Source: Halichondria panicea (taxonomy: Eukaryota > Porifera > Demospongiae > Suberitida > Halichondriidae). Taken from it: a stretch of DNA of 64,000 nucleotides. The stretch spans positions 5,420,990 through 5,484,989 of the forward strand of contig NC_087387.1 in the NCBI RefSeq assembly GCF_963675165.1. Direction: 5' to 3'. Every line of letters begins with the position of its first letter. The first letter of the stretch is position 1. The position numbers were made by a program, and so were the translations under genes. Below the pieces are notes generated by a model, which saw only the letters and a list, made by a program, of their open reading frames with translations, made no database searches and was not told the origin of the DNA. Positions 1 through 64,000 of the stretch are shown here, in pieces.

Positions 1-239
1 TCTAGGTCGGAAATACCCGCCATGCAACCCGCAACAAAATAAACCCTGTAGTGCATGGCTGTACATGGATTTCTACTTCAATGGGGGACATGACAAAATG
101 TAATATTCAGATCAAAAGTGAACCATGTCATACAATACATAAAGGAACTATATAATGAGAACGCGTATTAAAGTACATCCAAAAACTGTGTGTAATTGAT
201 TAATAATTATGCACACAAAGTTGATGCGACTATAACCTT

Positions 240-370
240 CTCCAATAAAAAGTGCATACAGTTTACCAATGCAAGAGTACATTTTTGCGTGGGAAGATCA
301 CCACATGCCTAGTGTAGTATCCACTGGTCTTGGGTGAGATCATACACATGGATGGATGCTTGAGGTAGCC
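240..370 (-). pseudogene. Relic of the terminal Kelch-repeat exon
   Basis: Read on the minus strand this is a decayed version of the end of the Kelch exon of the two complete genes to the right. Pieces equivalent to HVYDLTQDQW and GDLPTQKC can be followed, with an in-frame stop and an AT microsatellite (about 376-400) at its upstream edge. No longer frame survives. The matching relic in the other duplicate is at about 13080-13215. It probably marks a third, dead kinase-Kelch paralog. Confidence 0.6.
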
Positions 371-375
371 TATTA

Positions 376-400
376 TGTATATATATATATATATATATAT
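376..400. repeat. AT dinucleotide microsatellite
   Basis: An uninterrupted TA/AT run beside the Kelch relic. The equivalent run in the second duplicate (about 13219-13235) is shorter, so the run has changed length since duplication. Confidence 0.85.
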
Positions 401-619
401 TCATATTCATCACCATGAGTATAGCAGCTTATACTTATTTTTAAATCCCCCCTTTGGTACATTGAACAATATTTACAAATTCTTCAATACTTAATTTGCA
501 CAAAGGAATAATCATCCTATTATAATAGTCCCTATAAATTATACAAACTGAAATGATAAACTACAACAGGTCATTTGGGTAACCAGTACAAATTAAAGTA
601 ACTCTAACTCATAGCCATG

Positions 620-1210
620 CTAAAGACTGATGTCTTGCAACAAGTTGCTACGGCAACAGTATGGGAATGGCTCGCAGCCGGGTACTGCACATGGTTGGGC
701 GGAGTCATCTTGTCCCATCAACACTTCAGATTGTTCCCATTCTAAGTCATACAGCAACTGTTGTCGAATCTACGGTGGCAGATGCACATTAGTACAAATT
801 ACAATCATGTACAATTACATGTGCACGACAGTATATAGAACCCCTGGCCTCTGAATGCAGACTCCCTGAAATAAGATACCATGTTCCAAGAATTAGTGCA
901 GTGTACCGTGAGTGTTTATTGTTTACATGATTGATTATGTGAGGTATGTTACTCATTCTCAATGTTGTACGTATGACAAAATAGGTCTGCATGGTGATCA
1001 TTACCATCCGTAACACAGTACTTTAAATACAGTACTTCTTAATTACCATTTCTATCTTCTCTAGCACTCTTATATATTTGGTGGCGTCCAGTGGGCGGAG
1101 CTCCCCGGGGTCAGCGTTGAGGTTGAACAGTAGTGGGGGGTCGTGAGCAACTAGGGGGGTATTGGAACGACACACCTCATCCGGATAATCGTTAGGACAG
1201 AGACCACTGG

Positions 1211-1286
<76 letters not shown>

Positions 1287-1924
1287 AGGGGGGGGGGGTT
1301 GGTCATAGGGCAGATAAAAAATACATTGAGCACATAATTATGGAATCTATAATTGTATACTCTCACTCACCCTTGAGTATAGTAGTGAGCCTTGTACGAC
1401 TTCCACCTCAGTGCATACGGTCCTTGAGTCTCGTTGGCAAACTCGGGGAAATAAGCAAACCAGTCGCGATTACTCTGAATGAAAAAATAAATGTATACAT
1501 AATACATAATTATAGACAGACACATGCAGACACACACACATGCACATAATATCAATAATTACAGACTTTTATTTGTTCTGTTTCAGATTAAACTGCACGT
1601 AATTAAGAGCAAAGTTGTGCTTAAACTTGATATATACCAGTTCACTGCATGGGTTAGACTACACGTATACTATACACACTTTTCCATTCTTGTTGTACAA
1701 CAGAGAGGACAAGTCGGTTCCATCGATCTTTGTGTCTTTAGGGAGCTCTGCCCCCGCCATACTGAATATGGTAGGGAGAAGGTCAAGTGTTGATGCCAGC
1801 TGGTGTGTGCGTCCATGGCCACCAGGCGATGCCGGGCACCCTCATTTCTCCCTCCCAAGTTGAGGCTTTGCCACACCGCAGTGGACCAGCACTCCCTCTG
1901 TTATCTCCTTGACTCAAGTCAGGT
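620..1924 (-). pseudogene. Arylsulfatase A-like 3' exons, duplicate copy (broken)
   Basis: Minus-strand exons equal to exons 8-11 of the sulfatase described at 13429-15170: 1680-1924, 1371-1474, 1047-1206 and 620-769. They encode the region after the TADNG motif (RCGK, then PYALRWKSYKAHYYTQ, then HDPPLLFNL) and the cysteine-rich end (CAVPGCEPFPYCC), as in arylsulfatase A. Exon 8 is 245 nt against an in-phase 259 nt: a 14-nt deletion after IAWWP shifts the frame and leads to an early stop. The last exon also ends four codons earlier than the partner. Exon 7 and all 5' exons are absent here. The splice sites are kept. It is best read as a duplicated, untranslatable 3' fragment. Confidence 0.8.
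1212..1285. repeat. TG/CA microsatellite at a splice acceptor
   Basis: About 37 TG units. On the minus strand this is a CA run that ends a few bases before the acceptor of sulfatase exon 10 (exon starts at 1206). The partner run at 14041-14152 has about 56 units. It generates spurious HTHTHT and CVCVCV open frames. Confidence 0.95.
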
Positions 1925-3283
1925 CTATCATATAGAGGAGATACAAGATTAGATAACATGGTGTTATAGGTGCATAGCAAAATTATGAATTTGTGAAAAT
2001 TGTCCAGTGCTGTAACATAATGAAGTACTGTGCACATCTTCTCTAGCATTATCAAAATTTTGGCTAAACAGTAATTAGTTGGTTGTAGTTGGTGTATAAG
2101 GTCTGTTGTGTTTACTTGCACTTCACTGGCTTCTGTTTACCAATCGTTAATTTATTGATACTCCGTCATTTTACGCTGTTCAACTATACCCCTCCCCTCC
2201 CCTGTAGGCCAACCCGATTCGCAGTTACTCTGGCATCTACCCGAATCTGAGTGAAAAGGAATTGACGATACCACAAGGACCTCGACTACTGACTGAGAAT
2301 CGATTACGCACAAACCCCGAGGATAACCCCCGGGCCGATTCTCGAGGGAGCAGCGATCACAGTAACATTGTGTATTCAACTTATTCGTATAATGAACCCA
2401 CTGCACTTTGACCTTGCTTAATGCAGCTCGTTCTCGTTCAGTTATATACATGCTCATGTACAAAGCCAGAAATCAACCAGCACCTATAATTATCTGTCCA
2501 GTTTTGTTTTGTGTATGGGTTTGAAACCCCTTTATTTGTTTCAGTGTGCCTGTACAGACACCATTACGTGTGTGTGTGCGTGTATGTGTATGAATTATTG
2601 TGTGCTATTTACCATGTAACATAATCATGCAAGATGAGGCCGTATACAGTCATGACAACTACAATTTATGTAGGTCATAATTCAGCAACATAATTATAAT
2701 CATGCTCTTGTCAGTCCACGAACTTGCTCTCGGTTCTCTTATTATCAGCAACTCTTTCAGTATATTAACCTATAATTACTGTTAGTATCTCTTTTTCCTT
2801 CATAGCAATCTGTTCTAACATGCACTGGAGCAGTGACTCTATATATAGCCATCTTGTAAGTGCATGAGGGATCTTGCACCTTTAAAATACGCATGCGCAA
2901 TGATAAACCTGCCTCTAAAATAGTGTGTGGTTAATTATTTATCGAGGCTCTTAATTAATTATTATTGGGTAGATACTAAAGAAAAATCGGCCTGGGACCG
3001 CGGCTACAGTAACATGTATCTTTACCTAATATCATGCATGTTGACAGTGTTGTCATAGTAACTGTGTTAATGCAATTACTACATGCATCGTTAATATAAT
3101 TATCAGAATGTTCAGGGGAGATACCCACCCATGCACTAGCTATCCTTATACTTGGAGCTAGCTATATATACATAACATAAATTATTATGACATCCCATTT
3201 ATAGCTGTTTGTCACCAGACGATCTGTACCTTTTATGGACATTTTACTAATATTCAGATCAAATGATAAAATACAATAATAGA
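1925..3283. other. Spacer with a probable kinase-gene relic, otherwise no gene
   Basis: No exon or long open frame with family resemblance was found. At about 2703-2830 there are stretches that match the coiled-coil exon of the neighbouring kinase-Kelch genes: the words CCACGAACTTGCTCTCGG and CAGCAACTCTTTCAG occur in the same order as near 6970 and 11450. That points to a decayed piece of another kinase-Kelch copy on the minus strand. The rest is AT-rich spacer. Confidence 0.45.
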
Positions 3284-6200
3284 CTAGTGTACAATGGATG
3301 GGATTGATGTGTACACAGTGCTGAAACCTATTCCACCACCAACTACACACAGTTGGCCAGACAGTTCATTGCTGCAACAACAACATTCCATTTTCTTGGG
3401 AAGATCACCGCATTGTGTCCACTGGTTTTTGGTTGGATCGTACAGATGGATGCTTGAGATAGCATTACCTCTTAGCTGCCTATCACTACCCCCTACAGTC
3501 AGGAGGGTGTTGCTGATGGTGATGGGAGACGATCTACAAAATGGCACACTTGCGACAGATTCCCACACACCAGAACTAGCTCGTGATATGAGGGAGGGTA
3601 CATAAGCTCGAAAAACTTTTCTAGTGGCTTGACCTACAAGATACAGTGTGTCTCCAATTTGGCAAGTTTTGTATTCATCAGTGTTGGGAAGTGGTTCGGC
3701 TGTGATCCATTTGTTACTCGTGTCTAGAATGTTTACATCAGCTATCTTACTACCGTTTGAGTCAACTCCACCGATAACGATCAGATGGTTCTGATATCCA
3801 ACAACTGCTGCTTCAGTTAATGCTTTTGGCATGAGAGGAAGTGACTGGACCCATTGTCGAGAGCTCTCATCGAATGTTAGGATGGTGTCTTTATTCTCAT
3901 AAGTAGACTTGTCCCACCCTCCGACCACTAGCACTCGACCTCTCAGTGTTGTTACGGTGAAGTGCTTCACAAGAGGATGTGGCAGCTCATACCAGTGATC
4001 TTGTGTGTAAACTACCACTGTCTCAGTCCTGTTACACACACTGCGCATGTACAGCTTCCCGTTAATAGTCACAGGCTGAACGTACGACGTCATCCCATTT
4101 GGTAGTTCCTTGCATTTTTTCCAGTTGAAGGTAATGGCAGTAGGAACAGTTGGTTGTGACGTGGTTGACTTGTGTGGTAGCAATTCATTTCCAATACTTA
4201 AATCGACAACCTTGATTGCTTTTGTGGTTTTGTTTGTGGTTGTCTGTGAAAAAAGTGGTTGTATCTGGTTGTATATTATTATGTCGTGGTGTGTGCATGC
4301 ACTGAGAGGTATATATATTTACGGTATATAGTATGTCTGTCAGTGCATGGAGACTGCTACAGCTGCTCAATGATAAACAAAGTGCAAGAAGAGCTTTATA
4401 TATAATTATAGGCTTCTTAGTAACATGACTGGTAGGTGGCAGGAGTAAAGTGTAATGATACACTTTAATTACTCCTGCCACCTACCGGTTTCCTTGAGAA
4501 CATACCGTGGATTACCCAGTAGAGAGCACAATGAAAGTAGACTGAACCAAGAATTATGAGTGTGGAATCAATCTACTTGGATATTTTGTTTCTGCATGAC
4601 CCTATATACTCTGACATTCTTATATACGGTATATATATATATAATTGGTATTTCAGAGCAATGCATAATAGTGTACGTCAGTGCTACATAAACTGACGCA
4701 GACCTATATAGGTCTTTTAATAATTTAAGAGCGTAAGGAATTTAATTGTCGTCTGTGACATCACAATTACTTGTTTTACTTTTGTGGAGCTGGCACGCCC
4801 TTTACTATGGCAGCCCAGAGGAGGTACGACACGTGGTTAAGCTCACGTGGCTGCTATTTCTTGAGTGGAGGTAAAAAAGACAAAGAAGTCGTTAAAAAAT
4901 ACATTCCAATGACAACATTCAGCTGGTGCCGTAAAGAGACAAGTTTAGTATAAAACTCAGTGAAGAAGTTGTTGCTGGCTAGTAGCTAGAGTTTTACTAG
5001 TAGAGATGAAATAATCTCAGGGATCAGATATTAATTGGCAATGACCCTATATCCTAAATGCATACTTATTAAACACTCTAAAACAGAATGACACTATCAA
5101 AATAATATCTCAAAGTCTAAGTGGTTTCCAACAATCAACCAGCCTGATCTATAAGTGTACCGTATAGCGGGTAATTTTCGTGGGGCAATATTCGTGGTTT
5201 TCGTGGTTGGAGGTCTGACCACAAATATTTTACCAACGAATGAAGAGCCTTGCCTACCTTTACCTGCAGTGCAAGCTCCAACCACAAAAATATTACCCAT
5301 GAAATATCTCTGAACCACAAATATTTTGTCCCCCGAAAACTACCCACTATCAAAGACACAGTCTTGAATGATATTCATGTACAAGTTAATGAGATTTATT
5401 ATCATTTTGGCTAGTCATGTGACCATACCTCCTCTGCCTTCCGCGCTACAATGCCAGCTCAAGTGATTTGGTACAGATCGATAAAGTACTAGATCTATGG
5501 ATTAAACAGGACTGGCGTGTAGGTGATTCTCTGAATCTTTTACTGCTTATCTCTAGCTCTTGATATCAACTACTGCCAAAAATAGCGCCGACTCAGCACA
5601 TTTATAGCTTTAATTGCTCTTTTCGCACATGATCTCAACATCCTTCCAACCTCGTCTGTCCTCTGATGGCAGCCTCCGAAGAAAGTTGGTCACGATCGTT
5701 AATCAGTTTTTCTTCATAACCTCCAATTCCTATACAGTAAATGCACTAAAAGCCATGGAAGGACCTCAACCTGCTGAGTCAGCACTTTTGTCTCATTCTC
5801 TTGCATTCTTGAGGGTATAGATCTAGCACTTGTGTTAACTGTTATTATAAATATAGGAACAACAGAAGGATTAAAAACTTTTTTTTCCTGATAAAAAAAT
5901 ATCTATATATATAGGTGATATATTACAAGTAGCATCGTGTAAAAGCTTCTCTGTGATCTAAATGGCTGAACACAAAGGTAAATAGTGAATATCTCGTTAG
6001 TTCACTCCGATACCTATCTCGTTCTATCGATTATAAAAGATCTAGAGCCAAATTTTATACATATGACTTCATTCTGATCAAGGTACATATGTACACGGAA
6101 AAAATAAATTAACTAGAGCACTGAAGTGCTAACCCTCGGCTGTTGACATGAATAAATAGAAGTATATAAATACCTCAGTTATATACACAGCAACAAACTA

Positions 6201-8311
6201 CAATTCTACTTTTAATAGAGACCGGTAAAGGATCACTTCAGCTGCAAATGTGTAGCTATACCTCGAATAAAGGTCGCGTGTAGAGCTAGCCAACGTGTAA
6301 GTTTATAGCTTCTTAGCTTTTGCTCGCTTTTATACGACAACGAAGCTTTAACATCGAAATCTGCCACTATTAAGTTTGTTGTGTGAAGGCATGCAGTGCT
6401 GTGGCATCCAGGTGAGTAGACTCAGATATGACAAACAGACTACTATACCCGTGGCCGCTCACGCGCGCCTCGGGTAACAAGTTGAAAACTGCATCACGTG
6501 ATCGTGTCAGACCTCGGTTGTTTTGTTTGGCACAGATTGCTAGGCTTGATCACAACTGCACAAAACTCACCCTGAAATGCAGCCGCTTCACTATTCCGTG
6601 TACTGGTCAGTTTTGGCTGCTCCAAACTAGATTCTAATGTACGTTTAATAGGGCCGGATATGATGTTTTGGGTGTAGTTTGGAAGATTACACTTGAATAG
6701 AGAGCAATGATTCATTATCGTCAGATAGAACCGCAAAATTAGTTTGAGACATGACCACTATTTTGCTGCGGCGTACTTTCTGAAATGTAGCCACCTCGCT
6801 ATTGATGCTAAACTATACACTGTCCCAAGAGTTTACTGTACATGCATGCATAAGGCATTACCTCTCTCTGTCCTGAGTCCTGAGGTTGGTCCTGAGGCTG
6901 TATCTGTAGAGAACTGGAGACACGAACTTTCAACTGCTCTTGTTGGAGAATGGTCAGTTCTTCTGGTCCACGAACTTGCTCTCGGGTCTCAGCTTGAAGA
7001 CGATCAATTATTGCTTGTAATTGAGCAATATGAGTGTCTTTCTCAGAGATTTGGTGTAAAAGTTGATTTACTTGACCTGACTTTTCCAAAAAATTTTTCT
7101 GAAGTTGATTGATTCCAAAATCCCTTTGTTCAATTTCCTCCGACTGCAGTACTTTGATTGCGTCACTTTGAGCCTGATTATCGGCAACAGCTCGCTGTAT
7201 CTCTTCTTCCTTCACAGCAACCTGCTGAATCAGTTCCAGCTTGGTCTGGGTGCAGTTCTGAGGGAGTGTTGTTTTAACCTCCTCCAATCGTCTCAACACC
7301 ACTACAGCAGATGGTCGATCTTCAGGAAGGAACTCCAGACAGTCGAGGGTCAACTGGACTAGGGAGTGGGTCTCACCAAGAGCTGCTTTCATTGAAACAA
7401 TGTAATTTTCACGACGTTCGATTTCTGTACGTCCCAAGACCCTTCGAGTAGCAGGATCATAATACGCAGCAGGTTTGAGATTTCTTGGAAAGGTTTGTGT
7501 CAGTGTGAACAGAGATACTACACCAAAGGAGAAGATGTCTATGGCAGTGTTGTATCGTGTGACCCCTTCCTCTTGAGCTGCCTCTGGTGGCATGTACACA
7601 CCAGTGCCAGGCATTTGAGTCATTGAGGCAGCTAGCTGGCCAGGCTGAATGTTCACAATCCTAGAAACACCCATGTCTGCTATCTTGGCATTGAGACCGT
7701 TATCGACTAGAATGTTTTTGGCAGACAGATCGCGATGGGCAATGGGTGGAGTGCGGCTGTGCAGATAGACCACCCCTCGGCCAGTCCCCGTCAGAAGGTG
7801 CACTTTGAGGTCAATAGGGATGTTGGGGCTCGTTTCTAGAAGGTTATCAAGGCTGGTTTGTAGCTTCTCCATCAGTAGGACGGGGAGCTGGGCTCCAGGG
7901 AGATAGCACACTCCCAGGAACTGTACTATGTGAGGGTGACGGAGTTGGCTCATCAGCTTACATTCTTCCACAAAATCAGTCACCCATTTCTCAACCTGAG
8001 TAAAAAACAAACCCTAATAAACTCCTTAGCTGTAAGCTGATCAAAGCAACACAAGCTGAAGCTAAATCTAACTGATCTATAATAATTATAGCTAGATCTA
8101 TATAATTCACCTGCTGTGGAGAGCCCAAGTTGACAAGCTGTTGGTGCAATTTCTTGGCAGCTACCGTTGCTCCCGGGATCTCCACCTCCTCCACACTGCC
8201 ATAAGCACCTGCTCCTAGTACACGTCCAGTCAACTGAACTGTAGCGACTAGGAACTGCTCCAACTCGGGAGCAGTGTGGATAGTACTAAGTGTGTGGATT
8301 CTATCAGCCAT
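3284..8311 (-). CDS. TKL-type protein kinase - coiled coil - Kelch-repeat protein, copy 1
   Basis: Three phase-0 exons: 8111-8311, 6862-7995 and 3284-4243, giving about 764 residues. The start at 8311 is chosen because MADR aligns with MATR in the paralog; an upstream in-frame ATG at 8323 is possible. Residues 33-40 form the glycine loop GAGAYGSV, K53 is in VAAK, the catalytic loop is HRDLSAKNIL (154-163), DMG (174-176) stands where DFG is usual, and MPPE follows at 202-205. Residues about 307-447 are a long heptad-rich coiled coil. The last exon has repeated Kelch blades (LIVIGG, YLVG, LLTVGG, CVVGG). There is no signal peptide or membrane span, so a cytosolic kinase is inferred; the coiled coil would dimerise and the propeller bind a partner. 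Intron 2 (4244-6861) is 2.6 kb with foldback elements. The substrate is unknown. Confidence 0.85.
4431..4486. repeat. Near-perfect hairpin in kinase intron
   Basis: Arms starting GGTAGGTGGCAGGAGTAA and its complement flank a four-base loop, with only a four-base bulge in the right arm. It lies in intron 2 of the first kinase-Kelch gene, close to the Kelch exon acceptor. It may be a tiny foldback element or a transcript hairpin. Confidence 0.85.
5168..5346. repeat. Foldback (MITE-like) element with GGGTANTTTTCG ends
   Basis: The ends GGGTAATTTTCG and CGAAAACTACCC are inverted repeats. Inside are several TTCGTGG / CCACAAATATTTT words. A related, more decayed copy lies at 54330-54475 in inverted orientation, sharing the core GCCTACCTTTACCTGCAGTG. 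No coding capacity is seen. Confidence 0.7.
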
Positions 8312-8517
8312 TTTTGCAAACAAAAGTGTATGGCGGCTAGATCTAGATCTAGATAATTATGGATCTATGCGGTTATGTGGGGCCAATGAACTCTTGGACT
8401 TGGTTGGGCCTATTGAAGTGTGCACATATCTAGATCTAGCAAAAAGTCCTTGATTTCGACCTTCATAAAGTTGTCAAAACTTTGTCATACTTCACTGAAA
8501 GTGTCATATGCCATAGT

Positions 8518-8563
8518 AGTCTCGCGAGCACGATGACTTCTCAAGGCGTCTGCTCGCGAGACT
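8518..8563. promoter_or_regulatory. Inverted pair of CTCGCGAG motifs upstream of the kinase-Kelch gene
   Basis: Two perfect 13-base inverted arms (AGTCTCGCGAGCA and its complement) separated by 20 bases, about 210 bp upstream of the minus-strand start at 8311. Each arm contains TCTCGCGAG or its complement, close to the TCTCGCGAGA promoter motif known from animals. In an AT-rich spacer this CpG-dense pair is conspicuous. It may be a promoter element or just a small foldback element. Confidence 0.5.
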
Positions 8564-9455
8564 GCGCTTCTGTCTATAATTATGCTGCATGTAGAGCTGA
8601 TACGCTCTACCAGCTAAACGTTTGCATTTCCCATGCATGCAGAAGTAGCCTTGATCCCAGGCCGCACTTCCTCTGAAGATATGGGCCTGGAATCGACTGC
8701 ATGTTTGCGCATGCGCCCCAGAAACTGGGGACTTTGGATAACATCACAGTAAATCAATGACGTCACATCGAACGGAAGTGAATTGAAGGAAGTAGATAGA
8801 ATTTCGATTGTGAAGGTTTCTTACGGAAGCCTGTATTTAATTCGTTTTCCACATAAATATTCCACTATGGAATGCACTTCCATTCTGAAATTCCGTATGC
8901 ACTTTCATTCTGAAACTCAGACTAAATATCCCTCGGGCCTAAGTCACTACTGAGCCAATAATTATATCCCATGTGGCACTCGTGCATGCATGTGTCACAG
9001 TTTTTATTGTAGAATGGAAGTGAACATAATTATGATAAGAATGTTGCTACATACAATTGCAAGATGCATTATTGAAATGAACTTCACCATGAATCTTGTC
9101 AAGAGTATAGATGATAATTACCGGTATAAGAGTAATGTATGGTTGAATCGGAACTGAATTTGCCAAACTCTGTGGTATACATTATGGCTTCATTTATAAA
9201 CTTTAAATTGGGACTTAGTACTTCTACATGGAATATGCTAATAGCAGGTTGAAGCTTTACCATTCAATATTATCATATAGCAAAATTTATAAATGAAGCA
9301 CTAGGTAATAATCATAGTGAACTGAACTACAAAAAAATCACACAATTTACACTATATACTCCATACCATAGATAACGTTTACTGCATGCATGGATAGTAT
9401 TATGACAGTATAAACATGTTGCTTTACATTCATATACATGTACATCGATGAATTA
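8564..9455. other. Intergenic spacer between the two kinase-Kelch genes
   Basis: No gene seen. It holds short pieces of dispersed repeats: an AGGCCGCACTTCC ... GGGCCTGGAATCGA foldback at about 8658-8696 related to the elements at 39737 and 47781, and an ATCCCATGTGGCACTCGTGCATG word at about 8967-8992 shared with 27345 and 58930. Confidence 0.6.
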
Positions 9456-12400
9456 CTAGTGTGTAATGGACGGGATTGATGTGTACACAGATCTGACACC
9501 ATAGCTACCTCTTACACCACCAAGTATATACAGTTTTCCAGATAGTTCAATGCAAGAACAAGAATACATTCTCTCGGGAAGGTCATCACATTGTGTCCAC
9601 TGGTCTTTGGTGGGGTCATACAGATGGATGCTTGAGATACCGTTACCCCCTCACACATCATCACTCCCTCCCACAGTCAGGAGGGTGCTGCCGACGGCAA
9701 TGGGAGACGACCGATAGAATGGCACACTTGCGACAGATTCCCACACACCAAAACTAGCTCCTGATATTAGGGAGGGTACATGAGCTCGAATCACTACTTT
9801 AGTGAGTTGACGTACGAGATACAGTGTGTCTCCAATTAGGCAAGTTCTGTGGTGATTATTAGTGTTGGGAAGTGGTTCGGCTGTGATCCATTTATTACTG
9901 GTGGTGTCCAGAATGTTCACATCAGCTATCTTATGGTCATTTGTGCCATATCCACCGATAACGATAAGATTGTTTTGATATGCAACAACTTCCGGCAAAG
10001 ATAATGCTATTGGCATGGGGGGAAATAACTTGACCCATTGTCGAGACCTCTCATGGAATGTTAGGATTGTATTCGCTTTCTCTTTAGTAGATTTTTCCTG
10101 ACCTCCGACCACTAGCAGTTGACCTCTCAGTGTTGCTACAGTGAACCATATCACAGACAGTGGAGGACATCGCAGCTCATCCCAGCTCTCCTGATCTGGT
10201 GTGTACACTAGCACAATGTCAGTCCAGTTACTCATGCCTCTCATGTACGCCTTCCCGTTGATAGCCACAGGATGATCGAGCACATTTATCCCCTCTGGTT
10301 TGTCCTTGCATGTTTTCCAGTTGAAGGTGATGGCAGAAGGAACAGTTGGTTGTGGTGTGGTCGACTTGTGTGGTAGCAATGCGTTTCCAGCGCTCAAATG
10401 AACAATCTTGATTCCTTTTGTGCTTTTGTTTGTGGTTGTCTGTAAATAAAGTGAACATTATAATTATGTCATGGATCAAGTTTGACAGAGTGGTGGTATA
10501 TTGTGCATGTAAACAAGGCTGAATTATTTGACATAATTTAAAGTACCGTATATCTTCTAATTTATCGGACAGCAAAAAATAATTATTTTGGAAATTGTCC
10601 GGGTATAATTGGAACAGATTTTTATAGAGTATGCCAAGTGTCCGGAATAATTAGAACAAGCAAGTAGCTGCATGCGAGCTAGCTAAGTTTAATAGAACAA
10701 GGTAGGACTGAATAGTTGCACTAGCTATCTAAAACTATATAGCTACTCACAAAGCTATCTAACTGCAGCACTATATTGTCGTCTATGAATGGTAACTCAA
10801 CTTTTCAAGGTATTGTCCGGATATTTAGAACAAATGTAATATTAAAATACTGGAGTGTCCGTTGTATTAGAACAACAAAAATTGCCCAAAAGAGTGTCCG
10901 GGGTAATTAGAAGTGTCCGATAAATTAGAAGATATACGGTAGTTGTTGCCATCTCAACCCATTACCCCATGCGCTGATACCACCACCCTTTTTGTGGGCA
11001 TATATTTCTTTATCAAGCTTATATAGGCAACGTCATGATATTAAGACATTTTGAGGCACAACTATAATTATTATGTGGGAATACCCCCTCACACAGTCAC
11101 CCACCTCTCTCTGTCCTGAGCCCTGAGGTGTGTCCTCCCGAGGCTGTATCTGTGGAGACCTCACTGAACTGGAGATACGATAAATTTCTCTACGTTGAGC
11201 GTCTAACTGCTCTTGTTGGAGAGTGGTCAGTTCTTCCAGTCCATGCACTTGCTCTCGTTTCTCAGCTTGAAGATGATCGATAGTTGCTTGTAATCGAGTG
11301 TCTTTCACAGAGATTTGATGTAAAATATGATTTACTTGACCTGACATTTCAAAATTTTCTCTCTGAAGTTGCTTGATTACAACATCTCTTTGTTCGATTT
11401 CCTCCAAGTGTAGTACTTTGATCGCATCAATTTGAGCTTGTTTCTCATCGGCAACTCTTTCAGCAACTTGCAGTTCTTCTTCTTTCACAGAAACCTGTTG
11501 AATCAGTTCCAGCTTGGTCTGGGTGCAGTTCTGAGGGAGTGTTGTTCCAACCTCCTCCAATCCTCTCAACACCACCACAGCAGATGGTCGATCTTCTTGA
11601 TCAAACTCTAGGCAATTGAGGGTCAACTGGACTAGGGGGTGGGTCTCACCAAGAGCTGCTTTCGCTGGTTGGATATAATGTTCACGGCGCTCGATTTCTG
11701 AGCGAGCAATCAGCCTTCGAGTAGCAGGGTCTCGATATGTTGCAGGTTTGAGATCTTTGGGGAAGGTTTGTGTCAGCATGAACAGAGATACCACACCAAA
11801 GGAGAAGATGTCTATGGCAGTGTTGTATCGTGTGACCCCTTCCTCTTGAGCTGCCTCTGATGGCATGTACACACCAGTGCCTGGCATTTGAGTCATCGAG
11901 GCAGCTAGCCGACCAGGCTGAATGTTCACAATCCTAGAAACACCCAAGTCTGCTATCTTGGCATTGAGACCGTTATCAACTAGAATGTTCTTGGCAGACA
12001 GATCACGATGGGCAATGGGTGGAGTGCGGCTGTGCAGATAGACCACCCCTCGGCCAGTCCCCGTCAGAAGGTGCACTTTGAGGTCAATAGGAATGTTGGG
12101 GCTGGTTTCCAAAAGATTGTCGAGGCTGGTTTGTAGTTTCTCCATCAGTAGGACGGGGAGTTGGGCTCCAGGGAGATAGCACACCCCCAGGAACTGTACT
12201 ATGTGAGGGTGACGGAGCTGGCTCATCAGCTTACACTCCTCCACGAAATCAGTCACCCATTTCTCAACCTATATGGGTTATAGGCCCATACTAGTATTAT
12301 GATTGCACTGATGGGGCCATGAGACAGTGGGTGGGTCTACAGTCAGTGAAGGCATGCAGACTAGCTAGATAGATGAGAGATTACAACAATGATGGGATGG

Positions 12401-12698
12401 GATGGGGGACAATATAATTATGCAACCAGGGATGGACAGACAGTAAGTATAGGGAAGTTAAATCAGTAAATTCATTACTTAGTCTAAAGTGACTAGAAAA
12501 ATAACAGTCTTGTGCTACCTGCTGTGGAGAGCCCAGGTTGACAAGCTGTTGGTGCAATTTCTTGGCAGCTACCGTTGCTCCAGGTATCTCCACCTCCTCC
12601 ACACTGCCATAAGCACCTGCTCCTAGTACGCGTCCAGTCAATTCAACTGTAGCGACTGTGAACTGCTCCAACTCCGGAGAAGTAATTCTTGTTGCCAT
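9456..12698 (-). CDS. TKL-type protein kinase - coiled coil - Kelch-repeat protein, copy 2 (Kelch part interrupted by a stop)
   Basis: Tandem paralog with the same exon plan: 12519-12698, 11105-12268, and a Kelch exon beginning at 10439. The glycine loop GAGAYGSV, VAAK lysine, HRDLSAKNIL and MPSE are present; DLG replaces DFG (DMG in copy 1). The coiled coil is longer by about ten residues. The Kelch exon reads to GGSDDV and then meets TGA at 9651-9653, giving about 710 residues. The same frame stays open after that stop for another 65 codons (ISSIHLYDPTKDQWTQC, then YILGG, then SIPSITH) to TAG at 9456, with good match to copy 1. The lesion is thus a single nonsense change, probably CGA to TGA, that removes the last one or two blades. 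It may be a young pseudogene, a polymorphism or a truncated product with an intact kinase. Confidence 0.8.
10544..10941. repeat. MITE with perfect 28-bp terminal inverted repeats
   Basis: Ends begin TACCGTATATCTTCTAATTT and are perfect inverted copies over 28 bases (10544-10571 and 10914-10941). The 398-bp interior is non-coding and contains about six degenerate TGTCCG...ATTAGAA words. It sits in the long intron between the coiled-coil and Kelch exons of copy 2 and is absent at that place in copy 1, so it inserted after the gene duplication. Confidence 0.9.
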
Positions 12699-13079
12699 TT
12701 TGCAAAAGTACACTCTAATCCAAACAAAGTAGAGGTGGTGTCTTGTAGTATAATAATGTGGGTGGATATGCATGTGGTGTCTTGTAGTACATGGGTGGGT
12801 ATCAACAACACTTACATATAGCCTAATTAATTAACTCGATCATCTAGGTCGGAAGTACCCGCCAACCCGCAACAAAATAAACCCTGTAGTGAATGGCTGT
12901 ATATGGATTTCAACTTCAATGGACACGACAAAATGTAATATTCAGATCAAAAGTGAACAATGTCATACAATACAGGAGGAACTATAATAATGAAAACGAG
13001 TATTACTAAACTACTACTTTATTATAGTGTGTAATTGATTAATAACTATGCACACAAAGTTGATGCAGCTATCACCTTC

Positions 13080-13215
13080 TCCAATAAAAAGTACATACAG
13101 TTTACTAGTGCAAGAGTACATTTTTGCGTGGGAAGGTCACCACATGCATAGTATAGTATCCATGCACTGGTCTCTTGGGTGAGATCATGCATAGATGGAT
13201 GCTTGAGGTAGCCTA
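13080..13215 (-). pseudogene. Relic of the terminal Kelch-repeat exon, second copy
   Basis: The counterpart of 240-370: minus-strand remains of the end of a Kelch exon (GDLPTQKCTLALVNC) with broken frame. It lies between the sulfatase 3' end and the second kinase-Kelch gene, so a further paralog of that family once ended here. Confidence 0.6.
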
Positions 13216-13428
13216 TTATGTATATATATATATATTCATAACCATGAGTATAGCATTTGGAATAGCTTATACTTATTTTTAAATCCCCCTTTGGTACATT
13301 GAACAATATTTAATACTTAATTTGCACAAAGGAATAATCATCCTATTATATATAATGTCCCTATAAATTATACAAATGAAACGATAAACTACAACAGGTC
13401 ATTTGGTACAAATTAAAGTTACTCTAAC

Positions 13429-15170
<1,742 letters not shown>

Positions 15171-15930
15171 CTGATGTGTGTGTGTGTGTGAGGGGGAGTG
15201 AATTGTGGTAACATGTGAGGGCTATGAACAGAAATGATCGTAGGAATCAACCAATAGGAATCAGTGAATTCACTATTCACTCCATATATAGCTGCAGGTA
15301 TAGTATTAACAGTGGATTGCAGCGACTGAAGACACTTGTATGACATTGTTTGGGTGGGGATTGAGGCAAGCAAGTCACTGTATGTTCACCCCCCGTTTAA
15401 TTAAAGAATAGTACTATCTTCGGTTTAAACCCTTGCCATAGATTTTGCACTAGCATTGCGTGCTGAGTCTGCAAAATGCCAGGGTTACACTGGGTTTCAG
15501 CAGCCGTGACTTTAGTATCATTCTAATTCTCTGAAAGCTTAGAAAGAAACCTTTCAAACTACATACAAAACTTTTTTAAAGAACGACAGCTGATGTAAAA
15601 GATTAAAGGCGTAAGGAATGTCTCTGTTTTTGTAAACTTTGAACTACATGCATGTTAATTTCACAGACTGATGAGTTACAGACTGTCAGTGGTCACTTGC
15701 AATTCCTTTTGGTCAACGTGGTGAGAAGTGATCCCACATTAACAGCATATTATATAGCCCCTTATATATACACAATTAATTATGTATGGGATTGTTACAT
15801 GTATAATTATAGTAGCCTATATATACGTCATAACCTTACATGCTGTTATAGTAGAAAAATAGACTATAGAAATTGAACTGTGAGCAACCAGCTAGTCTGA
15901 GATTGAATAACATAACAAGATTGTGCTGTA
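15171..15930. other. Spacer between sulfatase exon 7 and the SRCR array
   Basis: No gene seen. If the sulfatase halves form one gene, this is the acceptor end of its giant intron 6. The acceptor side has a short TG run (15174-15190). The plus-strand promoter of the first SRCR gene must lie in the right half. Confidence 0.6.
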
Positions 15931-17810
15931 ATGGCTGTTTTAGTGCAAGCCATTATTATTACGGCTCTAATTGGACAGCTTGTGGAGGCTCAAACAGGTA
16001 ATTTTACAAATATTAATTAATATATACTACTCAGCAACTGCTTTCTTCTATCACAAAGCTTAGAGTGCACTAACGGAGAGATCCGATTGGACGCAGAAGG
16101 AGGAAATCGCTTTGTAGAGTTCTGCTCCAGTGGTGAATGGCAAAATTTGTGCACTAATGATGGTTTGTGGGAAGAGGAGGAAGTTACAGTGGCCTGCAGG
16201 CAACTAGGCTATGCTGGGCAAAGTAAGTGTGCGATGATCGAATGCACAGTCTATACACCCACCATGCACGCAGTGCCCGTAACATGGGGTGGTGCTTGTA
16301 GTACTTCACCGACTGACAAGTTCTTCAGTATCTCAATGAAATGTAACGGGACTGAGAACAGGGTACAGGATTGTGCCGGAGTGGTCACTGAGAGAGCTAC
16401 ATGCGTGTGCAGTACCGACTTTGTATTGGGTTCAACCCTCCATGGAATAGTGCAGTGCCAACCAGGTATGTATTCCATATTGCTGGGTATTCTAACTTGA
16501 ATGAGTGTATAATTATTTACTCGATCCAGCTGACTGTGATAACGGTGAAGTGAGACTGGTGAGCGGAGACACGTGTAATGAGGGACGAGTGGAGGTGTGT
16601 ATGAACGGCAGATGGGGAACAGTATGCAACAACACACCGGAGTTAGCTGGAGCTGTGTGCTCTCAACTGGGATTCTCTCCTGAGAGTAAGTGAACCAATC
16701 TTTGTAATGGCACACTTCAATAAACGTACGTATAGCTGTCAAAGAGCTACAAAACGCATGAAATTGAACAATCCTTACTCAGCTCCCACACAGGCCAATT
16801 TTTGAAAACACCAAGCCAATGTTTTTTCTCACAAACAGAAGATTTTGGCCTGAAACAACCTTTTTTTTAGATCGATACTTTAAGAAGGTGATAAATAATT
16901 ATAAGCTATATAATTTGTGTACAGGAGCTACTGTTGTGAGATATTCTCCTGGTTTTGTACCGATCAGCAACTGTGTACTATTGAGTGGCGGTGATTTGAA
17001 CTGCAGTCAACTCACTGACGGGTCATGTGATCACTCCATGGACCTCGGAGTGGTGTGTCGTACTTACAGTGACGTGAAAGAAATTTCCAAGCAGTGCACA
17101 AGTATGAACCTAGTAGCAGCTACAAACTCTACCTGTCCGCCTAGTAAGCAAGTATGCATACCTATATACGTACTGTACACTTGAATTTGACTACCGAAGC
17201 AGTTGATGTACGTACGTAATTACAGGGTCATTCTAATCTTGATTTTTCGCCCATGTAATTCGTTTATTTATTATTGTCTGCTGAATTACATTGACTAATG
17301 ACATAATTATATACCAATTTTCTCTAGCTATAGATACTATGAACACTGACAGCAATGTTTCAAGAAGCATTACAATAGCAATGGGAGTTATCATTGCCAT
17401 ACTGATTGCGGTGATAGTCGTCATGGCAATCACATGGACGTACGCTGCACGTAGTTCTACTAGGAAACTTTCACAGAATGGGTAAGCAGTAATTTGAGCT
17501 CATGATTATTAAGCACACACACATCAATCAGTACAATAACGTTGGGAAATATGATACACCTTAAGTAGCAAACAGCTGTGACACTCATTACCATGCATGC
17601 AGTATTGCTGGTTCTGACTTGATATTCTTTGATTAATTACATGAACTGTATTCATATTATAGCATGTCAACAGAGAAAGCAGCGACAAATGGTGACGTGA
17701 ACGTTACAGCTGAGGGAAGCAAACAGTATAGCAACCCAACTTACATGGGGCCGGGGGAAGCGAGTAACCAAGACTACGATGTAGATGATGATTATGTATC
17801 TGTTCATTAA
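15931..17810 (+). CDS. Two-domain SRCR type I membrane receptor, array gene 1
   Basis: Seven exons: 15931-15997, 16064-16222, 16274-16465, 16530-16685, 16925-17143, 17328-17481 and 17663-17810, about 364 residues. Residues 1-22 are a signal peptide (MAVLVQAIIITALIGQL). Two SRCR domains follow, each split over two exons: one with VACRQLGY, one with GRVEVCMNGRWGTVC and VCSQLGF. A single membrane span lies at about 277-300. The 64-residue tail has NPTY (an NPxY-type sorting or PTB motif) and ends YDVDDDYVSVH. SRCR ectodomains usually bind protein or carbohydrate ligands; the ligand here is unknown. Intron 2 is only 51 nt, a multiple of three and stop-free, so retention would add 17 residues. It is the most divergent member of the array and looks intact. 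Confidence 0.85.
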
Positions 17811-18649
17811 CAGAAGTGAACAATTCCTTCTATCGAACAATTTTTTTAAAATTCGTATTATCATCCTAATAGCCACTATAGCCATGTAGAGCATTATTTG
17901 ATACATTTACCAACATTATGATCAATGCATGGTTGCCATTGTCTACACAATGAGAATTCTGCTGCATTGTGTACACTGGGACAATGTCAGAGCTGATCTG
18001 GCAAACTACCACACAATAAGTGTATATACAGCTGCATGGTCAGATTAGCAAGGATCGAAGTAGGCAATAGGCCGGGGTTTTTGAGTCGCTGCATCCCCCC
18101 ACAGTTTCTTCTCTATGTAATAGAGTCAGCACGCCTTGCCAACCTCAGAGCGACCGTATAGTTGTCTAAAGTTGCTACACTCTTGATGAACTGTTCTACT
18201 GGTGTTTGGAAACTTCCCTATCATACAATCACAGACAGTGCATTTGAGTCTTCCCAACAAGCTAGTATACAAGACGTTGTTCAGCTTTCAACGAGTAATA
18301 GCTACTATAGATCTTCAGATAATTACAAGACTACTGAAATTCAATACGACCACTAGTGCAGATGCTGGCTGTGCCAGTTATGCCAACACTTTACAAGTTC
18401 ACTTTTACAGTTGGTATTATCACAAGTGTAGGAGTTAGGAGTTTATACAGTATTCCACGGGGCATTGGACTCATGCAATACTTCAGATGTTTATGTTAAT
18501 ACTACCAACTAGCTGATATCTAGTACCATACAAGCTGCAACAATAATTATTCTGTACACAGTATATAGCTATAGTCAGCTGTGCTATAGTATATATCTAG
18601 AAATTGACATCACAGTCACAGAGCTCAAGCAACGAGAGAACTAACAAAG

Positions 18650-20845
18650 ATGACCCTAGGAAGAGGGCATATCAGAACAGCCATCTATACATTACTGGTC
18701 CTGTTGGAACACTCGGCAACAACTCAAGGTACTTATAGAAGATAAAAGCAGTTACTACATCACGAAGCATACAACTTCAATACTATTATAGCCCAAGGAA
18801 CTAACAAGTTTATACTGCTAGCTATATAACATGACATATCATTATCATTCTATGTAGAAATGTGTCTAACCAACAGTCTAAACTATATACTTGTTAGTAT
18901 TGATCAATGGTTTCAGTCATGAGTATAATAATTTATTTTCGTATCAGCTCAAAACTGCATTAATGGAGAGATAGACGCTGTGACTGGGTTTCCTAGCGAT
19001 GGGAGGTTGTACATTCGTTACTGCTTCAATGGAGATTGGCGGAGGATATGCACTAACAGTGGTTCATGGACCCCAAACACTGCAAAAGTTGCGTGCAGAC
19101 AGCTGGGATACAGTGACATGAGTAAATACAGCACATTGAATCGTGTTTTATATAATGTTACTCATCACAGTACTTGTGAAGTACAGAAATCTGCATGGTT
19201 TATAAGAGCTGTATATGCGCTAGTACAAATCATCGAGAGATCATAATCTTTATAACTACACAATCACACACCATCTCATATATACATGCAGTCGGCATCA
19301 AGTTCGTAAACTGTATAATTATATTATAACTGTGTACCCATGCACACATGTAGACGCTCAACCAGGTTCTTCCTGCCCCGATCCCACCACGATGGTAACG
19401 CAAACAGTGATGGTGAGATTACAGGCTAGTTGTGAGGGTCATGAGAACAGGATAGAGGACTGTCACAGTGGAGTGACACAAAGCAGCTGCTCTTGTAGGT
19501 CACAGGCATGGGTGCGCTGCGAACCAGGTGAGTATAATTATAGAGGCCATATCTAAATTAGCTCATTGGCAATTGATATTTTAATTTGTGTGTGTGCTTC
19601 CAAGTACTATTGGTTGAGTCTTACAGCCATTAATAATTATAGACAATACTTGCTGTAAGTGTCTGGCGCTAAACTACAATAATTGTACAGGTTGCACTAA
19701 CGGAACCCTAAGACTGGTGGGTGGATCCACTGACAGAGAGGGACGAGTGGAGGTGTGTGTGGGTGGTCGCTGGGGTACAGTGTGTGGTGATGGATGGACG
19801 GACAGAGAAGCTGGTCTAGTGTGTAGTAGACTGGGGTATCCACAAGAAGGTAAATAAAGCATTATTACATCATCACTTATTATAATTGATATACTGTAAT
19901 GACAGGAGCACGTGAAGTCCGTATGTTTGGTGCTGGCTTCGTGCCCATCAATAACTGCAGTATAAGTGCCACTAATGTGCGCTGTCTCCCACTCATTGAT
20001 GGTTTAGCATGTAACCACACAATGGACAGTGGAGTGATTTGCGCTTCATTTCAAGAAGCATACAACATAACTCGAGTGGCTCTAGACCAGCTCCAGGAAC
20101 AGTGTCTAACAACAGAAGCAATCACCGCCACCACTACCACTACAACCCAGCCGAGTGAGTGATGGCATTCTACTTGAATATGATTGATTGATTGATTTCT
20201 ACAGATACTAATTCAGAGCGCATAACTGATAGTGTTAGCTGTAATACAACAGTGTACGAAGTATTTCTTGGCGTCCTGATAGCTGTGATAGTTGCTATGA
20301 CAATGGGATGGATAATCACCTGTATGGTAATGAAGAGAAAATCTGGCATTAATAAAATGTGAGCTAGCTATATGCATATAACTATCAGTTTAATGTTACA
20401 CAGTACACACAGAAATGGCGGCCGATTTGAGGTCAAGAACCCAATTTATGATGACACAGTTTTGACAAATCGAGAAACAGGGCAAAATAAAGAACTCTAT
20501 CAAATTAACAGAAGCTATCTCACTGAAAGCCATAATAATGAAGTGAAACCAGCTACACCTGAGCTATCTAAACAGGAAGAAGATGATGTGAATAGAGAAA
20601 ATTCACAGGATACTGATCTAGAAGATGAAAGAGGATTTGAGAATCCAGATTATGAATCGGTGGATGGTGAGGATGAGCCGACTTACTCTGTGGTGGCTAG
20701 GAAGATGGTGACCCAGGGAGGCCGTAACACAGAGTACAACACACTAGTACGAAGTGGTAACCATGGAGACAAGATGCAGTTTGAAAGTGACTCACTTCAC
20801 CGAGAAGGAAGTTACTCGAAACTATTGATGTCTCAACAGTCTTGA
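18650..20845 (+). CDS. Two-domain SRCR receptor with long tyrosine-rich tail (family A), array gene 2
   Basis: Seven exons: 18650-18728, 18948-19121, 19354-19527, 19691-19849, 19906-20154, 20205-20358 and 20413-20845, about 473 residues. A signal peptide ends near residue 26. The second SRCR exon is a textbook case (GRVEVCVGGRWGTVCGDGW, LVCSRLGY). A Thr-rich stalk precedes one membrane span (about 298-320). The 150-residue tail contains NPIY, then NPDYESV and seven residues later YSVV, then YNTL and YSKL, an ITAM-like arrangement with Val in place of Leu/Ile. The tail exon starts in phase 2, like the tail exons of all array genes, so tails are interchangeable by splicing. Pieces of this tail recur at 24789-25161, 31891-32201, 39122-39390 and 47140-47427. 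All frames are intact. Confidence 0.87.
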
Positions 20846-21381
20846 TTCATAAAGTTTATTTGAACAAACATTGTGTGACAAATGTCTGTTAGATTCCCCA
20901 AATGCATGCCTATAGCCCCGAATATGATTACTAAAATAATAGGCCAAAGTGGTGGTTTGGATGGCCTCTGATGTAACAATAGTAGTTGATGTATTTTAAG
21001 GCTATGAACTTCCCTAACTGCCTATAGCCATGAATAATAATGGTCCGTTCGGGATTATTATAGTTCTTGGACAGTCTCTAATACAAACATCTCTCAAGTT
21101 GCAAACTACACACAATAGTAACTGGCTATAGAGTTAATTCAACCATAATTATAATGCTACAATAATTTTATTATTAATATTATGAAGTAATTAACCTATT
21201 ATTGGATGGTTATGCATGATGGTTATGACATAATCTATTATCGTGCGATATACTGGGACTGATTATCAAGCTAAGCCACATCTTGATTGACCAATAGTCA
21301 AAATTAATTTGTCGTAAATTGGTTGACATAGTAATAACCACATGACTGAATCTCCACATTAGACACGTAACCATTACAGTT

Positions 21382-21484
21382 ACTTCCTGCATGTCTGGCA
21401 TGAATACGATTAACAATCAGTCACCAGTCACTAAGTTGCACAGTTAACTACAGTCAAATCAGATGAGCTGTGAACTTATAGTCC
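21382..21484 (+). promoter_or_regulatory. Conserved upstream block of the B/C SRCR genes
   Basis: The words AACTTCCTGCATGTC, AGTCACTAAATAAG, TTGCACAGTTGACTACAG and AATCTGATGAG recur in the same order just before the start codons at 21485, 25857, 32818, 35585, 40924, 43811, 48958 and 51267, with spacing conserved to within about 20 bases; single words are missing from individual copies. Spacers outside this block differ much more. It probably includes core promoter and 5' leader. The pseudogene at 28393 keeps only its left part. Confidence 0.6.
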
Positions 21485-23754
21485 ATGGATACTCTACATC
21501 TGTTCATAGCAGTCACACTAGCACTCATCACTACTGCACAAGGTATACCACAACTACGGTCACTCCTTGGATGCAGGTATAAATATTATCTGGTCTGCTT
21601 TTTATTAACTGAACAGGTGTCAACAGTTGCACTAATGGAGATTTTGAGCTTATCCAGGACCCAGCTGATACTAGGATAGTTGGTTATGTTCAATACTGCT
21701 TCAGAGGTGAATGGGGGAGAGTATGTAGAGAGTCTGGATACACAACATTGTGGGATGTCAGTGAAGCTGCAGTTGCTTGTAGGCAGCTGGGATATACATC
21801 CACAGGTGAAGTATTGGACTGTAATAATAATAATTCTACTAAATAATAACGACCGTAAAATTTACAGGATATGCGTATGTAAGTCATGATAACACCTGGA
21901 CTGGAGGGTTTGTCGCTGTGAATTGTATCAATGGTTCAGAGAACTCTCTTGAAGACTGTGATCCTGGTAGAGTTATACCTGACAGAGAGGATAGCTGTAA
22001 GAGTGGCAATCATGCAGGGATACTCTGTGAGCCAGGTATGAATTTCCGGAAATGAATGAAATGGTTGAAACATTTTGTATAGCTGATTGTATTACTGGAA
22101 CTCCAAGACTGGTGGGTGGATCCACTTACAGAGAGGGACGAGTGGAGGTGTGTGTGGGTGGTCGCTGGGGTACTGTTCAAACAAATCAGTCTTTGGAAGT
22201 TGCTGAAACTGTTTGCAGAAGCCAATCACAAATAGTGGACTTCTACAGCACATCATCTAGTTACGGTTAGCTTTCAATCTATTAAGCGATGTTATACAAA
22301 CATGTAACAATCACTTCACTATTATTATCATAAAGTTTTGGAGTTTGGCTACAGTCTCTCAAAGCCTGTCTACAACTGCTCATCAAACACTAGTGGAGGA
22401 CTGGAATGTCTAAGCTCAATATCCCCTGATGACCATACCAGAGACCTTGGAGTCTCTTGTGAATCTGAACAAATTTGTGAGTGACACAATCATTATTGTT
22501 CGATATCAATGCGGTAGATAAGCATATTCAATAGGAAAGCATGTACACAAACCTAATGGAGTGTAATGCACGTCTGTTTGTACAGTGCTGATGTGCTCTA
22601 ACCATCAAGTGGTCAGTTCCGACTAGTGGATGGGAGGAGCCACAACGAAGGCAGACTGGAGGTGTGTGTGGGCGGTCAGTGGAGAGGGGTCAGCACTACT
22701 AGTCTGAGCAACACAACAGCTGGAGAGATTTGCACTCGACTGGGCTTCTCTGGAGATGGTGAGTTAAACGCAATAATTTATGTTTGCCATAATTACGAAT
22801 GTTTTATTATTATAACAGAACCCACTGTGATGAGTTTTGAACTAACTAGAGGAGATGTGTACTGTTGTAATAATGAACTCAACTGCACTCACTGCAATCT
22901 AACAGTGAGTGTTGGTCTAAGCTGTAGTAGTCAGTACTCCACAACCATGCCACCAACTACAATGATGCCCGTCACACCACCAAGCTCAGTAACAACAATA
23001 AGCACCACTGAGACCACTACAGCACAGCAAGACCAAATTACTGGCGATGGTGGATCTGTAACTGCTGTGATTGTAGTTCTAGTGTTGGCAATGGCTACCG
23101 GATGCATAGTCACATGTGCTGTTATTGTTTGGAAAAGAACCAGAGCTCGCAAAAATGATAGCATTGAAATGAGGTAAGGAAATATTGACAGCATTCATAC
23201 TGCAACACTTGCAATTTAGAAGTTTGTAAATCAGTTCACAAGTATATATACGAACTATAAAACCTCCTCAGAATTAAGGGGGGCGTTCAACTAAACATCA
23301 AATAACACTTCATATCGGGTATATAGCTATTGTACCATTGCTACAACCAAGTTAAATATCACAGTTTATGGTCTGGCTTAGAACTAAGTACATGTTCACT
23401 AGCATAATATAATCAGTTTATCTTTCTTCGTACAGTATATACACAGTCTAATGATAAATATGTTGCAGTGCACCAGGAGCTGCGATTGCTACAATTGCAA
23501 ATGAAAACTACTCGTTTTTGTCAATGCAAGATGAGCACCTTTACAGTGAGGCTACACCAGTTACACATAACTACAGCACGGCAGGCCCTGGCTACGAATA
23601 CGCAACAATAAATGAGCCAGTAATAGACAACTATGATGTAATCGGTCGTAATCAGCCAAGGCTGAATGAGGCTAAGGCAGCCAACCCACCACCAGTAAGA
23701 GATGAAGCTATCGAGAATCAAGATAACTTTCACAATGCTGAGCAGCACCTTTAA
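21485..23754 (+). pseudogene. Three-domain SRCR receptor, family B, with frameshift and early stop
   Basis: Exons: 21485-21542 (signal MDTLHLFIAVTLALITTAQ), 21617-21805, 21868-22035, 22083-22265, 22336-22476, 22586-22758, 22819-23173 (stalk and membrane span) and 23469-23754 (tail). They encode three SRCR domains, a Thr/Pro stalk, one span (VIVVLVLAMATGCIV) and a tail with YATI-x7-YDVI, an exact ITAM spacing. Two lesions: the sixth exon is 173 nt where all relatives have 174 (CATCAAG for CATCAAAG), shifting the frame into a stop; and the tail has TAA at 23752 where relatives read Tyr, although the frame continues recognisably to TAA at 23884. The first lesion is in an A run and could be a sequencing error. 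If real, only the two outer SRCR domains can be made. Confidence 0.8.
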
Positions 23755-24264
23755 ACAGGCATTAACAAGAAAGCCAAAAAAACGTCATCACCTGATGACG
23801 AGAGTCCATATGACAAGACCTTCGCTAAAGAGAAGGATACCACCGCAATGTTGGAGGGAGGAGAATACTCAAAGCTGAGGCAGTAATTGAACATTTGTAA
23901 TTTTGTAATTGTGGGAACAATTAATTCTATATGGTAGCTGTAGAGATAGCGATGGCTTCATGTGCTGTATTAGATCTAGCAAAAATGGCAATGTATATTT
24001 AAGTAAAGGGATTTGAGGATCTGACACAGGAGCATCGTGTTACAAACACAATTCAAAGCTGGGAGAATATGAAAAGCTAACAAATGATTTTCCTCTATTA
24101 CAAACATTTCTGACAGCTTTCAGTTTGTAAATTAATATGGATTGATATTGTAGTCATTGATACAGCATATTAACCCAGTCGATTAGGCTCAGTGAAATTA
24201 TAAATCTCTTGAAAACAGATTATTAAGGAATTATCGTAATAGTATAAAATTATAATGACTCGAG

Positions 24265-25161
24265 ACAAAACAACACTGGAGAGATTTGCACTCGACTGGG
24301 CTTCATTGGAGATGGTGAGTTCACCATAATAATTATTATGCATGCATGCAGTATAGCATAAGTGCCACTAATGTGAGCTGTCTCCACTCACAGCATGTAA
24401 CCACACAATGGACAGTGGAGTGATTTGCGCTTCATTTCAAGAAGCATACAAAATAACTCGAGTGGCTCTAGACCAGTTCCGGGAACAGTGCCTAACAACA
24501 GAAGCAATCGCCGCCACCACCACCACCACCACAACCCAGCCGAGTGAGTGATGGCATTCCACTGTTTGAATATGATTTCTACAGGTACTAATTCGGAGCA
24601 CATAACTGATAGTGTTTCCTGTAATACAACACAGTATACGAAGCATTTCTTGGCGTCCTGATAGCTATGATAGTTGCTATGACAATGGGATGGATAATCA
24701 CCTGTATGATAATGAAGAAAATGTGGCATAAACAAAATGTGAGCTAGTTATGCATAACTATCAGCTTAATCTTACCCTTTACACACAGAAATGGCGGCCG
24801 ATTTGAGGTCAAGAACCCAATTTATGATGACACAGTTTTGGCAAATCGAAATAAAGAACTTCATCAAACAGAAGCTATTGCACTGAAGAGGCATGATAAT
24901 GAAGTGAAACCAGCTACACTTGAGCTATCTTATTCAGAAGATGAAAGAGGATTTGAGAATCCGGATTATGAATCCGTGGATGGAGAGGAAGAGCCGACCT
25001 ACTCTGTGGTGGCTAGGAAGATGGTGACCCAGGGAGGCCGTGACGCAGAGTACAACACACTAGTACAAAGTGGTGACCATGGAGACAAAATGCAGTTTGA
25101 AATTGACTCACTTCACCGAGAAGGAAGTTACTCGAAACTATTGATGTCTCAACAGTCTTGA
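24265..25161 (+). pseudogene. Family A receptor 3' remnant with an intact orphan tail exon
   Basis: Starts with the end of a family-B third SRCR exon (TGGAGAGATTTGCACTCG, donor kept), then a damaged copy of the second-domain exon of array gene 2 (24350-24543), a membrane-span exon with a shifted frame (24585-24738), and a complete family-A tail exon at 24789-25161. That exon has a good acceptor (ACACACAG), phase 2 entry and 124 open codons with NPIY, NPDYESV-x7-YSVV, YNTL and YSKL. As a unit it is a pseudogene. The tail exon alone could serve the gene upstream, whose span exon also ends in phase 2. Confidence 0.75.
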
Positions 25162-25384
25162 TTTATAAAAGCAAAATTTTTGTTTATCAAGCATCCCACA
25201 CCTATAAAGATGATTTAAACAAGCATTGTGACATTCTGTGACAAATACCGGTTTGCCCAAATGCCTACAGTCATGAATAATATGAAACATAGGCCAAGTA
25301 TAGTGGTTTAGACTATAGATGGCCTCTGATGCATGTTAAGATAAATGAAGCTATGAACTTCCATTCGGGATTATTAGTTCTTGC

Positions 25385-25590
25385 ATGGACATTAGGTAAC
25401 TTCAGCCATACTGCATGTGCATCTAGATATTGGCACAGTTCAGGTGGAGGGTGGGCTTTAGGTAACTCAGCCATACTGTGCATCTAGATATTGGCACAGT
25501 TCACCATCTGACCTGTGCCATATGGCAGATATTGGCACAGTGTTTCCATTGATATGCCCACTCAAAATGCAACAATGATGCTTATGACAT
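25385..25590. repeat. Dispersed repeat with ATATTGGCACAG words, inverted relative at 26944-27090
   Basis: Contains three ATATTGGCACAG(T) words and a direct repeat of a TAGGTAACTxAGCCATACT segment. Its complement, including GAGTGGGC...GTGCCAATATCTGCCATATGGCACAG, is found in the fifth intron of the next gene, and a further copy near 58440-58530. Non-coding; probably an old mobile element. Confidence 0.7.
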
Positions 25591-25856
25591 AATTTAGCGT
25601 GCGATAATATTTATCAAATTAATTTGTTGCCAATTTTACTCGCTACACGGTAATAGGTCGATATATTAATTTGTTAACCTGAATCCCCACATTAGATTAT
25701 TATAACTGAACTTTATCGTAAGCATTAGAGTAATAAATAACTTCCTGCATGTCCGGCATGAATACAATTAACAACCATGCAGTCACCAGTAAGTAAGTAA
25801 GTAAGTTGCACAGTTGACGTCAACCAAATCTGATGAACTGTGAGACTAGTACAATC

Positions 25857-28174
25857 ATGGATACTCTACATCTGTTCATAGCAGCCACACTAGCACTGGT
25901 TGCTACTGCACAAGGTATACTACTTTCTCTACTCAGTCTGTCACTTGGTGGATGCACATGCATGTATGTAAATATTATCTGGTCTGCTTTATTGACTGAA
26001 CAGGTGTCAGCAATTGCACTAATGGAGATGTTGAGCTTATCCAGGACCCAGCTGATACTAGTATAGTTGGGTATGTTCAATACTGCTTCAGAGGTGAATG
26101 GGGGAGAGTATGTAGAGAGTCTGGATACATGACATTGTGGGATGTCAGTGAAGCTGCAGTTGCTTGTAGGCAGCTGGGATATAGATCTACAGGTGAAGTA
26201 CTGGACTGTTATTCTACTAAATAATAATGACCGTACAATTTACAGGATATGCATATGTAAGTCATGATAACACCTGGACTGGAGGATTTGTCTCCTTGAG
26301 TTGTATGAATGGTTCGGAGAGCTCCCTCGAAGACTGTGATCCGTTTAGAATTATAACTAGCAGAGAGGATACCTGTAAGAGTGGAAATCATGCAAGGCTA
26401 CTCTGTGAGCCAGGTATGAATTTTCGGAAGTGAATGAACAGGTTAAACACATTTTGTGTAGCTAACTGCACTGATGGAGCCATAAGACTGGTGGGTGGAT
26501 CCACTGACAGAGAGGGACGAGTGGAGGTGTGTGTGGGTGGTCGCTGGGGAACTGTTCAAACAAATCAGTCTTTGGAAGTTGCTGAAATTGTTTGCAGAAG
26601 CCAATCACAAATACTGGACTTCTACAACACATCACATAGTCGCGGTTAGTTTTCAATTCTATGTTGCTATAGCAGTTATTATAATAACCATGCACTATAA
26701 TAATTATACAGTTTCACGGTTTGGCTACAGTCTCTCAAAGCCTGTCTACAATTGCTCTAAAAAAAACACTAATGGAGGACTGGAATGTGTAACCTCAACA
26801 ATCCCTGACGACCATACCAGGGACCTTGGAGTTTCTTGTGAATCAGAACACAATGGTGAGTGACACAATCATTAGTGCATACCGGACATCGATGTAGACT
26901 TTGCAATATTCAGCTATATTTACTCTGCCGAAAGCAGGTATTATCTAACTTGTTGCATTTTGAGTGGGCAGATCAAAGGAAACACTGTGCCAATATCTGC
27001 CATATGGCACAGGTCAAGCCTTGAACTGTGCCACTATCTAGATACTGGCATAGTATGGCTGAAGTGACCTAAAGCCCACCCTCCACCCAGTAACCTGAAA
27101 CGGTCCCTTTTATAGTATAACACTGTTAAACAGATTCAGTGGTAGGCAGAAAACGTTTTTCATGCGTTTGGTGCATTCCACAGCCACCACAAGTAGTTGA
27201 AACTAGTTGTCCTATAAAAGGAGTGATGTGTACACGGAAAGGAATGCACAAGGAATGCAACAAATCAGTTGTTACACAGCTCACTCGTGCGCACATAGGA
27301 TATATTGGCTCAGTAGCGCCTTTTCCCTCGAGGCCGCCAATATATCCCATGTGGCACTCGTGCATGTGTCACAACTATAACTTAATGTACACTAACTTAA
27401 TGGAGTGTAATGCACTTCTGTTTGTACAGTGCTAATGTGCCCTGACCATCAAAGTGGTCAGTTCCGACTAGTGGATGGGAGGAGCCACAATGAAGGCAGA
27501 CTGGAGGTGTGTGTTGGCGGTCAGTGGAGAGGGGTCAGCACTACTAGTCTGAGCAACACAACAGCTGGAGAGATTTGCACTCGACTGGGCTTCTCTGCAG
27601 ATGGTGAGCAAAGTCATAGTAATCATTTGTTTTGATTATGAATATTATCAGAATCCACTGTGATGAGTTTTGAACCAACTAAAGGAGATGTGTACTGTTG
27701 TAATAATGAACTCCACTGCACCCAATGCAATCAGATAATGAGCGCTGGTCTCAAGTGTCGTACACATAAAAGTACAAACAGTGAGTGCCAATACAGTAAA
27801 TCCAACTCGTCATTAATTCTTATATACTCACACCTTTCAGGTACAGTCATCACAGTGTGGGGGGCCACAGTTGGTGTTCTGTTGGTACTGCTATTAGTGA
27901 CAGTTGTTGCACTGGTAAATACTTGTGTTGCTTTAAGAAGGAAGAACAAGCAAAGGTACAGCTGGCATGCACCGTAACAATAGACATGTTAACATATAAG
28001 CACACATGCAACAGCAGTACACAATTAGGAGAGTCGTACCCAAGGGATAATCGTCAAGACAACCCAGATGGTAAAGGTTCAGTGACAGTGCCTGTCCCCA
28101 GTACAAAAGTGAACCCAGCTTATGATGCAGTCAAGTACACTCAAGGAGAGGAGACCTACGAAACTGTGAATTAG
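25857..28174 (+). CDS. Three-domain SRCR receptor, family C, intact
   Basis: Nine exons: 25857-25914, 26004-26192, 26246-26413, 26462-26644, 26712-26855, 27430-27603, 27652-27780, 27841-27955 and 28015-28174, about 439 residues. Signal peptide MDTLHLFIAATLALVATAQ, three SRCR domains (CRQLGY; GRVEVCVGGRWGTVQ; GRLEVCVGGQWRGV with EICTRLGF), a short stalk, one span (GVLLVLLLVTVVALVNTCVAL) followed by basic residues, and a 50-residue tail ending NPAYDAVKYTQGEETYETVN. The tail pairs NPAYDAV with YETV eight residues later, as in ITAM-like tails. The intron before the span exon is exactly 60 nt and stop-free in frame. Intron 5 holds repeats. The best intact example of family C. Confidence 0.87.
26944..27375. 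repeat. Dispersed repeat cluster in SRCR intron
   Basis: Left part is the inverted partner of 25385-25590. Right part (about 27240-27375: GTGCGCACATAGGATATATTGGCTCAGTAGCG ... ATCCCATGTGGCACTCGTGCATGTGTCAC, given here in pieces) recurs at 58860-58960 and partly at 8950-9000. Insertion into intron 5 leaves the splice sites intact. Confidence 0.65.
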
Positions 28175-28392
28175 ATTATGCATGGATCCTGAACACATGA
28201 ATCGTGCAAATAGTTCCATGCAATAGAGTGTCTTCACATTATATTATTATGATGCATGGTACTTGACCGTCGTAAGCTATTTGCTGTTTGTATTACAGGT
28301 AGCTAAATAACTTCCTGCAGGTTATGAATTTATTTAACCGAGTGCTCAGTTGCATGACTATACAGTAAATAGTTGTGAGCCAATATATTGTC

Positions 28393-30710
28393 ATGGATAC
28401 TCTACATCTGTTTATAGCAGACACACTAGCACTGATCACTACTGCGCAAGGTACAACTGTCACTCTGTGGATTCATGTGTAAGTGTCTGTTTTATTGACT
28501 GAGCAGGTGTCAGCAATTGCACTAATGGAGATGTTGAGCTTATCCAGGACCCAGCTGATACTATAGTATAGTTGGTTATGTTCAATACTGCTTCAGAGGT
28601 GAATGGAGGAGAGTATGCAGATGGAGTGGAATCACTGTATTGTGGGATGTCAGTGAAGCTGCAGTTGCTTGTAGGCAGCTGGGATATAGATCTACAGGTG
28701 GAGTACTGGATTGTAATAATATAAATAATAACTACCGTACAATTTATACACTATATAATGCATATGTAAGTCATGATAGCACCTGGACTAGAGGATTTGT
28801 CTCCTTGAATTGTGTGAATGGTACAGAGAGCTCTCTTGAAGACTGTATGCCGTATAGGGTTATAACTGACATAGAGCATAGTTGTAAGAGCGGCAATCAT
28901 GGAAGGCTACTCTGTGAGCCAGGTATGAATTTCTGGAAGTGAATAATGGTTAAACACATTTTGTGTAGCTGATTGTACTAACAAAGAGATAAGACTGGTG
29001 GGTGGATCCACTGACAGAGAGGGACGAGTAGAGGTGTGTGTGGGTGGTCGCTGGGGAACTGTGCAAACAAATCAGTTTATGGAAGTTGCTGAAACTGTTT
29101 ACAGAAGCCAATTACAATCACAATACTGGACTTCTATAGCACATCATCTAGTTACGGTTAGCTTTCAATTGTTATGTTACAACAACATACAGTCACTGTT
29201 ATTAAAATGACCATGCAATACTTCACTAAAATAAATTGTACAGTGTCACAGTTTGGCTACACCCTCTCAAAGCATGTCTACACATGCTCATTAAACACTA
29301 ATGGAGGACAGGAATGTCTAAGCTCAACAACGCCTGATGACCATACCAGGGACCTTGGAGTCTCTTGTGAACCTGAACAAAATGGTGAGTGAAATAATCG
29401 TTAGTGCTGGATATTTACGTAGTATAACAGGAAAGCATGTAATAGCACTATACTGTTTGTACAGTGATGACGTGCTCTGACCATCAAAGTGGTCAGTTCC
29501 GACTAGTGGATGGGAGGAGCCACAACAAAGGCAGACTGGAGGTGTGTGTGGGCGGTCAGTGGAGAGGGGTCAGCACTACTAGTCTGAGCAACACAACAGC
29601 TGGAGAGATTTGCACTCGACTGGGCTTCTCTGGAGATGGTAAGCTCACCCTGATATTATTTTTGTCATAATTCTTATCATCATACAGAACCGAGCTTTGA
29701 ACCAACTAAAGGAGATGTGTACTGTTGCAATACTGAACTCAACTGCACCCAATGCAGTGATAGCTGCAATGATACAACGAGCAATAGTCTGCTATGTACT
29801 ACACTTGAGAAAGGTATTGACAAAATCATAGCAGATATTGCCCTATCACACAACTAAGTGCAGGAACATTACCAAGCACCACTGAGACTACTACAGCACA
29901 GCACAACCAGAGTACTATTGTACAGAGCCCTGGTGATGGTGGATCTGTAGCTGCTGTGATTGTTGTTCTAGTGTTGGCAATGGTTACCGGATGCATAGTC
30001 ATATGTGCTGTTATTGTTTGGAAAAGAATCACTGCTCGCAAAAATAGCATTAAACTGAAGTAAGAAATCTTGACAGCATGCATTTAAATAACTGCCTCAC
30101 TAGCAATTTAGAAGTCCATAAATAATAAATGTAATCCAAGTTAGTATACAAACTATATTTAAAGCTATAGTACCCATCGAACGGTCAACCTGTTTACCTT
30201 TAGAAAGGGGGCGACCCTCTTCATAGTGGGTATACATGTAGTATCATTGCCACAAAGTCCGAACTTGACTAAAAATAGTTTCTTTGTACAATAGTTATAA
30301 TATTAACATTTCCCTGCAGTACAAGCCACACTGTTCAGCAAGTGGTGGAAGATGAACAACTTGACGATGCAACTGCACTTGTTATGCATAACTACAGCAC
30401 GGCAGGTCCTGACTACGAAGATGCATTAGCCATAAATCAGCCTGTAATAGACAACTATGATGTAATTGGTCATAATCAGCCAAGGCTGAATGAAGGTAAG
30501 GCAGCCAACCCACCACCAGTAAGAGATGAAGCTATCGAGAATCAAGATGATTTTCACAATGCTGAGCAGCATCTTTACGCAGCTGTCAATAAGAAAGCCA
30601 AGAAAAGGTCATCACCAGATGAGAGTCCATATGACAAGACCTCGCTAAAGAGAAAGATACCACCGCAAAGTTTGAGGGAGGAGAAAGCTGAGTCATTAAT
30701 AACTAGCTAG
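28393..30710 (+). pseudogene. Three-domain SRCR receptor, family B, degraded
   Basis: Exon equivalents: 28393-28450, 28507-28697, a third without its acceptor ending 28922, 28969-29156, 29244-29384, 29465-29638, 29688-29813, 29864-30059 and 30320-30710. Lesions: exon 2 is 191 nt instead of 189 (extra TA, leading to TAG); the acceptor before exon 3 reads ...ATACACTATATAAT with no AG; exon 4 is 188 nt instead of 183; a conserved Cys is Tyr (ACTGTTTAC); and an Asp sits in the signal core. The tail exon is open, with YDVI and LYAAV, but a one-base loss changes its last 25 residues. The usual upstream block is also eroded. A non-functional copy; it is the partner of 43811-45977. Confidence 0.85.
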
Positions 30711-32201
30711 TACAGACTGTCAATGAACATGTGACTGTGGAATGATACTAGTATAGCTGTAGAGATAGCGATAGCCTCATGTGTGTGTGGATGGTGTGTG
30801 TGTGTGTGTGTATGCTGCCTAATCTCATTTGGGACTTTGATAGGAGCATCAACTTACAAACACAATTTAAAGCAGGATGTATACAAAGCTAACAAAATAC
30901 CAGGATGCAACAAGCATAGTCCATGCGGTATATAAATGGCTTGAATTGATACTTCAGTTAGTGCATGATGCAGCATTAACATTTGGTGGGGTTGATTTCC
31001 TGCCTGTTCCTAAACTGCCCTGACCTTTACCCACCGCTTATACAGTTTGGCCGGCCAACTGATAGGCAGTCTGATGTGCAACCACTGTTCCCATGCATAT
31101 CATGCAACCGCAGTAACAAACTGCAGTAACAAACAGTCAGCAGTAACAAGTTATACGTTATACAAGAATTAGCTAGGCAAGATCTTCCAGCTTGAGCCTG
31201 CACATGGCCCCGCCTATTATTATCATGGTCCCATGCGATCTTACCGCTTGGGTGAGCACAAAGTAATATCACCTACCAAAAGCCTCAACTAAAATATTTC
31301 TACTATTTTCATCAAGAACTAAACGACAATCCATAGGAATTTTAAACACAAACACAAGCAACAACAACAAAACTATTAAAAATATAACCGGCTGCCACAT
31401 GTACAGTCAGCAAGCAATCATTTCTGCGAATTTAAAAAAAACAAACACCAGGTCATGCCTCCGGATAACTACATACGACAGGAGTGCTACAATCGGGCAG
31501 AGCGGACCTACCGGACCCATGCATCACAATGCTTATACCCTTTTTCTATATACTTTGATGCTTCGAGGCAGAGTTTTAGGATGGAGGGGTTTGACAGGTT
31601 GTCGATTGACACATCCGCCCAGCTAGATCATACACTGCGTCTGAAGGTGATTCTCCTCACAAAAACCCCCTGAAGAACGCCATGCACAGCATGTCGCCCA
31701 TACCATGATAATTATGGTCAAAATTCTATACCTATCGCACTCCCAAATGGCCCATTATTATATCATTAGCATAATTCCAGAGTAATCGGCAATCGTTCTT
31801 ATGCTTCAAATGGTACGCTCTGATGCTTCTAATCTCTCCTTCCAAGCAAAAATATAGAACTCCATCGAACAAACTCAACAAAGTGCGACCATAATGAAGT
31901 GAAACCATAGATCTACACCAGAGTTATCTAAACTGGAGATAATGTCAATAGAGAACATTCACAGGATACTGATTCAGAAGATGAAAGAGGATTTGAGAAT
32001 CCGGATTATGAATCGGTGGATGGAGAGGATGAGCCGACCTACTCTGTGGTGGCTAGGAAGATGGTGACTCAGGGAGGCCGTAACACAGAGTACAACACAC
32101 TAGTACGAAGTGGTGACCATAGAGACAAGATGCAGTTTGAAAGTGATTCGCTTCACCGAGAAGGAAGTTACTCGAAACTATTGATGTCTCAACAGTCTTG
32201 A
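30711..32201 (+). pseudogene. Duplicated spacer ending in an orphan family-A tail fragment
   Basis: Bases 30711-31890 are spacer shared with 45978-47140 (for example GTGGGGTTGATTTCCTGCC and GGTTGTCGATTGACACATC in both); no gene is recognisable and short frames there are not conserved. From 31891 to 32201 the end of a family-A tail is present: GFENPDYESVDGEDEPTY, YNTL and YSKLLMSQQS, with stops and deletions before residue 1 of the kept part. The tail acceptor and start of the exon are lost. Confidence 0.75.
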
Positions 32202-32817
32202 TTTATAAAACCTATAAAGTTTATTTGAACAAACACTATGTGACAAATGTCGGTTAGATTACCCAAATGCCTATAGCCACAAATATGAATAATAGGCCGA
32301 AGTATGGTGATTTAGATGGCCTCTGATGTAACAATAGTAGTTGTTGTATTTTAAGATAAATCACAAGCTATAAACTTCGGGATTATTATAGTTCTTGTCT
32401 CTTCTAATAACAAACATCTCACAAGTTGCTGGTATGCAACTACATGATAGTAACTGGCTATGGTTACTTCGACCATAATACTACAATGATATAAGTGGGC
32501 ACGAAGCAATTAACCTATTATTGGCGATTATGATAGTTACGATGGTTATGACATATCATGCGATATACTGTGACTGATTATACCACACCTTGATTTGCCA
32601 ATAGTCAAAATTAATTTGTCGCTAAATAATTTGCCGCTACATGGTAGGTTGACATAGTAAGAACTACATGACTGAATCCCCACATAAGCATTACAGTTAA
32701 AAAGTTGAACTTCCTGCATGTCTGATGAATACGATTAACAATCAGTCACCAGTCACTAAATAAGTAAGTTGCACAGTTAACTACAGTCAAATCAGATGAG
32801 CTGTGAACTTATAGTCC

Positions 32818-35324
32818 ATGGATACTCTACATCTGCTCATAGCAGTCACACTAGCATTGATCACTACTGCACAAGGTATACCACATCTATGGTCACTCCT
32901 TGGATGCATGTATAAATATTATCTGGTCTGCTTTTTATTAACTGAACAGGTGTCAGCAGTAATTGCACTAATGGAGATTTTGAGCTTATCCAGGACCCAG
33001 CTGATACTAGGATAGTTGGTTATGTTCAATACTGCTTCAGAGGTGAATGGGGGAGAGTATGCAGAGAGGGTGGACACCAGACATTGTGGGATGACAGTGA
33101 AGCTGCAGTTGCTTGTAGGCAGCTGGGATATTATAATAGATCAATAGGTGAAATAATACTGTATATTCTCCCAAAATTAATGATGCTGACCGTAAATTTA
33201 CAGGATATGCGTATGTAAGTCATGATAGCACCTGGACTGGAGGATTTGTCTCCTTGAATTGTATGAATGGTTTGGAGAACTCCCTTGAAGACTGCATGCC
33301 GTATAGAGTTATAACTGGCAGAGAGGATAGCTGTAAGAATGGCAGTCATGCAAGGCTACTCTGTGAGCCAGGTACACAATTATAATTAATTTACAGGATC
33401 TATGAAATGGTTAATATAGCTGACTGTTCTGATGGAACCATAAGACTGGTGGGTGGATCCACTGACAGAGAGGGACGAGTGGAGGTGTGTGTGGGTGGTC
33501 GCTGGGGAACTGTTCAAACAAATCAGTCTTTGGAAGTTGCTCAAACTATTTGCAGGAGCCAATCACAAAGTTTGAGCTTCTACAGTACATCATCCTGTTA
33601 TGGTTTGTTCAATCATTATTAAGCTACCAAAATCTATAATATGCACTTTGTCATCAAGTTTCACGGTTTGGCTACATGTACAGTCTCTCAAAGCCTGTTT
33701 ACAGCTGCTCATTAAATGGCACCAATGGAGGACTGGAATGTCTAAACTCAACAACCCGTGATGACCATACCAGGGACCTTGGAGTCTCTTGTGAATCTGT
33801 ACAAAATAGTGAGTGACACAATCATTATTGCTGATCATGTGACCTACAGCCAACGACATCTATCAAACCCAGTCATGTGACTGTACTTTAAATGACTTAT
33901 TGCACAGTTAAGTGTGCAATAAGTTGTTATTGCACACTTTTTTGATAGTTAGGAATCATCATGCAAATCAATAGAATATAGCAAAAACAATAAGGAATGC
34001 ATCAGTCACAACAATATGAGAATGTCTAGACTACAAAAAAGATTGCTATTAATGTTTATATTAAAAGTGCAATTGGTCATGCTGGATATCGGGAACATTG
34101 CTTGCACATCATCGGGCCTAAATTTCGGTTTTTTTTTGCATTGGTTGAAAGTCTTCATCAAAATTCTCCTTACTATCACAAGGGGGAATAGCTTTGAATT
34201 TTTTCTTGTTTTTCTTGGCCACAGATGACAGGAGAGCCATTGGAACTTGGAATTGCTGGTCAGCTCCTGTTATAGCTAATGCTCTCAGTGAAGACTCTTG
34301 CTCATCAGAAACAGGGGATGCAAACCGTCCAGCCATTGCAAATACAGCTTAAATCAGTTAGTTCAGATTTGAAAACTGGTTTCAAACCGGTTTTTCAGCT
34401 TGCACATGGTGGGTCTCGTGAGGTGGATCACGTGATCAGCAATAAGACCTTTATGAATGGTGCACTCGGATGATGCAATAACATTAAAACACTTATGTTT
34501 GATATAGTGTGGATATCCATGCATGCACGTATATATAGGAGAATGAGATGTTGGCGCATGCATACACTAATCTAATGGAGTGTAATGCACTTCTGTTTGT
34601 ACAGTGCTAACGTGTTCTGACTATCAAAGTGGTCAGTTCCGACTAGTGGATGGGAGGAGCTACAACGAAGGCAGACTGGAGGTGTGTGTGGGCGGTCAGT
34701 GGAGAGGGGTCAGCACTACTAGTCTGAGCAATACAACAGCTGGAGAGATTTGTACTCGACTGGGCTTCTCTGGAGATGGTAAGTACTTATAAATTTATAT
34801 TTGCTTTAATTATGAGAACCCACTTTTGGAGGAAATGTGTACTGTTGTAATATTGAACTCCACTGCACCCAATGCAATAATTGCCATCTAACAATGAGCG
34901 TTGCACTATTAAAGTGTCGTACATATCAAGAAACTACAACAATTTTAAGCAGTCAACCTTTCACTACTATGTCACCAACTACAAACAACCCTCAAACAGG
35001 CACAGTCAAAACAGTGTTGGGGGCCACAGTTGGTGTTTTGTTGGTACTACTGCTATTGGTGACCTCTGTTGCACTGGTAAACACTTGTGTTGCTTTGAGA
35101 AGGAAGAACAAGCAAAGGTACATCTGACATGCACCGTAACAATAGCAACTAAATAATGAATGCTAACATGAGTTGTTGTACACACATGCAACAGCAAACA
35201 AGGCGAATCGTACCCAAGGGATAATCGTCAAGACAACCCAGATGGTAAAGGTACGGAAGTGAACCCAGCTTATTATGCAGTCAAGTACACTCAAGGGGAG
35301 GAGACCTATGAAACTGTGCATTAG
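32818..35324 (+). CDS. Three-domain SRCR receptor, family C, intact
   Basis: Eight exons: 32818-32875, 32950-33147, 33204-33371, 33420-33602, 33659-33808, 34605-34778, 34817-35117 and 35195-35324, about 453 residues. Signal MDTLHLLIAVTLALITTAQ, three SRCR domains, stalk (TTMSPTTNNPQT), a span (GVLLVLLLLVTSVALVNTCV) and a short tail. Stalk and span are in one exon, unlike the gene at 25857 where an intron separates them. The acceptor before 34817 is TTATGAG rather than the usual TATCAG and part of the start of that exon is lost, yet phase holds. The tail ends NPAYYAVKYTQGEETYETVH: the first pair is YYAV here. Intron 5 is about 800 nt. Confidence 0.83.
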
Positions 35325-35584
35325 ATTATAGCTCCTAAAACATGCATAAATAAACAGACTATTTATTTATTTTTCTGAGTTTTGCACGAGTATAGTGAGT
35401 TAGATCACATGACATGAAATAATTATGATGATACTATTATTGTATAAACTGTCACTGGCGTCCTGTATTGAGGTAGCAAAGTCACTGAGTAACTCCCTGC
35501 ATGTCATGAATATAATTAACACAATATCAGCCAATAGTCACTAAATAAGTAGCACAGTTGACTGCAAGGAAAATCTAATTAGCT

Positions 35585-38500
35585 ATGAACCTGTGGATTG
35601 TCATGGAGACTCCTTTTATAGCACTCACACTAGTACTCATCACTACTGTACAAGGTATTTGGGTTGTAAACTGTCATTCTGTGAATGCATGCATGTAAAT
35701 ATTATGTTTGCATGGTAAATAGTTTTTATTTTTTGTGTGTGTTATGGTAAATAGTTTTTATTGACTGAACAGGTGTCAGCAGTTGCACTAATGGAGATGT
35801 TGAGCTTATCCAGGACCCAGATGATACTAGGATATTTGGTTATGTCCAATACTGCTTCAGAGGTGAATGGGGGAGAGTATGCAGATGGAATAGACACATA
35901 ACATTGTGGGATGACAGTGAAGCTACAGTTGCTTGTAGGCAGCTGGGATATTATAATAGATCAATAGGTGAAATAATACTGTAAAATTAATGATGCTGAC
36001 CGTAAATTTACAGGATATGCGTATGTAAGTCATGATAGCACCTGGACTGGAGGATTTGTCTCCTTGAATTGTATGAATGGTATGGAGAACTCCCTTGAAG
36101 ACTGCGATCCGTATAGAGTTATAACTGACAGAGAGAATACCTGTAAGAGTGGCAATCAGGCAAGGCTACTCTGTGAGCCAGGTACACAATTATAATTAAT
36201 TTACAGGATCTATGAAATGGTTAATATAGCTGACTGTACTGATGGGACCATAAGACTGGTGGGTGGATCCACTGGCAGAGAGGGACGAGTGGAGGTATGT
36301 GTGGGTGGTCGCTGGGGAACTGTTCAAACAAATCAGTCTTTGGAAGTTGCTCAAACTGTTTGCAGGAGTCAATCACAAAGTTTGAGCTTCTACAGTACAT
36401 CATCCTGTTACGGTGCTTTCAATTACTATGTTGCTACAGCAGTTATAATACCAATACTTCACTCATAGTTGCAAGGTTTGGCTACAGTCTCTCAAAGCCT
36501 GTTTACAAATGTTCACTAAACACTAATGGAGGACTGGAGTGTCTAAACTCAACAACCCCTGATGATCATACCAGGGACCTTGGAGTCTCTTGTGAATCTG
36601 AACAACATGGTGAGTGACGCAATCATTAGCGCTGAATATTTACGTAGTATAGGAAAGCAGGTACACTAACCTAATAGCACTTCTGTTTGTACAGTGCTGA
36701 CGTGCTCTGACCTTCAAAGTGGTCAGTTCCGACTAGTGGATGGGAGGAGCCACAACGAAGGCAGACTGGAAGTGTGTGTGGGCTGTCAGTGGAGAGGGGT
36801 CAGCACTACTAGTCTGAGCAACACAACTACTGGAGAGATTTGCACTCGACTGGGCTTCTCTGGAGGTGAACGTAATAAACGAGTGTTGCAAGCGTGCGCT
36901 TGCTAATGCATCTCGCCATGTTGTGCTTTCACTCAATGTTATAGTCGTTTCTATAATGAATTTTACATTAAAGTTAGCTTATCTATATAAACTCACTGAC
37001 TTATTTACATGCATCTATTGTGTTATCTATTGATTATGTGGCTTATCAAGACCTCAAGAAAGAAGAAAATTGATTCTTCCAAGATCAGTTCAGTGTATAT
37101 AATAATTATATCTATTGAGAAGAAAAAACTTGTGTACATGCATATTGTTATCTATATTGTTATATGGTAGTGTTTGCCAGGCACTCAAGAAAAAGATGAC
37201 TCTGGAATCTGGATTCTGGATATTATTTTCTCATACGTGAGGAATGAACGCGCATGCGCATTACATCCATAGGAATAATTAAAGGGTGTGTCCAAAGAGA
37301 TCAATTTCACAAATGAATAGCTATAGCGCTAGCGGTTTTAACAGATATTTTTTGACTCTTGTAGCTAACAAAAAGCTAGTGCTTTAGTGCAAGGCTAACT
37401 CATATGTTGTGCAAACAGATTATGCTATGAAAGATTCTGAAGAGACTGCAACAGCCTTCAATGTGAGTCAAACTAGCCATAACTCGAGAAAGAAGCTTTA
37501 GTTTGCTAATCCACGAATCAAAATCCAAGAAAACGTGGCTAGAAGCCTATAGAAGCTGTTAGTTTTCGTCGCATTGCAACTGTTGAGCAGTTACAGCTGG
37601 AACAGACACACATACACACAGACAGACAGACACACATACACACAGTCAGCTTTACCGTATCCCTCGTGCGGCTACGCCTCGAGGCATAATAATGGTTACA
37701 TAATTACGACTGTTTTATTATTATACAGAACCCACTGTGAAGAGTTTTGAACCAACTGGAGGAGATGTGTACTGTTGCAATACTGAACTCCACTGCACTC
37801 AATGCAATAATTGCAATCAAACAATGAGTGTTGCACTATTAAAGTGTCGTACATATCAAGAAACTACAGATTCTGAAATGTTTAGTAGTCAATACTCCAC
37901 AACCATGCCACCAACTACAATGATACCCATCACACCACCAAGCTCAGGAACAACAACAAGCACCACTGAGACTACTACAGCACAGCACAACCAGAGCACT
38001 GCAGCAGAGAGCCCTAGGCCTGATGATGGTGGATCTATAGCTGCTGTGATTGTTGTTCTAGTGTTGGCAATGGCTACCGGATGTATAATCATATGTGCTG
38101 TTGTTGTTTGGAAAAGAATCACTGCTCGCAAAAATAGCATTAAACTGAGGTAAGAAAACATTGACAGCATTCAATTTAGAAGTCCATAAATTATGTAATC
38201 CAGTTCATACATACACAAGTCAGTATAGAAACTATGTTGTGCACAATATTTACCACCGAACCTGTTTACCTTTAGAAATGAGGTGACCCTCTTCATGACG
38301 GGTATACATGTACCACAAAACCGGCTACTCATACACTTGATGGAATGTGCATGTTCACTGCTGCCCCTCCCAGATCTATATTTTCTTTGTACAATAGATA
38401 ATATTGATTTCCTCATAATTATACTTATTGCAGTAAAAGCTACACTGATCAGCAAGTGGTAGAAGGTGAACAACTTGACGATGTAACTGTACTTGTTATG

Positions 38501-38791
38501 CATAACTACAGCACGGCAGGTCCTGACTACGAAGATGTAACCACAAATCAGCCAAAAATAGACACCTATGATGTAATCGGTCACAATCAGCCAAGGTTGA
38601 GTGAAGCTCAGGTAGCCAATCAACCACCAGTAAGAGATGAAGCTATCGAGAATCAAGATGACTTTCACAATGCTGAGCAGCACCTTTACGCAGTTGTCAA
38701 CAAGAAAGCCAAGAAAAGGTCGTCACCTGATGAGAGTCCATGTCACAAGACCTTCGATACCATCGCAATGTTTGAGGGAGGAGAAATCTGA
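35585..38791 (+). CDS. Three-domain SRCR receptor, family B, intact
   Basis: Eight exons: 35585-35654, 35773-35967, 36014-36181, 36230-36412, 36469-36609, 36695-36865, 37729-38149 and 38434-38791, about 568 residues. Signal MNLWIVMETPFIALTLVLIT, three SRCR domains, a stalk rich in Thr and Pro, one span (AVIVVLVLAMATGCIIICAV) at about 411-435 and a long tail. The tail has YEDV then YDVI nine residues later, then a conserved proline-rich stretch (QPPVRDEAIENQ), HLYAVV and a basic run. The sixth exon uses a donor three bases early (GGAG|GTGAAC), which removes one codon in frame. One Gly in the third domain is Cys (VGCQWR), giving an extra cysteine. Intron 6 carries a dispersed repeat. Confidence 0.83.
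37431..37695 (+). repeat. Dispersed repeat in SRCR intron 6 (inverted partner 41940-42200)
   Basis: Reads GATTCTGAAGAGACTGCAAC ... CTCGAGAAAGAAGCTTTAGT ... GTTAGTTTTCGTCGCATTGC ... ACGCCTCGAGGCAT. The same words occur as the complement, in reverse order, in the fifth intron of the gene at 40924. The intervening CACACA/GACA runs differ. No coding capacity; probably a mobile element that inserted in both introns after they duplicated. Confidence 0.85.
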
Positions 38792-39121
38792 GTCATGAAT
38801 AATTACTATAGACTGTCAAATGCATAAAAACAGTTGTGACTGTGGAACGATTTACTAGTCTAGCTGTAAAGATAGCGATAGCCTCATCATTATTTTGTGT
38901 GTGTGTGTGCTGCCTAATCTCATTTGAAAATCTGGTACAGGAGCATCGTACCTACAACTTACACACACAATCTAAAGCAGGATACAAAGCTAACAAAATA
39001 TTTCTACCCATAATTATATCATCAACAAAATTCCAGAGTAATGGGAAATCGTTCTGATGCTTCTAATCATGCCTTCCAAGCAAAATATAGAACTCCATCA
39101 AACAGTCAACAAAGCACGATC

Positions 39122-39390
39122 ATAATGAAGTGAAACCATAGATCTACACCAGAGTTATCTAAACCAGAGTTATCTAAACTGGAGAAGATGATGTCAATAG
39201 AGAACATTCACAGGATACTGATTCACCTACTCCGTGGTGGCTAGGAAGATGGTGACCCAGGGAGGCCGTGACACAGAGTACAACACACTAGTACGAAGTA
39301 GTGACCTTGGAGACAAGATGCAGTTTGAAAGTGACTCACTTCACTGAGAAGGAAGTTACTCGAAACTATTGATGTCTCAGGATCTTGATT
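39122..39390 (+). pseudogene. Orphan family-A tail fragment
   Basis: Remains of a family-A tail: the part with NPDYESV is deleted, and the later part (SVVARKMVTQGG, YNTLVRS, then YSKLL) is followed by an in-frame stop where relatives read Arg (CTTCACTGAGAAGG). It lies downstream of an intact family-B gene, in the place such fragments occupy elsewhere in the array. Confidence 0.7.
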
Positions 39391-39736
39391 TGTAATTATA
39401 GTTATCTCCTACACCTTGCTAAGAAACGCACTACATTGTGTGACAAATGTCTTGTTAGATTCTCCACGGAATTCTATGAATATGATTAACATAAGAATAG
39501 GCCATACAAATGGTGGGTTAGACTAGATACTGATAATTATGGCCTGATGTAATAAATAATTGATGCTAGTACATGTATATGAACTTTAGTTCCTGGGCTG
39601 TCTAAACATCTCTTGACTTGAAGGTATGCAAACTACATAATAGTAACAGAATGCAACAATGATTAAATAAATACCGTATAAGCCTGAGGTGTAGGAATAT
39701 GCTTTTCTAAGGGGTGCTGGGGGCCAGGGTAGCCTC

Positions 39737-40218
39737 GATTCCAGGCCGATTAAAATACAGCCTTGGTACTTATTGCATGGGTGATAGTGCGCATGCGCTT
39801 CAAAATACACAGAATAATATTATGGGTAATCGTATTACGAATGTAATTATATAAATGTTCGTAATACTTTATCTCCATGACTGAGTTCCTTGAAGCTGTG
39901 GCTTATGCCATCTATTGCGTTGGTCTAGAAGGCTTGAACACTAGTCTGGAGGCTCTCATCTACGTCTACGATGGTCGTATAGCCGGACTGTCTTCACAAG
40001 TAGCAGTTAAGAGGCACCATACACTTCCCATAGCCTGTACAGATCCAAGCTAAGACATCCTGACCATACAATCGTCATAGAGGTAGATGAGAACCTCTTC
40101 TGGCTTCAGACTAGTGTGAAAGCCTTCTGGAACAACGCAATAGAGAGCTAAGCTGATCATCGATAGAAAATAGATGCGAGAAAGATATACCAGGTCGTAT
40201 TTAAATTGGCCTGGAATC
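39737..40218. repeat. MITE-like foldback element, copy 1
   Basis: Terminal inverted repeats of 22 bases with two mismatches: GATTCCAGGCCGATTAAAAT... and ...AAATTGGCCTGGAATC. Inside are two long inverted arms (about 39911-39985 and 40062-40150: TATTGCGTTGGTCTAGAAGG and CCTTCTGGAACAACGCAATA). One arm has an open frame starting MTEFLEAVAYAIYCVGLEG that stops after about 58 codons; it may be a captured gene fragment. The second copy is at 47781-48277. Confidence 0.85.
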
Positions 40219-40300
40219 CATGTGACAAAACCTTCGCTAAAGAGAACGATGCCACCGCAATGTTTGAGGGAGGAGAAAGCTGAGTCATTAATAACTACTA
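40219..40300 (+). pseudogene. Stub of a family-B tail
   Basis: Directly after the MITE comes CCATGTGACAAAACCTTCGC and CCACCGCAATGTTTGAGGG, which match the last 25 codons of the family-B tail (SPYDKTFAKEKDTTAM). The frame is kept for a few codons only. The equivalent stub after the second MITE copy is at 48278-48350. Confidence 0.7.
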
Positions 40301-40923
40301 CAGACTGTTAATGAACATGTGACTGTGGAACGATTACTGATATAGTATAGCTGTAGAGATAGCGATAGCCTCATCATTATTTTGTATGTGTGCTGCCTAA
40401 TATCATTTGTGAATTTGGTACAGGAGCATCGTACCAACAACTTACAAACACAATTAAAAAAAGCAGGATATGCTAACAAATCTACATACCTCACAAATAT
40501 TTATGCCAGCTTACAATTATAAATATACACGAGGGATATATGCCATGCATCCCAAGTGCACGCGTTACAACTAGTTTATATCCTGAGGGCATAGCAACAT
40601 AACACTATCTTAGTAACTCAATATAAACTGAAAAAAGTGCATTTCTTCTCTCTTCTAGACGATTATTGTGCCAGTATCTGCAGCGTATAAGATTGGTAGG
40701 GACCACAAGAAAAGGGTGCATTAGGGATATTTTGTTACCAACTCTTTTACATAGCTAGCTGCATGGTGTTACTGACTGTAGATTATTGTGGTGGTACTCA
40801 TATACTGACACTGCATGGCGTCCTGTATTACAGGTAACCCCTGCATGTCATGAACTATCAGTGAGTATAATTTTGAGTCACTCAATAACTTAATTGCACA
40901 GTTGACGGTTAAAACAGATTGTC

Positions 40924-43484
40924 ATGGAGACACTTTTCATAGCACTAGTGCTCATCACTACTGCACAAGGTATTCTGGTTGTAAACTGTCATTCTGTAGA
41001 TCATTACATTTTTCTTGACTGAACAGGTATCAGCAGTTGCACTAATGGATCTATTGAGCTTATCCAGGACCCAGCTGATACTAGGATAGTTGGTTATGTT
41101 CAGTACTGCTTCAGAGGTGAATGGGGGAGACTATGCAGAGAGTCTGGACACATGACATTGTGGAATGTCAGTGAAGCTACAGTTGCTTGTAGGCAGCTGG
41201 GATATAGATCAATAGGTGAAATAATACCATAATATTATATTCTACCAAATGATACTGACCGTAAATTTACAGGATATGCGTATGTAAGTCATGATAACAC
41301 CTGGACTGGAGGATTTGTCTCCTTGAATTGTATGAATGGTTCAGAGAACTCTCTTGAAGACTGTGATCCGCATAGAGCTAGCAGAGAGAATACCTGTAAG
41401 AGTGGCAATCATGCAAGGCTACTCTGTGAGCCAGGTACACAATTATAATTAATTTACAGGATCTATGAAATGGTTAATATAGCAGACTGTTCTGATGGGA
41501 CCATAAGACTGGTGGGTGGATCCACTGACAGAGAGGGACGAGTGGAGGTGTGTGTGGGTGGTCGCTGGGGAACTGTTCAAACAAATCAGTCTTTAGAAGT
41601 TGCTCAAAATATTTGCAGGAGCCAATCACAAAGTTTGAGCTTCTACAGTACATCATCCTGTTATGGTTTGTTTAATCATTAAGCTACCACAATCTATAAA
41701 TATGCACTTTGTTAGTTTCACAGTTTGGACACAGCCTCCTCTCAAAGCCTGTTTACAGCTGCTCATTAAACACTAATGGAGGACTGGAATGTCTAACCTC
41801 AACAACCCTTGATGACCATACCAGGGACCTTGGAGTCTCTTGTGAATCTGAACAAAATTGTGAGTGTTTGTGTTAGCTTAATATCCACGTAAAACGAGAA
41901 TGAGATGTTGGCGCATGCATACACTAACCTAACAGAGTGTAATGCACTATTGTTATGCCTCGAGGCGTATAGCAGCATGAGGGATACAGTAAAGCTGACT
42001 GTGTATGTGTTACAGCCGTAACTGCTCAACGGTTACAATGCGACGAAAACTAACAGCTTATATAGGTTTCTAGCCACGATTTTGATTCGTTGATTTGCAA
42101 ACTAAAGCTTCTTTCTCGAGTTATACAGCTACTTTGACTCGCAGTGAAGGCTGTTGCAGTCTCTTCAGAATCTTTCTTTCATATCATCATCTGTTCGCAC
42201 AAACTTTCTATTCAACTTATAAGTTAGCTACAAGAGTCAGAAAATAGCTGAAAAGCTGCATGCATGTACACTACTGTAGTGTACATGTATGCAGTACACA
42301 CTGCTAGCCTTTCGACCTATCGTTATTTTAGAGACAAATCGGAACGGACGGCCCTTGGATCTCACCAATTATCCATTGACAAAAATGCAATATAGTTCTA
42401 CATGCTTCTATCCTCTGGCCTATCCTTTTATCAGGCCATCAGATAGACTTATGTTTCCATTAAGCTCCTCTTCTATAATGACTGTGTCAAATAAATAACA
42501 TAAATAACATACTTCTCCAACTTTTTGAACGAAAGTAAAACATGGCGAGAGGCATTAGCACATCGTTTATACAGTGCGAACGTGCTCTGATCATCAAAGT
42601 GGTCAGTTCCGACTAGTGGATAGGAGGAGCTACAATGAAGGCAGACTGGAGGTGTGTGTGGGCGGTCAGTGGAGAGGGGTCAGCACTACTAGTCTGAGCA
42701 ACACAACAGCTGGAGAGATTTACACTCGACTGGGCTTCTCTGGAGATGGTGAGTATAAGTTAACTAACTTTATATTACATTTGCTTTAATAATTATTATG
42801 AATGTTACCAGAACCCTCTTTGATGAGTTTTGAACTAACTAGAGGAGATGTGTACTGTTGCAATAATGAACTCCACTGCACTCAATGCAATAATTGCAAT
42901 CAGACAATGAGCGTTGGACTATTAAAGTGTCGTACATATCAAGAAACTTTAAGCAGGCAATCTTTCACTACTATGTCACCAACTACAAATAACCCTCAGA
43001 CAGTTGACGGTGAGTGCCAATATTCAGTAAATCCAACTGTGATTTCATGTATTTTTCCTACTACTACGCCAGCTACTACAATGATCTCCAGTTTCATTCA
43101 GACATGTGACGGTGAGCCTATACAGAGCAAATCCATGCAACTGTCATTGTATGCAACATTATCAGGAACAGTCATCACAGTGTTGAGGGCCACAATTGGT
43201 CTTCTGTTGGTACTGCTATTGGTGACAGTTGTTGCACTAGTAAACACTTGTGTTGCTTTGAGAAGGAAGAACAAGCAAATGTACGTCTGGCATCCACTGT
43301 ACAATAGTAATACACCTTAACATGAGCTGTTTTACACACATGCAACAGCAGACAAGGCGAATCGTACCAATTGGATACACAAGATGGTTCAGTGACAGTG
43401 CCTGTCCCTAGTACAGAAGTGAACCCAGCTTATGATGCAGTCAAGTACACTCAAGGAGAGGAGACCTATGAAACTGTGCATTAG
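40924..43484 (+). CDS. Three-domain SRCR receptor, family C, apparently intact
   Basis: Exons 40924-40969, 41027-41215, 41273-41434, 41483-41665, 41716-41859, 42575-42748, 42812-43009, 43166-43280 and 43349-43484, about 448 residues. The signal peptide is short (METLFIALVLITTAQ). Three SRCR domains, stalk, one span (LLLVLLLVTVVALVNTCVAL) and a tail ending NPAYDAVKYTQGEETYETVH. The third domain has Tyr for a conserved Cys (EIYTRLGF), so a disulfide is probably lost, and Arg for a Gly. The interval 43010-43165 between the two stalk exons is a multiple of three with an open frame and a second donor at about 43110, so an extra stalk segment could be spliced in. Intron 5 contains an inverted dispersed repeat. 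Confidence 0.78.
41940..42200 (-). repeat. Dispersed repeat, inverted partner of 37431-37695
   Basis: The complement of the element in the intron of the gene at 35585, beginning ATGCCTCGAGGCGTATAGCAGC and ending near GTTGCAGTCTCTTCAGAATC (quoted in part). Located in intron 5. Confidence 0.85.
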
Positions 43485-43810
43485 ATTATGAGAAACATAT
43501 GTTATTATATAGTATTCGAATGAATTTTTGCTGTGTTATTTATGTCACAATAATATTATTTGTGAGTAGTGAATTAATTAGATCACATGATTGAACTTAG
43601 TTTAAGTACTAAACTTAATTATAGATTTATGATGGTAACTATTATGAGCTGCCTGTGGCATTCTGTAATGCATGCAGGTACTAGCAAGGGTCACTAAATA
43701 ACTTTCTGCAAATTATCATGAATATAATTACAGTTACTGCATGGTCACTAAATAAGTTGCACAGTTGACTACAGTCAAATCTGATGAGCTCTGAAACAAT
43801 ACAGATTGTC

Positions 43811-45977
43811 ATGGAGACTCTTTTTATAGCAGTCTCACTATAGTTATCATCGCTACTGTACAAGGTACCTGTTAAACTGTTTCTCTGTGGAGGCATGCAT
43901 GTAAATATGTTTTATTGACTGAACCGGTGTCAGAAATTGCACTAATGGAGATGTTGAGCTTATCCAGGACCCAGCTGATACTAGGATAGTTGGTTATGTT
44001 CAATACTGCTTCAGAGGTAAATGGGGGAGAGTATGCAGATGGAATGGACACATGACATTGTGGGATGACAGTGAAGTTGCAGTTGCTTGTAGGCAGCTGG
44101 GATATACATCTACAGGTGAAGTACTGGACTGTAATATCAATAACAACTGTACAATTTACAGGATATGCATATGTAAGTCATGATAACACCTGGACTGGAG
44201 GATTTGTCTCCTTGAATTGTGTGAATGGTTCAGAGAGCTCCCTTGAAGAATGTGATCCGTATAGAGTTATAACTAGCAGAGAGGATACCTGTAGGAGCGG
44301 CAATCATGGAAGGCTACTCTGTGAGCCAGGTATGAATTTCCGGAAGAGAATGAATGGTTAAATACATTTTGTGTAGCTGATTGTACTGATGGATAGATAA
44401 GACTGGTGGGTGAATCCACTGACAGAGAGGGACGAGTGGAGGTGTGTGTGGGTGGTCGCTGGGGAACTGTACAAACAAATCAGTTTATGAAACTGTTTGC
44501 AGAAGCCAATTACAATCATAAATACTGGACTTCCACAACACATCATCTAGTTACGGTTAGCTTTCAATTGTTATGTTACAACAGCATACAGTAACTGTTA
44601 TTGTAATAGCACATGCAATACTTCACTAAAATAAATTGTATAGTTTCACGGTTTGGCTACACCCTCTCAAAGCCTGTCTACAACTGCTCATCACTAATGG
44701 AGGACTGGAATGTCTAAGCTCAACAACCCCTGATGACTATACCAGGGACCTTGGGGTCTCTTGTGAGTTTGAACAAAATGGTGAGTGAAACAATCTTTAG
44801 TGCTGAATATTTACGTAGTATAACAGGAAAGCATGTAATGGCACTACTGTTTGAACAGTGCTGACGTGCTCTGACCACTGGGCTTCTCTGGAGAAGGTAA
44901 GCTCACCCTGATATTATTTTTGCCATAATTCTTATCATCATACAGAACCGAGCTTTGAACCAACTAAAGGAGATGTGTACTGTTGCAATACTGAACTCAA
45001 CTGCACCCAATGCATTGATAGCTGCAATGATACAACGAGCAATAGTCTGCTATGTACTACACTTGAGCAAGGTATTACGAAATTATAGCAGATATTGCCC
45101 TATCACACAACCTGATACAGGAACATTACCAAGCACCACTGAGACTACTACAGCACAGCACAACCAGAGTACTATTGTACAGAGCACTGGCGATGGTGGA
45201 ACTATAGCTGCTGTGATTGTTGTTCTAGTGTTGGCAATGGCTACCAGATGCATAATCACATGTGCTGTTGTTGTTTGGAAAAGAATCACTGCTCGCAAAA
45301 ATAGCATTAAACTGAAGTAAGAAATCTTGACAGCATGCATTCAAATAACTGCCTCACTAGCAATTTAGAAGTCCATAAATAATAAATGTAATCCAAGTTA
45401 GTAGTATACTAAAGCTATAGTACCCATCGAACGGTTAACCTGTTTACTTTTAGAAAGGGGGTGACCCTCTTCATAGCGGGTATACATGTAGTATCATTGC
45501 TACAAAGTCCGAACTTGACTAAAAATAGTTTCTTTGTACAATAGTTATAATATTAACATTTCCCTGCAGTATACAAGCTACACTGTTTAGCAAGTTGTGG
45601 AAGATGAACAACTTGACGATGCAACTGCACTTGTTATGCGTAACTACAGCATGGCAGGTCCTGACTACGAAGATGCATTAGCCATAAATCAGCCAATAAT
45701 AGACACCTATGATGTAATAATTGGTCATAATCAGCCAAGGTCAAATGAAGCTCAGGTAGCCAACCCACCACCAGTAAGAGATGAATCTATCGAGAATCAA
45801 GATGACTTTCACAATGCTGAGCAGCACCTTTACGCAGCTGTCAATAAGAAAGCCAAGAAAAGGTCATCACCAGACGAGAGTCCATATGACAAGACCTCGC
45901 TAAAGAAAAAGATACCACCGCAAAGTTTGAGGGAGGAGAAAGCTGAGTCATTAATAACTAGTACAGACTGTCAATGA
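43811..45977 (+). pseudogene. SRCR receptor, family B, degraded
   Basis: All parts of a family-B gene are recognisable but many lesions occur: an extra TA in the signal exon gives a stop (ACTATAGTT); the exon 2 acceptor is GAACCG instead of GAACAG; the second domain starts with a stop (GATGGATAGATAAG) and has a 10-base deletion; the third-domain exon is reduced to about 30 bases (44866-44896); and the tail exon begins with a two-base insertion and a TAG. The span exon (45119-45318) and the tail after the insertion are well kept. It matches 28393-30710 in its 3' half, including the split stalk exon, so the two are copies of one damaged gene. Confidence 0.88.
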
Positions 45978-46038
45978 ACATGTGACTGTGGAATGATAAT
46001 AGTATAGCTGTAGAGATAGCGATAGCCTCATGTGAGTG

Positions 46039-46077
<39 letters not shown>

Positions 46078-47430
46078 CTGCCTAATCTCATTTTGAACTC
46101 TGATAAGAGCATCAACTTACAAACACAATTTAAAGCAGGATGTACAAAGCTAATTAACAAAATACCAGGATGCAACAAGCATAGTCCATGCAGTATATAA
46201 ATGGCTTGAATTAATACTGCAGTTAGTGCATGATGCAGCATTAACATTTGGTGGGGTTGATTTCCTGCCTGTTCCTAAACTTCCCTGACCTTTACCCACC
46301 GCTTATACAGTTTGGCCGGCCAACTGATAGGCAGTCTGATATGCAACCACTGTTAATTCCCATGCATATATCATGCAACCGCAGTAACAAACAGCAGTAA
46401 CCAGTTATACATTATACAAGAATTAGCTAGGCAAGATCTTCCAGCTTGAGCCTGCACATGGCCCCGCCTATTATTACCATGGTCCCATGCGATCTTACCG
46501 CTTGGGTGAGCACAAAGTAATATCCTGACTACCTACCAAGAGCTCAATTAAAATATTTCTACTATTTTCATCAAGAACTAAACGACAATCCATAGGAAAT
46601 TTAAACACAAACACAAGCAACAACAACAGAAATATAACCGGCTGCCACATGTACAGTCAGCAAGCAACCATTTCTGCGAATTTGAAAAAAACAAACACCA
46701 GGTCATGCCTCTGGATAACTACATACGACAGGAGTGCTACAATCGGGCAGAGCGGACCTACCGGACCCATGCATCACAATGCCTACCCCTTTTCTACCTT
46801 TGATGCTTCGAGGCAGAGTTTTAGGATGGAGGGGTTTGACAGGTTGTCGATTGACACATCCGCCCAGCTATAGATCATACACTGTGTCTGAAGGTGATTC
46901 TCCTCACAAAAAACCCCTGAAGAACGCCACACAGCATGTTGCCCATACCATGATAATTATGGTCAAAATTCTATACCTATCACACTCCCAAACGGCCCAT
47001 AATTATATCATCAGCAAAATTCCAGAGTAATGGGCAATTGTTCTTATGCTTCAAATGGTACGCTCTGATGCTTCTAATCTCTCCTTCCAAGCAAAATATA
47101 GAACTCCATCAAACAGTCAACAAAGCACGATCATAATGAAGTGAAACCATAGATCTACACCAGAGTTATCTAAGAAGATGACGTCAATAGAGAACATTCA
47201 CAGGATACTGATTTAGACGATGTAAGAGGATTTGAGAATCCAGATTATGAATCGGTGGATGGAGAGGATGAGCCGACCTACTCTGTGGTGGCTAGGAAGA
47301 TGGTGACCCAGGGAGGTCATGACACAGAGTACAACACACTAGTACGAAGTGATGACCATGGAGACAAGATGCAGTTTGAAAGTGACTCACTTTATACCGA
47401 GAAGGAAGTTACTCGAAACTATTGATGTCT
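44890..47430. repeat. Segmental duplication (partner about 29640-32200)
   Basis: Covers the 3' half of the family-B pseudogene, the spacer with a TG run (46036-46072) and the family-A tail fragment. The order and sequence match 29640-32200 throughout, with scattered small indels. Confidence 0.85.
47140..47427 (+). pseudogene. Orphan family-A tail fragment
   Basis: Retains GFENPDYESVDGEDEPTY and YNTLVRSDDH, with a frame shift near SLYTEKEVTRN where relatives read SLHREGSYSK. The start of the exon is missing. Follows a family-B pseudogene. Confidence 0.75.
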
Positions 47431-47780
47431 CAAAAATCTTGATTTGAATATTTTTATAGTTATCTCCTACACCTGGGTAAGAAATGCACTACATTGTGTG
47501 ACAAATGTCTTGTTAGCTTCCCCACAGAATTCAATGAATATAAAGAATAGGCCATACAAATGGTGGTTTAGACTAGATATGGCCTGATGTAATACTAGTA
47601 TATAATTATGAACTTTAGTTCCTGGCTGTCTAAACATCTCTTGACTTGAAGGTATGCAAACTACATAATAGTAACTGGCTATAGTTAATTCAACCATCAG
47701 AATGCAACAATGAATAAATATATACCTGAGTTGTTATAGGAATATGTTTTTCTAAGGGATGCTGGGGCCAGGGTAGTCTC

Positions 47781-48277
47781 GATTCCAGGCCGATTAAAAT
47801 ACAGCCTTGGTACCTATTGCATGGGTGATATTGCGCATGCGCTTCAAAATACTCAGAATATGGGTAATCGTACTACAAACATAAAACCTTAGTAAATTAT
47901 ACCGTCCGTTTACTAAGTTCTGTAATACTTTATCTCCATGACTCAGTTCCGTGAAGCTGTGGCTTATGCCATCTATTGCGTTGGTCTAGAAGGCTTGAAT
48001 ACTAGTCTGGAGGCTCTCATCTACGTCTACGATGGTCGTATAGCCGGACTGTCTTCGCAAGTAGCAGTTAAGAGGCACCATACACTTCCCTTAGCCTGTA
48101 CAGATCCAAGCTAAGACATCCTGACCACACAACCGTCATAGAGGTAGATGAGAGCCTCTTCTGGCTTCATACTAGTGTGAAAGCCTTCTGGAACAACGCA
48201 ATAGAGCTAAGCTGATCATCGATAGAAAATAGATGCGAGAAAGATATACCAGGCCGTATTTAAATTGGCCTGGAATC
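47781..48277. repeat. MITE-like foldback element, copy 2
   Basis: Same ends and interior as the element at 39737-40218, with about 15 extra bases on the left side. Because flanks also match, this copy arose by duplication of the region rather than by a second insertion. The family-B tail stub follows at 48278-48350. Confidence 0.85.
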
Positions 48278-48957
48278 CATGTGACAAACCTTTGCTAAAG
48301 AAAACGATGCCACCGCAATGTTTGAGGGAGGAGAAAGCTGATCATGGGTCATTAATAATTACTACAGACTGTCAATGAACACGTGACTGTGGAACGATTT
48401 ACTAGTCTAGCTGTAGAGATAGCGATAGCCTCATCTTATTTTGTGTGTGTGCATTTGGTACAGGAGCATCGTACCTACAACTTACAAACACAATTCAAAA
48501 AGCAGGATATGCTAACAATTCTATACATATACTTCACAAATATTCTGCCAGCTTACAATTATAAATATACACGAGGGATATATGCCATACATCCCAAGTG
48601 CACGTGTTATATAACTAGTTTATATCCTGAGGGCATAGCAACATAACACTGTCTTAGTAACACAATAAACTGAAAAAAGTGCATCTCTTCTCTCTTCTAG
48701 ACGATTATTGTGCAGCGTATAAGATTGGCAGGGACCACAAGAAAAGGGTGCATTAGGGATATTGAGTTACCAACTCTTTTACATAGCTAGCTGTATGGCG
48801 TTACTGACTGTAGATTATTGTGGTGGTACTCATAAACTGACACTGGCGTCCTGTACTACAGGTAACCCCTGCATGTCATGAATATAATTAAACTATCAGT
48901 GAGTATAATTATGAGTCACTCAATAACTTGCATAGTTGACAGTCAAAACAGATTGTC

Positions 48958-50807
48958 ATGGAGACTCTTTTCATAGCAGTTACACTAGTGCTCATTGCTA
49001 CTGGCACAAGGTATTTTGGATGTAAAATGTCATTCTGTGGATGCAGTTTACTGACTAAACAGGTGTCAGCAATTGCACTAATGGAGATGTTGAGCTTATC
49101 CAGGATCCAGCTGATACTAGGATAGTTGGTTATGTTCAATATTGCTTCAGAGGTGAATGGGGGAGACTATGCAGAGAGTCTGGATACACGCCATTGTGGG
49201 ATGTCAGTGAAGCTGCAGTTGCTTGTAGGCAGCTGGGATATAGATCTACAGGTGAAGTACTGGACTGTAATATAAATCATAACGACCGTACAATTTACAG
49301 GAGATGCGTCTGTAAGTCATGATAACACCTGGACGGGAGAATTTGTCTCTGTGAATTGTATAAATGGTACGGAGAACTCTCTTGAAGACTGTGACCCAGT
49401 GAAAGTTATAACTAGGTTAGATACCTGTAAGAGAGGCAATCAGGCAAGGCTACTCTGTGAACCAGGTATGAATTTCCAGAAATGAATGAAAGTTAATGGT
49501 TAAAAACATTTTGTATAGCTGATTGTGTTGGAACCCCAAGACTGGTGGGTGGATCCACTAACAGAGAGGGACGAGTGGAGGTGTGTGTGGGTGGTCGCTG
49601 GGGAGCTGTGCAAACAGATCAGTCTTTGGAAGTTGCTCAAACTGTTTGCAGGAGCCAATTGCAAATACTTGACTTCTACAGCACATCACCTAGTTACGGT
49701 TAGCTTTCAATTGTTATGTTACTATAGCAGTTATTATAAGAATCACTGCATTATAATGTAGTTTCCCAGTTTGGCTACAGCCTCTCAAAGCCTGTCTACA
49801 TTTGCTCATTAAACACTAATGGAGGACTGGAATGTGTAAAATCAACAACCCCTGATGACCATACCAGGGACCTTGGAGTCTCTTGTGAATTTGTACAAAA
49901 TAGTGAGTGACACAATCATTATAGTGCTGGATATACACATAGTTTTTAAATGGGATTGAGTTGTGTGCTTATTCAATATAAGAAAGCATGCAGGCACACT
50001 AACCAGGTACCTAATTACCCTACTATTTGTACAGTGCTAACGTGTTCTGACCATCAAAGTGGTCAGTTCTGACTAGTGGATGGGAGGAGCCACAACGAAG
50101 GCAGACTGGAGGTGTATGTGGGCGGTCAGTGGAGAGGGATCACCACTACTAGTCTGAGCAACACAACAGCTGGAGAGATTTGCACTCGACTGGGCTTCTC
50201 TGGAGATGGTAGTAAAGTCATATATAATTAACCACGTATGTTTTGCTTTAATAATTCTTATCAGAACCCACTGTGATGAGCTTTGAACTAACTAGAGGAG
50301 ATGTGTACTGTTGCAATACTGAAGTCCACTGCACCCAATGCAATAATTACAATCAGACAGCGCTGGTCTCAAGTGTTGTACACATAAAAGTATGTTAGAC
50401 AGTGAGTGCCAAAACCTATACAGTAAATCCCTCGTCCTTAATTCTTATAATTATACACACAACTTTCAGTCTCAGTCAACACATTGTGGGGGGGCCACAG
50501 TTGGTGTTCTGCTGGTGCTGCTATTGGTGACAGTTGTTGCACTAGTAAACACTTGTGTTGCTTTGAGATTGAAGAACAAGCAAAGGTACATCGATCTGCC
50601 ATCCACTGTACAATAACTAAAGTAATAGATGTTAACATGAGCCGTTTTACTCACAACATTTGCAACAGCAAACATGGTGAATCTTACCCTTGTGGAGACA
50701 ACACAGATGGTAAAGGTTCAGTGCCTGTCCCCAGTACAGAAGTGAACCCAGCTTATGATGCAGTCAAGTACACTCAAGGGGAAGAGACCTACGAAACTGT
50801 GCATTAG
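48958..50807 (+). pseudogene. Three-domain SRCR receptor, family C, degraded
   Basis: Exon equivalents 48958-49013, 49063-49251, 49301-49465, 49519-49698, 49762-49902, 50035-50208, the stalk exons from 50265, span exon ending 50585 and tail 50669-50807. Lesions: an extra base in the signal exon (ACTGGCACAAG for ACTGCACAAG) changes its phase; TGA replaces Arg in the third domain (CAGTTCTGACTAGTG); Tyr replaces a Cys in the same domain; and a four-base loss in the stalk exon (CAGACAGCGCTGG) shifts the frame. The tail is intact and ends NPAYDAVKYTQGEETYETVH. Domains 1 and 2 are open, so decay is recent. Confidence 0.85.
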
Positions 50808-51266
50808 ATTATTTCATGAAAAACATAATGAATAATTCTTTGGATTCTTTTTTGGGCTATACCTTGTAATTGTCACTATTAATTTGTTAGACATAAAAGG
50901 AATACACTAAACTACTAAAATAAATAAAATTATATTATAAAACATTAATTTTGATCAAGATACGGTGTTCTAGGGGAACAGGTGTATGCTTCTCTTGCCT
51001 TGCAACACGTTGCACCTTGTATTATTATTATATAGTGTAATAAGTCCTGATATATAGTTGTGCACGATTATAGTGAGTTAGATCACATGACTGAATTACA
51101 ATTAAATATGATGGTACTATTATTATAAACTGTCACTGGCATCGTATTGCAGTTAGCAAAGTCACTGAATAACTTCCTGCATGTCATGAATATACTTAAC
51201 ACAATATCAGTCAATAGTCACTAAATAAGTTGCACAGTTGACTACAAGGAAAATCTAATTATACCT

Positions 51267-53726
51267 ATGAACCTATGGATTGTCATGGAGACTCTGCTCA
51301 TAGCAGTTACACTACTCATCACTACTGCACAAGGTATTCTGATCATAAACTGTCACTCTGTGGAAGCATGGGTGTACTTGATATTGTTTTTATTGGCTGA
51401 ACAGGTGTCAGAAATTGCACTAATGGAGATTTTGAGCTTATCCAGGACTCAGCTGATACTAGGATAGTTGGTTATGTTCAATACTGCTTCAGAGGTGAAT
51501 GGGGGAGAGTATGCAGATGGAATGGACACGTGACATTGTGGGATGTCAATGAAGCTGCAGTTGCTTGTAGGCAGCTGGGATATACATCTACAGGTGAAAT
51601 AATTATATACTATATATAATTGTTATGATAATGGTCGTACATTTACAGGAGATGCATATGTAAATCAATGTGATAACACCTGGTCTAGAGGATTTGTAGC
51701 GGTGAATTGTAATAATGGTATGGAAAGCTCTCTTGAAGACTGCATACCAATGGAAGAGGTTCGGCCTGGCTGTGACTGTGGCAATCAAGCAAGGCTACGC
51801 TGTGAGCCAGGTGTGTGACGAATTTACCGTCAGGATCCATGATACAATAAAATGCTAAACACATTTTGTATAGCTGACTGTACTGATAAAAACATAAGAC
51901 TGTTGGGAGGATCCACTGACAGAGAGGGACGAGTGGAGGTGTGTGTGGGTGGTCGCTGGGGAAGTGTTCAAACAAATCAGTCTTTGGAAGTTGCTGAAAC
52001 TGTTTGCAGAAGCCAATCACAAACACTGGACTTCTACAGCACATCACCTAGTTACGGTTAGCTTTCAATTGTTCTGTTGCTACAACACTTATAACAATCA
52101 CTTCACTATAATCATTATACATGCAGTGTCACAGTTTGGCTACAGTCTCTCAAAGCCTGTTTACAGCTGCTTATTAAACACCAAAGGAGGACTGGAATGT
52201 TGTCTAAACTCAACAACCCCTGATGACCATACCAAGGACTTTGGAGTCTCATGTAAATCTGTACAAAATGGTGAGTGACACATTAGTGCTGGATATCCAG
52301 GTATAGCAGAGGTTTTAAATGGGATTCAACTTATTTCATAGGTATTAAAGCAAGTACAAACCTAATAGAGTGAATGCACTACTGTTTGTACAGTGCTGAT
52401 GTGCTCTGACCATCAAAGTGGTCAGTTCCGACTAGTGGATGGGAGGAGCTACAACAAAGGCAGACTGGAGGTGTGTGTGGGTGGTCAGTGGAGAGGGGTC
52501 TGTACTAGTCTGAGCAACACAACTGCTGGAGAGATTTGCACTCGACTGGGATTCTCTGGAGATGGTATAACTTTAACACGATACTAATTATGTTTTGCTT
52601 TAATAATTCTTATCAGAACCCACTGTGACGAGCTTTGAACAAACCAGAGGAGATGTCTACTGTTGCAATACTAAACTCTACTGTACCCAATGCAATAATG
52701 GCAATCAGACAGTGAGCATTGGTCTAAGGTGTCCTACATATCAAGCAACTACAAGTAGTCAGTGCCCTACTACAATAATAAACATACCACAAAACATAGT
52801 AACAACAACAGCACAGCAAAATCAGACTGAGAGTACTACCGATGGTGGATCTGTAACTGCTGTGATTGTTGTTCTAGTGTTGGCAATGGCTACCGGATGT
52901 ATAATTACATGTGCTGTTGTTGTTTGGAAAAGAATCAGTGCTCGCAAAAATAGCATTAAACCGAGGTAAGAAATCTTGACAGCATAAAAAAACACTTGCA
53001 TTAATTAGACGTTCGTATATAAATCAGTCGCATATACACAAGTCAGTATACAACTATATACAAAAGCATACTACTGTTAACTCTCTCAGCCAAACATTAA
53101 TATTAAGTAACCCCCTTCATGTCGGGTGTACATGTATATGCATGCATGTATTATAGCTATTGTAACATTGCCACAAAACACTTTAAAGTTGGACATAATA
53201 ATGTATACTTGATGGTCTGACTTAGCTCAGCTGTACATTTTCATTAACATAGAAAATAGTTGATCTTTCTTCGTACGCTATAGTGCAATGTTAAATATGT
53301 TGCAGCAGTGCATCAGGAGCTACTACAATTGCTACAATTCCAAATGAAAGCTACACGTTTCAGCAAGTGCAAGATGAACAACTTTACAGTGAGGCTACAC
53401 CAGTTACACATAACTACAGCACGGCAGTCCTTAACCACGAAGGTGTAACCATGCATCCCCCGGTCATAGACACCTATGATGTAATCGGTCATAATCAGCC
53501 AAGGTTGAATAAAGCTCAGGCAGCCAACCCACCATCAGTAAGAGATGAAGCTATCGAGAATCAAGAAGACTTTCACAATGCTGAGCAGCACCTTTACGCA
53601 GCCGTAAACAAGAAAGCCAAAAAAAGGTTATCACCAGACGAGAGTCCATATGACAAGACCTTTGCTAAAGAGAAGGATACCACCGCAATGTTGGAGGGAG
53701 GAGAATACTCAAAGCTGAGGCAGTAA
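51267..53726 (+). CDS. Three-domain SRCR receptor, family B, intact
   Basis: Eight exons: 51267-51333, 51405-51593, 51649-51810, 51874-52056, 52127-52270, 52394-52564, 52617-52965 and 53309-53726, about 560 residues. Signal MNLWIVMETLLIAVTLLITT; three SRCR domains, the second half of the first having a different cysteine pattern (NQCDNTW, PGCDCGN); a Thr-rich stalk with Asn-X-Ser/Thr sites; one span (AVIVVLVLAMATGCIITCAV); and a 140-residue tail with LYSEA, YDVIGHNQPR, HLYAAV, SPYDKT and a final GGEYSKLRQ. The tail acceptor is a tandem GCAGCAG, so a Ser may be included or skipped. The last family-B member of the array, and the only one keeping the full original C terminus. Confidence 0.87.
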
Positions 53727-54329
53727 TTGAACATTCGTTTGTAATTGTGGGAACGATTACTATAACAAAATTCTATACTATTATGGTAACTGTAGAGATA
53801 GTAATAGCTTCATGTATTAGATCTAGCAAAAATGGCAATGATATTTATGTGTGTGCAACCTAAAGGGATTTGAGGATCTGGTACAGGAGCATCGTATTAT
53901 GAGGACATCAACAGCTAACAACATTTCTGCCAGCTTTCAGAAATAATATGATATTGTAGTCATTGATGCAGCATAAAATAATATTAACCCAGTCATCAGT
54001 GAAATTATTTCCCCCAAGTACAATAGATTATATGGCTCCTGAAAATAACGTAGATATTGTGTTACTGATACTGAAAAAAAAAAACAGAAAAAGAATCAGG
54101 TATAAAAACATTGACAGTATGAACAGTAACTTGATGTTTGCTTTGGTAGATACATATACTTTGATGGCTACAATACGATACTGAAATCAGTTCATGCGTG
54201 TACACAAGTCAGTATAAAAACTATGCACTATATCCCCAAGGCAACTCACATTGTAGTCGATATAGCGTACAAAATAACATTCTTAGTACACCAGAAGCTA
54301 CTGCAGTTGTTAAGAAACTAGCGTATAAC

Positions 54330-54475
54330 CGATAATTTTCGGGGGATAACACATTCGTGGTTGAGCAATATTTAGTCACTTCGTGGATAATATTATCGTG
54401 GTTGCTGCTTGCACTGCAGGTAAAGGTAGGCAAGGTCGTGGTATGAGCTCCAACCAAGAATATTTTGTCCCACCA
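54330..54475. repeat. Decayed relative of the foldback element at 5168-5346
   Basis: Shares ATAATTTTCGGGGGATAA, repeated TTCGTGG words, and CTGCAGGTAAAGGTAGGCAAGG with the complement of the element in the kinase intron. Confidence 0.6.
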
Positions 54476-54477
54476 GC

Positions 54478-54590
54478 TGTTCAGCAAGTGCAAGATGAAC
54501 AGCTTGACGCTGTAACTGCACTTGTTATAATTATGTAACTACAGCACAGCAGGTCCTGACTACGAAGATGTAACCGTCAGCCAGTAAGGC
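54478..54590 (+). pseudogene. Family-B tail fragment at the end of the array
   Basis: GTTCAGCAAGTGCAAGATGAAC and GGTCCTGACTACGAAGATGT match the family-B tail (QQVQDEQ, GPDYEDV) with a frame break between them. Nothing else of a receptor is present to the right, so this is the edge of the SRCR array. Confidence 0.75.
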
Positions 54591-55107
54591 CACACAAAGT
54601 CAATTTTTGTAGTTTCTCTATTCAATTTTAGCAAGCGGATGAACGATAATAGATTTTAATTTGAAAACACACCCTCAATTTCCTTAATAAGCGGAAGTGT
54701 ATAGTATATTTGTGACATACAAAACATCAATCATCGTAGTTAGGGGTCACGTGATATTAATTTTAACTCTTTTGGAAAGCTGCCAAATTCCAAGCGCATG
54801 TCTAGAATTTTAGCACTCCCCCATCATTAACTCTGTTATTATCAACGCAGGTTAGGATTCCCAGGACCTTGGTATTGCAAAGTAAAACACATTGATTTCA
54901 GCAAATATCCCATAAATCTGATTACTATACTAAACTATACGCATGTCAGTAGAAAACACATTCAAAATAGCATTTAACACCAAATATTTATGTCATTAAA
55001 TATTGTGGTGATATTTATGGTACAAAACCTCTGAATAAAGAGCAACCTCTTTATAGAAACAATCATAATATCACACCCCTCAGTGAATACACGCTCAAAT
55101 GACTGAC

Positions 55108-57168
55108 CTGCTTGTTTATCTACAAAGTTGGCAGCTGCCATTGCGAGGTTAGCCGAGAGTGTTGTCAAGTCGGCAGGTTGTTGAACTATCTCTTGTTTGC
55201 CATCCTTACACTCGTACACCGGACAGGGTACGTATTCTGTGGGGGTTGGGTGGAGGGAGTGGCTTGTATAGTGAACACATTCCTCAAAACTTTATATAAT
55301 TGTATGGTGCATTGGTAATGCTTCCCTTGTTAATCTTAGCTCAGTATGCAGCAGTATCAGCTATAATTATTATAGGAACAACGGTTGATCTTTACACTAA
55401 AGCAATACTGCACAATCACAATGACTGCTGACTCAGCAACGTACCTGGACTGCAGCTCGTACTACACCACTGTTTGGGGTAGAAGCAGACATAGCAGGGA
55501 CACGCATCATGGGTGTACGGTATGCCCTGAGGGATGAGAGAGAGAGAGTTTAATCTAGCCATATAGATGCATGCGTAACAAGTTCATCAAAAGCTTTTTT
55601 TTAGTCTACTCTACTAACCATCACTAGATTTTCAATTTGCGTATCTTATATACTGGTTATCCATTGTAACACTTAACACTTTACATAAAATGGCTCTATA
55701 GTCCATCAAATTATAGCAAATTAGCACTTATTATCACCCCAGTCATGCATTATTCACCATGTAGTAGTCAAAGCCATGATGGTCGGGTAGGTACTCCCCA
55801 TCAGCACCAACGCCCTGAGGGGATACAAGAACACGTAAACTGTCATAGCATCATACAAACATTCTCAGTGTTCACATCACGTCCACTACTGACAGAGACA
55901 ATGAAGACATAGCTGCTAGAATGACTTTGACAGGTACTCACTTGACTAAGCCATGCAATAAATACAGCCAGTGATCTTAACGAGTGCTCCATTGAAAGAA
56001 TTAGCATATTGTAGCTAGTGAAAGATTAGGTTGTTTGATAACAATCATTGCACACAGCACACATTGCTCTTCGTATTGAAAATGTTGTCAGACATATTTT
56101 CAAATGGATTTCAAACACCTCTCACAAGTGGCTACTACAAAGAGCACACGTGTACAACCACTATACTCATTACAGTTCATGCATGTTCTAACCAGATGCC
56201 ATTTTCCAATCATGCCAGTAGTGTAGCCTATTTCTTTGAGCCCTTCGGCAATCGTAGTCTCATTGTGTGGCAATCCTGTCAGTGGGGGATAGTAGGATGT
56301 GTGAATGATGGCAAGTGCCTTAGGGCATTGTGCAGTGCAGTTGCTTAGACAAGCAAACATAAGCAATGGCCAGAATATGTGTTATTCTGACGGGAAAATC
56401 AACAAAAAGCACAGAAACAGGTGTCTCTATTTGGTATGCAGTCCTAGTATGCAGTCCTATACTAGGAGGACAGTAAATCACATGAGAAACACACATAATT
56501 TTACTGGCTATAAATTATATGCGGAAAGTATGTAATAAATTATATGACGAAATACAAACAGGTAATCTCATGCAGTGCTTCCTCTTACCTCCTAGGTCGT
56601 TAGGTTCAAACACCCCCGGATATATCCCGGACCTAGTCTGGTATCGCCCAGTCAGCAGAGCTGCTCGAGACGGACTACATATTGGACTAGTGGTGTAGAA
56701 CTGAGTGAAGACGAGACCCTGCTCGGCTAGTAACTGGATGTGGGGGGTATTGGAGGTGGGGTGTCCGTAGGGAGTGAGGTCACCGTAGCCAAGCTGTGTG
56801 GGCGTGTGTGTGTGTGTGGGGGGTAGTGACAAACAACATAATGAACCAGTAATTGATCCCGCATACATACAGTCAAAAAATTATACAACATTTATTTCAT
56901 GTATGCATGCTAAGGATATACCACATTCACTAGTTATCTACAAGAACAGAAGAAATTAAATAGGCAAATGAAAGTGAGTGGTGGTCATTCAATTGTCAAT
57001 CTTATGCACACAACTTTGAAATTTATCACCTCTACATAATAATTATTACACAGATGTACAGTATACACTCACATCATCGACTAGGAACAGCACCACGTTG
57101 GGTGGTGTGGCAGCCATGACGACGGCTAGCAGAGAGACCAACAGCAAACTCTCCAGGTGAGGAAACAT
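55108..57168 (-). CDS. Arylsulfatase A-like, 5' half (exons 1-6) with catalytic Cys
   Basis: Minus-strand exons 57073-57168, 56589-56793, 56193-56275, 55758-55814, 55445-55526 and 55108-55236. Start [20 protein letters not shown] is a signal peptide, so the enzyme would enter the secretory or lysosomal route. Then VLFLVDD and LGYGDL (metal-binding Asp pair), ICSPSR with Cys71 as the formylglycine site, GKWHLG (Lys125, His127), [11 protein letters not shown] and the segment ending VDKQA. The family hydrolyses sulfate esters. No downstream exon is found before 54600, and the last exon ends in phase 1, matching the exon at 14963-15170, where G+SGKPFFLYYAF continues the family sequence. The two halves may therefore be one gene with an intron of about 40 kb that contains the SRCR array, or a gene split by rearrangement. 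Confidence 0.88.
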
Positions 57169-57838
57169 TGTGCAATTTATAAAGTTGATTTATACACTAG
57201 TTTAGTGAGGCTATAATAACCTATACTTGACTCTTGATGTACCTAGCTGGCTAATAAGATTTAGAAACTGAACTGATCGACATTCACTCTAGTGTTGATT
57301 AGTTGATTCGATTGTCATGAGTCGCTGAGTGCATTAAGATTTGAATGACAGCCTTTTAGATGGACAAGACAATAAAGGTACAAGACTTACACAAGTCATG
57401 TGTGTACAATTACAAGACCCTCCCCCTTCCTTCCTTCTCTGCATGACAGCATTGAAATTGCTGCATGCACATAAGTAGCTGATAATAATCTTGAGTATTT
57501 GCCATTTGCCTCGAACAAAACTTAACAAGATACAAATAACGGCAAGACGGCGTATAAAAGAGAGGGCATGCAACAGCAAAACAGCAGAACCCACCATGCA
57601 TGTAGGCGGATGAATGTACATGCATGCATGAAGTGCGAAATTAGCACTTCATGCAAATGCACATTCATCCGCCCACGAAATGAATTCTGCTCGCTACGTA
57701 TACTAGAGTTGTATGCCCTTATGAATATACACAATTGTTGAATGTACCGTTTTTAAGTCACAGTTTTCATAATCTGAGATAATTATAAATTGTATGCTTC
57801 TATTTTGCATAGAAGCAAAGATCACTTTACAGTACAAC
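57169..57838. other. Spacer with a strong foldback
   Basis: No gene seen. Contains the sulfatase promoter region on the minus strand. At 57605-57673 two arms starting GGCGGATGAATGT and ending ACATTCATCCGCC fold back with a central GCATGAAGTGC / GCACTTCATGC stem and small internal loops. Confidence 0.7.
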
Positions 57839-58433
57839 ATGAAAGTGCTTAGCATACTACTGCTATCTATCTTTACTTCAGTTGTTTGTAGGAGTATTAT
57901 CAATGCTCAAGGGACAACACACTATTCTATTATATATACAGTTTCCCTAGTTTAGAAGGTATATATCTGCGCATGCTGAAGCAGCAATCGCTTAAATTCA
58001 CAGAAACGAATCCTAGGCACAACTACTAAAAATGGCATCTCAACTTGACTGCTAGCTGTTAATTTCTTGTTGTGTTATAAATGGCTACATTTGATTGCAC
58101 TAATCAGTACATGTATTGTCTTTAAGAGGAAACGCAAACAAAATAATGCATTAGTCTCCTAAGCATTGCTTGTGTTCTTATACTCAGGGTGACCACGGTT
58201 ATATACACAAGCTACACAAGCTGCATGACCTAACAAATGCAGTGGTTGGAGGCACACAAACTGAAATGAAGATAGACCCCAACATAGCTGCTAACCCAGC
58301 GTACGAGGCAGTCAAGTGTGACCAGGAGGACCACACCTACGATGTCGTCAGTGAGGGGGTGGCTGGCTTCAAGACAGAGGAAAGGCAATTAATTGTTGCA
58401 AAAATATTTATTTGTACTAATGTTTCATTTTGA
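57839..58433 (+). pseudogene. Family-D SRCR receptor remnant (signal peptide and tail only)
   Basis: Begins with a plausible signal peptide (MKVLSILLLSIFTSVVC) but no SRCR exon follows. At about 58079-58140 the end of a span exon is seen (ATTGCACTAATCAGTACATG, TTTAAGAGGAAACGCAAACA) without a donor. The tail exon at about 58187-58433 keeps NPAYEAVKCDQEDHTYDVV, with an altered end (AGFKTEERQL for ASRQRRGN). It looks like an internal deletion of a gene like that at 59280. The link between the signal segment and the rest is uncertain. Confidence 0.7.
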
Positions 58434-58439
58434 CCTCTG

Positions 58440-58970
58440 AGATCAAAGGAAACAGTGTACCAATAATTATCTGCATACGGTGAACTGTGCCAGTATCTGG
58501 ATATTGATATAGTGGTTAGTCCACCCACCTACCCAGCAATACCTGAAATCATCTCTTTTCTAGTTCAGTGGAACCTCTGTTAACAACCATGGACCTCTGA
58601 ATAAAAGCCAATTGCTATATAACAGCCAGGCACCCAGGTCCCAAATGAACAGTTTGTACAAATGAATAGTTTGTGTACAAAACAACCTCTTAACATTAAA
58701 GGCCAAAACATTGTTCCCCAAAGGTGTCCGTTATAGAGGGGTTCCACTGTATATCACAAGGTTGGGGTTTTTGTGGTTGGTATAAGAATTTCATGTATGT
58801 ACAGCCGACCACAAGTAGTTGCAAACTAAGTGTCCTATAAAACGAGTGAAATCATTAGTTCAACGGTTCACTCTGCGCACATTTATATTGGCTCAGTAGT
58901 GACGTATATAGGCCTGAGGGCTGCAATATCCCATGTAGTACTCGTGCACGTGTCCCAACTATTACTTGTC
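58440..58970. repeat. Cluster of mobile-element remnants
   Basis: Left: a copy of the GGAAACAGTGTACCAAT / AACTGTGCCAGTATCTGG repeat. Middle: a 184-bp element at 58566-58749 with inverted ends CAGTGGAACCTCT and AGAGGGGTTCCACTG, a pattern common in pogo-like short elements. Right: about 58860-58960 matches 27275-27375. Confidence 0.7.
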
Positions 58971-59104
58971 TGTATTAGGTGGTTCTTTGTACAGGAAACT
59001 GAATTGAGAAAATCTAACCTATAACCATGCATAATGGGAAACATTCATAGTAGCTGAATACAATACTGGTGAAAATAATGATGGTTTTGTTGCAGGAAAG
59101 TTTA

Positions 59105-59279
59105 GAAGATGCAGGAGGAGGGAAGGAGTGATAGACAACTCAGTTTCACATGTACTACCTTTAGCAGTCAACATCAACGTAGCAAGCTCATTATGCAATG
59201 TGAGGTTAAACAACATCCTGTACAATTCGAATCAAGTTTATAATAGCCACTGTAGCCAATGTGCTAAATTAGTATCAAA
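59105..59279 (+). promoter_or_regulatory. Upstream region shared by the two family-D genes
   Basis: GGAGTGATAGACAACTCAGT (partly), TACCTTTAGCAGTCAACATC and ATGAGGTTAAACAACATCCTG-type words precede the start at 59280 and recur before 63049 (62820-62980), where a few insertions are present. It is likely the family-D promoter and leader; it does not resemble the block upstream of families B and C. Confidence 0.5.
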
Positions 59280-61277
59280 ATGCAAGCCACAAGCTTATTG
59301 CTGTTGGTTTCTACTACTGCTATTGCTACAGCTCAGCCACAAGGTATATAGTTATGTACTGAATTAGACCACATTATGAATTATGGAATGCAGAATGCCT
59401 CAATAAACAACTTCGTGAATCTATTTCAAATGTCCTTGAGTACTGTTACAATGGAGAATGGAGATGGCTCTGCCTTTCCGCAAACAGCCGATGGGATACT
59501 AATATCACAGTGGCTGCTTGCACACAACTGGGCTTCAGTGACTCTGAGAGTAAGTTAGCTGTCGTTATAGTAGTGGATGAATAAATTCAGGTGGCTCTTA
59601 TTATTTTTAGAAATAACTAGAGGTGTACCACTGACGTGTCATACGCCTCCAATAAAAGTAGTCATTCTGAGTGACTGCAACAGACTGGAACTAACAGAGT
59701 GCATGGTGACACCCAGTGACAGCTGTGGTGATACCGGATGCTCTCTTGTGAAATTAGGGTGCAATACAGGTTGGTCTTGATTATATCAGAGTGAATTTAC
59801 CTAAAACAATTTCAGCTAACTGCACTAAAGGAACTATTAGACTGGTGGGTGGATCCACTGACAGAGAGGGACGAGTGGAAGTGTGTGTGGATGGCAGACG
59901 ATGGAGGACAGTTTACACTGGCAATCAAAAACTGGCAGGAGCTGTTTGTTCACAAATGGGATACATCTTTGAAGGTAACGGAGGATCAATCACATTACTC
60001 TAGCTACATGCATCCAGTATAGAGAGTAGAATATATACCACAAATATGTGAGTAGTTCTGAGTTATACTTATTAAATATCTTGATTAAAAAATCTGCATG
60101 CTGATACCATTGTGTACGTAATAAGCTATCAAAAATGTTTCCATGATAACTTAAGGTGCATAGTGGGTTTGTGGTGATTAAAAAAACAGTATAGCTAAAC
60201 AATTGTAGGGAGTAATCAGTTAGGAAGAGAAAAGACCAACAGTTTCCAGCTAAGGTTTAGGATTTTGTCTCACAACATCTATAGGCATCTTATGAAAGGT
60301 TCACATATCTACACATCCTCCGCAGTGATCAAAATTGCTAGTTTTTAGTGCCGTTTCGGTTGAAGAGAGATTTGAAGAAGATCTTACGGCTAAGTTCCAA
60401 AAATTACACGGAGTAAGCTTGAATAAATTAGTTCCGGAGATAATTGATGTTACACACAATCACCCCCGTTTCCACCTAAATAGATTTCCCACAATAACTT
60501 CTGGGAAATTATTTTTGTAGCTTATTTATTCACCTACAATGGTGTCAGCACAATTTTTTAGAAATGTTTCAATCTTGAGATATACATTTAAGTACAACTA
60601 CTCACACATTTGTGATATTCTACTCTCTAGACTGGATGCACTGTATATCTATCTACAGGAGGCACGGTGGCAGCACTCAACTCATTTCCTCCAGGAGCAA
60701 TCCCAGAGTACAGACTAAACTGTAGACAACAAACCAATAGAGCATGGCGCTGTAGTCCAGTTGAAGAACAGTGGGTCGGCTTTGTGGAGCTTGGAGTTGT
60801 TTGTAATAATGAAGATATAACGAACATCCGAGAAACTACACAGACGTTGCCTACTACAACATTTACTGACAATTTCACCACCTGTACTGCTGGCAGTGGT
60901 GTACTGGCAACTCTCTTACTAGCCATAATTGCTGTTCTTGTTGTCCTACAAGCGGCTACAATGATTGCACTAATCAGCACCTGTGTTGTCTTTAAGAGGA
61001 AACTCAAACAAAAGTAAAGCTATAGCTAACAAAATAAACAATAAATAATACAGTATCCTATAAGCATTGCTTGTGTCTTAATATTATTAGAATGACCATG
61101 ACTACACAACAAGCTGACCTAATCTATGCAGTGGTTGGAAGCTCACAAACTGAAATGAAGATTGACCCCAACATAGCTGCTAACCCAGCGTACGAGGCAG
61201 TTAAGTGTGACCAGGAGGACCACACCTACGATGTCGTCAGTGAGGGCGTGGCTTCAAGACAGAGGAGAGGAAATTAA
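59280..61277 (+). CDS. Two-domain SRCR receptor, family D, intact
   Basis: Six exons: 59280-59343, 59394-59549, 59611-59769, 59816-59974, 60659-61013 and 61091-61277, about 359 residues. Signal MQATSLLLLVSTTAIATAQ. First domain has EYCYNGEWRWLC and VAACTQLGF; second has GRVEVCVDGRRWRTV and VCSQMGY, with Tyr where the next gene has Cys (TVYTG versus TVCTG). A Thr-rich stalk (TTQTLPTTTFTD) leads to one span (LLLAIIAVLVVLQAATMIAL) and ISTCVVFKRK, similar to family C. The 62-residue tail has IYAVV and NPAYEAVKCDQEDHTYDVV, the ITAM-like pair with spacing eight. Intron 4 is about 690 nt. Confidence 0.86.
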
Positions 61278-62819
61278 TTGTTGCAAAGATACATAACTTC
61301 AATTGTTGTATAGCTAAACCTATATTTTTCTGTTTAGTGGCTCTTTTTGTTAAGAACATGTACAGGAAACTAAATTGAGAACCACATGATTTGCTGCTAT
61401 TTATACATTCTACCGGAATATAACATAATACCCAGAGATGGTAATAATGATAAGCTTCCTATAATTAGTGACTGCTAAAATAAACAACATGCATGTATGT
61501 ACATAACCCACAAACAGCTGGGGTAGCTAATGCTGCCATTCATTGCCCCAAGTATTGTTCAATATGCAAGCAAGTCTATATACCATTAGACTACATTACA
61601 TCATCTGTAATTGATCTGATTGGCTAAAAACAGTAGATTACATGGAAGCATAATCTACAAGAAGGTACTTATTCTACAGGAAATGGGCGCATATTCTACA
61701 GGAAGTGGACACATATTCTACAGGAAATGGACGCATATTCTACAGGAAGTGACAAATAATTTGCAGGAAGTTCTCAAAAGTTGAAATGAAATTTTTAGTG
61801 AAAGTGACAAGAAGATGACAAAAACATTATAAAAACACAGAATGCAATAGTTTGTTCAGTCAATATCCATTCTTTCCATGTCCACTGTTGCTTTGTATTG
61901 CTTTTTCCAGTTGGGCATGGGCAAGGGGGGCCAGGAAGCATCAAAAACACTTTAGCAGTCGCTTGACACTTTCTATTGAGTTTTTTAAGGTTCCATGCCG
62001 GTCCAGTCTGCTCTATACCCCCTCCACTCCACCACAGAGCTTCATTCTTCTTCTTGTAGTGTTGCAGTCAGTTCTAGCATAGTTCTAGGTTCTTTTTACT
62101 TGTCTGTTCTTTCCAGTATCTTCAAGAAGCGTTTCACAAGCTTTACTAAGTTTTTTCATTGTTTTGAAGCCGTCTTCTTATCTTTTTCTGTCAACTGGTG
62201 TCTCTCACAGCTCTCCAGCTCGTCCAGCTCGCACAAATTCAATTTCTGTTGCTATACGCACCAAACCTGGCTTTTTATAACCACGCCTCGCACATGCGCA
62301 ATGAGGTCCAAGTTAGATAGACCACACCTACTCGTAGAATATGCGTCTTAGTAACCACCTTGGTTACGGTTAGATTCCCTCGGCTTTGCGCCTCGGGCTA
62401 ACCGCAACCGCGGAGGTTACATAGACGCATATTCTACTCTTAGGTGTAGTCTATCCTATACTTGAATTATGCTGACTGGCATAGTAACTAAATGCAAAAA
62501 ATATTGGTGGAAATAGTATGTTTTTGTACGTACTGCAGTACCGCATAGCGCGAAATTTTTGAGGCACTTATATTTTGTGGATTGGCCTCTATAAAAGCCA
62601 ATTCGTTGCACAATGTTTGTGGAATGACTGCTTACCGGAAAGCCGCGCCTTTAAATCTTTGCATGATAGCAGGTAATTCTAATTAGACAACAATTTTCGT
62701 GGACTTAATTTTCGTGTAGAATTCTAACCCACGAAATCCGCGAAAATTAAGCCCCTAAAAAATTTCGCGCTATATATGGATTCAATTTTAAATTACTATA
62801 ATTAGACTTAGGTGGCTTC
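61278..62819. other. Spacer with minisatellite and two foldback elements
   Basis: No supported gene; the open frames at 61852-62351 are low-complexity and match nothing I recognise. 61668-61752 is a minisatellite of about four 22-bp units (CGCATATTCTACAGGAAATGGA). 62325-62456 is a foldback with roughly 30-bp arms (GATAGACCACACCTACTCGT and complement, few mismatches) whose arms also end in GAATATGCGTC. 62546-62772 is a 227-bp MITE with ends TAGCGCGAAATTTTT and AAAAATTTCGCGCTA. Confidence 0.8.
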
Positions 62820-63048
62820 AGGAGGAGGAGTGATTGACAAAGAATGTTTTACTTTCACATTACTTTCACATGTATTACCTTTAGCAGTCAACATCAACAT
62901 AGCAAGCTTATTTTATGCATGCATAGAATAACATGCAGAGGTAATATATATGCATGAGGTTTAACAACATCCTGTACTGACTACAAGATTGGCCAAATCT
63001 AAAGTTTGGAAGTTTATAATAGCCATGCATAGCCATGTAATGTGCAAA

Positions 63049-64000
63049 ATGCAAGCCACAAGCTTATTTTTGTTGGTTGCTACTACTGCTATTGCCACAG
63101 CTCAGTCATCAGGTATATAGTTATGTGTATTATACTTACATGTATATATACTGCACATTCTGAATTATGCAATGCAGAGTGTTTCAATGGACAACTTCGT
63201 GAATCTAATACAACATCACGTTTACTTGAGTACTGTTATGATGGAGAATGGAGATGGATCTGTTTCAAAGGTAGTCAGGGGGATACTGATATGTCAGTGG
63301 CTGCTTGTACAGAACTGGGCTACAGTGATTCTGGTAAGATAACTATCGTAATGGGAATAAATTAACGTGGTTTTTCGTTTTAAAGATAACTGCAATAAGA
63401 TTAGTGTGTACAGTAAATCCTCCAAAAGTGTTCATTCTGAGTGACTGCAAAGAACCAGGACTAACCAATTGCACAGTGACACCTAGTAACAATTGTGCTA
63501 CCCCATGCTTTGTTGGGAGTTTACAAACGTGCAACACAGGTTGAGTCATGATTTTCGGAGTGAATATTCACCTGTATAACAATTTTGAATTTCAGTCAAC
63601 TGTGCTCTTGGAGAGATAAGACTGGTGGGTGGATCTACTGACAGAGAGGGACGAGTGGAGGTGTGTGTGGGTGGTAGGCGATGGAGAACAGTTTGCACTG
63701 GCAGTCAAGAACTGGCAGGAGCTGTTTGTTCACAAATAGGATACATCTTTGAAGGTAACACAGTAGATTGATAAAATAATGTGCTGTGAATTGTATAAGA
63801 TCCACAAACAGGAAGCATTGTGGCAGTAAGTAACACATTTCCTCCTGGAGCATTTCCAGAGTATAGCCTCGAGTGCACACAACTAAGCAATGGATCATGG
63901 CACTGTAGTCCAGTTGAACAACAATGTGACAGATTTGTGGAGCTTGGAGTTGTTTGTATAAACTATGAGGAGTATTATGAACGTTCAAGGAACAGCACAC
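63049..64000 (+). CDS. Family-D SRCR receptor, cut by the window end
   Basis: Exons 63049-63112, 63178-63333, 63405-63539, 63596-63754 and 63812 to beyond the window. Signal MQATSLFLLVATTAIATAQ; first domain EYCYDGEWRWIC, VAACTELGY and SDCKEPGLTNCTVTPSNNC; second domain GRVEVCVGGRRWRTVC and VCSQIGY, then FPPGAFPEYSLEC. The third exon must use the acceptor GATTAG at 63401-63404; the one 20 bases upstream (TTTTAAAG) would give an immediate frame break. With that choice all phases fit. Span and tail lie outside the window. Tandem duplicate of the gene at 59280. Confidence 0.82.

Follow-up and report, generated by a model that had tools for sequence, protein, structure and literature searches.

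An arylsulfatase A-like gene of the sponge Halichondria panicea carries, in its sixth intron, about ten SRCR receptor genes, pseudogenes among them, on the opposite strand. Our preferred reading, with a probability of roughly 0.7, is that this SRCR array grew inside the ancestral intron 6 of a single sulfatase gene that would have been functional, and spliced across the array, for most of the time since. The locus lies within a stretch of 64,000 nucleotides (C11:5420990-5484989), here called the window, in an assembly of 131 Mb and 39 contigs. Positions are those of the window unless a contig is named, and some searches covered a wider region of 154 kb.

RESULTS

An arylsulfatase gene with a 40 kb intron

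Spliced alignment over 57400-13300 gave an arylsulfatase A-like gene of 11 exons on the minus strand, from 57168 to 13432. Exon 1 (57073-57168) supplies the ATG, a signal-like start and the DD of the metal site as aligned to human arylsulfatase A (ARSA), and it is followed by exon 2 (56589-56793), exon 3 (56193-56275), exon 4 (55758-55814), exon 5 (55445-55526) and exon 6 (55108-55236), the last with a donor in phase 1. Intron 6 (15171-55107) is 39,937 bp long and holds the nested SRCR genes. Beyond it come exon 7 (14963-15170), which is in phase 1 at its join with exon 6, exon 8 (14519-14776), exon 9 (14236-14339), exon 10 (13876-14038) and exon 11 (13432-13590), with TGA next. All 10 introns are GT-AG, the only class that the aligner permits, and the nine others are 179-378 bp in size. 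The host exons therefore flank the array in order, all on the same strand, with matching phases at the join. The initial annotation had proposed six 5′ exons and five 3′ exons about 40 kb apart with phase 1 on each side of the junction, and the alignment bears out every one of these points. It had also given a summed length of about 514 codons; the coding sequence adds up to 1544 nt, no multiple of three, and a one-base deletion in exon 8 had escaped that annotation.

The joined exons matched the Pfam families Sulfatase (3e-65) and Sulfatase_C (7e-22) with a query that bridged a frame break in exon 8. The joined query could be aligned with human arylsulfatase A (PDB 1e2s, 1auk) over query residues 22-504 (1e2s, E 6.9e-134); the sponge gene differs from its human counterpart in the 40 kb intron and, as assembled, in the exon 8 frame break. 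A 517-aa query served for the Pfam and ARSA comparisons and for the sulfatase searches of the 154 kb and of the genome; in it, one residue was wrong where exons 7 and 8 meet and another was surplus at the frame break. The 11-exon spliced alignment and the paralogue models were based on a 516-aa query.

Exon 2 encodes CSPSR, an instance of C-x-P-S-R, which we take to be the motif for formylglycine formation in sulfatases. When the protein was compared with 11 active-site residues of human ARSA, 10 were identical and one, Ser150, was Thr. Seven of the active-site residues are encoded before intron 6, in exons 1-5, and four after it, in exons 7-8, so either half alone should be no enzyme.

The position of intron 6 is shared with paralogues

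Eight paralogous sulfatases were modelled, three on contig C15 and, from a cluster at C11 2.87-2.93 Mb, the five with an exon-2 match; paralogues at C7:4.669-4.673M and C17:3.438M were left out. First or last exons are uncertain in several of these models, and the last C11 gene is cut by the end of the modelled stretch. All eight have an intron at residue 218 in phase 1, the same codon and the same phase as intron 6. Its size is 47, 144 and 47 bp in the three C15 genes and 101, 80, 107, 80 and 96 bp in the five C11 genes. By comparison with these paralogues, the position of intron 6 is old and its size is not.

Genome-wide, no second copy of exons 3-7 at the identity of the gene itself was present among the matches listed (83 of 104 candidates scored), and the next paralogues of these exons, within the same list, stood at 69% or lower. 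Within intron 6, no exon of either sulfatase half was found when 154 kb were searched with E up to 1. Because the modelled paralogues share the intron, exons 3-7 have no listed second copy at this identity and no sulfatase exon was found in the interval, a single gene with an enlarged ancestral intron is the simplest reading.

The nested SRCR receptors

All SRCR-gene fragments in the interval had been described as plus-strand, and 32 of 32 SRCR-domain matches inside intron 6 agree. Nine minus-strand open reading frames (ORFs) of at least 100 aa lie wholly inside the intron, and none has a Pfam match. PF00530 rose above its cut-off in 4 of 10 plus-strand ORFs tested; nine of the 10, including all four, are inside the intron. 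In a genome-wide search with PF00530 (150 of 1364 candidates scored), none of the matches listed lies in the window, and the counts given here are not based on it.

The first nested gene (15931-20842, an extent taken from matches) has a signal peptide, SRCR-type exons and a cytoplasmic tail. Each of the nine receptors after it combines a membrane span with SRCR-type domains, of which the model has three, and five of the nine have a tail with several tyrosines. Four of the nine models are free of frameshifts and stops, namely g3 (25857-27959), g5 (32818-35121), g6 (35603-38752) and g7 (40924-43284). Single flaws are found in g10 (51285-53660; one frameshift), one frameshift and one stop in g2 (21485-23820; three SRCR-type domains, membrane span and tail), and three frameshifts in g4 (28393-30641). 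With two frameshifts and two stops, g9 (48958-50589) is a probable pseudogene, and g8 (43811-45896), with seven frameshifts and three stops, is classed as a pseudogene. The receptor query, used for both the gene models and the genome search, combined exons taken from several copies in the array, and some of the flaws may therefore be modelling artefacts. The intron thus contains a gene family on the strand opposite to the host, at least some members of which are open.

Three pairs of nested stretches were compared and diverge by 5.0%, 9.1% and 18.6%, the last being the most diverged of these three pairs and not of the whole array. In the genome-wide search with the composite receptor (90 of 752 candidates scored), all listed matches of at least 72% fell at C11:5440679-5474649, in the intron; outside it, the best listed match reached 71% along a single stretch of 50 residues, with the others at 28-69%. 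No donor site for the SRCR block was seen elsewhere in the genome among those listed matches. The confinement of the listed matches of at least 72% to intron 6 argues that the receptors expanded in place. The age of the nesting is an estimate drawn solely from divergence between receptor duplicates.

The interval had been taken to enclose a whole SRCR array, which is not the case. Within the 154 kb, 43 more SRCR-domain matches lie to the right of exon 1 (40 plus, 3 minus) and one lies to the left of the gene. A second sub-array begins in the window, on the plus strand and outside the sulfatase (SRCR-domain matches at 59435-63756), and runs past the window; weakly related tails reach at least C11:5588897 among the matches listed for the composite receptor. 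The right-hand genes belong to a different subfamily, with 31-84% identity to nested exons. Since SRCR genes continue past exon 1, the 5′ half of the sulfatase stands between two SRCR sub-arrays, only the left of which is nested.

Repeats were noted at both edges of the intron. On the exon 6 side this is a dispersed element, about 120 bp long, of which there are at least about 40 copies (40 of 1391 candidates scored). The element on the exon 7 side has a single copy of 89% identity on C16, besides numerous short matches. Neither element identifies an insertion mechanism. Rfam gave no match within the window.

Partial copies of the sulfatase

The initial annotation held that neither half of the gene has the other's exons nearby. 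This stands for exons 3-7 and fails for exons 8-11 and for exons 1 and 2, which recur as partial copies. A truncated duplicate of exons 8-11 lies on the minus strand at 612-1929; two deletions, of 14 bp and 1 bp, interrupt its coding sequence, and its exon 10 acceptor is altered. It belongs to a 4 kb tandem duplication (-1926..2001 against 10942..14855, 91.5% by BLAST), the right-hand copy of which also includes a kinase ORF at 11033-12268. One alignment of the two exon 8-11 copies has nonhomologous ends, and the coding counts below come from a separate comparison.

Exon 1, exon 2 or both recur at four places to the right of the window, between 65118 and 103678 on the scale of the window: exon 1-2 sets at 65118-65606, 80349-82356 and 101814-103678, and exon 2 only at 90390-90596. 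Inspection by eye indicated that in one of the four, exon 1 is damaged and exon 2 contains two one-base indels, that another is without part of exon 2 and that in a third exon 1 could not be found; the sole copy with both exons open reads CSPSQ in place of CSPSR. Also by eye, three copies have several hundred bases in common on the left side of exon 2, where the main gene has no such sequence, and the fourth shares about 90 of these bases, which suggests that the copies may derive from one truncated progenitor. From their sequences, the partial copies that flank the gene look like relics.

Decay and selection

The disabling changes expected under neutrality were estimated from local rates. Frame-breaking indels per substitution were 0.07-0.21 in six local duplications that are partly coding, and 0.07 and 0.15 were used; the stop fraction was 0.045 (a separate count gives 0.049), the number of splice-site bases was assumed, and pairwise divergence was halved to obtain the value per lineage. 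Neutral evolution of exons 1-11 from the time of the 18.6% split (9.3% per lineage) would predict 20-32 disabling changes, and from the time of the 4.1% exon 8-11 duplication 4.5-7.0; one was observed. The probability of one or fewer is 0.007 at 7.0 and about 0.06 at 4.5 (by hand), which is not significant at the low rate. The 860 bp of exons 1-7 are free of frameshifts and stops and keep every splice site, and this absence of damage caps neutral evolution at about 1.6-2.4% divergence (P 0.05).

The main and truncated copies of exons 8-11 differ by 13 coding substitutions, 8 silent and 5 amino-acid-changing. When polarity was judged by eye, four of the five amino-acid differences were derived in the truncated copy (three polarized by paralogues, one by human ARSA only) and the fifth was ambiguous. 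The main copy thus has no clear derived amino-acid change in these exons, where 8.6-12.7 would be expected if it were neutral. The 4:0 split is not significant by itself. The truncated copy also falls below neutral expectation (P for five or fewer, 0.01-0.14), and since it too has fewer changes, the neutral amino-acid expectation may be too high.

The one disabling change is a one-base deletion in exon 8, near 14595, in a short homopolymer; the left copy is in frame there. As assembled, the reading frame is not intact, and its product is 394 aa long with a stop in exon 9, near 14275. The Pfam Sulfatase match ends at query residue 349, about the site of the frame break, so that the product as it stands has lost its C-terminal domain. 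A recent loss, an allele and a base-calling error in the homopolymer are all plausible sources of the deletion, and because the frame is broken as assembled, the present working of the sulfatase is in doubt. Overall, the low decay supports continued function of the sulfatase, and selection on it, after much of the array had formed, on condition that the array grew in place. For an array that had arrived recently and fully formed, the argument from selection would not extend to the nested state.

Alternative origins of the arrangement

The exon 8 deletion and the relic-like partial copies nearby speak for a history in which the array split the sulfatase long ago, leaving two halves that are now relics. 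This history is unlikely because decay is nearly absent: neutral decay past about 1.6-2.4% should have left damage in exons 1-7, which are undamaged, whereas the truncated copy has acquired two coding deletions and an altered acceptor.

Partial copies of both gene ends could instead point to two tandem sulfatases that flanked an SRCR cluster, each of which then lost one end, exons 1-6 in the one case and exons 7-11 in the other. That history requires two deletions that met in intron 6 without overlap, the 154-kb search found no residual exon of either half in the interval, and the low decay points to one constrained unit; we regard it as very unlikely. It is highly improbable that the array was wrongly joined between the sulfatase halves during assembly. 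The same contig does have, close to its end, an inverted duplication whose copies are nearly identical (80 mismatches in the 10,000 bp compared) and which may have arisen by joining two haplotypes. Against an artefact, the window is without any N; the three nested pairs compared differ by at least 5%, a difference that long reads should resolve; the sulfatase halves complement each other; and all listed matches of at least 72% to the nested receptors are in the intron. Finally, the right-hand exon 1-2 copies, which are upstream, on the same strand and in several cases with splice sites kept, are hardly tenable as alternative first exons spliced to exon 3 to give variable 5′ ends, as three of the four are damaged or incomplete, the only fully open one lacks the CSPSR motif, and the alignment shows relics.

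The initial annotation had left the choice between expansion within intron 6 and a split gene. Expansion is the better supported, since the intron is ancestral, exons 3-7 have no listed second copy at this identity and no listed receptor match of at least 72% lies elsewhere; what has to be given up is the extent of the nesting, which takes in the left sub-array only.

DISCUSSION

The preferred history would start from one arylsulfatase A gene with a short phase 1 intron 6, into which an SRCR receptor gene would have arrived in antisense orientation. Tandem duplication in place would then have produced about ten genes and pseudogenes while the intron grew to 40 kb, and for most of that time the sulfatase would have stayed a single functional unit, spliced over the array. 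The deletion in exon 8 would have come last, if it is a very recent inactivation, or would be confined to one allele or to a homopolymer sequencing error. Sulfatase transcription would run leftwards, with the 40 kb intron removed, and receptor transcription rightwards, presumably from the receptors' own promoters, and opposing polymerases could collide. The splicing across 40 kb, the transcription and the order of events are inferred; the gene structure, the ancestral position of the intron, the confinement to the intron of the closest receptor matches listed and the low decay are observed. It is decidedly unlikely, in our view, that the intron acted as a protected nursery, in which selection on the sulfatase held the segment together and antisense host transcription influenced receptor expression.

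The closest precedent is in insects, where a cluster of GMC oxidoreductase genes is reported within one intron, of 83.2 kb in Drosophila, of flotillin-2 (Flo-2); the nesting is common to four insect species, 16 host residues precede the intron, and the authors describe accidental transposition into the host as the parsimonious hypothesis (PMC1891103). The sponge locus is like this one, as there described, in having a family cluster in a large intron of an unrelated host, almost all of it in opposite orientation. Unlike Flo-2, the sponge host is cut in the middle of its coding sequence and has a frameshift as assembled, and the nested family consists of receptors, with pseudogenes among them. 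A second insect case is the TipE sodium-channel subunit cluster, which is reported to sit in the last intron of CG18675, a host that spans about 20-100 kb, and to have escaped the nesting in some lineages (PMC3240667). It too is a gene-family cluster inside one host intron, and it differs in that other genes are involved, the terminal exons of host and TipE overlap, and the arrangement is described as conserved and expressed (PMC3240667).

In the sponge Amphimedon, expanded SRCR genes are reported in tandem arrays, as at our locus (PMC10855680). The main text of that paper uses the word "nested" 0 times and is not known to describe nesting in an intron (PMC10855680). Within the literature searched, no paper was found that combines SRCR, nested, intron and sulfatase. 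The arrangement is unusual and yet of the same kind as Flo-2/GMC, a close precedent, and TipE/CG18675 in insects.

What the locus adds is an apparently noninsect and datable case of an immune-type receptor array that would have grown within a conserved enzyme gene, in one of its introns. The size from which the intron started (47-144 bp) can be read from the paralogues, a time scale for the array from the receptor duplicates and a yardstick of decay from the partial sulfatase copies. The locus offers a test of the intron size that a compact animal genome tolerates and of whether a host gene loses its function when it is transcribed against its nested genes. This before-and-after evidence is the main interest of the locus.

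Repeated elements in and beside the sulfatase gene

Between the nested SRCR receptor genes lie repeated, isolated exons that encode the cytoplasmic tail of the first receptor type (window positions 24790-25158, 31857-32198, 39225-39380 and 47120-47439). These exons may be relics, or they may be tail exons that are shared. Intron 6 also carries, near exon 6, a dispersed repeat of ~120 bp (window 54319-54438), of which about 40 genome-wide copies were found among the matches listed. To the left of the sulfatase gene, a small tandem array on the minus strand (window 3284-12268) consists of kelch-repeat open reading frames that alternate with protein-kinase open reading frames (344, 401, 268 and 411 amino acids).

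Arylsulfatase and SRCR loci elsewhere in the assembly

Ten sulfatase matches (L001-L008 and two more), located on the large contigs C2, C4, C7, C10, C16 and C17, were each near-complete over the PF00884 profile within a single open frame of 482-571 amino acids, and these loci appear to be intronless. An arylsulfatase paralogue on contig C15 (L026; C15:1581516-1583841) contains a frame break at 1582436, and its protein closely resembles that of C15:5785477-5783164.

Outside the window and close to the end of C11, the contig that carries it, the genome matches listed included mirror-paired SRCR matches centered on C11:6716064 (loci L029 and L030; C11:6643982-6788146). A second pair of 10-kb stretches, closer to the center, was not mirror-identical, with mismatches at 7404 of 10,000 positions. 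Between the one pair of 10-kb arms compared, 80 of 10,000 positions differed in register, and thus the mirror region is either a large inverted duplication that arose recently or a head-to-head join of two haplotypes.
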